Source: Metabacillus sediminilitoris (GTDB lineage: Bacteria; Bacillota; Bacilli; Bacillales; Bacillaceae). Taken from it: a stretch of DNA of 64,000 bases. The stretch lies in assembly GCF_009720625.1 (NCBI RefSeq), contig NZ_CP046266.1, forward strand, positions 1,559,501-1,623,500, written 5' to 3'. Position 1 is the stretch's first letter; each line of letters starts with the position of its first letter. The position numbers and the translations under genes are program-made. The notes below the pieces were generated by a model. That model worked only from the letters and a program-made list of their open reading frames with translations, did not search any database and had not been told where the DNA came from. This document shows, piece after piece, positions 1-64,000 of the stretch.

Positions 1-221
1 GCCGAGTATTAGTTGTTTATGAAGCGGTAAAAAGAGGCGGATACGGGGCAGAAATTGCCAGCATGATTGCCGAAAGCGAAGTATTTGATTATTTAGATGC
101 TCCCATTAAACGCTTAGGTGGAGTCCCTACGCCAATTCCATATAACCCAGAATTAGAAAAAGCCGCTGTTCCACAAGTAAATGACATTATTCAAGAATGC
201 AGAAAGCTAATGAATAAGTAA
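1..221 (+). CDS. 2-oxoacid dehydrogenase E1 beta subunit, C-terminal part (5' truncated by window)
   Basis: The open frame enters from the window edge and ends with TAA at 219-221. About 72 residues are visible, beginning [13 protein letters not shown] and including a [18 protein letters not shown] stretch. This matches the C-terminal transketolase domain of thiamine-diphosphate E1 beta subunits (AcoB, PdhB and BfmBAB type). The next ATG lies 12 bases downstream behind an AAGGAGG site, so E1 beta, E2 and E3 form one operon. The E1 alpha gene should lie just outside the window. The substrate (pyruvate, acetoin, branched-chain or another keto compound) cannot be told from this tail. Confidence 0.85.
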
Positions 222-233
222 GGAGGTGTCAAG

Positions 234-1568
234 ATGGCAACGGAAGTAGTTATGCCTAAATTAGGTGCAACAATGGAAGAAGGAACAATTGTTTCTTGGT
301 TAGTACAAGTTGGAGAAACGGTCGAAGAAGGAGACCCAATTGCGGAGATTCAAACAGATAAAATTGTGTTAGAAATTGAAGCAGAAACAACGGGTGTCTT
401 ACTAAAAACATTATATGATGCAGGAACAGTCGTAAAAGTCCATGAAAATATCGCTTATTTAGGGGAAGAAAATGAACGAGTAGAAGACTTAGAAAAACAG
501 ACGCCAACGGCTTCTCTTCAATCTGCGGAAGCACAAAGACCGGGGTTGGCCGAAGAGTCAACGATTCAATCGAGACAACTAGAAACTGGCAGTAAAATCA
601 GAAGAACACCTGCTGCTCGAAAGCTAGCGGAAGACAATCAGCTTGATTTAAGAATGATTACAGGCTCAGGTCCACTTGGAAGGATTCAAAAAATGGATGT
701 GGAGAATTATTTAGCACGACCTCGTCAAAAAATTACCCCGCTGGCGAAGAAGGTGGCGGACGATCAAGGGATTGATATTCACGGAGTGACAGGAACAGGC
801 ACACGCGGAAAAATTGTGAAAGATGATATTGTTTCAATCTCTTCCATTAAAACAGATGAAACTCAACAAATTGTTCAAGCTGAAAAACGAGTACCATTTA
901 AAGGCATGCGGAAAGTCATTGCCGATCGGATTTCCAGCAGTGCTTATACTGCACCACATGTCACGCTTTTATCAGAAATCGATATGACGAAATGTGTAGC
1001 TCTTCGAAAAGATTTATTACCAGTTATTGAAAAAGAAGAAGGCTTAAGAGTATCTTTCAATGACATATTGATGAAAGCGACAGCCTTTGCCCTAAAGCAA
1101 CACCCTGGCTTGAATATTTCATTGGAAGGGAACGAAATCGTCTACCATTCGAACATTCATATTGGGATGGCTGTCGCAGTGTCAGATGGTTTAGTTGTAC
1201 CTGTGCTTAGAGATGTGGATCAAAAAGGACTTGCTGTGATTACAAGAGAAGCAAAAACAATCGGCAAACAAGCCCGCGATGGAAAGCTATCACCTGATGA
1301 TATGCAGGGCAGCACATTTACCATCAGTAATTTAGGAATGTACGCTGTTGATGGATTTACACCAATTATTAATGCTCCAAATGCAGCAATTTTAGGCGTA
1401 GGGCGTATCCAAGAAAAGCCAGTCATTGTCAATGGTGAAGTAGCGGTTCGTTCCATGATGAACGTAAGCTTATCTTTTGATCACCGTATTATTGACGGTG
1501 CTCCAGCGGCGGCATTCTTAACTGATTTAAAAGATACATTGGAAAATCCATTCAAATTAATGATATAA
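234..1568 (+). CDS. Dihydrolipoamide acyltransferase (E2) with two tandem E3-binding domains
   Basis: This 444-residue E2 core protein passes an acyl group from its lipoyl arm to CoA. Residues 1-75 are a lipoyl domain with the lipoylated lysine at K43 in TDKIVLE. Residues 122-160 and 165-203 both look like peripheral subunit-binding domains (RRTPAARKLAED...GSGPLGRI and ITPLAKKVADDQ...GTGTRGKI). Residues 218-444 are the catalytic domain, with the DHRIIDG motif at 416-422. One binding domain is usual in AcoC and PdhC, so the second is unusual. The start has AAGGAGG 8 bases upstream. It sits between E1 beta and E3. The acyl substrate is unknown; an acetoin dehydrogenase AcoC-like role is one option. 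Confidence 0.9.
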   Translation: MATEVVMPKLGATMEEGTIVSWLVQVGETVEEGDPIAEIQTDKIVLEIEAETTGVLLKTLYDAGTVVKVHENIAYLGEENERVEDLEKQTPTASLQSAEAQRPGLAEESTIQSRQLETGSKIRRTPAARKLAEDNQLDLRMITGSGPLGRIQKMDVENYLARPRQKITPLAKKVADDQGIDIHGVTGTGTRGKIVKDDIVSISSIKTDETQQIVQAEKRVPFKGMRKVIADRISSSAYTAPHVTLLSEIDMTKCVALRKDLLPVIEKEEGLRVSFNDILMKATAFALKQHPGLNISLEGNEIVYHSNIHIGMAVAVSDGLVVPVLRDVDQKGLAVITREAKTIGKQARDGKLSPDDMQGSTFTISNLGMYAVDGFTPIINAPNAAILGVGRIQEKPVIVNGEVAVRSMMNVSLSFDHRIIDGAPAAAFLTDLKDTLENPFKLMI

Positions 1569-1580
1569 GGTGGTAACAGT

Positions 1581-2963
1581 ATGACCTCGTACGATGTGGT
1601 AATAGTCGGTGGCGGCCCAGGCGGTTATGTTGCGGCACTTCGAGCTGCCAAAAACGGAAAAAAGACAGCACTTGTTGAAGCAGCTGATTTAGGCGGCACA
1701 TGCCTGAATAGAGGCTGTATTCCTTCGAAAACGCTATTAAAGCATGCAGAAATTATTGAAGGAATCCAGAAGGCAAAAAATTGGGGAATTAAAACAGAAG
1801 GCTTGAGCTTTTCATTAACCGAAATGCTTGCCCGTAAAGACCAAGTCATTGCTACTTTGCAAAGCGGTATTGAACACTTGCTGAACGCTGGAAAAATTGA
1901 TGTTTATAAAGGCTACGGAACGATCCACGATGATAAAAAAGTCACAATTCAACAAGAAAATGACTCACAACAAATCAGTGGTGAAAAAATAATTATCGCC
2001 ACAGGCAGCCAACCTGTTGTACCGCCAATTGATGGAATTGAAAATGTGAGCTATCACACAACAGATACGATCTTTAGCATAACAGAGATCCCGAAATCGA
2101 TTGTCATTGTCGGTGGAGGGGTGATCGGAGTAGAATTTGCGAATATTTTTGCAAGTTTAAATACAGAAGTAACGATTGTCGAGCTTGGTGGAAGAATTAT
2201 TCCAACCGAGGATGAAGATGCTTCGAAGGAGTTACTGAAAAGCTTAAAGAAAAAGGGCATAAAAGTATTAACGAAACATCAAGTGATATCGATTAATGAA
2301 AATGATAGTGGAAAGATTGTCAATGTAACCTCTGAAAAAGGTAAATTTGAATCGTTAACATCCGCTGAAATCCTATTAGCTGTTGGCCGTAAACCGAATC
2401 TCTCTGCAGTTTCAGATCTAAATCTTAAATTGAGCGGCAGACATATTGCTGTAAATAATTATTTAGAAACAAGTAAAAAAGATTATTTTGCAGTAGGTGA
2501 TGTGATTGGTGGGCTGCAATTAGCACATGTTGCCAGTGCTGAAGGCTTAACGGCTGTTGAAAATTTAGATGGGAAAAAAGAAAAGATGAATTACAAAGTA
2601 ATGCCTCGCTGTATTTATACAAACCCACAAGTGGCTAGTGTCGGAATGAGTGAAGCTGAACTAAAAGATAAAGGAATCAAGTATAAAGTAAATAAATACT
2701 CTTTTTCTGGTAATGGAAAAGCTTTAGCAGCAGGTGAAACAGAAGGATTTTCGAAAGTGATGGTAGATGAGAAATATGGGGAAATAGTAGGAGTGGTCAT
2801 GGTAGGTGCTCATGTAACGGAAATGATTAGTCAATCCTCTGCTTATATGTACTTAGAAGGAACAGTTGATGAACTTGCACAAATGGTGCAGCCACACCCA
2901 TCTCTTTCTGAAGTTTTAATGGAATCTGCCAATTCACTTATTGAAAAGGGTATTCATTCTTAA
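1581..2963 (+). CDS. Dihydrolipoyl dehydrogenase (E3)
   Basis: This 460-residue FAD/NAD flavoenzyme reoxidises the dihydrolipoyl arm of E2. Evidence is the N-terminal FAD motif GGGPGGY at 10-16, the redox disulfide C41/C46 in GGTCLNRGC, a second dinucleotide fold beginning IVIVGGGVIGVEF, and the C-terminal catalytic pair H439/E444 in HPSLSE. Length is normal for the family. It starts 12 bases after E2 with an AAGGTGG site and completes the E1-E2-E3 set, so it is dedicated to this complex rather than shared. Assignment is firm; the physiological substrate of the complex is not. Confidence 0.93.
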   Translation: MTSYDVVIVGGGPGGYVAALRAAKNGKKTALVEAADLGGTCLNRGCIPSKTLLKHAEIIEGIQKAKNWGIKTEGLSFSLTEMLARKDQVIATLQSGIEHLLNAGKIDVYKGYGTIHDDKKVTIQQENDSQQISGEKIIIATGSQPVVPPIDGIENVSYHTTDTIFSITEIPKSIVIVGGGVIGVEFANIFASLNTEVTIVELGGRIIPTEDEDASKELLKSLKKKGIKVLTKHQVISINENDSGKIVNVTSEKGKFESLTSAEILLAVGRKPNLSAVSDLNLKLSGRHIAVNNYLETSKKDYFAVGDVIGGLQLAHVASAEGLTAVENLDGKKEKMNYKVMPRCIYTNPQVASVGMSEAELKDKGIKYKVNKYSFSGNGKALAAGETEGFSKVMVDEKYGEIVGVVMVGAHVTEMISQSSAYMYLEGTVDELAQMVQPHPSLSEVLMESANSLIEKGIHS

Positions 2964-2978
2964 AAAGAAGGTGTATGT

Positions 2979-3731
2979 ATGTTTGATTTACAAGGGAAAA
3001 AAGCGATTATCACAGGTGGTGCGCAAGGATTAGGCTTTTCAATGGTAGAGGCTTTTCATCAAGCAGGTGTTGAAGTAGCTGTTATCGATATTTCAGATGA
3101 AGTATTGAATCTTTCTAATAAATTAGAAGCCAATGATGTGAAAGTTCATGGTATTAAAGGGAATTTATTAGATATAGGGAATTTAAGACAATCTTTTAAT
3201 GAAGCTTTAGAGAAATTAGGCGGTACAGTTGATATTTTAATAAATAGTGCTGGCTTAATCGAAAGAAAACCTGCGTTAGAGTTTTCGCTTGAAAGCTGGG
3301 ATCGAATTCTTGGATTAAACGTAACCTCTGTTTTTGAATTATCAAAATTAGCTGCTATAGAAATGAAAAAACAGGAATCAGGAAAAATCATTAATATGGG
3401 ATCCATTCTATCTGTACTAGGCGGTTTCAATGCAGCTGCTTATTCGACTAGTAAAGGTGCGGTTTTACAATTAACAAAGTCTTTATCAAATGAGTGGGCT
3501 GAATTTGGTATTCAGGTCAATGCCATCGCACCAGGTTATATGTTAACGACGATGAATGATGATCTTATGAATGATCCTGTAAGAGGACCGCAAGTAGAAG
3601 CTAGAATTCCTGCTAAAAGATGGGGAACGCCTCAAGATGTTGCAGGTGTTGCATTATTCTTAGCTGCTCCTGCTTCTGATTATGTAACAGGTACTTTAAT
3701 TCCTGTAGATGGCGGTGTATTAGGAAGATAA
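2979..3731 (+). CDS. Short-chain dehydrogenase/reductase, KduD/gluconate-5-dehydrogenase-like
   Basis: A 250-residue classical SDR. It shows the cofactor motif TGGAQGLG at 12-19, NSAG at 89-92, and catalytic S142, Y155 and K159 (YSTSK). The C-terminal stretch RWGTPQDVAG followed by SDYVTG and VDGG is typical of KduD and gluconate 5-dehydrogenase types. The likely reaction is NAD(P)-dependent interconversion of a hydroxyl and a ketone on a small polyol or sugar acid. It lies 15 bases after E3 with an AGAAGGTG site, so it is probably co-transcribed and may feed the 2-oxoacid complex. If the complex is an acetoin dehydrogenase, a butanediol/acetoin reductase role is also possible. Confidence 0.8.
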   Translation: MFDLQGKKAIITGGAQGLGFSMVEAFHQAGVEVAVIDISDEVLNLSNKLEANDVKVHGIKGNLLDIGNLRQSFNEALEKLGGTVDILINSAGLIERKPALEFSLESWDRILGLNVTSVFELSKLAAIEMKKQESGKIINMGSILSVLGGFNAAAYSTSKGAVLQLTKSLSNEWAEFGIQVNAIAPGYMLTTMNDDLMNDPVRGPQVEARIPAKRWGTPQDVAGVALFLAAPASDYVTGTLIPVDGGVLGR

Positions 3732-3760
3732 ATTAATAGATTGAAGGAGTGCGAAACGGA

Positions 3761-5188
3761 GTGAGAAAGAAATTATATATTAATGGTGAATGGACTCAAT
3801 CTGAACAATATGCAGATTTATTTTCCCCTTATTCCGAAGAGAAAATTGCTGAGATTCCTCAAGCATCTGAAGAACAAGTGGATGCAGCGATCGATGCTGC
3901 TTATCATAATCGAGAATCTATGGCAAAGCTGACGGCTTATGAAAAGGCTAAAATACTAGAAAACTTAGTCACTTTATTTAAAGAAAACAGAATAAAGGCT
4001 GCGCAAATTATCTCATTGGAATCTGCAAAACCATTAAAATTTTCTTTAGGAGAAGTAGACAGAACGATTGAAACTTATAAGTTCGCAGCAGAAGAAGCAA
4101 AACGCATTCATGGTGAAATGATTCCTATGGATGCTGCGCAAAATGGCGGGAACAGACTTGGATATACGTTAAGAGAGCCGATTGGTGTAGTGGCGGCGAT
4201 TACACCATTTAATTTTCCGATGAATCTAGTTGCTCATAAAGTAGGTCCGGCGATTGCTGCTGGAAATACAATTGTCCTAAAGCCTGCATCGCAAACACCA
4301 TTATCAGCCTTTTTCCTTGCTGAATTATTGGAAGAAGCAGGCTTACCAAAAGGTGCTTTTAATGTGGTAACAGGCAGTGGACGGTTAGTTGGAGATCGAT
4401 TAGTAACAAGTGATAAGGTAAGCATGATTACTTTTACTGGAAGTCCTGAAGTAGGACTGGGGATTAGAAATAAAGCGGGTTTTAAGAAAGTGGCATTAGA
4501 GCTTGGATCTAATGCTGGTCTTATCATAGATGAGGGAATGGATTTAGACAAGATCATTCCAAAATGTGTAACAGGTGCTTTTTCGAACCAAGGACAAGTC
4601 TGTATCTCGCTACAAAGAATTTATGTTCATGAAAATGTGCTTGAGACATTTACGGAAAAGTTTAAAGAGGCAACGGAAAAACTTATATTAGGCGATCCGT
4701 TAGATGAACAAACAGATCTTTCAGCCCTGATTTCTAGAAATGACATAGAAAGAGCGAAAGCATGGATTGATGAAGCTATTGAAGAGGGTGGAACGGTCGT
4801 AACAGGCGGTGAGATCGTTAAGAATATACTGCTACCAACTGTTATTGTTGATGTAAAATCACATTCTAAAGTATCTTGTCAAGAAGTATTTGCGCCAATC
4901 GTTACGATTAATTCGATTGAAAATGTAGAAGAGGGTATTCGTCAAATCAATGATTCAAAATATGGATTACAGGCAGGAATCTTTACAAAGGACATAAACA
5001 CAGCTCTGAATGCTTCAAAGCAGCTTGAAGTCGGTGGTGTAATGATTAATGATATTCCAACGTATCGTGTCGACCAAATGCCATATGGTGGTGTAAAAGA
5101 AAGTGGTAATGCACGCGAAGGACTAAAATATACGATAGAAGAAATGACAGAAATGAAGCTAGTTGTTTGGAATCAAGAACAATTTTAA
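3761..5188 (+). CDS. NAD(P)-dependent aldehyde dehydrogenase
   Basis: I take the GTG at 3761 as the start (475 residues). The AAGGAG site at 3744-3749 overlaps an earlier in-frame GTG at 3749, so that codon cannot be the start. The ALDH fold is complete: AITPFNFP, the NAD-binding FTGSPEVG stretch, general base E247 in ELGSNAG and nucleophile C281 in GQVCIS. ELGSN in place of the usual ELGGK, together with the C-terminal MPYGGVKESG, puts it near lactaldehyde/semialdehyde dehydrogenases rather than betaine-aldehyde types. In this operon it probably oxidises an aldehyde made by the upstream steps. Exact substrate unknown. Confidence 0.85.
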   Translation: MRKKLYINGEWTQSEQYADLFSPYSEEKIAEIPQASEEQVDAAIDAAYHNRESMAKLTAYEKAKILENLVTLFKENRIKAAQIISLESAKPLKFSLGEVDRTIETYKFAAEEAKRIHGEMIPMDAAQNGGNRLGYTLREPIGVVAAITPFNFPMNLVAHKVGPAIAAGNTIVLKPASQTPLSAFFLAELLEEAGLPKGAFNVVTGSGRLVGDRLVTSDKVSMITFTGSPEVGLGIRNKAGFKKVALELGSNAGLIIDEGMDLDKIIPKCVTGAFSNQGQVCISLQRIYVHENVLETFTEKFKEATEKLILGDPLDEQTDLSALISRNDIERAKAWIDEAIEEGGTVVTGGEIVKNILLPTVIVDVKSHSKVSCQEVFAPIVTINSIENVEEGIRQINDSKYGLQAGIFTKDINTALNASKQLEVGGVMINDIPTYRVDQMPYGGVKESGNAREGLKYTIEEMTEMKLVVWNQEQF

Positions 5189-5205
5189 TGTAGTGAGGAC
5201 TTTAT

Positions 5206-6039
5206 ATGAGCGAGTTATTTGGAATAATCGGAAACCCAATCGAGCATTCTTTATCACCTTTGATACAAAATAAAGCCTATCAATCCCATCATATTGATGC
5301 TCATTTTCAAGCTTTCCACGTAGAGTATCAAGACTTAGAGACAGCTATTAAAGGAATGAAAACTCTTGGTATAAAGGGATTTATCGTAACAGTTCCTTTT
5401 AAAGCAAAAGTGATCCCTTATTTAGATGAAATCGACCAAACTGCTCAAAAAACGAAGGCTGTTAATATTGTTCATATGATAGATGGAAAGTATGTAGGTT
5501 ACAATTTTGATGGAAAAGCCCATCTAGAAGCATTATTAGAGGATATGGGGATACAAAGTTTATCAAATCAACATATCCTTATTATTGGTGCTGGAGGCGC
5601 AGCCCAATCTATTTACTATACGTTGTCACAATTTAAAGATATAAAGATTGATATTGCTAATAGAACGAAAGAAAAAGCTAAAATATTAAAAGATATAGGT
5701 GTAAATGTAAAAAACACAAACGTAATATCCCTTGCTGAGGCAGAAAATAAGCATATTCAGTACGATATTATTATCCAAACGACATCTATTGGGATGTGGC
5801 CTGAAACGGACAAATCACCGATTAACATAAGCCATTTGAAACCAGGTACTTTCGTTTCGGATATTATATATAATCCTTCAGAAACGAAAATCCTAAAGCA
5901 AGCTCATGAAAACGGGGCACGGACTCAAAATGGTAAAAAGATGCTAGCCTTGCAAAATGCACTTGCGATTGAAATGTGGACAGGAAAAAAGGTAGATTAT
6001 AATGTGATGTTACAAACTCTTAATGAAGCATTGAGTTGA
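5206..6039 (+). CDS. Shikimate/quinate dehydrogenase-like oxidoreductase (AroE family)
   Basis: A 277-residue AroE-family protein. It keeps SLS at 15-17, the catalytic lysine K66 in VTVPFK, N87 and D102, plus a GAGGAAQS cofactor loop. The family motifs NVTVPFK and NTDG read IVTVPFK and NFDG here, so the substrate pocket differs from textbook shikimate dehydrogenase. It is the last gene of a catabolic-looking operon and is followed by a terminator, not by aromatic biosynthesis genes. A role on quinate or another cyclic polyol is therefore as likely as shikimate synthesis. Family assignment is firm; function is inference. Confidence 0.8.
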   Translation: MSELFGIIGNPIEHSLSPLIQNKAYQSHHIDAHFQAFHVEYQDLETAIKGMKTLGIKGFIVTVPFKAKVIPYLDEIDQTAQKTKAVNIVHMIDGKYVGYNFDGKAHLEALLEDMGIQSLSNQHILIIGAGGAAQSIYYTLSQFKDIKIDIANRTKEKAKILKDIGVNVKNTNVISLAEAENKHIQYDIIIQTTSIGMWPETDKSPINISHLKPGTFVSDIIYNPSETKILKQAHENGARTQNGKKMLALQNALAIEMWTGKKVDYNVMLQTLNEALS

Positions 6040-6071
6040 TGTATATGAATTTAAAAATCTTATCTAATTTA

Positions 6072-6104
6072 AGGGAGTCTTCTTTTGAGGACTCCCTCTT
6101 TATT
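6072..6104 (+). terminator. Rho-independent terminator of the 2-oxoacid dehydrogenase operon
   Basis: AGGGAGTC (6072-6079) pairs with GACTCCCT (6090-6097) and is followed by a T-rich CTTTATTT. It lies 32 bases after the AroE-like gene and closes the operon. Confidence 0.85.
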
Positions 6105-6265
6105 TAACATTAAGACCTTTTCATAATACAAATTTACCTTGATTTTAAATTTTACATTTTTTACAATTTTAATTATCAAGTTGAAGGTTTAATAGCATTA
6201 AAAAAAATAATACAGGAACGTATTTATTGTAGAGGTTTTGTATCCTTCAACAAGGAGTTCATATA

Positions 6266-6316
6266 ATGGTCGGTAGATTAAAAGTATGTGAAGATTTACA
6301 AACTAAAATGAGGTGA
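6266..6316 (+). CDS. Possible 16-residue leader peptide
   Basis: ATG at 6266 has a CAAGGAG site upstream and reads MVGRLKVCEDLQTKMR before TGA at 6314-6316, three bases ahead of the methyltransferase ATG. The last codons (ATG AGG TGA) carry the ribosome binding site of the downstream gene, so the two could be translationally coupled. It may be a chance ORF. Confidence 0.3.
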   Translation: MVGRLKVCEDLQTKMR

Positions 6317-6319
6317 AAT

Positions 6320-7027
6320 ATGAAAGAAAAAGTAATAGCAACCTTTAATCAACTCGCAAGTGTATATGAACATACTGTAGACACAATGAGTTTATATAAT
6401 AGTGAATATGAAAGGCCATCAATGTTAAAAGAACTTCCACAGGACTTTACAAATAAACATGTTCTTGATGCTGGTTGTGCTGCTGGATGGTATACTCTCC
6501 AGTTGGTAAACAGAGGAGCGAATGTTGTGGCAACTGATATCAGTCCTGAAATGGTTCATTCTACAATAAGGCGTGTTGGAGATATGGCAAAGGTTTTATG
6601 TTTGGATTTGGAAAAGAATTTACCCTTTGAAGATCATTCATTCGATTTCATATTAAGCTCACTAACTCTTCATTATATAAAGGATTGGAGTCATATCTTC
6701 AGTGAATTTAAAAGAATATTAAAACCAGGGGGTGTCTTATTATTTTCAATACATCATCCTTTTTCAGATCTTAAATTACTCCAAGATCCTCATTATTTTT
6801 CAACTGAATTGATACTTGATAAATGGACGAAAGAAGGGAAATTATTTGAAGTTCCATTTTATCGAAGACCACTTAGCGACATTGTGAACAAAACACTACA
6901 CTATTTTTCCATTGAAGAGATAATTGAACCACAACCAACAAAAACGTTTAAACGGCACGAACCGGAAAAATATGAAAGGCTTATGAAAAGTCCTCAGTTT
7001 CTTATTATAAAAGCACGTGTAACATGA
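6320..7027 (+). CDS. Class I SAM-dependent methyltransferase
   Basis: A 235-residue protein with the SAM-binding motif VLDAGCAAGWYT near residues 48-59, an acidic ATDIS strand end and the late motif FKRILKPGGVLLFSIHHP. These mark the UbiE/Methyltransf_11 group that usually acts on small molecules. Length and order of motifs are normal. AGGTGA sits just before the ATG, inside the tail of the possible leader peptide. It appears monocistronic: the next gene is behind a riboswitch. The substrate cannot be inferred. Confidence 0.8.
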   Translation: MKEKVIATFNQLASVYEHTVDTMSLYNSEYERPSMLKELPQDFTNKHVLDAGCAAGWYTLQLVNRGANVVATDISPEMVHSTIRRVGDMAKVLCLDLEKNLPFEDHSFDFILSSLTLHYIKDWSHIFSEFKRILKPGGVLLFSIHHPFSDLKLLQDPHYFSTELILDKWTKEGKLFEVPFYRRPLSDIVNKTLHYFSIEEIIEPQPTKTFKRHEPEKYERLMKSPQFLIIKARVT

Positions 7028-7143
7028 TCAATTGTTTTTCAAAATATTGCTAGGATAGTGACTGTTACATTTATTTTATTCCAGTTTCGTTGTAATATAA
7101 GGATGTAACTAAAAAGTTGATATTATTTGAACTGGAAAATTGT

Positions 7144-7240
7144 AGCTAGGGTTCCGCTATTTATATAGGACTGTGACCGAGGGCTATCTCTTTTACACAT
7201 GTAGAAGGCACCTATTGACATAAAAGGTCCGAGGGGAAAG
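7144..7240 (+). ncRNA. ykkC-class riboswitch aptamer, likely a nucleotide-sensing subtype
   Basis: The leader has the ykkC-family blocks GCTAGGGTTCCG (7145-7156), GGACTGTGACCGAGGG (7168-7183) and ATAAAAGGTCCGAGGGGA (7220-7237). These correspond to the conserved core of the guanidine-I/ppGpp/PRPP/NDP riboswitch superfamily. The last block doubles as the 5' arm of a strong terminator, so ligand binding should prevent termination (an ON switch). The controlled gene is a Nudix hydrolase. That gene is the hallmark neighbour of ykkC subtype 2c RNAs, reported to sense nucleoside diphosphates. Superfamily call is good; subtype is inferred from the neighbour. Confidence 0.75.
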
Positions 7241-7290
7241 GTTCAGCGTATTTGTCATGCGTTGAAATCTTTCCCTTCGGACTTTTTTAT
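7222..7290 (+). terminator. Riboswitch expression-platform terminator
   Basis: GTCCGAGGGGAAAG (7227-7240) pairs with CTTTCCCTTCGGAC (7269-7282). The stem continues inward (TTCAGCG with CGTTGAA) and is followed by six Ts. Its 5' arm overlaps the 3' block of the aptamer, 20 bases before the Nudix ribosome binding site. Confidence 0.9.
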
Positions 7291-7311
7291 TATTAAAGGA
7301 GGTTTTATAGG

Positions 7312-7752
7312 ATGGAAAAAATTGATGAAATAAAAGCAGCGGTTGCGGTCATTATTTTGAATGAAGAAAATAAAGTCCTATTACAAAAAAGAGCTGATGT
7401 CAGACGCTGGGGAATTCCATCAGGACATATAGAAATAGGGGAAACAGTCGCTGAAGCAGCAATAAGGGAAGTAAAAGAGGAAACGAATTTAGATATAAGC
7501 ATTAAAAAGTTAATTGGTGTTTATTCTGACCCTGATTCACAAGTGTTTTCATATCCAAATGGAAAAGTCGTTCATTTTATCACAACTTGTTTCCTTGCAA
7601 ACATTACAGGTGGTGATCTTAGATGTAATTCCAATGAATCACTTGAAATTAAGTTTTTTGGACAAAAGGACCTGCCGCATGATCTGTTGAACATGCATCC
7701 TCGTTGGTTAGAAGATGCACTTGCTGATACAGAATTGGCATTCATTCGATAA
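7312..7752 (+). CDS. Nudix hydrolase
   Basis: A 146-residue Nudix protein. The Nudix box GHIEIGETVAEAAIREVKEE is nearly canonical, with REVKEET carrying the metal-binding glutamates; the usual following glycine is Asn. Such enzymes hydrolyse nucleoside diphosphates linked to another moiety, often damaged or surplus nucleotides. The ATG follows an AAAGGAGG site 11 bases after the riboswitch terminator. Control by the upstream ykkC-type riboswitch suggests a nucleotide substrate related to the sensed ligand. The exact substrate is unknown. Confidence 0.85.
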   Translation: MEKIDEIKAAVAVIILNEENKVLLQKRADVRRWGIPSGHIEIGETVAEAAIREVKEETNLDISIKKLIGVYSDPDSQVFSYPNGKVVHFITTCFLANITGGDLRCNSNESLEIKFFGQKDLPHDLLNMHPRWLEDALADTELAFIR

Positions 7753-7840
7753 TTATGAATGAATTTAAGGAAGAAAATGATAAAAAATAAACCGAATTTT
7801 TATTAGCATACAATCGATTACGTTAGAAAAATGAGTAAAC

Positions 7841-7875
7841 GGGACAAGGGAAACGAACTTGTCCCATTTCAGTGT
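7841..7875 (+). terminator. Terminator after the Nudix gene
   Basis: GGGACAAG (7841-7848) pairs with CTTGTCCC (7858-7865), followed by ATTTCAGTGTTT. It lies between the convergent Nudix gene and the small ORF at 7921-8061. Confidence 0.75.
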
Positions 7876-7920
7876 TTACTGGCTAATTAATAGCGGAAAC
7901 TTAATACCCCTGTACAATTC

Positions 7921-8061
7921 TTACTGCCCATCTGCTCCATTAGGCGTTACCCTGCGAGTATGACCATCTTCAAAATTATTTTCCCTAAGGGCTTTTACTT
8001 TGTCATCAAGTAATTTCTTTTGATCTACTTGTGGTGATGGTGTTTGATTATCTTTAGACAT
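7921..8061 (-). CDS. 46-residue hypothetical protein
   Basis: On the minus strand an exemplary AAGGAGG site precedes ATG (8061-8059) by seven bases. The frame reads MSKDNQTPSPQVDQKKLLDD and continues with KVKALRENNFEDGHTRRVTPNGADGQ before TAA at 7923-7921. It is hydrophilic and charged, with no cysteine, membrane segment or recognised domain. The strong ribosome binding site, lack of stops and sensible composition argue for a real small gene transcribed towards the Nudix terminator. I do not recognise its function. Confidence 0.65.
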   Translation of the reverse strand: MSKDNQTPSPQVDQKKLLDDKVKALRENNFEDGHTRRVTPNGADGQ

Positions 8062-8172
8062 GTAAGTACCTCCTTAAATTAAGTGCAACGGTTTTAGTAT
8101 TTCTCTTTTCGTATATTTTATAAAATGATTATTTTAAGGGCGTTTCAATCTTAGTGAAGGTGATGGAAGATA

Positions 8173-8525
8173 ATGATGGAATGTTTTTGTGAGCAAGCAC
8201 GTGAATTAAAGGTAGATGGTGATATTGGTGCAGACCCTATTTGGTGTAATCACTGCGGTTGTAACTTTGATTTAGAAGACATACCGATTTCAAATGAGTT
8301 AAAAAAGGGGAATTGTAAGAATTGGGTAACGATATATGGTGAATGGATGGATTAGGAGATTGATCTTTCATTCCAAATGGTATTGAAATGGAAGAAGAGC
8401 ATAATAAACTAGGTGCTAACTTAACAGAAAAAGTAAAGAGAGAACTAAGTGATAAATATATAATAAAATTTTCAACATCAACAATGGTAAAAAGCTATGC
8501 AAATCTAAATAATAATCTTAGTTAA
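8173..8525 (+). pseudogene. Frameshifted small zinc-ribbon-like protein gene
   Basis: The first part (8173-8355) encodes 60 residues with CxxC pairs (WCNHCGCNFDLEDIP) and stops at TAG. A second frame from 8364 to TAA at 8523-8525 continues with SFIPNGIEMEEEHNKLGANL and a lysine-rich tail. Together they look like a single protein of about 110 residues broken by a frameshift near 8310-8360. If the sequence is correct only the cysteine-rich part is made; a sequencing error would restore one gene. Function unknown. Confidence 0.5.
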
Positions 8526-8586
8526 CTGAATGGTCTATACTAAACGAATTGCTAAGGAAAATCGAAAGGGAAAAGGAGAGAGAAAT

Positions 8587-9273
8587 ATGAAAGACTTGGA
8601 TGAAAAAAAACGAGTTGGCGAAAAAGCAGCAGACTTCGTAGAAGACGGTATGGTCGTAGGGCTTGGCACAGGATCTACTGTGTATTATACAATCATGAAA
8701 CTTGGACAACGAGTGAAAGAAGGTTTAAACATTCAAGGAATTCCTACCTCTGTTCAAACAGAGGAGTTAGCTAAAAAGGCAGGGATTCCACTGGCAAATT
8801 TTAAGGATATTGAGCAAATTGATGTCGCTATTGATGGGGCCGATGAAGTCGATACTAATTTAGACTTGATTAAAGGTGGTGGAGGAGCTCTCTTAAGAGA
8901 GAAAATAATTGCCAAAGCAGCGAAAAAATTTATTGTAGTCGCGACCCCTTTCAAGATGGTTGAAAAATTAGGAGCATTTCGGCTTCCGGTCGAAGTTGTT
9001 CCGTTTGGAGCAGAATTAACAGAAAAACATATCCGTGAACTCGGAAACGATCCCATTCTTCGTTTATTTGAGGGCAAGCCTTATAAGACTGATAATGGCA
9101 ACTACATTTTTGACTGTGACATCTCACATACATTGCATACAAAAGAACTTGAAGAAAAGCTTAATATGTTTCCAGGGGTTGTAGAAAATGGCTTGTTTAT
9201 CAATATGTCCGATATTGTTATCTCATTAGATCAGGAAAAGAATGTTGTTTTAATTGATAGAAATCATAAGTAA
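8587..9273 (+). CDS. rpiA: Ribose-5-phosphate isomerase A
   Basis: A 228-residue enzyme interconverting ribose 5-phosphate and ribulose 5-phosphate in the pentose phosphate pathway. Motifs are the N-terminal GLGTGSTVYY phosphate loop, the catalytic DGADEVD block and KGGGGALLREKI. I chose ATG 8587 because AAAAGGAGAG lies 5-15 bases upstream. The in-frame ATG at 8530 would add 19 charged residues and has no ribosome site. Many bacilli rely on RpiB, so an RpiA gene is a modest strain trait. It appears to be monocistronic. Confidence 0.92.
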   Translation: MKDLDEKKRVGEKAADFVEDGMVVGLGTGSTVYYTIMKLGQRVKEGLNIQGIPTSVQTEELAKKAGIPLANFKDIEQIDVAIDGADEVDTNLDLIKGGGGALLREKIIAKAAKKFIVVATPFKMVEKLGAFRLPVEVVPFGAELTEKHIRELGNDPILRLFEGKPYKTDNGNYIFDCDISHTLHTKELEEKLNMFPGVVENGLFINMSDIVISLDQEKNVVLIDRNHK

Positions 9274-9595
9274 CAGTTATTTCTGCCCATTTTTTGTAAT
9301 CTGTGACTGGATGGAGAAAAAATACGGAAAAGACGCAGTGTTGTTAAGAGATACTCTTTCATAAGGCTGACGAAGGGCAAGAAACTGAAGCGGGTTAGAA
9401 AAAGGTCCTTCATAAGGTTCATGAAGGACAAATAAACACCAGTTAAACCATTTGAAAATTGAAAGCGTCAGATCCCACTCATATTGCAGGGTCTCATTTT
9501 TGTCTAGAATTATCTCTATTCAACAACTTGTCTAAAAGTAGTAGCATATTTCGTGACAATAAAATCAAATAAAAAGCACAATCATAGAATGATTA
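9274..9595. other. Intergenic stretch with short inverted repeats
   Basis: No ORF is supported. GTCCTTCAT (9405-9413) and ATGAAGGAC (9421-9429) form a perfect 9-bp stem. A related CTTTCATAAGGCTGACGAAG lies near 9356. A weak hairpin (AGATCCC/GGGTCT near 9470-9494 with a T-rich tail) may terminate rpiA. Confidence 0.4.
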
Positions 9596-9624
9596 TTGAC
9601 ATAAAAGAATTAATGTATTAAAAT
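9596..9624 (+). promoter_or_regulatory. Sigma-A promoter of mhqR
   Basis: TTGACA (9596-9601), a 17-base spacer and TAAAAT (9619-9624). The identical layout recurs at 18297-18325 before the nitroreductase gene. An MhqR-type operator begins directly after the -10 box. Confidence 0.8.
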
Positions 9625-9657
9625 TATCTCATATTCAAGATAATTTAATTCGAGATA
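9625..9657 (+). promoter_or_regulatory. MhqR operator pair at mhqR (autoregulation)
   Basis: TATCTCATATTCAAGATA (9625-9642) matches the palindrome TATCTCGAATTCGAGATA at 15 of 18 positions. It is followed by a clean half-site AATTCGAGATA (9647-9657). Placement over the transcription start implies repression by MhqR itself. Confidence 0.75.
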
Positions 9658-9685
9658 TTTCTTTATTAAGAAAGGAGGTACTGTA

Positions 9686-10114
9686 ATGGAAGAAAAATGT
9701 ACGAATGAGCCCTATCTGTTGCTTATGCAAACATCCAAAGCCATTCAGGAACAAATGAAGACGGAAATGACCAATCATAAGCTAAGTATTACAGAATTCT
9801 CTGTTTTAGAGGTACTTTATCTTAAGGGGAAGCAAACGATTCAGCAGATTGGCAGCAGTATCCTTATTTCTAGTGGTTCAATGACTTATATTATTGATAA
9901 ATTAGAACAAAGAGATTTAGTAAAACGAACGGCCTGTCCTGATGATAGACGTGTCATACATGTGTTCTTAACTGAAACTGGAATAATTGTAATGGAGAAA
10001 ATCATTCCTAAACATCGTGATTTGATTGATAACATGTTTAGTGATTTAACAGATCAAGAGTCACATACATTGGTGAAACTTCTGAAAAAAGTAAAGAAAA
10101 GAGTAGAATCATAA
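9686..10114 (+). CDS. mhqR: MarR-family repressor MhqR
   Basis: A 142-residue MarR-family winged-helix protein. The DNA-binding core IQQIGSSILISSGSMTYIIDKLEQRDLVKRTACPDDRR is placed as in MarR proteins (SxGxxTxxxDxLExxGLVxRxxxxxDRR). In Bacillus subtilis MhqR represses genes for methylhydroquinone and quinone detoxification. Three things support the same role here: the gene order downstream, the TATCTCGAATTCGAGATA operators in and around this cluster, and one over its own promoter. Ribosome site AAAGGAGG precedes ATG. The sensing mechanism is not visible in the sequence. Confidence 0.85.
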   Translation: MEEKCTNEPYLLLMQTSKAIQEQMKTEMTNHKLSITEFSVLEVLYLKGKQTIQQIGSSILISSGSMTYIIDKLEQRDLVKRTACPDDRRVIHVFLTETGIIVMEKIIPKHRDLIDNMFSDLTDQESHTLVKLLKKVKKRVES

Positions 10115-10124
10115 TTTTTTAAGT

Positions 10125-10148
10125 TTTTATCTCGAATTCGAGATAAAA
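10125..10148. promoter_or_regulatory. Perfect MhqR operator palindrome before the DoxX gene
   Basis: TATCTCGAATTCGAGATA (10128-10145) is a perfect 18-bp palindrome, extended by flanking Ts and As to 24 bp. It lies between mhqR and the DoxX gene, 23 bases before the start codon. Confidence 0.9.
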
Positions 10149-10171
10149 GATAAAAACGAGGAGGAATAAAG

Positions 10172-10570
10172 ATGTTAAGTATCGGTTTATTACTAATTAG
10201 GTTGGTCATTGGTGTGTTATTCATTGGACATGGTGCACAGAAACTATTTGGTTGGTTTGGCGGTTATGGATTAAAAGGCACAGGGAATTGGATGGATTCT
10301 CTTGGGTTAAAACCTGGAGTGACAATGGCACTTCTTGCAGGATTAACAGAACTAATCGGGGGAATATTATTTACGTTAGGGCTTCTCACACCACTTGCCG
10401 GTATGATGATTGCGGCAACAATGGTAATCGCAATTGTAAAAGTACATCGTCCAAATGGATTATGGTCTACACAAAATGGCTGTGAGTATAATTTGACTTT
10501 GCTTGCAGTAGCTATTGGTATTGCATTAATCGGACCTGGACAATATGCGTTGGATGCGTTTTTATTCTAA
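10172..10570 (+). CDS. mhqP: DoxX-family membrane protein (MhqP-like)
   Basis: A 132-residue protein with about four membrane segments and the DoxX signature GHGAQKLFGWFGGYG near residues 20-34. In B. subtilis the DoxX protein MhqP is encoded with MhqN and MhqO under MhqR control. DoxX-family proteins are associated with quinone or thiol redox at the membrane, but the chemistry is unclear. GAGGAGG lies just upstream. A perfect operator precedes the gene and another follows it, so it can be controlled separately from the dioxygenase genes. Confidence 0.8.
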   Translation: MLSIGLLLIRLVIGVLFIGHGAQKLFGWFGGYGLKGTGNWMDSLGLKPGVTMALLAGLTELIGGILFTLGLLTPLAGMMIAATMVIAIVKVHRPNGLWSTQNGCEYNLTLLAVAIGIALIGPGQYALDAFLF

Positions 10571-10572
10571 AT

Positions 10573-10590
10573 TATCTCGAATTCGAGATT
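10573..10590. promoter_or_regulatory. MhqR operator before mhqN/mhqO
   Basis: TATCTCGAATTCGAGATT matches the palindrome at 17 of 18 positions. It lies three bases after the DoxX stop codon and upstream of the decayed mhqN and the dioxygenase genes. Confidence 0.88.
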
Positions 10591-10623
10591 GATAAAGCAA
10601 GAGGATGGGCAGACTTTATACAG

Positions 10624-11013
10624 TTGATAAAAGTAAGGTGCTCTGCAAGCAATTTTCTTCCAAATCATATGTTGACAAAAGAAGAATGTAATGAAATTTT
10701 TGAGTTGATTAAACTTGCACCTTTAGTATTTAATCTGCAACATACAAATTATTTAACAGTAATTGACCTAGGAACGAAAGAAAAATTAAAGAAGGCAGTA
10801 AATGGACAATATAAAGTATCAAGTTCTTCTGTGGTTATCATAGGCGATAAAAATGCTTTTTTGCAGGTACCTGAAATTACGAAGGTTCCAAGGTGCTAAC
10901 ATAGATGAACAAAACGAAGTAGTGATGATGATTACACTAGGAAAAGAAAAATAGAAAGTAGAAAACCAGGAGGATATCGCAAGCCAGTTAGTGAATTTAT
11001 CTCATATATTTAA
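10624..11013 (+). pseudogene. mhqN: Decayed mhqN-type nitroreductase
   Basis: Residues such as LTKEECNEIFELIKLAPLVF and NLQHTNYLTVI followed by GQYKVSSSSVVIIG match the N-terminal third of MhqN/YdfN nitroreductases. The frame then breaks near 10895. A second frame gives NEVVMMITLGKEK. After a one-base deletion near 10950 a third gives ESRKPGGYRKPVSEFISYI, ending at TAA 11011-11013. About 100 residues in the middle are missing. So the gene carries an internal deletion and frameshifts and is inactive, while its operator upstream is intact. Confidence 0.75.
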
Positions 11014-11044
11014 CAATAAATTAATAGAATCGGAGGGAAAGACA

Positions 11045-11983
11045 ATGAGTAAAAAAACAATGGGAATTCATCATATCACGGCAATCGTAGGTCATCCACA
11101 AGAGAATGTTGATTTTTATGCGGGGGTTTTAGGGTTACGTTTAGTGAAAAAAACAGTAAATTTTGATGACCCAGGTACGTATCATCTATATTTTGGCAAT
11201 GAAGGCGGGAAACCAGGAACAATTATTACATTTTTCCCTTGGGCTGATGCCTATCAAGGGAAAATTGGTGATGGTCAAGTAGGTGTTACATCATATGTTG
11301 TTCCTACAGGAGCCATGGGATTTTGGGAGAAAAGACTAGAAAAGTTTACTATTCCTTTTACAAAAATGGAACGCTTTGGCGAGCAGTACTTGGAATTTGA
11401 TGATCCACATGGACTTCATTTGGAAATTGTTGAAAGAGAACAAGGAGAAGGGAACACTTGGCAATTTGGAGATGTGACACCTGATGTAGCTATAAAAGGA
11501 TTTGGCGGCGCCACATTATTATCAAAACAACCTGAAAAAACAGCAGAACTGTTAGAAAAAATCATGGGTCTTGAACAAATAGGAAAAGAAGGAGATTTTA
11601 TCCGCTTCCGTTCTATTAGTGATATAGGAAATATCATTGATTTAAAATTAACTACAATCGGCAGTGGACGTATGGGTGTAGGAACTGTCCACCATATTGC
11701 TTGGAGAGCTCAGGATGATCAAGATCAACTAGATTGGAAAAAATATATTGAAGGTTATGGTTATGGTGTCACACCTGTTCAGGATCGCAACTATTTTAAT
11801 GCGATTTACTTTAGAGAGCATGGGGAAATTCTTTTTGAAATCGCAACTGATCCACCAGGGTTTGCTCATGATGAATCAAATGAAACGATGGGAAAAAATT
11901 TGATGCTGCCAAATCAATATGAACCACATCGAGAACAGATTGAACAAGTTGTCCTTCCGTTTGAAGTTAGAGAATTAGATTAA
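11045..11983 (+). CDS. mhqO: Ring-cleaving dioxygenase, VOC family (MhqO-like)
   Basis: A 312-residue type I extradiol dioxygenase-like protein with two vicinal-oxygen-chelate modules. The first begins GIHHITAIVGHPQENVDFYAGVLG and the second VHHIAWRAQDDQDQLDW, ending in EILFEIATDPPGF. Histidines and the FEIATDPPGF glutamate are the likely metal ligands. ATG 11045 has CGGAGGG nearby; the longer frame from GTG 10991 runs through the remains of mhqN and is not a real start. In B. subtilis MhqO, MhqA and MhqE act on hydroquinone-type compounds. It lies in the MhqR cluster, 45 bases before a paralogue. Confidence 0.85.
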   Translation: MSKKTMGIHHITAIVGHPQENVDFYAGVLGLRLVKKTVNFDDPGTYHLYFGNEGGKPGTIITFFPWADAYQGKIGDGQVGVTSYVVPTGAMGFWEKRLEKFTIPFTKMERFGEQYLEFDDPHGLHLEIVEREQGEGNTWQFGDVTPDVAIKGFGGATLLSKQPEKTAELLEKIMGLEQIGKEGDFIRFRSISDIGNIIDLKLTTIGSGRMGVGTVHHIAWRAQDDQDQLDWKKYIEGYGYGVTPVQDRNYFNAIYFREHGEILFEIATDPPGFAHDESNETMGKNLMLPNQYEPHREQIEQVVLPFEVRELD

Positions 11984-12028
11984 CTTTTAGAGGGTACAAA
12001 ATCTCATTGGTGAATTGGAGGAGAAAGG

Positions 12029-12973
12029 ATGCAAAAAACAGCAGGTATTCACCATATAACTGCAATGGTTAACGATGCCCAAAGAAATATTGATTTCTAT
12101 ACTGGGGTGCTTGGGTTAAGACTTATTAAAAAAACAATAAATTTTGATCGTCCAGAAGTATATCATCTTTATTTTGGAAATGAAAATGGTCATCCGGGAA
12201 CTGTCATTACATTCTTCCCTTGGGCTAAACAGTTAAAAGGCCGCGTTGGTACAGGTCAAGTTGGTGGAATAAGTTTTATTATTCCGAAAGATTCGATTCA
12301 ATTTTGGGAGAGTCGCTTGAAAAGATTTAAAGTAAAATTCTTTCAGTCAGCACGTTTTGGAGAAAAGTATTTGAACTTCCAAGATCCAGACGGTATCGAA
12401 CTAGAACTAGTCGAACGAAAAGAAGGGCCAATCAACCATTGGAGTTTTGGAGAAATTCACTCTGACGTTGCGATTAAAGGGTTTGGTGGTGCGATGTTAA
12501 TTTCCGCAAAGCCTAATAAAACAGCAAATGTGCTTGAAAATGTTATGGGATTCGAATGCATTGGCCAAGAGGATGGCTTTCTGAGATTTAAATCGGAAGC
12601 ACAGCTTGGAAATACAATTGATATTAAGCTAACTCCTTCAGTACGAGGACTCATGGGGGCTGGAACAATTCACCATATCGCTTGGAGAGCCAAGGATGAA
12701 GAAGATCTCCTAAAATGGAGAAACCTGCTTCAAAGCAAGGAGTATTTTCCAACAGAGATTCGCGATCGAAATTACTTTAAAGCTGTTTATTTCCATGAAG
12801 GAGGAGGCATTCTTTTTGAAATAGCGACCGACCCACCTGGTTTTACTGTTGATGAACCAATAGATCAGCTTGGAGAAAAACTCATGTTACCTTTATGGTT
12901 CGAGGAAAAACGAAAAGAATTAGAAGAGATCCTACCTCCAATTGAGGTCAGAGTTTTGGAAGGGGATAAATAA
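12029..12973 (+). CDS. Ring-cleaving dioxygenase, VOC family (MhqA/MhqE-like)
   Basis: A 314-residue paralogue of the preceding gene with the same two-module layout (GIHHITAMVNDAQRNIDFY and IHHIAWRAKDEEDLLKW) and the same GILFEIATDPPGF metal-ligand stretch. A GGAGGAG site precedes ATG. Its stop overlaps the start of the esterase gene by one base, so the pair resembles the mhqE-mhqD unit of B. subtilis. The two paralogues differ most in the linker and the C-terminus, which suggests different quinol substrates. No loss of key residues is visible. Confidence 0.85.
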   Translation: MQKTAGIHHITAMVNDAQRNIDFYTGVLGLRLIKKTINFDRPEVYHLYFGNENGHPGTVITFFPWAKQLKGRVGTGQVGGISFIIPKDSIQFWESRLKRFKVKFFQSARFGEKYLNFQDPDGIELELVERKEGPINHWSFGEIHSDVAIKGFGGAMLISAKPNKTANVLENVMGFECIGQEDGFLRFKSEAQLGNTIDIKLTPSVRGLMGAGTIHHIAWRAKDEEDLLKWRNLLQSKEYFPTEIRDRNYFKAVYFHEGGGILFEIATDPPGFTVDEPIDQLGEKLMLPLWFEEKRKELEEILPPIEVRVLEGDK

Positions 12974-13578
12974 TGAAACATATTTTTCAAAAAGGGAAGG
13001 ATTCTGCAAAAACAACTTTATTATTACTACATGGTACTGGTGGAAATGAATTAGATTTATTGCCGCTTGCTGGAAGAATTGACGATGAAGCTTCGATATT
13101 AAGTGTACGAGGAAATGTCCTTGAAAATGGCATGCCTCGTTTCTTCCGCCGATTAGCAGAAGGAGTATTTGATGAAGAAGATCTAATCTACCGTACAAAA
13201 GAATTGAATCAGTTTCTTGATGAAGCAGCTGAAAAATATGATTTTGACAGAGGAAATATTGTTGCGATTGGCTACTCAAATGGAGCCAATATAGCTGCTA
13301 GTTTATTATTTCACTTTCAAAATGCATTAAAGGGTGCGATTCTTCATCATCCGATGGTACCCAGAAAAGGGATTGAGCTTCCTGATTTGTCAGGTAAGTC
13401 CGTGTTTATAGCTGCTGGGACAAATGATCCGATTTGTTCACCGAGGGAATCGACTGAACTCCAAACCTTATTGGAAAAAGCGAATGCAAATGTTGAACTT
13501 CATTGGGAAAACAAAGGACATCAATTGACTAATAATGAAGTTGAGGCTGCGGCACTCTGGTATCGTAAGCTCTTTTAA
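12973..13578 (+). CDS. mhqD: Phospholipase/carboxylesterase-type hydrolase (MhqD-like)
   Basis: A 201-residue alpha/beta hydrolase of the phospholipase/carboxylesterase family. It has the oxyanion loop LLLHGTGGNE, nucleophile serine in GYSNGAN, an Asp in AAGTNDPICSP and a His in NKGHQLT. The start codon overlaps the preceding dioxygenase stop (TAATG), implying translational coupling. In B. subtilis the same pair (MhqE-MhqD) is induced by quinones. Here it probably hydrolyses the ring-cleavage product or its ester. Substrate not proven. Confidence 0.85.
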   Translation: MKHIFQKGKDSAKTTLLLLHGTGGNELDLLPLAGRIDDEASILSVRGNVLENGMPRFFRRLAEGVFDEEDLIYRTKELNQFLDEAAEKYDFDRGNIVAIGYSNGANIAASLLFHFQNALKGAILHHPMVPRKGIELPDLSGKSVFIAAGTNDPICSPRESTELQTLLEKANANVELHWENKGHQLTNNEVEAAALWYRKLF

Positions 13579-13730
13579 TTTTAGTTATATTATAAATTCG
13601 CTTGAGGTTTAGTAGGTAATATCAATAGTATTTGCAGTAGGAATAAAATTCGAAATAAATTAAATACTAGTTAACGAATGGGTTTTTTATCCAAATTACT
13701 CGAGGAGTCCTCATTAAAGGAGAAAAAATA

Positions 13731-14342
13731 ATGACAAATGTAAAATTAGCTATTATTTATTACAGTTCAGGCGGTACTAATTATCAACTAGCACAATGGG
13801 CTGAAGAGGGAGCAAGAGAAGCAGGTGCTGACGTAAAAGTAATAAAAGTTCCAGAAACAGCTCCACAGGAAGCGATTGAATCAAATCCAGTATGGAAAGA
13901 ACATTCAATAGAAGCAGCATGTATTCCAGAAGTAACTCTTGGAGATTTAGAATGGGCCGATGCGATCATTTTTAGTGTACCAACAAGATTTGGAAATATG
14001 CCTTCACAATTGAAATCATTCTTAGATACAACAGGTGGTCTATGGTTTAACGGAAAGCTTGTAAATAAAGTAGTAAGTGCAATGACTTCTGCTCAAAACC
14101 CACATGGCGGGCAAGAGGCAACACTTTTATCACTTTATACTACAATGTATCATTGGGGAGCCATTGTAGCTACTCCGGGTTATACAGATCCAGTAACATT
14201 TGGAGCTGGTGGAAATCCGTATGGAACAAGTGTTACTGTTGATCAGAATGGAAAAATGATTGAAGATGTAAAAGCAGCAGTTAAACATCAAGCAAAACGT
14301 ACAGTGACAGTTGCTGAGTGGGTGAAAAAAGCAAATCAGTAA
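13731..14342 (+). CDS. NAD(P)H:quinone oxidoreductase, WrbA family
   Basis: A 203-residue flavodoxin-like protein. The FMN loop IIYYSSGGTNYQLAQW, the SVPTRFGNMPSQLKSFLDTT block and the ending around TPGYTDPVTFGAGGNPYG are typical of WrbA. It would reduce quinones by two electrons and so avoid semiquinones, which fits its place beside the MhqR cluster. No full MhqR palindrome is seen in the 152-base gap before it, so its control may differ. The IS element begins six bases after its stop codon. Confidence 0.85.
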   Translation: MTNVKLAIIYYSSGGTNYQLAQWAEEGAREAGADVKVIKVPETAPQEAIESNPVWKEHSIEAACIPEVTLGDLEWADAIIFSVPTRFGNMPSQLKSFLDTTGGLWFNGKLVNKVVSAMTSAQNPHGGQEATLLSLYTTMYHWGAIVATPGYTDPVTFGAGGNPYGTSVTVDQNGKMIEDVKAAVKHQAKRTVTVAEWVKKANQ

Positions 14343-14361
14343 TATATTAGAGGCTGTCTTA

Positions 14362-14384
14362 AATAAAGGGTCTGACCCTTTATT
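14362..14384 (+). terminator. Hairpin in the IS left end, probable wrbA terminator
   Basis: AATAAAGGG (14362-14370) pairs with CCCTTTATT (14376-14384), followed by TTGAAC. It interrupts the subterminal match between the two IS ends. Confidence 0.5.
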
Positions 14385-14425
14385 TTGAACTGTGCCCCAC
14401 ATTACGGACAGTTTAAAAAAAGTGC

Positions 14426-15307
14426 CTATGCTGCTAATAAGTAACCCCGGTATTGTGCCGGGGTCATTTTCATTAAGCCCCATTGATAACGGTAGTTGTT
14501 ATAATCCTCTATTACTCTATCGATTTCTATTTTCACTTCAGATATACTTTCACACGTTTTAAACTCAGCCAAATCCTTGAAGTGGCCAAAGAATCCTTCC
14601 ATTGGGGCATTGTCCCAACAATTCCCCTTGCGGGACATGGATTGTGTTAGTCCTAATTTCTTTACTTTCATCTGGAATTCAGGATGAGTATAGTGAAACC
14701 CTTGATCTGAATGTAAGATTGCTTCCGGATGGAAGTAGCCATTTACTGCTTTTTCTAACTTTATCAGTGTCTTATGTACAATATCCATTTTCAAGGAAGT
14801 CGATAAATAATAAGCTAGGATTTCTTTCGTTGTTCCATCTTTAACGCAAGATAAATAAGCCTTCTGTCCATTACCATAATAAATATAGGTAATATCCGTA
14901 AGTAACACTTTCCCTGGCTCTTCCTGGCTAAATTCACGATTAAGGATATTGGGGCAGGTACGATGTTCCTGAGTCGCCCTTGTTATTTTTCGATAAGGAT
15001 TTGTCCTTCTAATCTTGGCTACTAGATTATATTTAGCCATCAACCGTCTAATCTTCTTGTGGTTCATCACAGCTAAATAATCATTCTCCAAGAACATTTT
15101 GATTTGAAGGGCTCCAACCTTCTCCTTTTTACTTATAAAGATATGCCTAATTAGTTCTATATCTAATTCGTCCTTCTCTTCTCGAAGTTCCCGTGATAAG
15201 GCAGACTTTAGCCAGTCATAATAGCCACTACGACTTACACCTGCTAATTTGCATAGGTAGGTAACAGAACCCTTCAACTGGTGTTCCCTAATTGTCTTCT
15301 CAATCAA
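14426..15307 (-). CDS. IS3-family transposase OrfB (DDE integrase)
   Basis: The separate frame from TTG 15307 gives 293 residues. It holds an HTH_21-like segment (KKEKVGALQIKMFLENDY) and the rve integrase core: first Asp in LLTDITYIYYG, second Asp in LHSDQGFHYT, Glu in NAPMEGFFGHFK. All three DDE residues are intact. The OrfB frame is open upstream beyond this TTG into orfA, and lies in the -1 frame relative to orfA. The active transposase is probably the OrfAB fusion rather than a product from TTG. Confidence 0.9.
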   Translation of the reverse strand: MIEKTIREHQLKGSVTYLCKLAGVSRSGYYDWLKSALSRELREEKDELDIELIRHIFISKKEKVGALQIKMFLENDYLAVMNHKKIRRLMAKYNLVAKIRRTNPYRKITRATQEHRTCPNILNREFSQEEPGKVLLTDITYIYYGNGQKAYLSCVKDGTTKEILAYYLSTSLKMDIVHKTLIKLEKAVNGYFHPEAILHSDQGFHYTHPEFQMKVKKLGLTQSMSRKGNCWDNAPMEGFFGHFKDLAEFKTCESISEVKIEIDRVIEDYNNYRYQWGLMKMTPAQYRGYLLAA

Positions 15308-15327
15308 ATAAAACGTTTCAGCCTTTG

Positions 15328-15756
15328 TTAATATCTTTTCTTCTTCAACGCCTGCCTTTCTAATTCTTCTAGCTTTTTTAAAAAATCATTCTCAGCCTCT
15401 AGGAATTTAATCCGAGCTTCTGCCTTCTTAAGTTGTTCCTCTACAGAAAGGGATTTTGAGGATGGTCTCCCTGTACTTCCCTTACCACGACGTTCCGTAA
15501 GGAACCCTTCCTCACCAAAACGATCATAGGTTTCCCTCCATCTTTGGAGACAACGTTTAGGTTGCTTTTTGCCAATAATCTCTAATTCAAATCCATTTTC
15601 AATAAAGATCTGAGAAGGTAACTTCCCTTGTTTATATTCCTGTACTGCTTTTATCTTAAAATCAGGACTGTAGGTGATTGTCCGTTCTGAAACACTTACT
15701 ATATTTGGATTTTTTTCTAATTCCTTAATTTGAAAATCTGTATATAAATTCCTCAT
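15328..15756 (-). CDS. IS3-family OrfA (helix-turn-helix protein)
   Basis: ATG at 15756 with GGGGGA upstream gives 142 residues; the longer frame from 15879 starts inside the terminal repeat and is unlikely. It contains a helix-turn-helix segment (FKIKAVQEYKQGKLPSQI...PKRCLQRWRETY) and a C-terminal leucine-zipper-like stretch (AEARIKFLEAENDFLKKLEELE). This is as in IS3/IS150 OrfA proteins, which bind the IS ends. The slippery heptamer lies within its last 20 codons. Confidence 0.85.
   Translation of the reverse strand: MRNLYTDFQIKELEKNPNIVSVSERTITYSPDFKIKAVQEYKQGKLPSQIFIENGFELEIIGKKQPKRCLQRWRETYDRFGEEGFLTERRGKGSTGRPSSKSLSVEEQLKKAEARIKFLEAENDFLKKLEELERQALKKKRY
15373..15379 (-). promoter_or_regulatory. 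Programmed -1 ribosomal frameshift site of the IS
   Basis: On the minus strand the orfA frame reads TTA AAA AAG, giving the heptamer A AAA AAG. After slipping back one base the frame continues KKARRIRKAGVEEEKILTKA into OrfB without a stop. This is the usual IS3-family way to make OrfAB. Confidence 0.8.
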
Positions 15757-16034
15757 TAAGATAATCCCCCGTTCATATTCATTAAGTTTATTATAAACGG
15801 GATTTTTTTGAGAGGTACAAAAAACCCCGAATATGGGGCACCTTTTATAGTGGTGTCCGTTATTCGGGGTATAGTTCATTTAAGACAGCCTCTCTTTTTA
15901 AATACACCAATGCATTCATTAAAAAAAGGGAATTAATTCACAGTACAAATTGAAATACAAGGAGACTCAAGGTAAGTTATTTGACGTAACCGGTTTTAGT
16001 AAAGTATTGGTACACATATATGATGTAAAACAAT

Positions 16035-16658
16035 TTATATTAGTGAGCTTGTGGTTATGATAGGGTACAGATTTCCCTCAAGAGCAAAAGAAACTCTACC
16101 TGATTCTTCAGAAACAACAAGAACAAGTGCATCACTTTTTTCTGTTAAGCCTAATGCAGCTCGGTGACGAGTACCAAGTTTTTTTTCACGTATGACTCTA
16201 CTGGTTAAAGGTAAAACATTTGCTGCAGAAAATACTTGATTATTACGTACTAGTACTGCTCCGTCATGGAGAGGATTTCCAGGGAAAAAAATTGATTCTA
16301 ATATGGAAGATGTTAAAGTAGCTCCTATAGGAGTTCCAGGTTTGATTAAATCATCCAGTGAATTTTTACGTTCTATTGCAATTAATGCACCATGTCTTTG
16401 ATGTGAAAGATGTTGAATACAAGCTGATAATTCTAAATATTTGTCCGTATAAGGGGATAAATAACAATTTAAATAAAAAGATGCTGCAATAGTTTCAATT
16501 TGCTCAAGATTTTCTTTAATGTCTTCAAGTTTTCCTAAAAGACAGTAGTTTTCATTTTGTAAAGAGTCTAATCCCTTGTTAATTTCGAGAGAAACTTTTC
16601 TAAGACCATCTGTTATTTGCTGTTTTAGTGGTGAAAAGTCACAATCAATTTGATTCAT
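16035..16658 (-). CDS. cdaS: Sporulation-type diadenylate cyclase CdaS
   Basis: A 207-residue c-di-AMP synthase, the same length as B. subtilis CdaS as I recall it. Residues 1-60 are two helices with autoinhibitory character. The DAC domain follows with GALIAIERK, the metal/ATP motif HDGAVLV and the RHR motif GTRHRAALGLTE. No membrane segment is present, unlike CdaA, and no HhH domain, unlike DisA. I chose ATG 16658 (GGGGTG about 7 bases upstream) over an in-frame GTG three codons earlier. CdaS acts in the forespore and affects germination. A hairpin terminator lies only 25 bases upstream. Confidence 0.88.
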   Translation of the reverse strand: MNQIDCDFSPLKQQITDGLRKVSLEINKGLDSLQNENYCLLGKLEDIKENLEQIETIAASFYLNCYLSPYTDKYLELSACIQHLSHQRHGALIAIERKNSLDDLIKPGTPIGATLTSSILESIFFPGNPLHDGAVLVRNNQVFSAANVLPLTSRVIREKKLGTRHRAALGLTEKSDALVLVVSEESGRVSFALEGNLYPIITTSSLI

Positions 16659-16675
16659 TAAATACACCCCATTTC

Positions 16676-16712
16676 ATAAAAACTATCAGGGTGATATTTT
16701 CTCTATCACCCT
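16676..16712 (-). terminator. Terminator after the SleL-like gene
   Basis: On the minus strand AGGGTGATA (16712-16704) pairs with TATCACCCT (16696-16688), followed by a run of five Ts at 16682-16678. It separates the cortex hydrolase gene from cdaS. Confidence 0.75.
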
Positions 16713-16728
16713 AATAGATGTTTTAAAT

Positions 16729-18054
16729 TTATTTCACTTTAAATTCTTCTAAAACTAATTCTTCTGTCTGAGGCATGGTCAATCCTAAATGCCAACACCC
16801 CATTCCAGCTAAATTATATTCCTTAATAAGTCGGAATTTCTTTAAGAGACTTCGGGGATCTTCAAACCATACTTCATGTAATGTTCCTTGTTTATCGACA
16901 TAGCGAAACCAAGGAGCAGCAGCATTTTGATCGTAATGAATTTGGCTTTCATAACCTACATACAAATCAATTGCATGTTGAGTCGAATATGCCTTACCAG
17001 TTTTGTTTTCTCCGGATATCGTCCAATCATAGGCATATTGCGGGATACCGAGCATTAGTTTTGACCTTGGTACTGCTGTAATTGCATAATTTATTGTTTC
17101 TTCGACTTTATTAATAGGAGCGATCGGACCAGATGGTCCACCAGGCCAATGCCAATCATACGTCATTAAAAACATCTTATCCAAGTATTTGCCAAGAGTC
17201 TTGTAATCGTATGCTGTTGAGTGAGATGGAATTTTATCTCCCTGTTTAGGAGGGACTGCCATTAATACTTCCATTCCTACATGATGTAGTTTTGCTGATA
17301 ATTCTTTAATAAATTGATTTAAATTGGAACGATCTTTAAGTCTTACTTGCTCAAAATCAATCACTACTCCTTTATAATCATGCGTATGTAATAAGGAATA
17401 TATATTATTAATGAAATTTTTCCTTTTCCAAGGGTTACTTATTAAATGATGGGTTAAATCAGGATCAAATCCTTTTTCACTTAAGTTCGAAAGTGTAGCG
17501 TAAGGAGCTAATTCCTGTTTCCATGCAAGTTTATGTGCTTCATTTTCAGCTACCTCAATAATATTTCCTGCATAATCAGAGCGGTATTCAAAAATAAATA
17601 AGCTTGATAGGGTGCTGCTATAGTTATTTATTAACCAAGCATTTGCATTTTTGTCTTTTGGAACAAAATAAGTACCTGTCCAAATGTTTTTTTGTTTAGA
17701 ATGAGGAATTTTTAGCAGTTGTCCAGGGACAAGTACTTTACTTTTTAGTTGATTATGAAGTATTAACTGTTCTTCACTAACTGAATGGCGGTATGCAATT
17801 TCCCATAAACTTTCACCTGGTTGAACATAATAATTTGAACCCTGAAGGAGAAGGGCTTGGCCAAATACAAGTTGAGCATTTTTAGCTAAACCATTTAACT
17901 TAGCTATTTCAATAGGATTGACATTATATTGTTTAGACATTTTATCTAAACTATCACCCGATCTAACTTCATGAATTACTTGTGCTTGAGCAAAAATTGG
18001 CACATTAAATAAATATGTAATTAATACTAGGACGATTATGATCTTATTTTTCAT
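16729..18054 (-). CDS. Spore cortex-lytic glycoside hydrolase, SleL/YaaH-like (LysM2-GH18)
   Basis: A 441-residue protein: signal peptide (residues 1-24, hydrophobic after MKNK), two LysM peptidoglycan-binding repeats (HEVRSGDSLDKMSKQYNV and YYVQPGESLWEIAYRHSV), then a GH18 domain. The GH18 strand GVVIDFEQV carries the catalytic acid, and MTYDWHWPGGPSGPIAP and GIPQYAYDW are typical. Such enzymes (SleL, YaaH, YdhD) act on muramic-lactam cortex fragments during germination. GGAGGAA precedes ATG. It points the same way as cdaS, making a small spore-related pair. Whether it is SleL itself or a paralogue is unclear. Confidence 0.85.
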   Translation of the reverse strand: MKNKIIIVLVLITYLFNVPIFAQAQVIHEVRSGDSLDKMSKQYNVNPIEIAKLNGLAKNAQLVFGQALLLQGSNYYVQPGESLWEIAYRHSVSEEQLILHNQLKSKVLVPGQLLKIPHSKQKNIWTGTYFVPKDKNANAWLINNYSSTLSSLFIFEYRSDYAGNIIEVAENEAHKLAWKQELAPYATLSNLSEKGFDPDLTHHLISNPWKRKNFINNIYSLLHTHDYKGVVIDFEQVRLKDRSNLNQFIKELSAKLHHVGMEVLMAVPPKQGDKIPSHSTAYDYKTLGKYLDKMFLMTYDWHWPGGPSGPIAPINKVEETINYAITAVPRSKLMLGIPQYAYDWTISGENKTGKAYSTQHAIDLYVGYESQIHYDQNAAAPWFRYVDKQGTLHEVWFEDPRSLLKKFRLIKEYNLAGMGCWHLGLTMPQTEELVLEEFKVK

Positions 18055-18296
18055 GGATGGTTCCTCCTATTTATTTTTACAGAGGATAGTATTCTCTGGT
18101 AGCTATAAAATAAAATTAAATATTTGTTGGTGAAATTACCATTTATTTCTATTTTATGTGTGGACAAAGTATACATTAATATAAGTATTTTTAGTGGAAA
18201 TAAGGGTATTTTATTAACAGTGATTTTACCCTTACTACAAATCGAGCCTCAGATCTCGGAAAAAATAAAACAATAAATTTGATAAATACAAGTTAA

Positions 18297-18325
18297 TTGA
18301 CAATAAGTTTTAATTAATTTAAAAT
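18297..18325 (+). promoter_or_regulatory. Sigma-A promoter of the nitroreductase gene
   Basis: TTGACA (18297-18302), 17 bases, TAAAAT (18320-18325). The two boxes, the spacing and the operator position copy the mhqR promoter. Confidence 0.78.
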
Positions 18326-18343
18326 TATGCTTAATTCGAGATT
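18326..18343 (+). promoter_or_regulatory. Degenerate MhqR operator at the nitroreductase gene
   Basis: TATGCTTAATTCGAGATT keeps the right half AATTCGAGAT of the MhqR palindrome (13 of 18 matches). It starts directly after the -10 box exactly as at mhqR. Confidence 0.55.
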
Positions 18344-18395
18344 TATTAATTAAAGACATATGAATTCAAGACTATAAATTGGAGGAATACTTGTA

Positions 18396-19007
18396 ATGAA
18401 AAATGCGTTGAAAACAGATTTTTACACGGCACTAAAAGAAAGACGTTCCATTTACGGAATCAATAAGGATGTACAAGTATCTGATGAAAGAATTAAAGAA
18501 ATTATAGAATTTGCTGTGAAATATACTCCTTCAGCGTTCAATTCACAAACTGCACGTCTTGTCGTTTTATCAGGCGAAGCTCATAATAAATTATGGGACA
18601 TTACAACTGAAACATTAAGAAAAGTAGTTGGTGATGGAGATTTTTCAGGAACACAACAAAAAATGGATTCCTTCAAAGCAGGATATGGAACAGTTTTATT
18701 CTTTGAAGATGAAGTGGTAGTTAAATCACTTCAAGAACAATTTGCCGCATATGCTGAAAACTTCCCAATCTGGTCAAACCAAGCATCAGGAATGCACCAA
18801 CTTGTTGTATGGACAGCATTGGAAGCAGAGGGATTAGGTGCAACTTTACAACACTATAATCCGCTAATCGATGATGAGGTGAAAAAAGAGTGGAATATCC
18901 CTGAAAATTGGAAACTAATTGCGCAAATGCCATTTGGTAATCCAATAGCTTCACCAGGTGAAAAAGAATTCCAACCGGTTGAAGATCGTGTGAAATTTTA
19001 CAAGTAA
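18396..19007 (+). CDS. Nitroreductase-family FMN oxidoreductase
   Basis: A 203-residue nitroreductase-fold protein of the Hbn1/YdgI type. It has ERRSIYGI (FMN phosphate-binding arginines) at 16-23, TPSAFNSQTARLVVL, and the C-terminal GLGATLQHYNPLID. It would reduce quinones or nitro compounds with NAD(P)H. Its promoter mirrors that of mhqR with an MhqR-like half-operator, so it may stand in for the decayed mhqN. It belongs to a different nitroreductase branch from that relic. GGAGGA precedes ATG. Substrate unknown. Confidence 0.82.
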   Translation: MKNALKTDFYTALKERRSIYGINKDVQVSDERIKEIIEFAVKYTPSAFNSQTARLVVLSGEAHNKLWDITTETLRKVVGDGDFSGTQQKMDSFKAGYGTVLFFEDEVVVKSLQEQFAAYAENFPIWSNQASGMHQLVVWTALEAEGLGATLQHYNPLIDDEVKKEWNIPENWKLIAQMPFGNPIASPGEKEFQPVEDRVKFYK

Positions 19008-19030
19008 TCGAAAGCTTTATAATGATAATT

Positions 19031-19062
19031 AACCAGTTTCCTTAATTGAAACTGGTTTTTTT
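19031..19062 (+). terminator. Terminator of the nitroreductase gene
   Basis: AACCAGTTTC (19031-19040) pairs perfectly with GAAACTGGTT (19048-19057), followed by TTTTT. Confidence 0.9.
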
Positions 19063-19140
19063 AACAATCAGATATATAAGCAGGCGAATGGTATAAATTT
19101 ATACATAACAGCTAAATACATAGAAAGTATTGAGTGTTTT

Positions 19141-20109
19141 TTAGACTTTTGAGTGAAAGAAAAGAAGCTCATTCTGACTTAAAAAAGCTTGGTATCAAAA
19201 GAGCGCTCGTTATCTCTACACCAGAGCAAGAAGAGCTTGCGATTAAAATCTCAAGTTATCTCGGTGATTTATGTGCAGGTATTCATGCAAAAGCAGTTTA
19301 GCATGTACCAATGGAGATCGTTGAAAAATCAGTGGAAATGGTAAAAGAGCAGCAGATCGATAGTCTTGTTCCATTTGGAGGAGGATCCTCGATCGGTTTA
19401 GCCAAAGTTATTCCTTTAAATAAACACTTCTCTACAAATTATCGCTTTTCCTGCCACATACGCAGGTTCGGAAATGACGCCAATTTGGGGAATAATAGAA
19501 AATGGAATGAAGAAAACAGGTAAAGATGTAGTCGTTAAGCCTAAGTCGGTCATCTCATTGTGTAGAAGGACTGTACGCAGAAAACACTAATCCGATTATT
19601 TATCTTCTAGTTGAAAAAGGAATTCGTGCCCTTCATTCAAGTTTACCTTCAATTCTATTATGACCAAAATGATACAGAGGCTCGCTCCAAGGCGCTTTAC
19701 GGGTGTTGGCTAGCCGGTACGGTCTTAAGGTCTGTTGGTATGTCCCTGCACCATAAGCTATGTCACGTTTTAGGGGGAAGTTATAACCTGCCGCATGCAG
19801 ACAGCCACTCTGTCATTTTACTTTATGCACTTTGGTACAATGCTGCTTATGCACCGGACGGGTCAAAGCAATAGCAAGGTCACTTGGAACGGAAAAGGAT
19901 GCCGTAGCTGAAACTCTTTTTGATTTGCATACATCCTTAGGTGCTCCGACATCATTAGCTGAAATAGGAATGAAGGAGAAAGATTTAGATCAGGCAGCTA
20001 ATCTATCAATTCTTATTACAATCCTCGTCCTATTGATCAACAATCAATTCGACAATTACTTGAGTATGCTTTTAAAGGCAAGCGCCCTGAAAAAGGAATC
20101 GAGATTTAG
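19141..20109 (+). pseudogene. Maleylacetate reductase / iron-type alcohol dehydrogenase, multiply broken
   Basis: Successive frames give SDLKKLGIKRALVISTPEQE, VEMVKEQQIDSLVPFGGGSS, EKGIRALHSSLPS and DTEARSKALYGCWLAG. Then come SVGMSLHHKLCHVLGGSYN, HADSHSVIL and LGTEKDAVAETLFDLHTSLG. In order these form a maleylacetate reductase (iron-alcohol dehydrogenase superfamily) with the metal-binding histidines still readable. There is an in-frame stop near 19301, several frameshifts between 19430 and 20050, and the N-terminus is missing. Such enzymes complete hydroxyquinol degradation, fitting the nearby ring-cleaving genes. It is now non-functional. Confidence 0.85.
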
Positions 20110-20135
20110 TCAGAAAATATGGAGGAGTTTTTAAA

Positions 20136-20456
20136 ATGGCATACGTAACTGTTTTAGGTTATGGAACATTTGAAGTAGAAAACGGGAAAAAGTTAGTATT
20201 AGCACTAGAAGATAACGGTGTAAATATCCTCCATCGTTGTGGAGGAAAAGCAAGATGTACGACATGTCGAGTAGAAGTATTAGCTGGTGATTTTTGTGAT
20301 TTAACAAATATAGAAAAAAATGCATTTATGGAAAAAGGAATAGATGATCATTTGCGATTATCTTGTCAAATTCGTGTGAATGGGAACACAACAATACGTC
20401 CGATTATGACTGTAGAAAGCTCTAATTTAGATGTAGGACCCAGACCAGTTGATTAA
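20136..20456 (+). CDS. 2Fe-2S ferredoxin
   Basis: A 106-residue plant-type ferredoxin. It starts MAYVTVLGYGTFEVENGKKL and has the cluster-binding pattern RCGGKARCTTCRVEV with the fourth cysteine in LRLSCQIRV. GGAGGAG lies 8-17 bases upstream of ATG. It follows the dead maleylacetate reductase gene by 26 bases, so it was probably once in an aromatic-degradation operon and is the surviving member. It would pass electrons to an oxygenase or reductase, but no partner is encoded alongside. A terminator follows at 20595. Confidence 0.88.
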   Translation: MAYVTVLGYGTFEVENGKKLVLALEDNGVNILHRCGGKARCTTCRVEVLAGDFCDLTNIEKNAFMEKGIDDHLRLSCQIRVNGNTTIRPIMTVESSNLDVGPRPVD

Positions 20457-20594
20457 AAATGTTTATTGTTTTATAAGACATGAATTCATTCAACCATTAA
20501 TAATAGAAGATAATCTAAAGGCTTCATTTCAAATTAGTTTAATATTGTTTATTCTTCTTATTCAACAGTTGCTTTAGTTGATTAAAGTGTTTTC

Positions 20595-20628
20595 AAGCCG
20601 ATACTTTCATATTAAATCGGCTTTTTTT
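20595..20628 (+). terminator. Terminator after the ferredoxin gene
   Basis: AAGCCGAT (20595-20602) pairs with ATCGGCTT (20616-20623), followed by TTTTTATTT. The rest of the 20457-20802 gap shows only AT-rich promoter-like sequence. Confidence 0.85.
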
Positions 20629-20802
20629 ATTTATCAAAACGTAAAATGTCATAACATAAAAAGTTATAACACTTTTCCTTGTTGAACTAACATGTGAGGT
20701 TTACGTGTTAATCAATAAAGATATTTTTTTAATGGATAATATCTGATTGATTAGGTCATTGTATTAATATTCAATTATTAATTGTTATGGAAGGATGTTT
20801 TT

Positions 20803-21288
20803 ATGGAGAAAAGGCTGCTAAATCTGCTTACTGCTTTGTGTATTGCTTCATTTCCGTTTTTATTCAAAGGCACAAAAATGAGAGAGAATCTTGTTGTTTT
20901 TTTCTCAAAGGGAGTTATCGCAACGCTTATTGATGCTTATGTTGTCGGAACTAAAAAAATTGAATATCCGGTTCGTCCTTTTCCAAAAATTTTCAAAACT
21001 AACATCATTTATGACATGTTGTTTTTCCCGATTTTAAGTGTGATCTGGGTTAAACTTTCATATAATGATAATTTAAGTAAGATCTTATTGAAAAGTTTGA
21101 TATTCAGTGTTCCCATGAGTATCGGTCAATGGTATTTTGAAAAGAATTCTGGATTATTCAAATGGAAAAAATGGACACCTTTCCATACTTTTGGATGTGT
21201 AAACTTTACTTTGTTTATAATTAGAGGTTTAGTTGGTTTATTAAAAAAATTAGATAAAATTAAGGGTAATCAACATATAACCAATTAA
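20803..21288 (+). CDS. Membrane protein, CBO0543-like family
   Basis: A 161-residue integral membrane protein with four or five hydrophobic segments (for example LLTALCIASFPFLF, IIYDMLFFPILSVIWV and VNFTLFIIRGLVGLL). The conserved VIATLIDAYVVGTKKIEYPVRPFP style of sequence is found in a Bacillaceae family annotated CBO0543, of unknown function. I take ATG 20803 as start because GGAAGGA lies 10-16 bases upstream; the in-frame TTG 20782 precedes that site. It is followed 14 bases later by another small membrane protein, with which it probably forms an operon. Confidence 0.65.
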   Translation: MEKRLLNLLTALCIASFPFLFKGTKMRENLVVFFSKGVIATLIDAYVVGTKKIEYPVRPFPKIFKTNIIYDMLFFPILSVIWVKLSYNDNLSKILLKSLIFSVPMSIGQWYFEKNSGLFKWKKWTPFHTFGCVNFTLFIIRGLVGLLKKLDKIKGNQHITN

Positions 21289-21302
21289 TAAAGGTTGATA
21301 AT

Positions 21303-21779
21303 ATGAAAAAGACGTATAAGTTAGAGGCAATTCTTTGGAGTGTTGCTTTCCCAGGTTTTGGTCAACTTTTAAATGGTCACCTTTTAAAAGGAATTATTTT
21401 TATCCTTTTAGAATTCACTATCAATGTAATGAGTTCATTTAATCAAGCAATTATGTTTAGCTTTCTTGGAAAGATATCGAAGGCTGCTAGCGTGGTTGAT
21501 TACCAATGGCTTATGTTTTATCCCTGTGTTTATATGTATGCAATGTACGATGCATATAAATTTGCAGAAGGGGAGAATCCTCGCTTATCGTTTGTCCCAT
21601 TCGCTTTTGGAGCCTACTTTGTCACAATAGGTCTCATGTATTCTCCCAATTTATTTTTCGGTATATCATTTGGTCCAATTTGGCTTCCAATGTTGTCCTT
21701 GATTCCTGGATTAATAATTGGATTTATTATTCGTTACCTTTTGATAAAACTTACTACTAAACAAAATTATGCAAGTTGA
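21303..21779 (+). CDS. Small multi-pass membrane protein, unknown function
   Basis: A 158-residue protein starting MKKTYKLEAILWSVAFPGFG with four or five membrane segments. The PGFGQLLNGHLLKGIIFILLE stretch resembles the first segment of TM2-like or DUF5683-like families, but the rest does not give a clear match. A weak site (AAAGGTTG) precedes ATG. It follows the CBO0543-like gene by 14 bases and is followed by a T-rich run. The pairing suggests a joint membrane role; nothing more can be said. Confidence 0.6.
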   Translation: MKKTYKLEAILWSVAFPGFGQLLNGHLLKGIIFILLEFTINVMSSFNQAIMFSFLGKISKAASVVDYQWLMFYPCVYMYAMYDAYKFAEGENPRLSFVPFAFGAYFVTIGLMYSPNLFFGISFGPIWLPMLSLIPGLIIGFIIRYLLIKLTTKQNYAS

Positions 21780-22194
21780 TCTTTTTTTTATGATTTGGAT
21801 TATTAAACATATAAATTTCAAGGAAAAATTTGTTGCCGTACTGCTAATATCTCATTTTTAAGTTGGGGATTTAATCCAGACCATCCTTGCTCATAAGTAC
21901 TATAAGTACCTCAGTATTTAATGACGAGTGACCTAAGTATGTGAAATGATAAATGTATACATACTTTATATCTTGCTTAGTTTATTTGATTATAAACATT
22001 TTAGTTATAGTCGATAATCCACTCATAGAAAACATAGAACTCATAAAATGCAATGGATTGGAGGTTTATATAAAGAGGGAACTTCGTGTATAATACAATT
22101 TATCCAAACTAAATGGTAAATAAGAAACGTTCTAAATCCTTGATATTATTGGGTTTAGGCGTTTCTTTTATTATAACAGGAACATAATTGGTCA
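21780..22194 (+). other. Intergenic stretch with a terminator-like hairpin
   Basis: No gene is supported. AAGAAACG (22122-22129) with a partly paired arm CTAAATCC/GGGTTTAG and CGTTTCTTTTATT (22160-22172) forms a hairpin with a T-rich tail, which could terminate the membrane-protein pair. Confidence 0.45.
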
Positions 22195-22389
22195 TTGCGT
22201 TTAGCTAATTCTAGTGCACTGATTGTCGGGGACGATGTTTTGCAACGTGGAAGGGAAGCTGACCATTCTTATATTGATTCACGTAATGATTATATTCGAG
22301 CTTTTAATCAGCGAATGGCGAGTGAATCCAAATTTGGAATCCATCATTCTTCCGATTGGAGATGGACTGCCGTAGGCCGGATAAAGTAA
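22195..22389 (+). pseudogene. Short open frame, possible gene remnant
   Basis: A 64-codon frame from TTG 22195 reads ...VGDDVLQRGREADHSYIDSR and ...GIHHSSDWRWTAVGRIK. The composition (balanced charges, several Trp and His) looks protein-like. There is no ribosome binding site, no known family and no usable start. It is followed by a good terminator at 22412. I read it as the C-terminal remnant of a lost gene; it could be noise. Confidence 0.25.
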
Positions 22390-22411
22390 TAAAGATAATC
22401 TCGATGAGAGG

Positions 22412-22456
22412 AAAGGATACCGATTGGTTTATCACAATTGATATCCTTTTTTATTT
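22412..22456 (+). terminator. Terminator-like hairpin
   Basis: AAAGGATA (22412-22419) pairs with TATCCTTT (22442-22449), with an imperfect inner stem, followed by TTTATTTT. Confidence 0.7.
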
Positions 22457-22547
22457 TAAGATTTTAGCGGGTTCTTAAGCTACTATAACAAACTGATTAA
22501 TTTAATCTTTAACAAAAGGGAGCAGTTCTTTAACTAATTACCTTAGG

Positions 22548-23135
22548 TTACTTCATAACCAAGACTTTTTGAAAAAATGGATAGATGAAATAGCCAAGGT
22601 ACACACCTAAGACGTTTAACATTAGATCATCAATATCTAAAGTTCCTCTTTTTGTTATAAATTGTAACCCTTCAATCGTGCTTATGGAATATATGGTGAT
22701 AATAAGCATTTGTTTCATAGAAGGTGTTTTTTTTATATATCTATAATACAATCCAAATGGTATAAATAAACCAATATTTGCGCCTAAATTATAAAGAGCA
22801 ATTAAATAATTGACGTTTCCAGATAGATAAAAATAGATAGTATCAAAAGGAATAAGATTTATGGACTCGTAACTTTGGCCTTTTGGTCTGAAAAATAATA
22901 AGATAAGCAATCCAATAGAATAAAGAAATGTAAAAACATGGAGGATATGTTCTGATAATTGAATTTTTCCTTTTTTCACCCATAATACACCAAATAAAAC
23001 AAGGAAATAAATAGAAAACCAAACAACTCCTATGACAATCGGATGTAGATATTTTGTTAATTCAATCCATACCGGTAAAAGAATAAAAAATACAATTTGA
23101 GAATATAAAAAACTAAGTTTTATGTTTCTTTTCAT
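22548..23135 (-). CDS. VanZ-like family membrane protein
   Basis: A 195-residue protein with five hydrophobic segments. It has VanZ-family marks: SINLIPFDTI, the NIGLFIPFGLYYRY segment and the C-terminal STIEGLQFITKRGTLDIDDLMLNVLG. VanZ of the Tn1546 cluster gives low-level teicoplanin resistance, but most chromosomal VanZ-like proteins in bacilli have no known role. The start at 23135 is set by GGGGGA upstream; an earlier in-frame ATG at 23156 lacks a site. It stands alone. Confidence 0.75.
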   Translation of the reverse strand: MKRNIKLSFLYSQIVFFILLPVWIELTKYLHPIVIGVVWFSIYFLVLFGVLWVKKGKIQLSEHILHVFTFLYSIGLLILLFFRPKGQSYESINLIPFDTIYFYLSGNVNYLIALYNLGANIGLFIPFGLYYRYIKKTPSMKQMLIITIYSISTIEGLQFITKRGTLDIDDLMLNVLGVYLGYFIYPFFQKVLVMK

Positions 23136-24003
23136 ATTTCCCCCGTACTCCATCATTTCTAATATGGTATCTATATCTAAATTTTTAATAAATATTCTTA
23201 TAGTAAAAACTTACTCGTAGGAATTATATCAAGATCTTTAGCTTTGAAAAAGTATTAAAGATGTTCAACGCACTCGTCAGAAATTTATTATTCTACAATC
23301 AGAGGCCTGGCCTGTTTTTGTAAAGGGAAATTAGTGGAATAAGTTAGCGCATCTCTTGTTGCACCGTAGATTCCCATATATATTAATTTAAAAAAGTTAG
23401 AGTATTAATTTAACAAGAAAGGATGAAAAATAAATGAAAGAATTATGGCTGATTTGACAGTCAGTAACGCCTTAGAACCACGTGACTTTTACAAAGAGGT
23501 AATCGGATGGAAGCATCAGGATCTCAGCATGGGCGAGTACATCGACTAAAAAAAAAAGAAAAGTCTTCCATAAAAATGATAAAAGACAAATTCATACTAT
23601 ACCTTTTTCTTCCATATTATCTATTGATTGAAATCTTCACCATTTCTACATTATTCCTTTAATAACATCAGAAAAATAACAATAAAAGCCTATAAAACAA
23701 ATCCACAAGCGATGTAAGGGTAAAAAGAGACGTTAAAAGCGATCATTGTTTTATCGATGATAGTAGGGTACTGCTTGGATTCAATTGCATAACTTCCTAC
23801 AATCCCAGATTAGAAAGAGTAAAATAGAAAACCTACTACACTAAAAAGAGCTAGATTGTCAGCTTAGAGATGTGGCCGAATGGAATTAACTCGGTGATTT
23901 GGCAAGAAAACTTAAAAGATTAATAAAGAAGGAAATAAATGAACTTTAGGAATTAAGGTTAGCAAATTAATATCGTCTTTTTAAAGGGAGTTTAGGTAAA
24001 ATT
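23136..24003. other. Degenerate intergenic region
   Basis: No intact gene. Besides the VOC fragment at 23441-23549, several short frames on both strands are interrupted by stops. The minus strand at 23650-23880 reads like the hydrophobic core of a decayed membrane protein. Nothing else can be supported. Confidence 0.4.
23441..23549 (+). pseudogene. Fragment of a glyoxalase/VOC-family gene
   Basis: The frame LTVSNALEPRDFYKEVIGWK followed by HQDLSMGEYID and TAA at 23547-23549 matches the first VOC module of glyoxalase/bleomycin-resistance-like proteins (xDFYxxVIGWxxxxxxMGEYxD). Only the first about 35 residues remain and the start codon context is broken. It is a relic. Confidence 0.6.
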
Positions 24004-24044
24004 AAAACGCACAGTTTCGATATATCGTAAATTGTGCGTTTTCT
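24004..24044. terminator. Terminator-like hairpin, possibly bidirectional
   Basis: AAAACGCACA (24004-24013) pairs with TGTGCGTTTT (24033-24042). On the minus strand it could end the oxidoreductase gene that stops at 24104. Confidence 0.65.
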
Positions 24045-24103
24045 GATTTATTAGTAACAATGAAAACCATGACTGCTATTTTGACATTCTCTCAAAAAAA
24101 TCC

Positions 24104-25072
24104 TCACACAGTAATAACAACCTTTCCTTGAGCATGCCCTTCATCAAAATATTTGAAAGCTTCGGGTACTTCATCCAGCTTATACCTTTTATCAATGACA
24201 GGTCTTACTTTGCCTGCTTCAAGAAGTTCTTTCATCACGACCAGATCATTTTGGTTTGCTCTTTGTAAAAAGCTGCCGATTTTCTTGCTCCCAGTCATGG
24301 AAATCCAAGGACCCAGAACCATGGATTGAAACAGTTGAGACTCGGAACCTCCAACATGAACAAAAATTCCATTTGGACGTAATGTACGCTTATATTCTGA
24401 AATCGGATGAGAACCGTTAACTGCAAGAATCAAGTCATATCGCTCAGAATTTTGTGTAAAATTTTCTTTAGTATAGTCAATAATATGGTCTGCACCAATT
24501 GAACGTAAAATGTCTATGTTTCTCGTACTACACACACCAGTCACCTCTGCACCAAATGATTTTGCAATCTGTACTGCGAAAGTCCCCACTCCTCCTGAGG
24601 CGCCATTAATTAATACCTTTTGCCCCGATTGGATCTTGCCTTTATCCCGTAGACCCTGTAAGGCTGTGACTGCTGCCATAGGGACCGCTGCTGCTTCCTC
24701 AAAGGACATATTATCCGGTTTTATTGCTAAAGCATTTTCTGGAACCGCGACATATTCAGCAAACCCACCCCAACCACAACCGGAAAGGTCTCCGAACACT
24801 TGATCACCTACAGAAAAAAGTTTCACATCTTTGCCAACTGCTTCAACCTGACCAGCGATGTCACCTCCTGGTATCATGTATTTTGGTTTTAGTAGTCCGA
24901 ATGCAAAGCGGGCTAAGAAAGGTTCTCCTTTTAAAAGAACAAGGTTGCCATAATTCACGGATGATGCATGAGTTTTTACTAATACTTGATTGTCCGTAGG
25001 AATAGGTTTTTCCATCTCTGTTACTTCAAGTACATCAGGTGAACCGTATTTTTTCGAAACGATCGCTTTAAT
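24104..25072 (-). CDS. Zinc-independent medium-chain dehydrogenase/quinone reductase-like; probable ATT start
   Basis: About 323 residues of an NAD(P)-dependent quinone oxidoreductase-like MDR. The N-terminal KAIVSKKYGSPDVLEVTEME, the GDQVFGDL and FAEYVAVPE blocks, the cofactor motif NGASGGVGTFAVQIAK and the C-terminal QGKVVITV are all present. GAGGAGG at 25085-25079 lies six bases from ATT AAA GCG, where relatives start ATG AAA GCG. So the start is either a rare ATT at 25072 or a mutated start; a TTG at 25087 overlaps the ribosome site. A MITE sits just upstream and may have displaced its promoter. Confidence 0.78.
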   Translation of the reverse strand: MKAIVSKKYGSPDVLEVTEMEKPIPTDNQVLVKTHASSVNYGNLVLLKGEPFLARFAFGLLKPKYMIPGGDIAGQVEAVGKDVKLFSVGDQVFGDLSGCGWGGFAEYVAVPENALAIKPDNMSFEEAAAVPMAAVTALQGLRDKGKIQSGQKVLINGASGGVGTFAVQIAKSFGAEVTGVCSTRNIDILRSIGADHIIDYTKENFTQNSERYDLILAVNGSHPISEYKRTLRPNGIFVHVGGSESQLFQSMVLGPWISMTGSKKIGSFLQRANQNDLVVMKELLEAGKVRPVIDKRYKLDEVPEAFKYFDEGHAQGKVVITV

Positions 25073-25091
25073 GATATTCCTCCTCAATTCT

Positions 25092-25326
25092 TTCTTTTTG
25101 GCTGTTTTCGCATACTTTGTTGCTATTTACCAAGTAATGCGGTGTGGTTGATTTCCGCTCCAGATGCTCGCTTTCCGCGGGGCGGGCGGTGAGCCTCCTC
25201 GGCGTAAACGCCTGTGGGGTCTCACCTGTCCCGCTACTCCCGCAGGAGTCTCGCACTTCCGCTCAATCAACCTTAAATAGTTTTCGTTTTAAAAACAACA
25301 ATCTTTACGAAAAGAGCCTTCTTTTT
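25092..25326. mobile_element. MITE-like element with ISL3-type ends and 8-bp target duplication
   Basis: The element body 25100-25318 has near-inverted ends GGCTGTTTTCG (25100-25110) and CGAAAAGAGCC (25308-25318). It is flanked by TTCTTTTT at 25092-25099 and 25319-25326. The interior is much GC-richer than the surroundings, contains TCCGCGGGGCGGGCGGTGAG, and codes for nothing credible. GGCTCTTT-type ends and 8-bp duplications are features of the ISL3 family. Related pieces lie at 26137-26179 and 48431-48570. Confidence 0.8.
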
Positions 25327-25556
25327 CTATGAAAAATCTAACTTTATATTCGTTAAAAACGGTTGAAGGTCCTTTCATCAAAAGATATTCCCGTAACAGA
25401 TATTCAAGACTGTTATTTTCATGAGGCAAGTGTTAAAGATCAAAGGAGATGTTCGATCGTTCCTTTGCTATTGAGCGAGTGGTACAGAACAGGTTAAGTT
25501 TCAATTTGATGTATGATAGGTGTATCAAAGGAAATAGGTATAGGAGTTGGTTATTT

Positions 25557-26093
25557 TTGAACATAACAATCAGGCAAGAACAAATTGAAGATTATGAAAT
25601 AACGGAAAGAGTTGTAGAATGTGCATTTGCTAGAGCAGAACATAGCGATAAAAAGGAGCATAAGCTGGTTTCTCGTATTAGAAAATCCACTTCTTTTATT
25701 CCAAAACTATCTTTAGTGGCAGTTGATCATGATCACAATAAAATAATAGGCCATCTTCTTTTATCTAAGATAAAAATTAGGAATGACAATGGGAATGCAG
25801 AATCACTTGCGCTTGCACCTGTTTCAGTCATACCCGAATATCAGAATAATGGAGTGGGCAAACTATTAATTTTTGAAGCATTGAAAAGAGCAAAAGATCT
25901 GGCATACAATTCCATTGTTGTCTTAGGGCATCCAGAATATTATCCGAAGTTCGGCTTCAAAAAAGCATCTTTATGGGGGATAGAAGCACCTTTCGAAGTA
26001 CCTGATGAAGCATACATGGCTATTGAGCTGCATGAAAATGCACTTAATAAGGTATCAGGCATTGTTGAATATCCAAGTGTGTTTTTTGAATAA
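25557..26093 (+). CDS. GNAT-family N-acetyltransferase
   Basis: From TTG 25557 the protein has 178 residues and begins LNITIRQEQIEDYEITERVV, the usual start of YhbS-type acetyltransferases. TAGGAG lies about 10 bases upstream. An in-frame ATG at 25449 would add 36 unrelated residues and is less likely. The acetyl-CoA site VSVIPEYQNNGVGKLLIFEALK (pattern RxxGxG-like) and the VLGHPEYYPKFGFKKA motif are intact. Substrate unknown. It stands between two repeat fragments and its neighbours do not suggest a role. Confidence 0.75.
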   Translation: MNITIRQEQIEDYEITERVVECAFARAEHSDKKEHKLVSRIRKSTSFIPKLSLVAVDHDHNKIIGHLLLSKIKIRNDNGNAESLALAPVSVIPEYQNNGVGKLLIFEALKRAKDLAYNSIVVLGHPEYYPKFGFKKASLWGIEAPFEVPDEAYMAIELHENALNKVSGIVEYPSVFFE

Positions 26094-26136
26094 GCACTAC
26101 TAATACACATTACGTTTCCAATACATCATTAATTAG

Positions 26137-26179
26137 GGCTCTTTTCTAAAAGGTAGTTACTTTTAAAACGAAAACTATT
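26137..26179 (-). repeat. MITE end fragment
   Basis: GGCTCTTTTC at 26137-26146 followed by sequence ending AAAACGAAAACTATT (26165-26179) is a diverged inverted copy of the right end of the element at 25100-25318. It abuts the cysteine desulfurase fragment without a gap. Confidence 0.7.
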
Positions 26180-26425
26180 GTAGAATCTCTGTTAATAAAT
26201 ATGGATCTTGCAGGGATTGCTGTTTCGTGTGGCTCCGCTTGTACAGCGGGTTCAATTGATCCTTCCCGTGTGTTAGTTTCAATGTATGGTAAAGGATCTA
26301 TGCAAAGTACATCTTCAATTCGATTTAGCTTTGGATTAGGAAATACTTTAGAAGATATTACATTCGCTGCAAATGAAACAGTTGAAATAGTTAAACAGTT
26401 AACATCTGAGAAACTTAGGGAGTGA
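26180..26425 (+). pseudogene. C-terminal fragment of a cysteine desulfurase (NifS/IscS-like)
   Basis: The frame VESLLINMDLAGIAVSCGSA followed by CTAGSIDPSRVLVSMYGKG, then SIRFSFGLGNTLEDI, is the active-site cysteine loop and C-terminus of NifS-like desulfurases. Only about 80 of roughly 380 residues remain, and the fragment begins exactly where the MITE end stops. An ATG at 26201 could allow translation, but the PLP-binding domain is absent. It is a relic created by a repeat-associated deletion or insertion. Confidence 0.8.
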
Positions 26426-26542
26426 TAGGGAAGCACAACTATCTCCAACACTTTTTTACAGCGGGAATGCTGCCCATCTATATCTTCTACCACTTTTTCC
26501 CTTTAAGGCATAATTAAATAGCTTGTAATAGACTGTATTTTT

Positions 26543-26579
26543 AAGCTAATCCATTTTTTATATGAGATTGGCTTTTTTC
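26543..26579 (+). terminator. Terminator-like hairpin
   Basis: AAGCTAATC (26543-26551) pairs, with one G-T, with GATTGGCTT (26566-26574), followed by TTTTC. It ends the desulfurase relic and precedes the sigma-54 promoter at 26615. Confidence 0.7.
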
Positions 26580-26614
26580 TATTTAAAAATATTCAAAGTA
26601 TTATTCTAATCAAA

Positions 26615-26629
26615 TGGCACAAATCTTGC
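26615..26629 (+). promoter_or_regulatory. Sigma-54 (SigL) promoter of the acetyltransferase gene
   Basis: TGGCACAAATCTTGC matches TGGCAC-N5-TTGC exactly, 42 bases before the ATG at 26672. A GCATAA half-site lies at 26508-26513, about 100 bases upstream. Confidence 0.85.
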
Positions 26630-26671
26630 AAACAACAAGTTATATAATAACTATTGGAAGGAAGATGAAAT

Positions 26672-27085
26672 ATGAAAGTTCCAGTTGAAAATATCGTTGA
26701 GTTAAAAGTAGAACATCAATTTTTACAGGCGTATCCATTAATGAAACAGTTGCATGCCTATTTACATTTAGATACATTTCTTGAATTTTCAAAAAATATG
26801 CCTTATGATGGTTATCATTTATTTGGTCTATATCATGATACAAATATCGTTGCATTGGCAGGTATTAGCTGGCGTGAAAATTTACATAACAAACGCTATG
26901 TGTTTGTGCAAGATTTCGTAACAGATGCAAATCATAGACCTCATGAACTTGGATATAATCTTCTCAGTTATATTCATGAGTGGGCAAAAGAGGAGGGAGC
27001 TATATGCGTAATGGATTCATATATTCATGTTATTGTTGAAGACAAGCAATCGAGCATATTTGGAGCGGGAAATCCCATCAGATAA
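26672..27085 (+). CDS. GNAT-family acetyltransferase, SigL-dependent, possibly shortened
   Basis: A 137-residue GNAT-like protein. It has YHLFGLYHDTNIVALAGISW, YVFVQDFVTDANHRPHELGY (acetyl-CoA site, with ELGYN where RGxGxG is usual) and LLSYIHEWAKEEGAICVMDS. The normal final strand (…YENRGF…) is missing: the last 25 residues are unusual, suggesting a frameshift near the 3' end. GGAAGG lies about 10 bases before ATG. A canonical sigma-54 promoter puts it in the same control class as the putrescine genes downstream. It could act on polyamines, but that is only inference from its promoter. Confidence 0.7.
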   Translation: MKVPVENIVELKVEHQFLQAYPLMKQLHAYLHLDTFLEFSKNMPYDGYHLFGLYHDTNIVALAGISWRENLHNKRYVFVQDFVTDANHRPHELGYNLLSYIHEWAKEEGAICVMDSYIHVIVEDKQSSIFGAGNPIR

Positions 27086-27299
27086 TTCCTCTTTTTATGG
27101 CACAAATCCAATTTAGAATTTATCACATTCATATTTAAAAAAGTTATGAAAATGGGCATATATTATGCAGTAGTGGATAGTCATTCTCACAACTAGATAC
27201 GATTTAATACTAACCCAGCAAAACAAGGAATCCAACACTTGGTTTCCTTGTTGGCTTAGTCCTCATTACTTGACTATCGGTTTCTGCAACTGATAAATG

Positions 27300-27666
27300 A
27301 GAGATTAACGAAAATATATTTGTCAGCACTTTTTCCCAGTGTCTTCCTGGATCTGGGTGGTTGGCTATTGTTTTATTTGTTACAGCTGTATATTAGTTTA
27401 GTGTGAACATTGCTGCTAATTTTAATGGTTTTTTAGTTTTGGTTCAAATGTTAGTTATCTTGATCATCATCATTTTAGTAGTCAGGGGGGACTGATAATG
27501 GTGAAGGTACAAGGGCGATAGCTTCTGCACAGCGATTTAATCAATCTGACATGGTACTGTTAACATAAATTTTTGGAGTGACTATTCAGTGTTTTTACTT
27601 TTAGGCTTTGATACAGTGACGATACTGTCGGAAGAAACATCTGAGGCACATAAAGCGATCTGCGTG
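27300..27666 (+). pseudogene. Relic of an APC-family amino-acid/polyamine permease
   Basis: Readable pieces include KIYLSALFPSVF and, near 27605, LGFDTVTILSEETSEAHKAI. The latter aligns with [20 protein letters not shown] of the intact permease at 33840 and LGFDSVTTFSEETINPKKII of that at 45824. Many stops and frame changes lie between. It is a third, dead copy of the same permease type, and a damaged sigma-54 promoter and a GCATATATTATGC dyad lie upstream. Confidence 0.7.
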
Positions 27667-27917
27667 TAATCACCTAACCATTATTTGGTTGAATTACTGT
27701 ATATTGTTATATCTTAATACGTTTCTATAACTATCTCATTGTACAAGTAATTAGCAAGCACTGTTATGGGTCTTTGTAGGATACTTCTTGATTCAAATTC
27801 TCTAATAATCTGACTTATTTTGGCAGCAAGGGGTTTGGGATATCTCTTACATCTTACGAAAATGTTCACCTCAAAGTCACAGGTGCAACTTCCGAGTGTT
27901 ACATGAGTTTATTTACA

Positions 27918-27975
27918 AGTTGTTTACTAAGAATTCCTTTTGATTTTAAAGGGAAATGGTAAACAACTTTTTTAT
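27918..27975 (+). terminator. Terminator-like long hairpin
   Basis: AAGTTGTTTAC (27918-27928) pairs with GTAAACAACTT (27959-27969), followed by TTTTTATTT. It would have ended the permease relic. Confidence 0.7.
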
Positions 27976-28027
27976 TTCTATATGGTAATGTTCTAAAAAC
28001 CCCCTCGATAATAATCATTCAGAATCA

Positions 28028-28075
28028 AAGCAATTGCATAAGTTATTCAATTATGAATAACTTATGCAATTGCTT
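28028..28075. promoter_or_regulatory. Perfect 22-bp inverted repeat upstream of gdh, candidate activator site
   Basis: The arm 28028-28049 (AAGCAATTGCATAAGTTATT then CA) is the exact complement of 28054-28075, with a four-base loop. It contains TTGCATAA and TTATGCAA and lies 103 bases upstream of the sigma-54 -24 box. No T-run follows, so a terminator role is unlikely. The half-site recurs at other sigma-54 promoters in the window. Confidence 0.65.
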
Positions 28076-28177
28076 ACCTTATGAAACAGTATTCATCTCT
28101 TCTTTAAACACTAACTGTGCTATAAAACATTATTGCAAAATGAAAACTTGTTCTTTAACTTCATGCAAAGTTGGTGA

Positions 28178-28192
28178 TGGCACAGTTATTGC
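28178..28192 (+). promoter_or_regulatory. Sigma-54 promoter of the glutamate dehydrogenase operon
   Basis: TGGCACAGTTATTGC is an exact TGGCAC-N5-TTGC match, 36 bases before the gdh ATG. Confidence 0.9.
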
Positions 28193-28228
28193 AAGTATAT
28201 TTAATAAATAATTAAAAGAGGTGTTAAG

Positions 28229-29527
28229 ATGACTGTTTCAACAGCAGAAACAAAACAAAATCATTCCGTAAAGGAGCAGTTGAGCAATACAAACCCGCTA
28301 ATAGAGTTTCAGGCTGTTTTAAAAGAAGCAATTGAAGTATTACGTTATCCGAATGATGTTTTTGAATTTCTTAAAGAGCCAATGAGATTTTTAGAGGTAA
28401 GTATTCCAGTGCGTATGGATAATAACACAACAAAGGTGTTTCGCGGATATCGTGCACAGCATAATGATGCGAATGGTCCTACAAAAGGAGGGATTCGTTT
28501 TCATCCAGACGTAACGCCAGAGGAAGTAAAAGCCTTATCAGGATGGATGAGTATGAAATGTGGAATTACGGGACTTCCTTATGGGGGGGCAAAAGGGGGA
28601 ATTGTTTGTGATCCTCGAAATATGAGTTTACGAGAATTAGAGTTACTTAGCAGAGGTTACGTAAGGGCTGTTAGTCAAATTGTGGGTCCAACAAAAGATA
28701 TACCTGCACCAGATATGTATACGAATTCTCAGATCATGGCTTGGATGTTAGATGAATATGATCATATTCGAGAATTCGATTCACCAGGTTTTATTACTGG
28801 AAAACCTTTAGCTTTAGGAGGATCTGAGGGGCGGGAGACAGCAACCTCTAAAGGAGTATTGTATACGCTTGAAAGAATATGTGAATTAAAGAAAATACCA
28901 ATTAAAGAAATGACTGTTATTATTCAAGGCTTTGGAAATGTAGGCAGTTTTTTGGCGAAGTATCTGTATGAATTAGGTGCAAAGGTAGTAGGGATCTCGG
29001 ATGTCCTTGGCGGGATCTATGATCCAAATGGTTTAGACATTCCTTTATTGCTGAATAGCAGAGACTCATTCGGTATCGTTTCAAATGACATAGAAAGATC
29101 TCTATCAAATCAAGATTTATTAGAAAAAGAATGTGATATTTTAATCCCTGCAGCAATTGGAGGACAGATCACAAAAAACAATGCTAACAATATAAAATGC
29201 CAAATTGTTATAGAAGCAGCGAATGGACCAACAACAAAAGAAGCAGCAAAGATTCTGCAGGAAAGAGACATTCTTGTCGTACCGGATATTTTAGCTAACT
29301 CCGGAGGCGTAATTGTTTCTTATTTTGAATGGTGTCAAAATAATCAAGGCTACTATTGGACAGAAGAGAAAGTCGATCAGCATTTAAAGGAGAAAATAAG
29401 TTCCAGTTTTGAAAAAGTCTTTCAAACTTCCCAGTGCTTTGAGGTGGATATGAGAATAGCTGCTTATATTGAAGGTATTCGCAGGGTGACAGAAGCTTCA
29501 CGATTGCGTGGTTGGATAACGTGGTGA
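28229..29527 (+). CDS. NAD-specific glutamate dehydrogenase (RocG/GudB type)
   Basis: A 432-residue enzyme oxidising glutamate to 2-oxoglutarate and ammonia. The catalytic lysine region KCGITGLPYGGAKGGI, the preceding GPTKGGIRFHPDVT, and the nucleotide-binding IQGFGNVGSFLAKYL are intact; the C-terminal domain is complete. AAGAGGTG precedes ATG. B. subtilis RocG is also SigL-dependent and serves arginine catabolism. Here the perfect sigma-54 promoter and the location next to putrescine/GABA genes suggest it drains the glutamate produced by the PatA and GabT transaminations. It heads a three-gene operon. Confidence 0.9.
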   Translation: MTVSTAETKQNHSVKEQLSNTNPLIEFQAVLKEAIEVLRYPNDVFEFLKEPMRFLEVSIPVRMDNNTTKVFRGYRAQHNDANGPTKGGIRFHPDVTPEEVKALSGWMSMKCGITGLPYGGAKGGIVCDPRNMSLRELELLSRGYVRAVSQIVGPTKDIPAPDMYTNSQIMAWMLDEYDHIREFDSPGFITGKPLALGGSEGRETATSKGVLYTLERICELKKIPIKEMTVIIQGFGNVGSFLAKYLYELGAKVVGISDVLGGIYDPNGLDIPLLLNSRDSFGIVSNDIERSLSNQDLLEKECDILIPAAIGGQITKNNANNIKCQIVIEAANGPTTKEAAKILQERDILVVPDILANSGGVIVSYFEWCQNNQGYYWTEEKVDQHLKEKISSSFEKVFQTSQCFEVDMRIAAYIEGIRRVTEASRLRGWITW

Positions 29528-29541
29528 AGGGAGTCTAACAA

Positions 29542-29826
29542 ATGGAAATTTTATTAGAAGAGAGAGAGGATCAAACAGTACATTATTACTGTATAGCAAC
29601 TGATTATTATCGCTACGATATTTCTATCATTTATTCAAATTTGTTTTGTGGAAAAGCAATGGTTATCTCAATTCAAACTGGAAAAATGGTGTTAATGTGC
29701 AAAGAAGATATCGAAAATGAAGAATATTGGTTAGGAAGGTTGGGAATCAACACAATAGATGTTCCTGTATGTAGAGATTTTCTGCTTACAGTCTTAGATC
29801 AAAAACAGTTTGCTAATCAATATTAA
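29542..29826 (+). CDS. Small conserved protein, DUF3055/SAV0927-like
   Basis: A 94-residue cytoplasmic protein. It has YYCIATDYYRYDISIIYSNL followed by FCGKAMVISIQTGKMVLMC and a hydrophobic C-terminal helix; this resembles the small Firmicutes family DUF3055. There is no catalytic motif. GAAGGGAG precedes ATG. It lies 14 bases after gdh and 15 bases before the next small gene, so it is transcribed from the gdh sigma-54 promoter. Function unknown; a regulator or partner of Gdh is possible but unproven. Confidence 0.6.
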   Translation: MEILLEEREDQTVHYYCIATDYYRYDISIIYSNLFCGKAMVISIQTGKMVLMCKEDIENEEYWLGRLGINTIDVPVCRDFLLTVLDQKQFANQY

Positions 29827-29841
29827 GATAGAGAGGAGCAA

Positions 29842-30096
29842 GTGACGGTGTATCAGGAATTTATTATGAGTTCTATTAGTGGCACAATTGAAGAAGTTTT
29901 AATTAATATCGATTCACGGATTTACGAATGGGAAACATTATTTACAATAAAAACAGTTGATGGTGAGTTAAAAACGGTAAATGTTGGACTCAGTGGAAAA
30001 GTGTGTTCTCTTGAAGTACAAAAAGGAGATCGAGTAATACCGGGCATGGTGCTTGCCTATATAAAAGAAGATTTTATTTTATGTGGAAGTGACTAG
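29842..30096 (+). CDS. Biotin/lipoyl-like hammerhead domain protein without the modifiable lysine motif
   Basis: An 84-residue single-domain protein starting from GTG 29842 behind GAGGAG. The fold pattern resembles a BCCP/lipoyl hammerhead: SSISGTIEEVLINIDSRIYE, TLFTIKT, then LSGKVCSLEVQKGDRVIPGM and VLAYI. The hairpin that normally carries MKM or DKA is replaced by VDGELKTVNV, so it is unlikely to be biotinylated or lipoylated. It is the last gene of the gdh operon. A stand-alone unmodified domain of this type in a glutamate dehydrogenase operon is unusual; function unknown. Confidence 0.6.
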   Translation: MTVYQEFIMSSISGTIEEVLINIDSRIYEWETLFTIKTVDGELKTVNVGLSGKVCSLEVQKGDRVIPGMVLAYIKEDFILCGSD

Positions 30097-30114
30097 ATTT
30101 AAGCAGATAGGCAT

Positions 30115-30144
30115 GGAGGAGATGAATCATGATCTCCTCTTTTC
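30115..30144 (+). terminator. Terminator of the gdh operon
   Basis: GAGGAGAT (30116-30123) pairs with ATCTCCTC (30132-30139), followed by TTTTC. Confidence 0.85.
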
Positions 30145-30264
30145 AAATGTATGAAATAATTGGAAAGATAGTTCACGGAAGTGAGAAATTTTTTACTTTT
30201 AGCTCTTATTATAAGATTCTATCAAATGGTACAATAGAGTAAGAGGATTGAAGGAGGCGCACCT

Positions 30265-32403
30265 ATGTTTACACTAGCAAAAGATAAAATTAGACCAATT
30301 ATTTCATTATCAATAGACAATCCTGAAGAAGATTGGCACCTGAAAATTAGAAATCATAATGAGCCTTTTTTATTTTTAGTCAGAAAAAAACAATTAGTTG
30401 CTTATATTCGATTAAAAGATATTTTATCCAATGATAGCTGCATGAACGTAACGATTGATACCTTGTTAGACAATTCAGTCCCGATAGAGAACATATGTAA
30501 ATTAAGTGAACATATTTCATTACCGGTACTTTTTCAAATAATAGGTGAATCCATTGCTCTTGTTAAAAATGAAAAAGGTGATTTAACTGGTTATATTAGA
30601 AGAGAAGATGTGTTAGCTGAATTATTTAAACAAGATAATAGGACCAGCTTTGACTTATTAAAGATTATATTAACGTCAATTCCAATGGGCATTTTTGTAG
30701 TGGATCGTGAAAAACAAATCGTCAATTGCAATGAATCAGGTTTAAAGATGATAAAAATGACATCACATGACGTCATTCAAAAGCCTGCAGAAAATATTTT
30801 TAACGGAGATCATATTCATAATGTTTTTTTATCAAGAGAAACGATCCTAAATCAGCTCCAAATTACTGAAAAAATGGGAGTCCTTGTTGACTATAGCCCG
30901 ATAATTGATATTAATGACGAAGTTGAAGGAATTATTATTATTGTTCAGGATTTACCAATGGTTGAGGAAATGGCCATGGAAATTGAACATATAAAAAATT
31001 TAAATAAAGACCTAAATGCGATTCTTTCCACCATTTATGACGAGATTCTTGTTGTGAACAGAAATGGAGAGTTGATCCGTTATAGTGATAGCTTTATATC
31101 TGAATTCTGGGGTGTACAGCTTAAAGATTTAATCGGCAAAAGCTTGCTGGATTTAGAAGACAAAGGTTTATTCAGTCCATCCGTTACCCGTCTTGTGTTA
31201 GAACAAAAGAAAAAAGTTTCAATTGTACAAGAAACCAAAGGTGGAAAGAAAATCCTTGCAGTAGGAAATCCAGTGTTCGATGAGGACGGCAAGATTGAGA
31301 GGATCATTATTGCATCAAGAGATATTACTGAAACAACAAAGTTAAAAACTGAATTACGGGAGATAAAAAAAATATCTGATCAATATAAGCAAGAGTTGGA
31401 TACATTCAAAAATAAAGATCAGTTTTTTAAAAAAATGATCTATTGCAGTCCGAAAATGGAACAAATAATGGAGCAAGTTCAGAAAATTTCAAATTTTTCA
31501 TCTACTGTTCTAATAAACGGGGAATCTGGTGTAGGAAAAGAAGTGATAGCTCAAGCGATTCATCAACTTGGAAACCGCTCAAATCAGCCGTTTCTTAAAT
31601 TGAATTGCGGTGCTATTCCAGAAAATCTGCTGGAGAGCGAGCTATTTGGCTATATTAAGGGATCGTTTACAGGGGCGGATAAAAACGGAAAAGAAGGTTA
31701 CTTTCAAAAGGCTGATCAAGGGATTTTATTTTTGGATGAAATTGGAGAAATGCCTTTGAGCCTACAAGTTAAATTACTTAGGGTTTTGCAGGAACAAGAA
31801 GTAATACCAATTGGCAGCACAACGCCAATAAAAATAAATGTTCAGATTGTAGCAGCAACCAATAAAAAATTAGAAAAAATGGTGGAACAAGGAACATTTC
31901 GCGAAGATTTATTTTATCGATTAAATGTAATCCCAATTTACGTACCTCCATTACGCGAGAGACCAGAAGACATCCCTCTGTTAGCATTTCATTTCTTACA
32001 ACAATTAAATGAGAGATATAAGAAAAACTATCACTTATCACCAGATGCTCTAAATTTACTAGAGGTATATCCATGGCCAGGAAATATACGTGAGTTACAA
32101 AATATGATTGAAAGATTAGCAGTTTCTGCTGATCACCAAACGATAGATGCTCATTTTGTCAATCAATTTCTTGCAGTTGGTACGGATTTGAAAAAAGAAA
32201 AGCTAGTCATAAAAAAAATTCTTCCGCTTCAGGAAGCTCTTGATAGCGTTGAGGAGCAATTGATATTGCTAGCAATGAAACAATATAAGACAACAACGAA
32301 AGCTGCCAAAGCTCTGGGGGTAAGCCAGTCATCCGTTAGTCGAAAATATCAGAAAATTTTAAGTGAAAAGAACAATACGATAGATGGAGTTTTCTTAAAA
32401 TAA
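30265..32403 (+). CDS. Sigma-54-dependent transcriptional activator (CBS-like/PAS-PAS-AAA+-HTH)
   Basis: A 712-residue enhancer-binding protein. Residues 1-125 look CBS-like, residues about 130-235 and 250-358 are PAS domains, residues about 392-635 are the AAA+ sigma-54 activation domain, and about 680-702 a Fis-type helix-turn-helix (TKAAKALGVSQSSVSRKYQK). Walker A is GESGVGKE (419-426) and Walker B ILFLDE (487-492). The sigma-54 contact loop is GSFTGA (466-471) instead of GAFTGA. AAGGAGG precedes ATG. It lies within the cluster served by sigma-54 promoters and is the only such activator in the window, so it most likely controls them. The sensed signal is unknown. Confidence 0.88.
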   Translation: MFTLAKDKIRPIISLSIDNPEEDWHLKIRNHNEPFLFLVRKKQLVAYIRLKDILSNDSCMNVTIDTLLDNSVPIENICKLSEHISLPVLFQIIGESIALVKNEKGDLTGYIRREDVLAELFKQDNRTSFDLLKIILTSIPMGIFVVDREKQIVNCNESGLKMIKMTSHDVIQKPAENIFNGDHIHNVFLSRETILNQLQITEKMGVLVDYSPIIDINDEVEGIIIIVQDLPMVEEMAMEIEHIKNLNKDLNAILSTIYDEILVVNRNGELIRYSDSFISEFWGVQLKDLIGKSLLDLEDKGLFSPSVTRLVLEQKKKVSIVQETKGGKKILAVGNPVFDEDGKIERIIIASRDITETTKLKTELREIKKISDQYKQELDTFKNKDQFFKKMIYCSPKMEQIMEQVQKISNFSSTVLINGESGVGKEVIAQAIHQLGNRSNQPFLKLNCGAIPENLLESELFGYIKGSFTGADKNGKEGYFQKADQGILFLDEIGEMPLSLQVKLLRVLQEQEVIPIGSTTPIKINVQIVAATNKKLEKMVEQGTFREDLFYRLNVIPIYVPPLRERPEDIPLLAFHFLQQLNERYKKNYHLSPDALNLLEVYPWPGNIRELQNMIERLAVSADHQTIDAHFVNQFLAVGTDLKKEKLVIKKILPLQEALDSVEEQLILLAMKQYKTTTKAAKALGVSQSSVSRKYQKILSEKNNTIDGVFLK

Positions 32404-32417
32404 AATAATTGCGTATG

Positions 32418-32460
32418 AAAAAGTGGTACAGATAGTTTATCTGTACCACTTTCCTTATTT
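32418..32460. terminator. Bidirectional terminator between activator gene and agmatinase gene
   Basis: AAAGTGGTACAGAT (32420-32433) pairs perfectly with ATCTGTACCACTTT (32439-32452), with As before and T-rich sequence after. Confidence 0.88.
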
Positions 32461-32494
32461 CACAGAACAACTGAAATGAACCAAGTTTATACTT

Positions 32495-33451
32495 TTATCC
32501 ATTTATAGGTCTGTCTTTCTTCTCCTTCTCCTTTAAAGCAATTAAACTTGCAAATTCATGAACTAATGTTGCAGCAAGTAAAGAAGTAATTTGAGTTGGA
32601 TCATATGGAGGGAGCACTTCGACAAGATCAAAACCGATAAAATGAAATTCAGTAAGCGATCTAACCAATTCTAGTGTTTCAAAACTAGTAAAGCCTCCAA
32701 CTTCCAATGTTCCTGTACCAGGTGCAAAGGAAGGGTCAACAAAGTCAATGTCAAACGTCAAGAAACATGGAGTATCTCCTATCTTTTCTTTTACCTCTCT
32801 TACAACATCCTTTATGCCACGTTTTTTTAGATCCTGAGTCGTAATAACTTGATACCCCAGATCATAGCTTGCTTGTATGTCGCCCGGGTGATTCAACGTG
32901 CCTCGAATCCCAATTTGAAAGACCTTGTCTGATTGTAAAAGACCCTCTTCATGTGCACGAATGAATGGTGAACCGTGCCAATATTTTTCATCATAATACG
33001 TATCCCATGTGTCGGTATGGGAATCAAATTGAATTAATGCGACAGGACCGTATATTTTTGCAGCAGCTCGCAAAGTTGCTAACGTTACGGAGTGGTCTCC
33101 TCCTAAACCTATTGGTATAATTCCACTTTTCATAAGTTCGATCACAGCAGATTCAATTTGTTCATAGCTTCGGTGAATATTATGTGGTATGACAGAAACA
33201 TCTCCAATATCAATTGCGTTTGTATCATCAAAAGGATAAATTTCATGAATTGGATGGTATGGAAATAACGTCATTGAAGCCTGACGAATTGCTTGAGGGG
33301 CAAACCGTGCCCCTACCCGAAAGGATGCAGCAGTATCAAAAGGCATCCCTAAAATAGCGATCTTCGCATTCTCACGAGAGGATGGTAAACGCATAAATGA
33401 GCCGGTTGTACAAAATTCTGGTTTTACGTCTGGTGATAATGGATACTTCAT
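32495..33451 (-). CDS. speB: Agmatinase / ureohydrolase family
   Basis: A 318-residue Mn-dependent ureohydrolase. The metal ligands are in GLGGDHSVT, QFDSHTDTWD and LTFDIDFVDPSFAPGTGT, all intact. TTGGAGGAAG precedes ATG. Agmatinase makes putrescine and urea from agmatine; guanidinobutyrase is the main alternative in this family. The adjacent putrescine permease, aminotransferase and aldehyde dehydrogenase favour agmatine. A near-consensus sigma-54 promoter lies 49 bases upstream. As the biosynthetic SpeB of bacilli is usually next to speE, this is probably a catabolic paralogue. Confidence 0.82.
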   Translation of the reverse strand: MKYPLSPDVKPEFCTTGSFMRLPSSRENAKIAILGMPFDTAASFRVGARFAPQAIRQASMTLFPYHPIHEIYPFDDTNAIDIGDVSVIPHNIHRSYEQIESAVIELMKSGIIPIGLGGDHSVTLATLRAAAKIYGPVALIQFDSHTDTWDTYYDEKYWHGSPFIRAHEEGLLQSDKVFQIGIRGTLNHPGDIQASYDLGYQVITTQDLKKRGIKDVVREVKEKIGDTPCFLTFDIDFVDPSFAPGTGTLEVGGFTSFETLELVRSLTEFHFIGFDLVEVLPPYDPTQITSLLAATLVHEFASLIALKEKEKKDRPING

Positions 33452-33500
33452 AGATCTTCCTCCAAATTATTATTTATATAAGTCTTCAATAGTAGTAAAA

Positions 33501-33515
33501 GCAAGATTTATGCCA
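33501..33515 (-). promoter_or_regulatory. Sigma-54 promoter of the agmatinase gene
   Basis: On the minus strand TGGCATAAATCTTGC: one mismatch (T for C in the -24 box) from TGGCAC-N5-TTGC. It faces away from the permease promoter at 33716. Confidence 0.78.
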
Positions 33516-33599
33516 ATTACAATTTTTATTAGTAGATTTGAGTTTTTCACGATGAATAGGAAATGAGTCGTGTGATTCCTTTATGTTGCTCTGACTAAC

Positions 33600-33606
33600 T
33601 TATGCA
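33600..33606. promoter_or_regulatory. TTATGCA half-site between divergent sigma-54 promoters
   Basis: TTATGCA with a loosely matching arm (TGAATAAAG at about 33611) lies about 85 bases from the speB -24 box and 110 bases from the permease -24 box. It could serve both promoters. Confidence 0.4.
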
Positions 33607-33715
33607 GGATTGAATAAAGCGTAGTTATCCACCAATAGTAGTCGACCAATCTTGTAATTGATCAATATAAGACTCATTAGCGGTTTTTTGGCTATATTTC
33701 TACAAATTCATGTTT

Positions 33716-33730
33716 TGGCACGTATATTGC
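33716..33730 (+). promoter_or_regulatory. Sigma-54 promoter of the putrescine permease gene
   Basis: TGGCACGTATATTGC, an exact TGGCAC-N5-TTGC match, 109 bases before the GTG start at 33840. The long leader holds no supported ORF. Confidence 0.85.
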
Positions 33731-33839
33731 TTATTTTTTTAATGATTCAAAAAATACAAGAGGGTAGGGTGTGTAGAGGTATTAGTACAAACCTTAAGAA
33801 TTCAAGATTGTATTATTCATATTTAAGGGGGAATGATAT

Positions 33840-35189
33840 GTGGAAAATGGTGTGAGGTTAAAGCGTTCTTTAAAATTATGGCAAGTTATTATGATGGGAT
33901 TGGCATATATGACCCCAATGGTCGTATTTGATACATTCGGAATTGTGTCAGATATTACTGGTGGACATGTCCCTGCTGCCTATTTCATAGCTTTGACGGC
34001 AATGTTATTTACTGCAGCAAGCTATGGGAAATTAGTCAAGGCATTTCCTATAGCTGGTTCTGCATATACGTATACTCAAAAGACGATAAATTCCCATCTC
34101 GGATTTATGGTTGGGTGGTCTGCGTTATTGGACTATCTTTTTTTGCCAATGGTTAATGCTTTACTAACAAAGATTTATCTTTCTACATTGTTTCCTGGTG
34201 TTCCGTCGTGGATATGGGTAGTTTTCTTTGTTGGACTTGTTACTTTTTTAAATTTGAAAAGTGTCAACATTTTAGCCAATTTCAATACGGTTTTGGTTAT
34301 GATTCAAATAGCAATCATGATCATATTTGTTGTATTGGTCATTCAGGGACTTCACCAGGGCGAAGGTACTGGAAAAGTATTAACACTTCAGCCATTTATT
34401 GAAGAAGGTATGCAAATTCCGGCATTAATTACTGGTGCGACAATTCTTTGTTTTTCATTTTTAGGTTTTGATGCCGTCTCAACTCTTACAGAAGAGACAG
34501 CGAATCCGACAAAAACAATCCCTCACGCTATTTTCCTGACGGCGCTGTTTGGAGGAGTTATATTCATTACCACGTCATATTTTATTCAAGCATTTTTTCC
34601 TGATATGTCTAGATTTGAACAACCTGACGCAGCTCTTCCTGAGATTGCACTTTATGTTGGTGGAAAATTCTTTCAGTCTATTTTTTTAGTGACAACATTT
34701 GTTAATACTTTAGCTTCTGCATTAGCTTCGCATGCAAGTGTGTCCAGATTGTTATATGTAATGGGGCGTGATAATGTCTTTCCAGAAAAATGGTTTGGAT
34801 TTATCCATCCACGCTGGAAAACTCCATCGTTTAATGTTTTATTGGTTGGTACAATTTCATTGTCAGCAATTTTCTTTGATTTAGTGACAGCAACGGCGCT
34901 AATAAATTTTGGGGCGTTAATTGCGTTTACATTCGTTAATCTAAGTGTGATCAGTCATTTTGTTGTTCGTGAGAAAAAACATAAGACGGTTAAAGGGTTT
35001 ATCAACTATGTGATAATGCCGTTAATTGGAGCAGGTGCGGTGGCTGTTCTATGGTTCAACCTGGAATTAAGCTCATTTACAATTGGTTTAGTTTGGGCAT
35101 TCTTTGGACTTTGCTATCTTTTGTACATTACAAAAATGTTAAAATCCAGACCGCCTCAATTTGAATATGAGGAAAAAGTGGAAATGTAG
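33840..35189 (+). CDS. APC-family permease, PuuP-like putrescine importer
   Basis: A 449-residue transporter with about 12 membrane segments and the APC signatures [32 protein letters not shown] and [16 protein letters not shown]. The [20 protein letters not shown] block is typical of the PuuP/YfnA-like branch. The start GTG 33840 has AAGGGGGA upstream; an ATG two bases earlier is out of frame. It lies upstream of the putrescine degradation genes and has its own sigma-54 promoter, so putrescine or agmatine import is the best guess. A close paralogue is at 45824 and a dead one at 27300. Confidence 0.82.
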
Positions 35190-35213
35190 CAATAAATTAA
35201 TAGCTTGTGAAGT

Positions 35214-35247
35214 AGAAGGGTGTTTTTAATCCTTCTCTTTTTATTAT
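35214..35247 (+). terminator. Probable terminator of the permease gene
   Basis: AGAAGG (35214-35219) pairs with CCTTCT (35231-35236), followed by CTTTTTATTATTTT. The stem is short. Confidence 0.55.
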
Positions 35248-35362
35248 TTTGAGCTTTCAAGATATTCTTTTTTGCAGCACCAAGCGTTTCTGTAAGTAGT
35301 TACTTATTAAAAATTAGTCGGATTCATTCCATTGTTTGTGTTTATTCATAATTAAATAATTT

Positions 35363-35378
35363 TATGCATATTTGCATA
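35363..35378. promoter_or_regulatory. TATGCA/TGCATA dyad upstream of the aldehyde dehydrogenase promoter
   Basis: TATGCATATTTGCATA forms an inverted repeat of the half-site with a four-base spacer, 51 bases upstream of the -24 box. It matches the half-sites at gdh and the 47179 operon. Confidence 0.5.
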
Positions 35379-35429
35379 GATTTTGCAATGATCCTATGAA
35401 TCTATCATCTAAAACACACCTTTTGAGAT

Positions 35430-35444
35430 TGGCACACTTCTTGC
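35430..35444 (+). promoter_or_regulatory. Sigma-54 promoter of the aldehyde dehydrogenase-patA operon
   Basis: TGGCACACTTCTTGC is an exact TGGCAC-N5-TTGC match, 33 bases before ATG 35478. Confidence 0.9.
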
Positions 35445-35477
35445 AATATTAAAAGGCAAAGGGAGGGGATTATTGGA

Positions 35478-38349
<2,872 letters not shown>

Positions 38350-38359
38350 ATAATGTTCT

Positions 38360-38388
38360 AAAAAGGGAGGAGGGGGACCTCCTTTTTT
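38360..38388 (+). terminator. Terminator of the aldehyde dehydrogenase-patA operon
   Basis: AAAAGGGAGG (38361-38370) pairs with CCTCCTTTTTT (38378-38388), with one G-T pair and a seven-base loop; the T-run is in the stem end. Confidence 0.8.
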
Positions 38389-38523
38389 AGGCCAATTTAA
38401 AAATAAAGTGCACATGCTGGAGACACAGGAATAGCTTGCCTTTTAAGTACAAACCGTGTTTTCTCTGTGAACTGCAATAAATACAGCTATTTGAAAACTG
38501 ATTATTAGGAAGGTGTATTCATA

Positions 38524-39873
38524 ATGAAAGATTTTGTAACTTTAAATACCGCAATACCTGGGCCGAAGTCTCAAAGTCTATTGGAAAGAAGACAAAGAGT
38601 CGTGCCGAAAGGGATAAGCAATGGATGCCCCGCTTTTGTTAGTAAGGCAAAAGGTGCACTTGTTGAAGATATCGATGGGAATACATTTATTGATTTTGCC
38701 GGTGCTATTGGAACAATCAATGTTGGACATTCGCATCCACAAGTAGTAAAAGCTCTGCAAGAACAAGCTGAGAATTTTATTCATACGGGCTTTAATGTCA
38801 TGATGTATGAATCCTATATTGAATTGGCTGAAAGACTAACTGAGCTTGCTCCAGGAGAATTCTCTAAACAAGCAGCTTTTTTTAATAGTGGTGCTGAAGC
38901 TGTTGAAAACGCAGTGAAAATTGCCCGGAAGTATACAAAAAGACAAGGTGTTGTTTCTTTTACAAGAGGTTTTCATGGACGAACGTTAATGACGATGACA
39001 ATGACGAGTAAAGTAAAACCTTACAAATATGGATTTGGACCTTTTGCTCCAGAAGTGTATAAAGCCCCATATCCATATGTATATCGCAGACCAGAAGAAA
39101 TGAACGAAGAACAGTACAGTCAATTTATGATTCAGCAATTTGAGCAATTTTTAGTTTCAGAGGTTGCCCCTGAAACGATTGCAGCCGTTGTTATGGAACC
39201 AGTGCAAGGTGAAGGTGGCTTTATCGTTCCTGACAAAGCTTTTGTACAACGAGTTTATGAAATTTGTAAAGAAAACGGTATCGTTTTTGTTGCTGATGAA
39301 ATCCAAACGGGTTTTGGTCGTACTGGCGGCTATTTTGCCATAGAGCATTTTGGTGTAACACCTGACCTTATTACAATCTCGAAGTCTATGGGCGCAGGGA
39401 TGCCAATAAGTGGTGTTATTGGAAGAGAAGAAATAATGCGCGTTTCTGAACCAGGGGAACTCGGAGGAACATATGCGGGAAGCCCGCTAGGATGTCAAGC
39501 AGCACTTGCGGTACTTGATATTATTGAAAAAGAAAACCTAAATAACCGAGCGCAAGTGATCGGTCAAAAGGTAATGGACAAGTTTCAGCAATTGTCTGAC
39601 CGTTTTGAGCAGGTTGATGGTATTCGGGGTCTTGGTGCAATGTGTGCTTTAGAGATTGTAAAAGATAAAAATAGTAAAACACCAGATAAAGAAACTACAG
39701 GGAGAATTGTAAAGGAAGCAACGAACAGAGGGCTTCTTTTATTAAGTGCAGGTGTATTTGGCAATGTAATTCGTATTTTAATGCCTCTTACTATCTCAGA
39801 TGAGCAGCTCGATGAAGGACTATCAATTTTAGAAGATGCCACAGAAGCAGTTCTTGCACCACAATATATTTAA
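38524..39873 (+). CDS. gabT: 4-aminobutyrate aminotransferase
   Basis: A 449-residue class III PLP aminotransferase of the GabT type: GHSHPQVVKALQEQAENFIHT, AAFFNSGAEAVENAVKIAR, GFHGRTLMTMTMTSK, VMEPVQGEGGFIVP, and the PLP lysine in LITISKSMGAGMPISG. It converts GABA and 2-oxoglutarate to succinate semialdehyde and glutamate. AGGAAGGTG precedes ATG. It is next to gabD with an 18-base gap. I could not find a clear sigma-54 box in the 174-base upstream region, so its promoter may be sigma-A or be fed by read-through. Confidence 0.9.
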   Translation: MKDFVTLNTAIPGPKSQSLLERRQRVVPKGISNGCPAFVSKAKGALVEDIDGNTFIDFAGAIGTINVGHSHPQVVKALQEQAENFIHTGFNVMMYESYIELAERLTELAPGEFSKQAAFFNSGAEAVENAVKIARKYTKRQGVVSFTRGFHGRTLMTMTMTSKVKPYKYGFGPFAPEVYKAPYPYVYRRPEEMNEEQYSQFMIQQFEQFLVSEVAPETIAAVVMEPVQGEGGFIVPDKAFVQRVYEICKENGIVFVADEIQTGFGRTGGYFAIEHFGVTPDLITISKSMGAGMPISGVIGREEIMRVSEPGELGGTYAGSPLGCQAALAVLDIIEKENLNNRAQVIGQKVMDKFQQLSDRFEQVDGIRGLGAMCALEIVKDKNSKTPDKETTGRIVKEATNRGLLLLSAGVFGNVIRILMPLTISDEQLDEGLSILEDATEAVLAPQYI

Positions 39874-39890
39874 AGAGAGATGATAAAAGT

Positions 39891-41354
39891 ATGAATCCAA
39901 ATTTAACGAATCAGAAAAATAGTTTGTTTAGCATGTATATAGATGGGAAATGGGTAGGGAATGAGTGTCAGGAATTTGCAGAAGTAATAAATCCTGCAAC
40001 GAATGAAGTGGTTGGAATCATTCCAAAAGGTGGAGCCAATGAGGCTAAACAAGCAGTTGATGCCGCTCATCGAGCTTTTAAAGTATGGTCAAAAAAAACA
40101 GCTGAAGAACGCGGTCAACTTTTAATGAAATGGTTTCACTTAATTGATGATAATAAGGAAGAAATAGGAAGGATCATGACATTAGAGCAGGGGAAGCCGG
40201 TAAAAGAGGCTGTCGGTGAGGTAATGTATGCAAATAGTTTTATCTCTTGGTACGCAGAAGAGGGAAAGCGGATTTATGGAGAGACGATTCCAGCTTCACA
40301 CCCTCATAAGCGAATACTTGTCCGTAAAGAACCAGTTGGGGTCATTGCAGCGATTACACCTTGGAATTTCCCAGCTGCGATGATTACGCGAAAAGTAGCG
40401 CCAGCACTTGCAGCAGGGTGTACAGCTGTCGTCAAACCCGCACAACAAACCCCGCTAACTGCTTTAAAATTAGCAGAGTTAGCAGACAAGGCTGGCATTC
40501 CAAAAGGTGTTTTGAACATTGTAACAGGTAAGGCGAAGGAGATTGGGGATGCATGGTTAAACGATGCTCGTGTTAGAAAAATTACGTTTACAGGATCTAC
40601 AGAAGTTGGAAAAGTATTAATGAGAGCTGCTGCCGAAAACGTGAAAAAAATTTCTCTCGAATTGGGAGGAAATGCTCCGTTTATAGTGATGGATGATGCT
40701 GATTTAGAGAAAGCAGCTATAGGATTAGTTAATTCGAAGTTTCGAAACGCAGGCCAAACATGTATATGTACAAATAGAATTTATGTACATGAAGCAGTTG
40801 CAGACCAATTTGTGGAAATGTTTAAAAACGAGCTTGCAAAACTTAAGGTAGGTAACGGGCTTGTAGAAGGAATTGATATTGGGCCATTAATTGATCAAGC
40901 AGCAGTAGATAAAGTGAAAACTCTAATTGATGATGCAGTAGTGCATGGTGGGAAAATAGTTTATGGTGAAGAAAATCCCGTAATTGGTGAAGGTTTTTAC
41001 TATAATCCGACTATTATTACGAATGTTAATGATCAAATGTTATGTGTAAGTGAAGAAATATTTGGACCGCTCGCACCGATTGCAACATTTAAAACAGAGC
41101 AAGAAGTGATTGAGAGGGCGAATCATACAAATTATGGACTTGCTGCTTATGTATATACCGAAAATCTTAGCTGTGCTTTCCGCATCAGTGAAGAACTTGA
41201 ATATGGGATCATCGGTCTGAACGATGGATTACCTTCAGCTGCACAAGCGCCTTTTGGAGGTTATAAAGAAAGTGGGTTAGGAAGAGAAGGCGGCCATCAC
41301 GGGATTGAAGAATACCTTGAAGTAAAATATATTTCGATTGCTTTAAACAATTAA
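39891..41354 (+). CDS. gabD: Succinate-semialdehyde dehydrogenase
   Basis: A 487-residue NAD(P)-dependent ALDH of the GabD branch: ITPWNFPAAMITRKVAPALAAG, FTGSTEVGKVLM, the general base in SLELGGNAPFIV and cysteine in NAGQTCICTNRIYV, ending APFGGYKESGLGREGG. It makes succinate from succinate semialdehyde and so delivers the carbon to the TCA cycle. AGAGATGA precedes ATG. It is the last enzyme of the putrescine-GABA chain encoded here and is co-directional with gabT and pdxS. Confidence 0.9.
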   Translation: MNPNLTNQKNSLFSMYIDGKWVGNECQEFAEVINPATNEVVGIIPKGGANEAKQAVDAAHRAFKVWSKKTAEERGQLLMKWFHLIDDNKEEIGRIMTLEQGKPVKEAVGEVMYANSFISWYAEEGKRIYGETIPASHPHKRILVRKEPVGVIAAITPWNFPAAMITRKVAPALAAGCTAVVKPAQQTPLTALKLAELADKAGIPKGVLNIVTGKAKEIGDAWLNDARVRKITFTGSTEVGKVLMRAAAENVKKISLELGGNAPFIVMDDADLEKAAIGLVNSKFRNAGQTCICTNRIYVHEAVADQFVEMFKNELAKLKVGNGLVEGIDIGPLIDQAAVDKVKTLIDDAVVHGGKIVYGEENPVIGEGFYYNPTIITNVNDQMLCVSEEIFGPLAPIATFKTEQEVIERANHTNYGLAAYVYTENLSCAFRISEELEYGIIGLNDGLPSAAQAPFGGYKESGLGREGGHHGIEEYLEVKYISIALNN

Positions 41355-41545
41355 AATAAATTTTTGAAAAATTAGGTTCATGAACTTCCTTACCTTAGAA
41401 AAAGGAATGGAACTTCCCGATGTAAAGAAGTTAAAGTTTACATTATCTTTCAAACTTTATTTTTCTAAATACCTTTATTTACATTTAATTATTAATAAAT
41501 ACTATTATATAACATTTCAAAATTACTTAAAGGGAGACAATAAAA

Positions 41546-42427
<882 letters not shown>

Positions 42428-42463
42428 ATAAAAATTCTATTATTAAAACAATTTTCAAAAATA

Positions 42464-42498
42464 TATACCTGGACCTTATTTTTCAATGTCCAGGTATA
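42464..42498. terminator. Hairpin downstream of pdxS
   Basis: TATACCTGGAC (42464-42474) pairs perfectly with GTCCAGGTATA (42488-42498). The T-rich flank is on the minus-strand side; it may stop transcription in either direction. Confidence 0.5.
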
Positions 42499-43050
42499 CA
42501 TAAATAAAGATTATATTACATAGCCAGCACTTCCTGGTCTTTAGCCGCTTACGAATTGAAGGTAAAGAACGCCATCTATTCCTGATTTTTCTCTTCTTAG
42601 CAGAAAAACTAGGGTTTTTATATACAAAGTGGAGTAGAGCAAAGCAAAAACACGTCAAGATATTTTTTGAATAAAAAAGACGATTTTTTCTACGTAAGTA
42701 GTTTAGATAACGTGTAAAAAAAGCTAAATCACAATGTAAATGATATATGATTTAGCAACATAAATAGCATTTAAGTAATAATATAATTAGTAAAAAATGC
42801 TAGGATATCAAGCGTTTTTGACTATATATAAGTCTGCTTAGGAAAGAACCCCATTTCTTTAAGTGCATTTCTAACAAACTTCAGTTGCTTTTAGATTATT
42901 TCTCAAATGGAAGTCTAGGATTTTCAACTAGATATATGGAGTAAGTCCAACCTTCATTTTTTATTTTAGAACATTAGTCATTGTCGCAAGATAAGATAGG
43001 TCTGCTTATCACTACGAACACTTACTTCAAAATAGTAGGGATCACAAAGG

Positions 43051-43097
43051 AAAGAATCCATTTTAATCAATTTTATTAAAATGGATTCTTTTTATTT
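43051..43097 (+). terminator. Strong terminator-like hairpin
   Basis: AAAGAATCCATTTTAAT (43051-43067) pairs perfectly with ATTAAAATGGATTCTTT (43075-43091), followed by TTATTTATT. It could also end the minus-strand operon in the other direction. Confidence 0.75.
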
Positions 43098-43232
43098 ATT
43101 ACAAAAATCTTGGTTTGTAAGGTGTTGTGCTCAAACTTTATTTCAAGACTACATATAGCATCGTAAAAAATCGGTAACTGCTCCATGCCCCTTTTATTTT
43201 AAAGGACTATTTACTTGCTTTTTGAGATTTTT

Positions 43233-44138
43233 TTATTCGTTAGCTAATAAAGCTTTGTTTGTTCTTTTTTTTACAGTAGAGGGTGTTGGAAGCATTTCCT
43301 TTTGTAATAGAGGGGCGTATGTGTCGACACGACGGTCCCTAAAGAATTGTAGAATTTTCCTTGTATTTTCTATTTCTTTTAAATCAATCTCTTGTACGAT
43401 AATTCCTTCTTCATCATCAAGTGAAGCTAAAATATTCCCTAATGTATCGCTAATGAATGAACCACCGTAAAAATTCATGTCCTTTTCCTGACCAACTCGA
43501 TTGGTTGCAGCAACAAATACACCATTAGAAATACCATGAGCTGAAATTGCCTTTTCCCAGGATGATCGTGTAGATAACTCAGGATGATCTGGCTCTGAAC
43601 CAATAGCAGAAGGATAGAATAATATCTCAGCCCCTTGTAAGCTCAAAATTCGAGCAACCTCAGGGAACCATTCGTCCCAGCAAATCCCAATCCCTATTTT
43701 TCCATAAGCAGTTTCATAGACAGGATACCCAGTATTGCCAGGAACAAAATAATATTTTTCATGATACTGCGGACCATCTGGAATATGATTTTTTCTAGTA
43801 ATACCTAAACATTCTCCATCAGCATCAAATACAGCTGCACTATTAAAATAAATACCAGCACCTGCTCTTTCGTAAAAAGGAACAATCAAAACAATTCCTA
43901 ATTTCTTTGCCAATTCACCCATTTCGGCTAATGTGCCACTATCTACATCTTCTGCTAAATCATAATTTTCCACGTTTACCGTTTGCGGAAAATACTGTGA
44001 AGAGAATAATTCCTGTAAACAAACAATTTGTGCCCCTTTATGTACCGTTTCTTTAATTTTCTCTATCGTTTTTTGAATATTTTCCTCAATATATTCCCCG
44101 CAATGAATTTGAATAAGACCAACTTTTACTTTTGACAT
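43233..44138 (-). CDS. Carbon-nitrogen hydrolase, N-carbamoylputrescine amidase (AguB)-like
   Basis: A 301-residue nitrilase-superfamily amidase with catalytic Glu in VCLQELFSSQYF, Lys in TRKNHIPDGPQYHEKYYF and Cys in GIGICWDEWFPE. The YFVPGNTGYPVYET and YPSAIGSEPDHPE segments resemble AguB enzymes, which release putrescine from N-carbamoylputrescine; beta-ureidopropionases are the alternative. GTGAGGAA precedes ATG. It is the third gene of a sigma-54 operon with a permease and an amidohydrolase. No agmatine deiminase (AguA) is present in the window, so the carbamoyl substrate may be imported or made elsewhere. Confidence 0.78.
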   Translation of the reverse strand: MSKVKVGLIQIHCGEYIEENIQKTIEKIKETVHKGAQIVCLQELFSSQYFPQTVNVENYDLAEDVDSGTLAEMGELAKKLGIVLIVPFYERAGAGIYFNSAAVFDADGECLGITRKNHIPDGPQYHEKYYFVPGNTGYPVYETAYGKIGIGICWDEWFPEVARILSLQGAEILFYPSAIGSEPDHPELSTRSSWEKAISAHGISNGVFVAATNRVGQEKDMNFYGGSFISDTLGNILASLDDEEGIIVQEIDLKEIENTRKILQFFRDRRVDTYAPLLQKEMLPTPSTVKKRTNKALLANE

Positions 44139-44170
44139 TTCCTCACTACCTTCTTTTTTATTTTTTAATC

Positions 44171-45796
44171 TTATACTGTTGGGACGACCTGGTTTTCATA
44201 TATAATCTTTCCATCCATAATCGTCATTTTTACTTCAGTTTCAAGAATTTCCTCTGTTGATATATTGAATAAATTTTTATTTAACACTACGATATCCGCG
44301 ATCTTTCCTGCTTCTAATGTACCTAATTCTTTTTCTCTGAAAGACCCAAATGCTGGTGTAGCCGTGTAGAATTTTAATGCTTGTGCTAATGTAACACCTT
44401 CTGACTTTTGCCACGCTTTCCCGTTTAAATCTTTTCTCGTGATTGCCTGATAGATACCCATCATAGGGTTTAGAGGTACTACCGGAAAATCTGTACCAAA
44501 GGCAGCCTTAGCACCAGTATCTACTATTGTCTTGATAGGATAATAGAGAGGTTTTTGTTCTTCACTAATTCTAGCTGTATATGCCTCACTTTCCATTAAT
44601 TCAATATGTTTGGGTTGAAAGGAAGCGATTACACCTAATTCCTTAAAGCGATGGACATCGTCCGTATGCAATACCTCAACATGTTCAATGACATGTCTAG
44701 CATCTCTTACCCCATTTTCGTTTCTCGCTTCTTCAAATGCATCTAATGCTAAGCGGACAGCACCGTTACCAATAGCATGGAAACGAATTTGGAATTTTTC
44801 CTTATCGGCCTTTTTTACTAATTGTTTAATTGTTTCAGATGGATACGTGGTTCCACCTTTTGTTTCTGGGCGGTCTTTATACGGATCCAGCAAAAACGCA
44901 GTATGGCTGGTTACAACACCATCTATAAATTGTTTTAATCCAGAAAAGGTAAGCTTATCTGATTGATAATTTATTTGTAATTCCTTTGCTTCAGCTAAAT
45001 CCATTTTTAACTCTGGTGAAAAGTGAATTCTAGTTGTAAGTAACCCTTCTCTATCAAATTCTTTAAAAATTTCAAGATCGTCTAATAGGTTTGGTGCAAT
45101 TTTAGCTCCATATAAATCATTAACGGATGTGATTCCTAATCTTTTTGTTTCACTTAGGAAGTCTTGGAATAGTTGTACACGCTTTTCTTTTGGTAATTTG
45201 TATGCATGTTCTGTTGCATAACCAATTGCATGTTCAAATAAAAGGCCTGTCAGTTCACCGTTTTCGTCTTTTCCAATTTCTCCATATTCAGGATCAGGTG
45301 TATCCTTCGTTAATTGAATCATTTCTATTGCTTTACTATTTAACCATGCGTAATGCACTTCTGCATTGAATAATAAAACTGGACGATCAAAAATATACTT
45401 ATCTAATGTGGTTCGATGTGGCAGAACTTTTTCTTTCCATTTGGTATGATCCCATCCTACACCAAATATCCACTCATCATTAGGTCTTGTTTCTACAAAT
45501 TTAGCTACTATTTTAGCTGCTTCTTCTTCTGAAGTTGCATCAAATAATTTGACACTATCCTTCTGTAGAATACTACCCATCATTATGTGCATATGAAAAT
45601 CATGAAATCCCGGAATAATTAGTTCCTCTTCCATGTCAAATACTTTTGTTTGGTCTCCAATGAGTGACCATATTTCTTCTTTAGGGCCGATCTCAATAAT
45701 TTTATTATCTTTAATAGCAATAGTTGCTTTTATTGGCTCATCTTGCAGCCCCGTAAAAACATATTTACTAGAAAGAATGATGTCTGCTTTTACCAT
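44171..45796 (-). CDS. Amidohydrolase family 3 (YtcJ-like) metal-dependent hydrolase
   Basis: A 541-residue amidohydrolase of the YtcJ/NfdA group. It has the N-terminal metal pair HDFHMHIM, a Trp-rich substrate region (VGWDHTKWK), then FHAIGNGAVRLALDAF, RHVIEHVEVL and the catalytic Asp in FGTDFPVVPLNPM. AAGGGGGA precedes ATG. Family members hydrolyse N-substituted formamides, carbamates or cyclic amides. It sits between a PuuP-like permease and an AguB-like amidase, so it may open a cyclic or N-acylated polyamine derivative before the amidase step. The actual reaction is unknown. Confidence 0.75.
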   Translation of the reverse strand: MVKADIILSSKYVFTGLQDEPIKATIAIKDNKIIEIGPKEEIWSLIGDQTKVFDMEEELIIPGFHDFHMHIMMGSILQKDSVKLFDATSEEEAAKIVAKFVETRPNDEWIFGVGWDHTKWKEKVLPHRTTLDKYIFDRPVLLFNAEVHYAWLNSKAIEMIQLTKDTPDPEYGEIGKDENGELTGLLFEHAIGYATEHAYKLPKEKRVQLFQDFLSETKRLGITSVNDLYGAKIAPNLLDDLEIFKEFDREGLLTTRIHFSPELKMDLAEAKELQINYQSDKLTFSGLKQFIDGVVTSHTAFLLDPYKDRPETKGGTTYPSETIKQLVKKADKEKFQIRFHAIGNGAVRLALDAFEEARNENGVRDARHVIEHVEVLHTDDVHRFKELGVIASFQPKHIELMESEAYTARISEEQKPLYYPIKTIVDTGAKAAFGTDFPVVPLNPMMGIYQAITRKDLNGKAWQKSEGVTLAQALKFYTATPAFGSFREKELGTLEAGKIADIVVLNKNLFNISTEEILETEVKMTIMDGKIIYENQVVPTV

Positions 45797-45823
45797 TTTT
45801 ATCCCCCTTAATAGATCTAGATT

Positions 45824-47179
45824 TTATGTTTGAATTTCATTTACCTCGGCACGATCAATAGAAAGCTCTGGTGGCCGTTTATTAAACATTTTCGTAGTAG
45901 AGAGGAGCATGATGAAGCCAATTCCGAACCATCCTAGTCCGAGTATAAGCGCCTTTGAATCGAGGCTAGTCCATAACCAAATTGTGAAACTAACACCAAT
46001 CAGTGGACAAATTAGATATTTTAGTGTGTTAATTCCGTTTCTTTGTTTCTCTCTAATAAAATAATGAGAAATAACTGAAATATTAACAAATGTAAATGCA
46101 ACAAGCGCTCCAAAGTTAATAAAGGATGATGCTGTTACTAAATCAACAAATAAAGCAGATAAAGCGAAAATGCCAACTAAGATAATATTGTATGTTGGTG
46201 TTCCAAATTTCGGATGAATATGACCAAATATTCGCTTAGGAAGGACTCCGTCTCTTCCCATTGCATACAATAGTCGCGAAACGCTTGCGTGAGATGATAA
46301 ACCAGATGCTAGCCCCCCAGTAATAAATCCTGCTAGAAAAATAGATTGGAATAAATTGCCCCCAACGTAGATAGCAATTTCTAAAGCAGCAGAATCTGAA
46401 TCTTTAAAGGATTGGAAGTTTGGGTAAACAAGGTGACTAAGGTATGAGATGGTGATAAACAAACCACCTCCTATTAATGCGACAAGGAAAATAGCCTTCG
46501 GTATTATTTTTTTAGGATTAATGGTCTCTTCTGAAAATGTAGTAACAGAATCAAATCCTAAAAAAGATAAACACAAAATAGAAGAACCTGCTAATACTAA
46601 AGATAGTGGTATATCTCCATTCACAAATGGAGAACTCATAAATAATGTTCCTGAACCCATTCCGTTAAGCAACCCTTTAATACAGAGGAATGTGAATATA
46701 GCTATTATCAAGAATTGACAGGCAACTAATAAAAGATTTATCTTTGTTGCTATTTTTACTCCGATTACATTTACAATGGTGATTAAAATTAAGAAACCAA
46801 TTAACCATACCGAAAAAGGAATGGATGGGAAGTAAGAATTTAAGTAAATAGCTATTAGTAAACCATTAATCATTGGCAAAAATAAATAGTCTAATAGTAT
46901 AACCCAACCTACTAAAAATCCAATATGAGGGTTAAGTGCCTTTCGAGTATATGTATAAGCAGAACCAGCAACAGGGTAGGCTTTAACCATTTGACCATAA
47001 CTGTATGCTGTAAACAACATACCAATTAAAGCTATTATATAAGCAGCTGGTACCATTCCTTTTGTAATTTCCGCAACAACCCCATAAGTGGAAAACACGG
47101 TTGTAGGTGCCATATAAGCCAATCCAAATAATACTAAAGGAAATATTGTTAATGAACGTTTTAGTTTTAAATTTTCCAT
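45824..47179 (-). CDS. APC-family permease, second PuuP-like copy
   Basis: A 451-residue transporter with about 12 membrane segments, closely related to the permease at 33840: both have the same [38 protein letters not shown] type of loop, [30 protein letters not shown] and [23 protein letters not shown] precedes ATG. It is the first gene of a sigma-54 operon with the amidohydrolase and the AguB-like amidase. It probably imports their substrate, a derivative of putrescine or a related amine. Confidence 0.82.
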   Translation of the reverse strand: MENLKLKRSLTIFPLVLFGLAYMAPTTVFSTYGVVAEITKGMVPAAYIIALIGMLFTAYSYGQMVKAYPVAGSAYTYTRKALNPHIGFLVGWVILLDYLFLPMINGLLIAIYLNSYFPSIPFSVWLIGFLILITIVNVIGVKIATKINLLLVACQFLIIAIFTFLCIKGLLNGMGSGTLFMSSPFVNGDIPLSLVLAGSSILCLSFLGFDSVTTFSEETINPKKIIPKAIFLVALIGGGLFITISYLSHLVYPNFQSFKDSDSAALEIAIYVGGNLFQSIFLAGFITGGLASGLSSHASVSRLLYAMGRDGVLPKRIFGHIHPKFGTPTYNIILVGIFALSALFVDLVTASSFINFGALVAFTFVNISVISHYFIREKQRNGINTLKYLICPLIGVSFTIWLWTSLDSKALILGLGWFGIGFIMLLSTTKMFNKRPPELSIDRAEVNEIQT

Positions 47180-47218
47180 GTATCACTCCACCTTTTAATC
47201 GTATTTAATTTACTTATT

Positions 47219-47233
47219 GCAAATATCATGCCA
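47219..47233 (-). promoter_or_regulatory. Sigma-54 promoter of the permease-amidohydrolase-amidase operon
   Basis: On the minus strand TGGCATGATATTTGC (one mismatch in the -24 box) with TTGC at the correct spacing, 39 bases before the permease ATG. Confidence 0.8.
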
Positions 47234-47290
47234 AGTGGAGTTCGATTAATTTAGTCATTGAACTGAATAGTTTTCTAAATAGTTATACTG

Positions 47291-47353
47291 TATGCAATTT
47301 TTTAAACAGTTTAGTTTTATGCAATATAACATTAATTATTTAATTTTGCATAA
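47291..47353. promoter_or_regulatory. Cluster of TTATGCA half-sites upstream of the 47219 promoter
   Basis: TATGCAA (47291-47297), TTATGCAA (47317-47324) and TTGCATAA (47346-47353) lie 58 to 120 bases upstream of the -24 box, the usual distance for enhancer-binding activators. Confidence 0.55.
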
Positions 47354-47409
47354 TTAATTTTTTTAAATGTAAGCGTAAAAGAAATCCCTACATATGAACA
47401 GGATGGGGG

Positions 47410-48201
47410 ATGACTGCTAAACTAATTGAAGCAGTTTCCGCTAGTTATGATAGCACATTCAAAGGAGGACTCTGAAGAAGAAATCAGCTATCGGAAATGG
47501 TGTGTTGAAAATAACTTGTTCCTAAATACGTTAAATGATGCTTTGCCTTATTCAGTCTCTGCAACTGATATTACCTAAACATTGTTACTAAAATCTATGT
47601 ATGGCCAAGATTTCATGACATGTTTAATCAGATAAAGCAGGAATATGTATCTGCTAGGTTCATGGTGTACGATGCATTATCCTTAAATAGGGATTAAGGA
47701 AAGCGATGTATCCTACCGTTCTATATGGCAGGGACGGATTAATAAGGAAAAACTCGTACAACTTAAAAGTGAATTTAAAGTCGAGGATGACAGATGAGGA
47801 ACCATTTAATCTTCCATTAATCGGTCTTTATTGGTTATGTAAAGATATTAGGAAACAAAAGGTAATTCATCACTATATAGAACAGAAAATTGAACATATC
47901 TCTAGAATTCGTCATCATTTGGAGCATCGATACTTAAAGGTTCATGATAGTCTTTTGTATCCCAATAACTAGGGAATCCCAGCCGGAAGGAGAGGACCCA
48001 TTAGCTTATTCCATAACAGTTGATGAATTTAAAAGTGCAGTAATGAAACTCCTTACTTATGTGAGAGAAGGAATTATTTTATTGTTTTCTGTGGCTGTGC
48101 ACTTGGTAGAACAGCGAAAGAGAAAAAGCGAGAATGCATATGGACGGATTATGCCAATGCATTTGGATCGATATGATGATGATTGGAAACAACTCTTTTA
48201 A
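47410..48201 (+). pseudogene. Decayed gene resembling LA2681-type HEPN proteins
   Basis: Frames in succession give YRKWCVENNLFLNTLNDALP, FHDMFNQIKQEYVSARFMVY, LIGLYWLCKDIRKQKVI, DPLAYSITVDEFKSAV and MPMHLDRYDDDWKQLF. The 'NQxKQEYVSARFMxY' and 'DYPSYS-like' pattern recalls large HEPN-domain proteins of the LA2681 family. At least three frameshifts or stops break it. It probably belonged to an accessory or defence-related gene. Family identity is moderate; inactivity is certain. Confidence 0.5.
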
Positions 48202-48227
48202 AAATACTTTTTAGTTAGGGGTATATA

Positions 48228-48436
48228 ATGGGAAGTAACTCAGAGGCGAAAATTTATAAGTTAATTAACAAAAAGACTGAAGGAGACTATTGGGTTATAA
48301 ACAAGTATGGCATAAAGATAATGAGAGGTTATTACATGACATTCTTTGTTTTGCAAATACTGTGCACGATAGGGATTGCTATATAATGGTTGGTATTTCA
48401 GATGATGGAAAGGTTATTGGGCTTAACGGGAGCAGC
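48228..48436 (+). pseudogene. Truncated, frameshifted AlbA_2 (Schlafen-like) ATP-binding domain gene
   Basis: ATG 48228 begins MGSNSEAKIYKLINKKTEGD and the next frame continues YKQVWHKDNERLLHDILCFA, NTVHDRDCYIMVGISDDGKV and IGL. This is the start of AlbA_2/Schlafen-like regulators (EG-x-EYK...DILAFANT...GVxDDGxVxGL). A frameshift lies near 48288, and the gene is cut at about 48433 by the MITE copy. It is dead. Confidence 0.7.
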
Positions 48437-48570
48437 GGGACAGGTGAGACTCATGCAGGCGTTTACGACGAGGAGGCTCACCGCCCGCCCCGCTAAAAAG
48501 CGAGCATCTCTCGCTGCAATCAACTACGCCGCACTATTTGGTAAATAGCAACAAAGTTTGCGAAACAGCC
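48431..48570 (-). mobile_element. Truncated copy of the GC-rich MITE
   Basis: Inverted relative to the element at 25100-25318. It keeps the end CGAAACAGCC (48561-48570), the AACAAAGTTTG/ATTTACC segment and the GC-rich core GAGGCTCACCGCCCGCCCCG (48473-48492). It lacks the second terminal repeat. The core has drifted (for example AAAAAGCGAGCATCTCTCG), so this is an old copy. Confidence 0.8.
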
Positions 48571-49500
48571 TTATTTAAAAAATGTCCCTTTTTTCTTGCT
48601 TTTTAAGAGATCACCCATCCAGCCCTTCATTTTTAAATACATATAGATGGCAATCATTGACACGATGATAATAATTATGGACATAAGATATCCATATTTC
48701 CATTCTAGTTCCGGCATAAATTTAAAGTTCATTCCCCATAATGCACCCCAGGCCATTATAGGTGTAAATATAGCTGTCATAACTGTTAATGTTTTCATAA
48801 TTTCATTGCCCCGATGTGAGGAAACGACTTCTTCTAGATTGATGATCGAATCGAGCTCAGCTTCATATTCATTGATTAAATATAAGGTGCGTTTTAATCT
48901 TTTTTGGGTACGAGTGAACAGTTTATTGCTTTCCAGCTCATCAAAATACACTTCATCAATCGCCATCACGAGTTCCTTTATTGGGATGAGCAAGTTATTC
49001 CATACAAGTAATTCATGACGTCTTTTATAGATCCTCTCAAGAATATTTGTATTATTTTTTTCATGAATATCCCAAATTAGTTCACGTAACTCTCCTTCAA
49101 ATTCATCTATTCTGCATAAGTATTCCCTTAGTAATTCTCTAATTATAAGCAAGAAGCCATCCACTGCTGTTTTTGCATGGCGAATGTGTTTTTCCATGAG
49201 CTCTTCACTACTATGCGTAAATATCGAAAAATCCAAATTAACAGTAATCAATTGATCCTGTGAAAGATAAAAGTGAAAGATTTTTTGATCATGTTGATCG
49301 TTGAATTGTTGTTCATACACAAGGGAACCTTTAATCACATCTTGATCTTGTTCATTTTTTTCAATTTCTAATATATTTGATTTGTTTTGGATATTATCAT
49401 TTAGCCAATCTCGACTGCTTTTATTTTGTTGATGTTCTATTTCGAACTGATCGATATCATCTTTTGTATAAAGATACCATTTCCAATTATTCAACTGCAT
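48571..49500 (-). CDS. CorA-family magnesium/divalent cation transporter
   Basis: A 309-residue CorA-type protein. A charged, largely helical N-terminal domain (residues 1-245) is followed by two membrane segments. The signature GMN motif is in WGALWGMNFKFMPE, followed by a YLMSIIIIIVSMIAIYMYL helix and a basic tail. ATG 49500 is chosen because AAGGGAG lies 5-11 bases upstream; the longer open frame from 49623 has no ribosome site. The tail of the gene directly abuts the MITE copy. Substrate is probably Mg2+ or another divalent cation. Confidence 0.85.
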   Translation of the reverse strand: MQLNNWKWYLYTKDDIDQFEIEHQQNKSSRDWLNDNIQNKSNILEIEKNEQDQDVIKGSLVYEQQFNDQHDQKIFHFYLSQDQLITVNLDFSIFTHSSEELMEKHIRHAKTAVDGFLLIIRELLREYLCRIDEFEGELRELIWDIHEKNNTNILERIYKRRHELLVWNNLLIPIKELVMAIDEVYFDELESNKLFTRTQKRLKRTLYLINEYEAELDSIINLEEVVSSHRGNEIMKTLTVMTAIFTPIMAWGALWGMNFKFMPELEWKYGYLMSIIIIIVSMIAIYMYLKMKGWMGDLLKSKKKGTFFK

Positions 49501-49744
49501 AAACTCCCTTCTTACATAAGTTATAGTTATTAATCTTTTTTTGCCCTCTTTCCAGATCAATAAAACATTATAGTAAAAAAAATTAAATGTTTTGATAGAT
49601 AGAGAAAGGGTAAAAAGAAACAAACATTCACATTAGTGAGTGGAAAGATGGGCAAATTTCCTAAAAGAGCAATTGATCCCTGATAGGAAGAAGTGTTTCA
49701 AAAATCTAGTTGGTGAAATTTTTATCTAAAAAGGAGTGAGAAGA

Positions 49745-50014
49745 ATGAATCGTACTTTAGGAATGAAATCTGTTATGGCGATCGGATTAGGAACATCTGT
49801 GGTGCTGTGGATGTCTTGTAAACCAAATCGAATTAAGGTGGAAAATACCTTAAGAGAGTGGAAGCGAAAAGTAAAACCGTCTCCAATTGACCAATGTGTC
49901 ACTCTTCCAGTTGAAAAGGGGGGCAACCCGCATCCACATGATATAGAAGATAACAAAATGGTTAGTGAAGGTGCGATGTATTCTGTGAAATTTTATAATG
50001 AGAAAAAACAATAA
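49745..50014 (+). CDS. 89-residue hypothetical membrane-anchored protein
   Basis: ATG 49745 follows AAAAGGAG by nine bases; the in-frame GTG 49736 overlaps the site. The protein begins MNRTLGMKSVMAIGLGTSVV with a short N-terminal hydrophobic segment (residues about 8-23), then KPNRIKVENTLREWKRKVKP and a polar tail with VEKGGNPHPHDIEDNKM. No recognised domain. It stands between corA (divergent) and a GlsB-like gene. Possibly a small membrane-anchored stress or sporulation protein; not known. Confidence 0.6.
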   Translation: MNRTLGMKSVMAIGLGTSVVLWMSCKPNRIKVENTLREWKRKVKPSPIDQCVTLPVEKGGNPHPHDIEDNKMVSEGAMYSVKFYNEKKQ

Positions 50015-50171
50015 TCGATATGAAAGATTAGAATGACTTTCAAATGAAATGGTTAAGAACCCTTGCTGATGTCGAAATAAAAAGAAATTTGAAAATAGTA
50101 GTTTATATCGACATCAACAGGGTATTTAATAAATATCAAATTAAATATAAAATTTAAAAGGAGTGTTAATT

Positions 50172-50426
50172 ATGGGTTTTATTTGGGCTTTAATTATTGG
50201 AGGTATTATTGGATGGTTAGCAGGTTTAATTATAGGGCGTGACATTCCAGGTGGAATTATTGGTAATATTATTGCCGGATTTATTGGAGCTTGGTTAGGT
50301 TCATTATTATTAGGAGAGTGGGGACCTGAAGCAGGTGGTTTTTATATCATCCCAGCACTAATTGGTGCAATCATCCTAGTATTTATTGTTAGCCTTATTT
50401 TAAAAAATATGCGTAAACATGCTTAA
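50172..50426 (+). CDS. GlsB/YeaQ/YmgE family stress-response membrane protein
   Basis: An 84-residue hydrophobic protein with three membrane segments and many glycines (GGIIGWLAGLIIGRDIPGGI, IGNIIAGFIGAWLGSLLLG). This is the transglycosylase-associated/GlsB family. Such proteins are induced by general or envelope stress; the biochemical role is not known. ATG 50172 is preceded by AAAAGGAG at 50156-50163; a GTG at 50163 overlaps the site. A strong terminator follows. Confidence 0.85.
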   Translation: MGFIWALIIGGIIGWLAGLIIGRDIPGGIIGNIIAGFIGAWLGSLLLGEWGPEAGGFYIIPALIGAIILVFIVSLILKNMRKHA

Positions 50427-50436
50427 TAATTAGTAG

Positions 50437-50467
50437 AGGAGAAGGTGATTGCCTTCTCCTTTTTTCA
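50437..50467 (+). terminator. Terminator after the GlsB-like gene
   Basis: AGGAGAAGG (50437-50445) pairs with CCTTCTCCT (50452-50460), followed by TTTTTTC. It lies against the convergent GGDEF-EAL gene. Confidence 0.9.
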
Positions 50468-52984
50468 TTCATTCTGCAGCCAGTTCCGCCCCCATACATC
50501 CTGCAGTTGTTCTGGGGGAAGGGGATGACTGAAAAAATATCCTTGTCCGATGATTTGGAAATCATTTAGTAAATTTAATTGTTCTTTTGTTTCAATCCCT
50601 TCCACAATGATTTTAGTATTAAGGGTTTTTCCTACACCGATAATAGCTTCTAACATTGACATCATCCGACTATTTTGCATGACATTTTCAAGAAGGGATT
50701 GATCGATCTTTAATGTATCGATCTCTACGTTTTTAATAACGCTCAATGAAGAGTATCCTGCACCAAAATCGTCAATTGCAACTTTTATTCCCATTTCTTT
50801 AATTTCTCGGATGAGAAGTGATGGCTCCTCCGCATTAAGCATAACGCTTTCCGTTATTTCAAATTCAATGAAACTCGGATCGACTTTTTCATCTTCCAAG
50901 ATTTGCTTTACTTTCAAAGCAAATTCCTTATCCTTGAATTGCCTAGCAGATACATTCACAGATACTTTTATTTTTGGCCGGTTTTGATTTTTCCATTTTT
51001 TGATTTGGAGGCAGGCCTCTTTAATCACCCATTCTCCGATCGGTAGAATAAGTCCTGTTTCTTCAGCGATTGGTATAAATTCTACCGGAGACACATTCCC
51101 AAACGATGGATACCAGCGAAGCAAGGCTTCCAACCCAATTAGTTTTCCTGTTTGTAAATCTACTTGTGGTTGATAGAAGAGCTTAAATTCATTTTGTTCA
51201 ATCGCCAGACTTAAGGCGTTTTTAATTTGCCGTTTTCGTATTGCTTTCTTATTGAGATCTTCCGTGAAGAACTGGTAATTGTTCTTTCCCTTTTCTTTCG
51301 CTAAATACATGGCTAAATCAGCTTGCTTAATCAGTGTTTCTCCGTCACATGTAAAGTCTAAATTCATACTGATTCCAATACTTAATGTCACAATAACTTT
51401 GTTTTCAAAGAGAAGAATTGGTGTATTCATCTCTGTTAAGATTCGTTCAGCAACTTGTCTAGCTTCATTTTTCGTTATATTTTCTAAAATGATAATAAAT
51501 TCATCTCCGCCCATTCTGGAGATATTATCTTTCTTTCTAAGACAATGTTGTAATCGTTCTGATATTTGCTGGAGAAAGAGATCTCCTGCATGATGTCCTA
51601 ATGTGTCATTGATAGTTTTAAAGTCGTCGAAATCAATTGTTAGAATCGCAAAAGGCTGTTTGTTATCATTGGAATTTTTAGTAACATTCGTGAGTTTTTT
51701 GTAAAACCAATGCCGATTAGGAAGACCAGTGAGTTGATCAGTATAAGCTAATTCTTTTATTTTTTTCTGAGATTGTTTTTTCTCAGTAATATCCCTTACT
51801 ATAGCAAAAACACCATCAATTCTTCCGTGTTTTTTTATTGGGACAGCACTAATGTCTACTTCGATTATTCTTCCGAATTTATCATAAAGCTCTAGTTCAA
51901 CATGTAAGGAATATCCTTTTATTACACTTGAAAAATCCTTATTAACATTCTTTTCATTATTTGCGATAATTGCGGAATAGGTCATTGTCAGTAACTCTTT
52001 TTTTGAGAAGTGTGTAAGCTTTTCAGCCATATGATTTACATTTTTAAAATGGCCTTGTAAATCCATTTCAAAGACGGAATCAAGATTGTGGTCGAACAAT
52101 GAACGGTACTTTTCCTCATTTTCTTCTAATAACAACAGTGCCTCTTTTTCTTTTGATATATCTTTGGCAATTCCAAATACCCCAATAATTTTTGAATCTA
52201 CAATGATTGGTAAAATAACACTATGTAAATGAATCTTTTTTCCATTTTTATGGATGCCAACTGTCTCGTAATATTGTTGGTTACCCTCTAAAGCATTTTG
52301 AAAATGGAAAGAAGTTTTTGCTAATAGATCAGGGCTAATTACTTTGTGAAAAGTCATTGCTAATAGTTCATCTTTTGTATAGCCTAACATGTTAACTAAT
52401 GCTTGATTTGTTTCTGTTATTTTTCCAGTAGGATCAAGGGAATAAATACCGTCTGGATTATGTTCAAAGAGAGATTGGTAACGCTGCCTTTTTTCTTCTA
52501 ATTCTCTACTAATCCGTTTTTGTTCAGTAATTTCTCTTATGATAAGTTGAATTCCGGGTTTATGTTCATACATGATGCTAGTACCGGTAATTTCTACATC
52601 CATAATATTACCTTGTGGTGTAATGATTTGTTGTTCCATTGTCTTAGCTTTGTGGCCATTTTTCATCTGTTGGATCCGTTTTACAACAATTTCTTTATAA
52701 TCAGGAGGTACAAAATCAATAATTGATTTTCCAATCAGTTCGTCTTTATTTGAGGCACCGACCATGTTTAATCCTGCTTCATTGATGAAAATAATTTTCT
52801 CTTCACAATGAACAACAATGGCATCAGGAGAAAGTTCAACTAAGTTAAGAAAACGATCTTCACTTTCTCGGAGCTTTACAAGTATTTTATTTTTAGAAAG
52901 CACTGTACGATAGAGTATAATGGCTAAAACAAGTGTAACAATCACAAAGAAAGGTATGAATACTAGCTGAAGGAATTCATGCAT
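50465..52984 (-). CDS. PAS-GGDEF-EAL cyclic-di-GMP protein
   Basis: An 839-residue protein: one N-terminal membrane helix (FIPFFVIVTLVLAIILY), then three PAS domains (each with a SPDAIVV, PDGIYSLD or LDSVFEMD entry), a GGDEF domain with intact RMGGDEFIII, and an EAL domain with intact EALLRW and the DDFGAGYSSL loop. Both halves keep key residues, so it may be bifunctional (diguanylate cyclase and phosphodiesterase) or have one dominant activity. ATG 52984 follows AAAGGAGA; the longer frame to 53059 is unsupported. PAS inputs suggest redox or ligand sensing. No motility or biofilm genes are near. Confidence 0.9.
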   Translation of the reverse strand: MHEFLQLVFIPFFVIVTLVLAIILYRTVLSKNKILVKLRESEDRFLNLVELSPDAIVVHCEEKIIFINEAGLNMVGASNKDELIGKSIIDFVPPDYKEIVVKRIQQMKNGHKAKTMEQQIITPQGNIMDVEITGTSIMYEHKPGIQLIIREITEQKRISRELEEKRQRYQSLFEHNPDGIYSLDPTGKITETNQALVNMLGYTKDELLAMTFHKVISPDLLAKTSFHFQNALEGNQQYYETVGIHKNGKKIHLHSVILPIIVDSKIIGVFGIAKDISKEKEALLLLEENEEKYRSLFDHNLDSVFEMDLQGHFKNVNHMAEKLTHFSKKELLTMTYSAIIANNEKNVNKDFSSVIKGYSLHVELELYDKFGRIIEVDISAVPIKKHGRIDGVFAIVRDITEKKQSQKKIKELAYTDQLTGLPNRHWFYKKLTNVTKNSNDNKQPFAILTIDFDDFKTINDTLGHHAGDLFLQQISERLQHCLRKKDNISRMGGDEFIIILENITKNEARQVAERILTEMNTPILLFENKVIVTLSIGISMNLDFTCDGETLIKQADLAMYLAKEKGKNNYQFFTEDLNKKAIRKRQIKNALSLAIEQNEFKLFYQPQVDLQTGKLIGLEALLRWYPSFGNVSPVEFIPIAEETGLILPIGEWVIKEACLQIKKWKNQNRPKIKVSVNVSARQFKDKEFALKVKQILEDEKVDPSFIEFEITESVMLNAEEPSLLIREIKEMGIKVAIDDFGAGYSSLSVIKNVEIDTLKIDQSLLENVMQNSRMMSMLEAIIGVGKTLNTKIIVEGIETKEQLNLLNDFQIIGQGYFFSHPLPPEQLQDVWGRNWLQNE

Positions 52985-53149
52985 ATATCTTTCTTCTCCT
53001 TTTTCAAGCATACGAAGATTATTCCCAAAAAGGCCTTGTATAATGTGGGTGCACAACATATTATGAGAAATAATTAGGAAATGGAATCAGTGTGTGGAAG
53101 ATGGGGATTGGCCTTCATAAGGGTGATGGCTTAGTGAGAATAAAAGAAG

Positions 53150-53180
53150 AAAATCCTTCATACCACTGATGAAGGATTTT
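53150..53180 (+). promoter_or_regulatory. Perfect hairpin directly before a ribosome binding site
   Basis: AAAATCCTTCAT (53150-53161) pairs perfectly with ATGAAGGATTTT (53169-53180). The AGGAGGAG of the acetyltransferase gene follows within two bases. It could be a terminator remnant or a translation-control element. Confidence 0.5.
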
Positions 53181-53196
53181 AGAGGAGGAGCCAAAA

Positions 53197-53745
53197 TTGA
53201 AACTAAAAAGCAAGAATATATTCCTTAAAAACCTTGAAGTCACTGATGCTGACGCCTTATTGAAGCTTGAACTAAAAAATAAGGATTTTTTTCAAACTTA
53301 TACCTCGTTACGAGCTGATTCGTTTTATACATTAGAAGGTCAAGTTACACGTATAAAGAGGAATGAGCAATTACTTGAAGATGATCAATATTATTTTTTC
53401 GGTATTTTTCTCAATGATACAGATGAGTTAATTGGTGTTATTATGTTGTCCGAAGTATTGCGAGGATCACTGCAATCTTGTTATGTCGGGTATTTCCTTG
53501 ATCGAAAGAATAATGGTAAAGGGTTTATGACGGAAGCAGTTCGTTTAGTGGTGAGATTTGCTTTTGAACAACTAAAATTACATAGATTGGAAGCAGGTGT
53601 TATGCCGCATAATCTTGGATCAATCAGAGTTCTAGAAAAAGCTGGTTTTCATAAAGAGGGAATCGCCAAGAAAAATGTAAAAATAAATGGGAGATGGGAA
53701 GACCATCAGATTTTGGCTATTATAAATGAGGATCATTCGATATAA
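53197..53745 (+). CDS. GNAT acetyltransferase, RimJ/RimL-like
   Basis: A 182-residue GNAT protein from TTG 53197, with AGGAGGAG 7-14 bases upstream. It has the RimJ/RimL features VGYFLDRKNNGKGFMTEAVRLVVRFAFEQL and HRLEAGVMPHNLGSIRVLEKAGFHKEG. These enzymes acetylate protein N-termini (ribosomal proteins) or amines. A perfect hairpin precedes its ribosome site. The substrate cannot be predicted; its spoIIP neighbour does not help. Confidence 0.85.
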   Translation: MKLKSKNIFLKNLEVTDADALLKLELKNKDFFQTYTSLRADSFYTLEGQVTRIKRNEQLLEDDQYYFFGIFLNDTDELIGVIMLSEVLRGSLQSCYVGYFLDRKNNGKGFMTEAVRLVVRFAFEQLKLHRLEAGVMPHNLGSIRVLEKAGFHKEGIAKKNVKINGRWEDHQILAIINEDHSI

Positions 53746-53773
53746 AATCTTCCTAACTCTAGAAATATAAGTG

Positions 53774-53805
53774 AACCCCCTTCATATACATAACTGAAGG
53801 GGGTT
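53774..53805 (+). promoter_or_regulatory. Hairpin enclosing the spoIIP ribosome binding site
   Basis: AACCCCCTTCA (53774-53784) pairs perfectly with TGAAGGGGGTT (53795-53805). The right arm carries the AAGGGGG used by the GTG start at 53811, so the stem may both terminate the upstream gene and limit translation. Confidence 0.55.
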
Positions 53806-53810
53806 GTACG

Positions 53811-54971
53811 GTGAAACCAAAAGATCTTTTCTTATTTAAACTTCTTTACTACCCATTATTGCTAGTCATGATCGTGTTTACCTTGATCGGCTTGACGATT
53901 ATGATGAATATCACCATTGATTCCAGGAGTATTCAACGAACAATTGGTGAAGTAAACACAGAGCAATTATTTGTTCATATCTTAAAATCAGAAAATCATT
54001 ATTTCTACCCTAATCAAAATGACCCCTTATTTACAACTTCTACGATATCTGAATTAGCGATCCGCTTAGCAACGAGCATTAAACCGACTGATGCCCGTAC
54101 GTTCCTTGGAAACGAATTACCTGGATTAAGACTCTATGATACGGAGATTGCTGTTGCAGGTGAAGGGACGAACTTGAGCAATATTCCGTATGAATCACCA
54201 CCACCGACAGATGTTTTGTTTAATGAACGAAAAGTTGCGGAAGAAAAATTAAAAGAGAGACAAACTTCAGATGAAGATCAACAGCCCATTGCAAATCCGG
54301 AAGAAAAAACGGTTTTTATTTATCAGAGCCATAGCTGGGAGTCATTTCTTCCATTATTACAAGGAGCTAAAAACCCAAATGATGCCCTTAGCTCTGATGA
54401 ACGTGTCAATGTGGTTGGACTTGGAGAACGGTTAGCGCAAAATTTAATGAAGAATGGTATTGGTGTTGCACACGATAAAACCAACATGACACAGGCCTTA
54501 CACAAAAAGGGTTGGAATACGACCGAAGCTTATACGTTATCTGGGACAATTGTTGATACAGCGGTCGCTTCAAATAATAAACAACTAAATTACTTTATTG
54601 ATCTACACCGTGATTCTGCTCGAAAAAATTTAACAACGAAAACAATAAATGGCAAGAATTACGCAAGGCTTTATTTTGTTGTTGGGAAAGAACATAAAAA
54701 TTATTTAGAAAATCTTGATTTTGCAAAAAAACTTCATCAAGAATTGGAGAAGCATTATCCTGGTATTAGCAGGGGTGTCTTCCTAAAATCAAAAAGTGAG
54801 GGGAATGGTGTTTACAATCAAGATGTTTCGAATAAAGCGATGTTAATAGAGATTGGTGGGGTTGATAATAATTTGGATGAGCTCGAAAATACAGTGGATG
54901 TTTTTTCAAGTGTTTTTGCAGATTATTACTGGGCTGAGAATGATTCAAAAGAGGTTAATGGGGATGAATAG
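53811..54971 (+). CDS. spoIIP: Stage II sporulation protein P
   Basis: A 386-residue protein with an N-terminal cytoplasmic/membrane anchor (LLYYPLLLVMIVFTLIGLTI) and an amidase domain. Family landmarks are FIYQSHSWESF, the DLHRDS metal-binding stretch and the LIEIGGVDN catalytic glutamate region. SpoIIP cuts peptidoglycan stem peptides and glycan during engulfment, with SpoIID and SpoIIM. The gene starts with GTG; the ribosome site is in a hairpin. The usual spoIIP neighbour is gpr, which is absent, so this may be a second copy; its domain is intact. Confidence 0.85.
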   Translation: MKPKDLFLFKLLYYPLLLVMIVFTLIGLTIMMNITIDSRSIQRTIGEVNTEQLFVHILKSENHYFYPNQNDPLFTTSTISELAIRLATSIKPTDARTFLGNELPGLRLYDTEIAVAGEGTNLSNIPYESPPPTDVLFNERKVAEEKLKERQTSDEDQQPIANPEEKTVFIYQSHSWESFLPLLQGAKNPNDALSSDERVNVVGLGERLAQNLMKNGIGVAHDKTNMTQALHKKGWNTTEAYTLSGTIVDTAVASNNKQLNYFIDLHRDSARKNLTTKTINGKNYARLYFVVGKEHKNYLENLDFAKKLHQELEKHYPGISRGVFLKSKSEGNGVYNQDVSNKAMLIEIGGVDNNLDELENTVDVFSSVFADYYWAENDSKEVNGDE

Positions 54972-54974
54972 TTT

Positions 54975-55008
54975 AAAATAGCCGAACCCAATTATTCGGC
55001 TATTTTAA
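54975..55008. terminator. Bidirectional terminator between spoIIP and the permease gene
   Basis: AAAATAGCCGAA (54975-54986) pairs perfectly with TTCGGCTATTTT (54995-55006). Confidence 0.88.
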
Positions 55009-55015
55009 ATGCGAG

Positions 55016-56401
55016 TTAATAATACCGAATTTTACTGGTTTGTTTTTTCCAATGCTTTTTCATAAATAAACAAACGATAAAGATGATGGCCACAAATAAA
55101 ATACTGACGAAAAAACCAGGACGAATCGCTTTTTCAAATAATGTCCCCGTTATAGCGGCAATTATTAACAGAATACCTAAATAGGCATATAATTTGCTGC
55201 GCACTTTTAATGTCAGTAGGCGTAAGGCAGAAATAATAATAAAAAGCCAATTGTACAAAAGCAGAATGCCTGCTGCCGTTGTGATATATTCATAAATTTT
55301 TCCCGGCAGCAGTAAGGCTGTGATAATCGATGCCAATAAACCAACTGTTGCCAGTCCTAACGAAGCAAGTGGCAGGTTCTTTAATTTTTTACTCGTTTTC
55401 GCAAAAAAATGTGGTGCATCTCCATCCTTAGCTAATGTTGCAAGCAAATTTGTCACCCCATATAAGGAGGCAGTCATGGTTGAAAAACCAGCAATAATGA
55501 TTGCTCCGTTAAAGACATGAGGGAAAAAAGGCAGATGATAGTTTGCCATTGCTGTGACAAAGGGGCTTTCCTTTTCATTAAAAGCATCAAGAGAAACCAA
55601 TGTGACAGCAAGTCCCAGCGATAAAATATAAACGATTGTTAATGCCAAAAGCATAATTGTTCCTGCTTTTTGGGCATCTTCTTTCTTTTTTAACCGCATG
55701 GCCATAATCCCGATTACTTCAATACCGCCATAAGCATAAAAGGCATAGATGAGAGATGCCCAAAATCCTTTTACTCCATCTAGAAATAGCTGATCACCTG
55801 CAAGCGGAAAGCCGGATGGTTTTATATCACTTTGCAAGAAGCCAAACAAGGCAGCAGCTGCAAGAATAATAAACATGATAATAGCTGCAAATTTAACAAT
55901 CGCCAAAATGTCTTCAATTTTATCAAAGCCTTTTGTGCCTGTTAATACAACAAAAATCGAAAGAATGGCATATCCTGCGGCAAATACCCATAAAGGGATC
56001 GCAGGAAACCAAAAACGGGAAAGGATGGAAAGAGCGGTTAATTGGCTTCCCATCACGAGAATATTTGAGCACCAATAATTCCACCCACAGCTAAAACCAG
56101 CCCATTTACCATATGCCTTTCGCGCATAATAGCAAAAGGATCCTTCATGCGGATCTTTAGCTATCATTTTAGCTAAAATTTGAAAAACGATATGTGTTCC
56201 AAGTGCAGCTAAAAGAAAAGAAAAAACGATGGAGGCTCCGGTTACTTCGATTCCGATGCTTGAGCCAAGAAAGTAGCCTGTCCCGATCGTACAACCGACA
56301 CCGATTAACGATAACTGCCACCATTTTAAGTCTCCCTCAGTTTTCCCTTTGCTTGACTTTTGGCCTGCAGCTCCAGAACTACAGCTCATTTTGCTCATCA
56401 T
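55016..56401 (-). CDS. Amino-acid permease (APC superfamily, YbxG-like)
   Basis: A 461-residue transporter with about 12 membrane segments: GVGCTIGTGYFLGSSIGIEV in the first, AFYAYGGIEVIGIMAMRLKKKE in the sixth loop. This is the basic/neutral amino-acid permease branch (YbxG, YdgF, RocE relatives). AGGAGGTTT precedes ATG 56401. It is unrelated to the two PuuP-like permeases in detail. Its N-terminus carries an unusual polar extension (SKMSCSSGAAGQKSSKGKTE) before the first helix. Substrate not predictable. Confidence 0.85.
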   Translation of the reverse strand: MMSKMSCSSGAAGQKSSKGKTEGDLKWWQLSLIGVGCTIGTGYFLGSSIGIEVTGASIVFSFLLAALGTHIVFQILAKMIAKDPHEGSFCYYARKAYGKWAGFSCGWNYWCSNILVMGSQLTALSILSRFWFPAIPLWVFAAGYAILSIFVVLTGTKGFDKIEDILAIVKFAAIIMFIILAAAALFGFLQSDIKPSGFPLAGDQLFLDGVKGFWASLIYAFYAYGGIEVIGIMAMRLKKKEDAQKAGTIMLLALTIVYILSLGLAVTLVSLDAFNEKESPFVTAMANYHLPFFPHVFNGAIIIAGFSTMTASLYGVTNLLATLAKDGDAPHFFAKTSKKLKNLPLASLGLATVGLLASIITALLLPGKIYEYITTAAGILLLYNWLFIIISALRLLTLKVRSKLYAYLGILLIIAAITGTLFEKAIRPGFFVSILFVAIIFIVCLFMKKHWKKQTSKIRYY

Positions 56402-56421
56402 AAACCTCCTTCATTTCCTTA

Positions 56422-56853
56422 CTAAGTTTGCCTGGTTGAAAAATCAAAAGAAAAACCATCTACAGACGAAATTTTTCCACGCCACCATGTGCTGTTGGAG
56501 TAAGTTCTTTCAGCTGCTGCAGATAGGTATGTTGCATGCTTTAAATGAATAAAAGTTGGAGTGAATTCCTTTTCTTCGTTTTCAGAGTCCTCTTGCTTTT
56601 GTTTCGCATATGCTTCCTTTAGTGTATTAAATTTTTTAGAAAGGAATTTTGACATTGTTGTATCCTGTAACTGTTTGGATGATTCTGTCACACCTTCATA
56701 ATAGGCGCTAGCTCCAATAAGTGTACCTGAAATGATTGTACCGTTTACAACGATAGAGATTTCTACTTCAATCCCATCTTCCTCAACCAATGATAATAGC
56801 ATGAGTAAAACAGCATCATCTGTGCTTATTGGTTCTTGCTCTTTCTTTGCCAA
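56422..56853 (-). CDS. GvpU-like gas-vesicle accessory protein homologue
   Basis: About 143 residues from TTG 56853, preceded by AGAGGTGA; longer frames upstream are unsupported. It shows DDAVLLMLLSLVEEDGIEVE, ISIVVNGTIISGTLIGASAYYEGV and FIHLKHATYLSA. These resemble the small protein GvpU found with Bacillus gas-vesicle clusters and as an orphan in many bacilli. No other gvp gene is present here. A gas-vesicle function is therefore doubtful; the family name is used only for similarity. It precedes the permease gene by 20 bases and may share its transcript. Confidence 0.6.
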   Translation of the reverse strand: MAKKEQEPISTDDAVLLMLLSLVEEDGIEVEISIVVNGTIISGTLIGASAYYEGVTESSKQLQDTTMSKFLSKKFNTLKEAYAKQKQEDSENEEKEFTPTFIHLKHATYLSAAAERTYSNSTWWRGKISSVDGFSFDFSTRQT

Positions 56854-57107
56854 AGGATTCACCTCTTCATCATGATTTGTCCCATTCTTAACGGGCAGTA
56901 AAACCCCCTCCTCAAGATTTAAGGGAAGCAATGAAGATAGGGTATGGTATAACTGCCCGTAAAGATCCGACGAAGGACAGGATGTCCAAGTCAGGCAAGA
57001 CATAAGGACGTGGCGTTTTATGCGTGATAAGTCTCGCTATCCATCAGTGGGGGATGAAGAAAACCCTCACTAATGGAAGTGTCTCGCTTTATTTATTGAC
57101 AAGAGTC

Positions 57108-57380
57108 TTACATGTTTTCCGTATCTTTATCTTTTTCATCATGTGGAGGATGTGCCCCCGGGAATTGTCTAGGAAGATCTTGATGCAGATTGCGGTTTTC
57201 ATATGTGAAATTACTTCTGTATTGTTGACCTTCGATCCAAGGTGTGTGCTTATTTTCAACTGGTTGATGTTTATTAATGGATGAACCAAAAGGACCTTCA
57301 GGAAATTCCTCTGCTGTTAAAAATTTCTTTTGAGCTTCTACATTAGAAAAATCAGTGTATTCTTCATCTCTTTCACTCAT
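57108..57380 (-). CDS. 90-residue conserved acidic cytosolic protein
   Basis: A hydrophilic 90-residue protein reading MSERDEEYTDFSNVEAQKKF and then TAEEFPEGPFGSSINKHQPV, ENKHTPWIEGQQYRSNFTYE and DLPRQFPGAHPPHDE. TAGGAGGT is six bases from ATG. The 'FPEGPFGS...PVENKxTPW' pattern recurs in small Bacillaceae proteins of unknown function (YbyB-like, as I recall). It is probably largely unstructured. No partner is evident; a divergent ABC ATPase gene follows. Confidence 0.65.
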   Translation of the reverse strand: MSERDEEYTDFSNVEAQKKFLTAEEFPEGPFGSSINKHQPVENKHTPWIEGQQYRSNFTYENRNLHQDLPRQFPGAHPPHDEKDKDTENM

Positions 57381-57576
57381 GTACAGACCTCCTATGTATT
57401 AGTTTGTTCAAGGCATGGAACGGAATGCACGTCATATAAAGGTTATTTATTTCACTTTGAGCCTTTTAAATAGTTTGACCGGAATCAAATTTTTTATGAA
57501 CGTATTTATGATTGATTTAAGATAAAGAAAGGATATGAACGATAGAAAGAGAATTAGCTATAATGAGGTGAGAAGA

Positions 57577-58371
57577 GTGACAAATTTAATTGAACTATCA
57601 AATGTATCATTAAAAAGAAATGGGAATTGGATTTTAAAAGAGATCAGTTGGAACATACAAAAGGATCAGCATTGGGTATTGTATGGGTTAAATGGTGCTG
57701 GGAAAACAGCGCTTTTAGATATGCTTTGTGCTTATTATTTTCCAACAGAAGGATATGTATCGGTATTAGGAAAAGTATTTGGCCGTGATTATTTAGCTGA
57801 AAAACTGCGGCAAAAAATCGGTCTTGTTTCATCACGGTTACAACAAAAGCTGTATCCGTCAGATACAGCCTATCAGATCGTATTAAGCGGGGCTTTTGCT
57901 TCAATCGGGTTATATGAGAGCCCGACAGATGAGATGAGACAAAAGGCGATTGGATTATTAGAGGAATTACAATGTTTATCATATGCGGATAGAATTTATG
58001 AAACTCTTTCACAAGGAGAAAGACAAAGGATTTTAATTGCCCGGGCGTTAATGGCTGATCCTGAATTATTAATTTTAGATGAACCAACAACAGGCTTGGA
58101 TTTTCTTGCACGTGAACAGCTCTTACAAGCATTAGAGACGATTCATTTGCGGACAAATGCACCTACGTTCCTATATGTAACACATCATGTTGAAGAAATA
58201 TTACCTATCTTTAGTCATACGCTGCTATTAAAAAAAGGGCAGGTTTTTGATTCTGGATTAACTTCAGAGATGATAACAACTGAAAAGCTTTCACAGCTTT
58301 TTGAGTGTGATGTTAACGTAACATGGAAGAATGAACGAGCTAGTATTAGAAAACGATTAGTCAATAGATAG
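57577..58371 (+). CDS. ABC transporter ATP-binding protein (YlmA-like)
   Basis: A 264-residue ABC ATPase. It has Walker A GLNGAGKTALLD, Q-loop region KIGLVSSRLQQKL, signature LSQGERQRI, Walker B ELLILDEPTTGLD and the H-loop in YVTHHVEEI. I chose GTG 57577, with GAGGTGA upstream; the in-frame ATG 57535 would add 14 basic residues. Stand-alone relatives (B. subtilis YlmA) have no adjacent permease gene, and none is found here. Function unknown; the PXXIFxHTLLLKKGQV ending is as in YlmA-type proteins. Confidence 0.85.
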   Translation: MTNLIELSNVSLKRNGNWILKEISWNIQKDQHWVLYGLNGAGKTALLDMLCAYYFPTEGYVSVLGKVFGRDYLAEKLRQKIGLVSSRLQQKLYPSDTAYQIVLSGAFASIGLYESPTDEMRQKAIGLLEELQCLSYADRIYETLSQGERQRILIARALMADPELLILDEPTTGLDFLAREQLLQALETIHLRTNAPTFLYVTHHVEEILPIFSHTLLLKKGQVFDSGLTSEMITTEKLSQLFECDVNVTWKNERASIRKRLVNR

Positions 58372-58600
58372 GGGACAACAAAATTTAAACATGTTGAATG
58401 GAGACTACGATGTTTTGGAATAATTTAAGAAGGGTCAGTTGTTCTACATGTTGTTGTACCTGCTAGAATTGTTTACCAAACGAAACTTTTTTGGACGGAT
58501 ATTACTAGTATTGAATAACGAAACAAGATTGCTATAGACCCACATGATTGTTACTTGTTATTATGTTCAAGTAATTGAAAAGTGGAGGCGGATACATAAA

Positions 58601-59470
58601 ATGGAAGAACAAAAATATAGCGATTTGAAATTAGGGGAACGAGGAGTTATTGTCAGTATCATCGCCTATATTTTTTTATCAGCAATAAAATTATGTGTTG
58701 GTTATATGGCAAATTCCGAAGCTCTTAAAGCAGATGGATTGAACAATGCAACAGATATTATTGCTTCAATTGCTGTGTTAATTGGACTGAAGGTATCACA
58801 AAAACCTGCTGATAAGGACCATCCTTATGGTCATTGGAAGGCTGAAACTGTTGCTTCAATGGTTGCATCTTTTATTATGATCGTTGTTGGTATTCAAGTT
58901 TTAGTTGGAGCGATCCAATCTGTTTTTAATAATCATAATGAAGCACCTGATTTAATTTCTGCTTGGACAGGAATCTTTTGTGCAGTCGTTATGTATTTTG
59001 TTTTTCGATATAATAGTAAATTAGGAAAGAAAATTAAAAGCCAGGGGCTAATGGCTGCAGCAAAAGATAATTTGTCAGATGCATTGGTAAGTATTGGAAC
59101 TGTTATTGGTATTATTGGTTCTCAATTTGCTCTTCCATGGCTTGATCCTCTGACTGCCCTGGTTGTGGGATTGTTAATTTGTAAAACAGCATGGGATATT
59201 TTCCGGGATGCATCACATCATTTAACAGACGGTTACGATACAGAGAAGATTCAGGAATTTAAACAAACGGTGCTTTCACAATATGGTGTAAAGGGTGTAA
59301 AAGATATTAAAGCAAGGAACTATGGAAATAATTCTGTCGTTGACATTGTAATCCTTGTGAATTCAAACCTCGGAATTCGTGATGCACATGATATTTCAAC
59401 AAAAGTAGAAGATGTCCTTAAAAAGAAACATGATGTGTATGACGTACATGTTCATGTTGAACCGAATTAA
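58601..59470 (+). CDS. Cation diffusion facilitator (CDF) exporter
   Basis: A 289-residue CDF protein with six membrane segments. Metal-binding residues are in ALKADGLNNATDIIAS and AKDNLSDALVSIG, and the KDHPYGHWKAETVASM loop is typical of Mn/Zn-type CDFs (YdbO/YeaB). A C-terminal cytoplasmic metal-sensing domain ends HDVYDVHVHVEPN. ATG 58601 is preceded by GTGGAGGCGG; the longer frame from 58544 is unsupported. The conserved N..D pair in the second helix (NNATD) rather than H..D suggests Mn2+ over Zn2+. Confidence 0.85.
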   Translation: MEEQKYSDLKLGERGVIVSIIAYIFLSAIKLCVGYMANSEALKADGLNNATDIIASIAVLIGLKVSQKPADKDHPYGHWKAETVASMVASFIMIVVGIQVLVGAIQSVFNNHNEAPDLISAWTGIFCAVVMYFVFRYNSKLGKKIKSQGLMAAAKDNLSDALVSIGTVIGIIGSQFALPWLDPLTALVVGLLICKTAWDIFRDASHHLTDGYDTEKIQEFKQTVLSQYGVKGVKDIKARNYGNNSVVDIVILVNSNLGIRDAHDISTKVEDVLKKKHDVYDVHVHVEPN

Positions 59471-59490
59471 TGGCAGTCATTTAGAGGTCA

Positions 59491-59556
59491 GGCCCCTTAG
59501 ACCAAAATGTAGAACTTTTAAAGTCCTACATATTGGTTTAAGGGGCCCTTTATTTT
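59491..59556 (+). terminator. Long terminator after the CDF gene
   Basis: GGCCCCTTAGACCAAAATGTAG (59491-59512, broken here as one arm) pairs with the complementary arm around 59525-59547, followed by CTTTATTTT. A few mismatches near AAAATG/CATATT. Confidence 0.85.
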
Positions 59557-59608
59557 GTAGCATCAATTTGTCGTACAATAACTCCTTGTTTTAACCCATC
59601 TAAAAATT

Positions 59609-60619
59609 TCAACTAAATCTTTCATCTGCTTTTACATCAGCTGGAGGTGAACAAGAACCTCTTTTCGTTATGACAGGTTCCATAACTTCAGTTAGAGGGA
59701 AGGAATTGGTTTTGTTGATAAGGTCTAGCAAGGAATTGACCATTTTTTCTGCTAATTCACCAATTGGAACACCTACACTAGTTAAAGGGGTTTCTAATCT
59801 AGCCATTTGCGGAATATTATCATATGAAATAATAGATATATCTTCAGGAACCTTTAATTTACATTCATTAACCGCTCTTAAAATTCCAACACTAAGATCA
59901 TAGCTTCCACTAATTAATGCAGTCGGAATCGTTGGGCCTTGTAATAATTTTTTGGTGGCTGTATAGCCATCAAACCATGTCAAACCATCAGTATTTATTG
60001 TACTATTTTCATCTGTTTTTAAGCCAATCTCATCCATTGCAACATGGAACCCTTTAAGTTTTTCAATTTGCCGTTTATCTTTATGTGATGGGTAACCTAT
60101 GTAGCTAATTTTTTGGTGACCCAAATTATTCAGATATGAGACTGCTTCATAGATTGCTTTCCGATGATTAACATCAATAATGGGATAAGGATTATTATTT
60201 GCAACCCCATAAGTTAAAATAGGGAGAGTTGATTCAAATGTTTTAACAAGTGGAGTTTCACCTTCGAAGATAATAACTCCATCTACCCTGAATTTATTGA
60301 ACATTTCCACTGCATGATTCGTATCATTGATTGAAAGCATCATAAAATAGTTATTCTTCACAACTTGGTTATTTATTTCTGTAACAAGAGTTGATAAAGC
60401 TGTTTGTTCAATTGTAGGCCAAACAAGGCCAATCGTGTTACTTTTTTTTGACACTAAATTTTTTGCGACAAAGTTTGGAGTATATCCTAAGTCTTTGGCT
60501 ACCTGTAATATTTTTTTCTTTGTATCAGGTTTTACGAGCGGGCTATCATTTAAAGCCTTTGAAACGGTTGAATAGCTTACTCCAGATACTTGTGCAATAT
60601 CTTTTATAGTTACACTCAT
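59609..60619 (-). CDS. LacI-family transcriptional repressor
   Basis: A 336-residue LacI/GalR regulator. The DNA-binding helix-turn-helix and hinge are MSVTIKDIAQVSGVSYSTVS and ALNDSPLVKPDTKKKI...LGYTPNFVAKNL, with a periplasmic-binding-type effector domain (NTIGLVWPTIEQ onwards). ATG 60619 is set by TGGAGG six bases upstream; the longer frame from 60730 includes operator DNA. It diverges from the TRAP operon. Two AACAACGTTGTT palindromes between the genes are the likely operators. The effector is probably the sugar imported by the TRAP system. Confidence 0.9.
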   Translation of the reverse strand: MSVTIKDIAQVSGVSYSTVSKALNDSPLVKPDTKKKILQVAKDLGYTPNFVAKNLVSKKSNTIGLVWPTIEQTALSTLVTEINNQVVKNNYFMMLSINDTNHAVEMFNKFRVDGVIIFEGETPLVKTFESTLPILTYGVANNNPYPIIDVNHRKAIYEAVSYLNNLGHQKISYIGYPSHKDKRQIEKLKGFHVAMDEIGLKTDENSTINTDGLTWFDGYTATKKLLQGPTIPTALISGSYDLSVGILRAVNECKLKVPEDISIISYDNIPQMARLETPLTSVGVPIGELAEKMVNSLLDLINKTNSFPLTEVMEPVITKRGSCSPPADVKADERFS

Positions 60620-60688
60620 CATTAACCTCCACAAAATGATAAAAAGAAAACGTTGAAAATTTGTAAAGGAGAACGTATAATGCAAAAT

Positions 60689-60700
60689 AACAACGTTGTT
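60689..60700. promoter_or_regulatory. LacI-type operator O1
   Basis: AACAACGTTGTT, a perfect 12-bp palindrome overlapping the -35 box of the TRAP promoter. Its centre is 63 bp from that of O2. Confidence 0.8.
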
Positions 60701-60724
60701 AAAACGAATTATACATGATAGAAT
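60696..60724 (+). promoter_or_regulatory. Sigma-A promoter of the TRAP operon
   Basis: TTGTTA (60696-60701), 17 bases, TAGAAT (60719-60724). Both operators lie across or just after it, so repressor binding should block it. Confidence 0.7.
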
Positions 60725-60739
60725 CATCACTGTACACTT

Positions 60740-60775
60740 CTAGCGAAAAATAACAACGTTGTTATTTTTCGCTAG
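60740..60775. promoter_or_regulatory. LacI-type operator O2 within a perfect 36-bp palindrome
   Basis: AACAACGTTGTT (60752-60763) is the centre of a perfect palindrome whose arms run from 60740 to 60775, beginning CTAGCGAAAAAT. It lies between the -10 box and the first TRAP gene. Confidence 0.85.
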
Positions 60776-60834
60776 AATACAAAACAAAATGCCATTCATA
60801 GAAATCAGATGAATGAATAATGGGGGGAGACTTC

Positions 60835-61842
60835 TTGAAAAAGATTTTTTTGAGTATTATTGTATGCGCTTTATTGGTGGGGATCCTTTCCTCTTGCAGC
60901 AATACAGCATCAGGGGATGAAAACTCTGTTACATTGCGGTTGGCACACAACCAAAGTGAGACTCACCCCGTTCATAAGTCATTAGTAGAATTTGCTGGGC
61001 TTGTGGAGGAGAAAACAAATGGATCAATAAAAGTGCAATTATATCCAAATGGCCAGCTAGGGTCTGAGCGTGAAGTGATTGAGTTAACACAGACTGGAGC
61101 AGTTGATGTAGCTAAGGTCAGTGCAAGTGCATTAGAGAGCTTTAACGAAGTTTACTCCTTATTTAGCCTTCCTTACTTATTTGATAATAAGGAACATTAT
61201 TATAGTGTTATGAACAGCGATATTGCACAGGATATTTATCAAACGACAGATAAAATAGGTTTTATCGGTTTAACGTTTTATGATTCAGGCATTCGTAACT
61301 TTTATACGAAAAATACGCCGATCATGCATCCAGACGATTTAAAAGGCTTAAAGATTCGCGTACAGCCGAGTGCCACAGCGATCGAGATGATTAAATTAAT
61401 GGGTGGAGCTCCTACCCCGATGTCATTTGGTGAAGTGTATACGGCTATGCAGTCAGGTGTTATCGATGGTTCTGAAAATAATGAAACCGCTTTAACTGAC
61501 AACAATCACGGAGAGGTTGCTAAACAATACTCATATAGTGAACATTCAATTGTTCCGGATATTCTGATCATGAGCAATGAAAAATGGCAGGAGCTAACCG
61601 AAGAACAAAAACAAGCAATCTCTGAAGCTGCTAAAGAATCAACAGCGTTTCATAAAATAGTGTGGGATGAAGCAATCGAAACAGCAGTGAAGGATGCGAA
61701 GGAAAAGGGTGTAACGTTTAGTACACCAGACAAAGAGCCTTTCCAAAAAGCGGTTCAGCCACTTCATGAAAAGTTCTCCGAAATGGAATCGACAGGAAAA
61801 TATTACAAAGAAATTCGTGAAATGGTAAATCAAGAAGAATAA
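60835..61842 (+). CDS. TRAP transporter substrate-binding lipoprotein (DctP)
   Basis: A 335-residue extracytoplasmic solute receptor starting at TTG 60835, with GGGGGGAG upstream (ATG 60820 overlaps it). The signal peptide ends in a lipobox (LVGILSSC), so it is membrane-anchored as expected in a Gram-positive. DctP marks include LRLAHNQSETHPVHKSLVEF, the arginine region LKGLKIRVQPSATAIEMIKL (ligand carboxylate-binding Arg) and GEVYTAMQSGVIDGSENN. The arginine suggests the solute bears a carboxylate or similar anion. First gene of the TRAP operon. Confidence 0.92.
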   Translation: MKKIFLSIIVCALLVGILSSCSNTASGDENSVTLRLAHNQSETHPVHKSLVEFAGLVEEKTNGSIKVQLYPNGQLGSEREVIELTQTGAVDVAKVSASALESFNEVYSLFSLPYLFDNKEHYYSVMNSDIAQDIYQTTDKIGFIGLTFYDSGIRNFYTKNTPIMHPDDLKGLKIRVQPSATAIEMIKLMGGAPTPMSFGEVYTAMQSGVIDGSENNETALTDNNHGEVAKQYSYSEHSIVPDILIMSNEKWQELTEEQKQAISEAAKESTAFHKIVWDEAIETAVKDAKEKGVTFSTPDKEPFQKAVQPLHEKFSEMESTGKYYKEIREMVNQEE

Positions 61843-61866
61843 TGTAATAAAAAGGTGGGGATTAAC

Positions 61867-62400
61867 ATGCAGACAGTAAGAAAATGGGTAGACCAAACAC
61901 TTGCATTTTTAACATGTACGTTAATGGGGATCATGGTCCTAATTTCAATCTGGCAAGTATTTACGAGGTATGTATTGAATGCTCCAAGTACGTTTTCCGA
62001 GGAATTTTTAAGATATTCATTAATTTGGGTGTCTATGCTTGGCTCAGCTTATGTGTTTGGGAGAAAGAAGCATTTTGCAATCGAATTTATCATAGAAAAA
62101 TTATCAAAAAAGAAAGCGCTTATTATGAACGTTTTGATTGAAATCGTTATTATTAGCTTTGCTATCATCGTTATGGTCATCGGAGGTTCAAAAACCGTTC
62201 TGACTACGATGGCACAATCTTCTGCTGGACTTGGGATACCAATGGGGTATGTTTATCTCTCTCTTCCTGTAAGCGGTATTCTCATTACTGGTTATAGTTT
62301 GCTTAGTCTTATTGAGGCGAAAAACAAACCTGAGGTAGATTTAGTAAATGATGATTTAGAAATGTCCTATCAAAAATTAAAAAGTAAAATATTAGAATAA
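61867..62400 (+). CDS. TRAP transporter small membrane subunit (DctQ)
   Basis: A 177-residue protein with four membrane segments and the DctQ-family QVFTRYVLNAPSTFSEEFLRYSLIWVSMLGSA block. ATG 61867 has AAGGTGGGG upstream; an in-frame GTG 61855 overlaps it. It follows DctP by 24 bases and precedes DctM by 16 bases. Its role is to bridge the receptor and DctM. Confidence 0.9.
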   Translation: MQTVRKWVDQTLAFLTCTLMGIMVLISIWQVFTRYVLNAPSTFSEEFLRYSLIWVSMLGSAYVFGRKKHFAIEFIIEKLSKKKALIMNVLIEIVIISFAIIVMVIGGSKTVLTTMAQSSAGLGIPMGYVYLSLPVSGILITGYSLLSLIEAKNKPEVDLVNDDLEMSYQKLKSKILE

Positions 62401-62416
62401 TAGGGGGTTGCATGAC

Positions 62417-63712
62417 ATGACTTTAACAGCAGGTCTCATTCTGTTGGCAGTATTTTTTATACTGCTGTTTGCAGGAGTTCCAATCGCAATTAGTATTGCA
62501 GGAGCTTCCATTGCAACTATGTTAATCATATTCCCGTTTGATGTCGCAGTTTTTACATCTGCACAAAAGATGGTCACGGGACTTGATAGTTTTGCCTTAT
62601 TAGCTGTTCCATTCTTTGTATTATCTGGGATTATTATGAATAATGGAGGGATTGCGATAAGGTTAATTAATCTAGCGAAGGTACTAGCCGGACGTACGCC
62701 GGGTTCATTAGATCATACGAATGTAATTGGTAATATGCTTTTCGGGTCAATTTCAGGTTCTTCAGTAGCTGCAGCTGCAGCAATTGGCGGCGTAATGGCC
62801 CCTTTACAAGAGAAAGATGGCTATGATCGAACGTACTCAGCAGCAGTAAATATTGCCTCTGCACCAACAGGACTATTAATCCCGCCAAGCGGTTTGCTCA
62901 TTATTTATTCTTTAGTAAGTGGTGGTACTTCGGTTGCTGCATTATTCATGGCTGGTTATCTACCTGGAATTTTGTGGGGTCTATCGACTATGGTCGTTGC
63001 CTACTTCATTGCGAAAAAAAAGAAGTATCCAATTACAAATAAGGTTACTTTCAAACAAGGCTTAAAGGTATTTCTTGATGCTATACCAAGTCTGTTACTA
63101 ATTTTCATCGTTCTTGGAGGAATCATTTACGGGGTTTTTACAGCAACAGAAGGAGCAGCGATTGCTGTTGCTTATTCAATCATTCTATCGATTATCTATA
63201 AATCTTTCAGTCTAAAAAAGCTTCCTGCTATGCTTCTCGAAACAGTTGAAATGACTGCGGTGATTATGTTAGTCATTGCAACATCGACAATCTTATCAAT
63301 CGTCATGTCATTTACAGGTATACCAGAAGCGATCAGCACCGGGGTTTTAGGACTAACAGATAACCCGATTATTATTTTGCTTATGATGAATGTCATATTA
63401 TTAATTATTGGAACATTTATAGATTTAGCACCAGCAGTGCTAATTTTCACACCAATCTTTTTGCCGATAGTTTCATCATTTGGCATGGATCCAGTCCATT
63501 TTGGAATCATGATGGCGTTTAATCTCTGTATCGGAAATATTACTCCGCCAGTAGGTGGTGCACTTTTTGCCGGATGCAGTGTTGGAAAGGTGAGTATCGA
63601 ACAAGTAACGAAACCTCTTTTTCCATTTTACGGAGCGATCACCATCGTTCTTTTACTAGTAACGTATATTCCAGAAATCAGCTTATTTTTACCTAAACTA
63701 TTTGGCTTGTAA
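62417..63712 (+). CDS. TRAP transporter large membrane subunit (DctM)
   Basis: A 431-residue sodium-coupled permease with about 12 membrane segments. It has SGSSVAAAAAIGGVMAPLQEKDGYDRTYSAAVN and IASAPTGLLIPPSGLLIIYS, and late PVHFGIMMAFNLCIGNITPPVGGALF, all typical of DctM/SiaM. ATG 62417 follows AGGGGGTTG; an in-frame TTG 62408 overlaps it. With DctP and DctQ it makes a complete importer. Confidence 0.92.
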   Translation: MTLTAGLILLAVFFILLFAGVPIAISIAGASIATMLIIFPFDVAVFTSAQKMVTGLDSFALLAVPFFVLSGIIMNNGGIAIRLINLAKVLAGRTPGSLDHTNVIGNMLFGSISGSSVAAAAAIGGVMAPLQEKDGYDRTYSAAVNIASAPTGLLIPPSGLLIIYSLVSGGTSVAALFMAGYLPGILWGLSTMVVAYFIAKKKKYPITNKVTFKQGLKVFLDAIPSLLLIFIVLGGIIYGVFTATEGAAIAVAYSIILSIIYKSFSLKKLPAMLLETVEMTAVIMLVIATSTILSIVMSFTGIPEAISTGVLGLTDNPIIILLMMNVILLIIGTFIDLAPAVLIFTPIFLPIVSSFGMDPVHFGIMMAFNLCIGNITPPVGGALFAGCSVGKVSIEQVTKPLFPFYGAITIVLLLVTYIPEISLFLPKLFGL

Positions 63713-63738
63713 AACATTTACAGATAAGGAGACATCAA

Positions 63739-64000
63739 ATGAGTATTAAAGAGACATATCAGTTTCATTTTTTAGGAGAAAACAACAATATATTAAAGTT
63801 TAAATTAATTGACGGTAACACATATGCAAAAATAATGGTGCTTGAAAACGATATTATACGAATTTTGTTTACAGACGGAGATACATTAAAACTAGATAAA
63901 ACCTGGAGTGTGGCGCCGGGACAAGCAGATGTTCCTTGGGAAGGCCGTGACCGCTTTGATACAAGCGGTTTTTCCCTTCCCCCTTATGAATCTAGCCAAA
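63739..64000 (+). CDS. GH31 alpha-glucosidase-like, N-terminal part (3' truncated by window)
   Basis: Eighty-seven residues are visible from ATG 63739, preceded by AAGGAGA. They start MSIKETYQFHFLGENNNILK and include DKTWSVAPGQADVPWEGRDR and FDTSGFSLPPYESS. This is the N-terminal beta-sandwich of Bacillus GH31 alpha-glucosidases. It lies 26 bases after DctM, so the imported solute is probably an alpha-linked glycoside with an anionic group (uronate or sulfonated sugar). The catalytic domain lies beyond the window, so the enzyme family is likely but the specificity is open. Confidence 0.75.
   Translation, partial: MSIKETYQFHFLGENNNILKFKLIDGNTYAKIMVLENDIIRILFTDGDTLKLDKTWSVAPGQADVPWEGRDRFDTSGFSLPPYESSQ

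Follow-up and report, generated by a model that had tools for sequence, protein, structure and literature searches.

The locus described here lies within a stretch of 64,000 nucleotides from Metabacillus sediminilitoris, which we call the window and which corresponds to positions 1559501-1623500 of a 5.60 Mb genome assembled in one contig. Between window positions 26615 and 47233 it holds genes for permeases, hydrolases, aminotransferases and dehydrogenases together with six sigma-54 promoter sites and copies of a palindromic element (Table 1). Family searches bear out, in outline, the gene identities given by an earlier sequence-only reading of this DNA (a GNAT acetyltransferase, gdh, an arginase-family ureohydrolase, two APC permeases and ALDH-patA). 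A simple scan from patA to gabD detected no terminator-like site on the plus strand, and therefore ALDH-patA-gabT-gabD may be one transcript; the next gene after gabD is pdxS. Both PatA and GabT make glutamate from 2-oxoglutarate, and GDH closes the loop.

Table 1. Genes, sigma-54 promoters and candidate upstream activating sequences (UAS) of the cluster, in window coordinates.
Feature	Position	Strand	Remarks
Sigma-54 promoter, GNAT gene	26615..26629	+	Exact consensus; without significant UAS in 260 bp
GNAT acetyltransferase, 137 aa	26672..27085	+	PF00583
Perfect palindrome, 48 bp (22-bp arms, 4-base loop)	28028..28075		Holds gdh UAS and two outer half-sites
gdh UAS	28041-28062		Score 21.1; 21.5 with the matrix that includes the window
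Sigma-54 promoter, gdh-SAV0927-like-blp	28178..28192	+	Exact consensus; kept in relatives
Glutamate dehydrogenase (gdh)	28229..29527	+	Family search
SAV0927-like small protein	29542..29826	+	PF11256
Small biotin/lipoyl-like protein (blp)	29842..30096	+	PRK06748-related, 92 bits, below cut-off 111
Sigma-54 activator, proposed regulator	30265..32403	+	CBS-like pair, two PAS, AAA+ with GSFTGA, HTH
Arginase-family ureohydrolase (agmatinase or guanidinobutyrase)	32495..33451	-	TIGR01230 over cut-off; nearest PDB chain guanidinobutyrase
Sigma-54 promoter, ureohydrolase gene	33501..33515	-	Exact consensus
UAS common to divergent ureohydrolase and permease 1 promoters	33598..33619		Score 18.6; 19.1 with the matrix that includes the window
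Sigma-54 promoter, permease 1	33716..33730	+	Exact consensus
APC-type permease 1	33840..35189	+	Family search
Tandem UAS pair ahead of ALDH, 20 bp apart	35340..35381		Scores 15.2 and 23.7
Sigma-54 promoter, ALDH-patA(-gabT-gabD)	35430..35444	+	Exact consensus; kept in relatives' loci
Aldehyde dehydrogenase (ALDH); putative aminobutyraldehyde step	35478..36977	+	Family search
Putrescine aminotransferase PatA	36931..38349	+	Over NF008570 cut-off
GABA aminotransferase GabT	38524..39873	+	Over TIGR00700 cut-off
Succinate-semialdehyde dehydrogenase GabD	39891..41354	+	Over TIGR01780 cut-off
N-carbamoylputrescine amidase-like nitrilase	43233..44138	-	337 bits with TIGR03381 (cut-off 410); closest PDB chain 5h8i
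PF07969 amidohydrolase	44171..45796	-	Family and PDB searches
APC-type permease 2	45824..47179	-	Family search
Sigma-54 promoter, permease 2-amidohydrolase-nitrilase operon	47219..47233	-	Exact consensus
Tandem UAS pair ahead of permease 2, 19 bp apart	47315..47355		Scores 10.9 and 19.0

All six sigma-54 sites proposed in the sequence-only reading are present on the strands it gave and match TGGCAY-N5-TTGC exactly, so that the sigma-54 core with its conserved spacing is found at 6/6 promoters. The recomputed spacings between site end and start codon (42, 36, 109, 49, 33 and 39 bases) span the same 33-109 bases as before. Dinucleotide shuffles of the region contained 0.17 such sites on average and none of 100 reached six; likewise, an even spread over the genome would place 0.2 sites in these 21 kb. 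In the whole genome, which has one sigma-54 gene, 52 exact sites stand against 4 matches to the reversed pattern, and most of them are for this reason probably genuine. The comparison with related genomes, which the earlier reading had suggested, covered 25 loci with activator orthologues of 65-84% identity (of 27, L101 and L102 were dropped for their distant activators). Sigma-54 sites are conserved there ahead of the same genes, and ALDH is preceded by an exact site in all 25. That the six sites are functionless chance matches is thus hardly credible: the four reversed-pattern matches in the genome speak for it, but the clustering, the spacing to the start codons, the conservation in 25 loci and the linked UAS all speak against it.

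This linked element, absent from the earlier reading, emerged from the DNA ahead of 80 promoters, the requirement for each being a homologue of a window gene that starts no more than 400 bases away. The top enriched 7-mer, TTATGCA/TGCATAA, occurred at 57 of them compared to 6.8 expected, and resolves into the palindrome YTATKCA-N4-TGMATAR, which we expect to be the UAS of the activator encoded at 30265. It is found at five of the six window promoters, with centres 59-126 bases upstream of the sigma-54 sites. Two or more copies precede 36 of 76 promoters. Neighbouring copies are 19 or 20 bp apart in 36 of 38 cases, which corresponds to two turns of the helix and is what adjacent dimers would lead one to expect. 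Of the five exact copies of the core TATKCA-N4-TGMATA in the 5.6 Mb genome, three lie within the cluster; around the remaining two (L106, L107), the 3 kb examined contain no sigma-54-like site.

Among the promoters of the window and its relatives, a UAS with a best score of at least 9 in the 260 bp upstream, from a matrix trained on these same promoters, window included, precedes 26/26 of the ALDH class (with which the 'gabD'-labelled promoters, being ALDH promoters, were pooled), 24/24 of the gdh class, 16/18 of permease 1, 5/6 of the ureohydrolase and both promoters labelled permease 2, one of which serves a gene that is really permease 1-like (L083). A strong UAS is missing from some orthologous promoters: in L080 from that of the ureohydrolase and from one of the two for permease 1, and in L082 from that of permease 1. 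No score of at least 9 was reached at the two sigma-54 sites labelled upstream of the activator, both of which lie inside blp, or at 45 other sigma-54 sites of the genome (one of the 52, at 5442429, was left out of the scoring). As a control for circularity, a matrix built from the relatives' ALDH promoters alone still gave 20.8 at the window's gdh promoter, 18.5 at permease 1/ureohydrolase and 16.3 at permease 2 (p 0.0002-0.0008). With a gdh-only matrix, ALDH and permease 2 remained at p 0.0002; permease 1/ureohydrolase dropped to 12.2 (p 0.009), which counts against the regulon reading. In a held-out test on 12 loci outside the training set, a UAS of at least 13 was found at 22 of 26 sigma-54 sites preceding homologues of cluster genes (three of these homologues being weak, with 24-30% identity), at 0/5 other sigma-54 sites and in 0.3% of shuffles. 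This set omits L183 and L185, which are the same DNA as L093 and L097, and L144, having a relaxed promoter only, contributes no row; the promoters lacking a strong UAS are those of gabT in L181 and L182 and of permease 1 in L186 and L189.

UAS-like sequences also occur at other places. Within the window, one at 8493-8514 (score 17.6) lies directly ahead of rpiA and another at 17582-17603 scores 13.1, both with no exact sigma-54 site nearby. Weak matches in the other genome stretches examined score 13.5, downstream of the L013 sigma-54 site, and 13.9, in L044 and L069. Of 74 strong UAS in the relatives' loci, six lack a sigma-54 site downstream, and three of the six lie inside the activator gene, no more than 160 bases from its start.

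The exception within the cluster is the GNAT promoter. Its 260 bp of upstream DNA contain no significant UAS (score 6.0, p 0.07; p 0.08 with the ALDH-only matrix), and none of at least 9 precedes it either in the window or in L077, which alone among the 25 orthologous loci keeps the GNAT arrangement with its sigma-54 promoter. A comparison of the two upstream regions showed no footprint, the best exact match being 10 bases. GNAT homologues on two Priestia plasmids have unrelated surroundings. The promoter may use the downstream gdh enhancer, another activator or an undetected site. By analogy with B. subtilis rocG, the activator might serve all six promoters and reach GNAT from the gdh enhancer, which lies 1.4 kb downstream of the GNAT promoter. 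A downstream enhancer has reportedly been described for the B. subtilis GDH gene, and L077 keeps the GNAT promoter with a gdh UAS (7814) only about 0.6 kb downstream. We nevertheless regard this as unlikely, as neither genome has a significant UAS within 260 bp upstream, the arrangement is found in two genomes only and GNAT could be under a different one of the 15 activators. The claim of one regulon under 30265 is supported for the five promoters with a shared, conserved UAS and not for GNAT.

The protein encoded at 30265 has 712 aa with domains in the order CBS-PAS-PAS-AAA-HTH. It has the features of a bacterial enhancer-binding protein: a Sigma54_activat domain (PF00158, 239.8 bits) with a GSFTGA loop, which the orthologues in the alignment have as G[AS]FTGA, and a C-terminal HTH (HTH_50), accompanied by the UAS at 5/6 promoters. 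Over 27 sequences, that of the window among them, this HTH hardly varies. As the sequence-only reading had noted, it is the single sigma-54 activator gene in the cluster; the genome has 20 Sigma54_activat matches in all, 15 of them above 200 bits. The PrdR model (NF041552) scores 433 bits, below its curated cut-off of 795, and the domain content, with two PAS domains and a CBS-like pair, differs from that of GabR with its one N-terminal PAS and about 57 kDa. An identity with RocR was also considered, since RocR sites had first been suspected from a likeness to ATGCA...TGCAT, and was rejected: the HTH scores 35 for the RocR-like protein, which is located elsewhere in the genome, versus 216 for 30265 itself, and the rocD-side promoters are without the motif (UAS scores -3.4 and -1.3). 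The RocR and rocD labels in this genome are putative and rest on a reading of the sequence.

Among 299 genomes of the order, 19 carry the composite of UAS, spacer and promoter, 31 carry the activator (E <= 1e-200) and 16 carry both (Fisher p 1.9e-15, an optimistic value because the genomes are related and not independent samples). The strict composite, a deliberately narrow pattern, is absent in 15 of the 31 activator-bearing genomes. In three genomes without an orthologue it lies beside paralogous activators of 39-50% identity; the motif therefore belongs to an activator subfamily and does not by itself single out 30265 within it. This last finding would fit a scheme in which several activators, RocR- and GabR-like, serve the cluster promoters and the palindrome is their subfamily motif. 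We consider such a scheme improbable, since in this genome the HTH scores fall from 216 for 30265 to 120 for the next-best paralogue, at most 79 for the other thirteen and 35 for the RocR-like protein, and since the rocD-side promoters lack the UAS.

Beyond what the earlier reading described, the second permease heads an operon with the amidohydrolase and the carbamoylputrescine amidase-like nitrilase, and its UAS and promoter suggest that this operon is probably a true regulon member. Counting that of the window, 23 of 299 genomes encode the amidohydrolase, and its neighbourhood was examined in 16 of the 22 others. Five of these 16 (L144, L147, L149, L151, L152) have a UAS and a sigma-54-like promoter ahead of permease 2-amidohydrolase, four of the five promoters reading TGGTA and not TGGCA, and all five genomes carry an activator orthologue (over 800 bits). 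In L152, the ureohydrolase gene and permease 2-amidohydrolase are neighbours, and both have a UAS and a promoter of their own. A UAS before the amidohydrolase is absent in five orthologue-bearing genomes (G106, G290, G331, G275, G082), and permease 2 adjoins the amidohydrolase in none of these. It is absent as well in all six genomes without an orthologue; this negative side of the comparison is thin, because permease 2 adjoins the amidohydrolase in only two of the six, one of which (G151) is truncated there by a contig edge. L181 and L182 also contain a nitrilase of this family, situated some 1.2 kb downstream from a sigma-54-like site; this site has its UAS in common with the divergent blp-activator promoter. 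The window's nitrilase stays below the TIGR03381 cut-off for N-carbamoylputrescine amidase (Table 1), and we found no agmatine deiminase (PF04371) in the genome; a carbamoylputrescine amidase-like enzyme, if rightly named, would therefore use an imported substrate. For the PF07969 family, we know of no assignment to putrescine release from N-acyl or N-carbamoyl conjugates. The UAS points to a function for an operon of permease, amidohydrolase and nitrilase that had been unassigned.

Less clear is the substrate of the ureohydrolase. It scores 219 bits with the agmatinase profile TIGR01230 (cut-off 174) and 288 with the agmatinase model PRK02190, narrowly under the cut-off of 302. Its nearest PDB chains are guanidinobutyrase (3nio, 234.7 bits), guanidinopropionase (222.4) and proclavaminate amidinohydrolase (205.8), all above E. 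coli agmatinase (7lol, 194), so that the proposed agmatinase is closer in sequence to guanidinobutyrase than to the E. coli enzyme. In loop B, the T188-E189 of the E. coli type is replaced by GTLNHPGD, which is invariant in 8/8 sequences, window included; according to an excerpt of the published work, changing this loop strongly cuts the activity of E. coli agmatinase (PMC8125230). Hence, the trunk substrate could be 4-guanidinobutyrate instead of agmatine, with the ureohydrolase yielding GABA and urea and with PatA and ALDH taking putrescine imported separately. The PDB ranking and loop B support this route, which is compatible with our preferred regulon model; the TIGR01230 score (though not that of PRK02190), an E. 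coli-like start of loop A (HTDT plus an aromatic residue) and the constancy of ALDH-PatA, the putrescine route, as the core of the loci speak against it, and we rate it as possible but somewhat doubtful. The agmatine-to-succinate chain of the sequence-only reading remains reasonable, except that its first enzyme may be a guanidinobutyrase.

Taken together, we are rather confident that the 30265 activator governs the cluster as a catabolic sigma-54 regulon, and it probably switches on most of it via the same UAS at five of the six promoters. Promoters, UAS, conservation and co-occurrence support this reading at the sequence level. For the mechanism, we infer that 30265 dimers bind YTATKCA-N4-TGMATAR, frequently as adjacent pairs with a spacing of 19-20 bp, and that the CBS/PAS region senses a compound of the pathway as ligand. 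The activator would then open RNA polymerase-sigma-54 at gdh, ureohydrolase, permease 1, ALDH-patA (with gabT-gabD, if co-transcribed) and permease 2-amidohydrolase-nitrilase. With the putative enzyme substrates, the products would import diamines or guanidino compounds, release putrescine or GABA and convert both to succinate, and GDH would turn the glutamate from the two aminotransferases back into 2-oxoglutarate with release of ammonia. More tentatively, one might see here a Bacillales regulon characterised by a CBS-PAS-PAS activator with an enhancer code of its own; ALDH-patA, usually gdh and often gabT-gabD would form the constant core, and the feeders would be exchangeable, namely a ureohydrolase for guanidino acids or agmatine and a permease-amidohydrolase-nitrilase operon freeing putrescine from N-acyl or N-carbamoyl conjugates. 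Independently of this last reading, the UAS makes the regulon recognisable from sequence alone. For the breakdown of polyamines to succinate in Bacillales, on which we met no more than scattered pieces in the literature, the analysis supplies a proposed dedicated regulator, an exact enhancer motif and the targets that go with it.

The view that this regulon had not been described holds in part: we found no description of the whole in the open literature (subscription journals being mostly outside this coverage), but parts are in print, and the regulon, apparently undescribed itself, is ordinary in kind, as RocR, GabR, AguQ and NtrC-patA are known. The comparisons that follow refer to excerpts of the respective sources. 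A computational survey from 2025 predicts GDH (COG0334) and arginase/agmatinase (COG0010) to be mainly sigma-54-controlled in Bacillota and 4-aminobutyrate aminotransferase to be a sigma-54 target in Bacilli; unlike the present analysis, it works at the COG level and in its excerpt names no activator, UAS or integrated pathway (PMC12316311). Related literature includes PMC4524646, PMC3162934 and PMC4348106. In E. coli, patA is also under sigma-54, but via NtrC (and sigma-S) and not via a dedicated local activator (PMC9397018). AguQ of Clostridium is likewise a sigma-54 activator for agmatine genes, reconstructed via UAS comparison, whereas its targets are aguDA, aguBC and aguQT (PMC6615313) and our genome shows no PF04371 deiminase. 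GabR of B. thuringiensis is also a PAS-AAA-HTH activator acting with sigma-54 and drives gabT with GABA or succinic semialdehyde as inducers; in contrast to 30265, it has 57 kDa and one PAS domain and binds at an inverted repeat of 21 bp interrupted by a 5-bp gap, and its targets as given in the excerpts include neither a ureohydrolase nor patA or gdh (PMC4279683; PMC4428206). Another parallel is the RocR/SigL arginine regulon, where a PAS-type activator likewise places a catabolic GDH (B. subtilis rocG) under sigma-54 and where, in B. thuringiensis, a RocR-dependent operon runs from a biotin-carrier-like protein through to the permease RocC. The cluster differs from it in the 712-aa activator with CBS-like pair and two PAS domains, in HTH and UAS and in its PatA/GABA targets, which suggests how different sigma-54 activators tie catabolic GDH to different amine pathways.

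The palindrome proposed as the enhancer of the sigma-54 activator at 30265 (UAS) is also found, together with a sigma-54 promoter, next to paralogous activators at three loci in other genomes (L209, L210, L211), where it precedes an amidohydrolase gene, what reads as a ptb/leucine-dehydrogenase operon and a nitrilase gene. Since the composite adjoins paralogues, the sequences suggest that one DNA code is common to an activator subfamily. Besides, a UAS-like palindrome lies immediately before rpiA; scanning the window, we found no exact sigma-54 site with it.

Upstream of gdh, the window retains two gene remnants. At the place of the permease remnant, relatives (L081, L084 and L085 among them) carry a permease gene preceded by a sigma-54 promoter and a UAS of its own. 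The other remnant, judged by its motif, resembles a NifS-type cysteine desulfurase in its C-terminal portion.

Features in the window
Feature	Position	Strand	Remark
UAS-like palindrome	8493-8514		score 17.6
Gene remnant	about 26150-26425	+	
Decayed APC permease remnant	27217-27900	+	two frames; adjoins gdh
Biotin/lipoyl-like protein (blp)	29842-30096	+	84 aa
pdxS	41546-42427	+	directly 3' of gabD

The gabD-pdxS order is also kept in the related locus L077, and the pdxS product might supply PLP for the two aminotransferases, PatA and GabT. No ORF of pdxT size immediately follows pdxS in the window, and three pdxS genes exceed the cut-off in the genome.

In blp, read by eye, the usual modified lysine position seems to be missing. 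The RocR-dependent operon of B. thuringiensis is likewise headed by a biotin-carrier-like protein.
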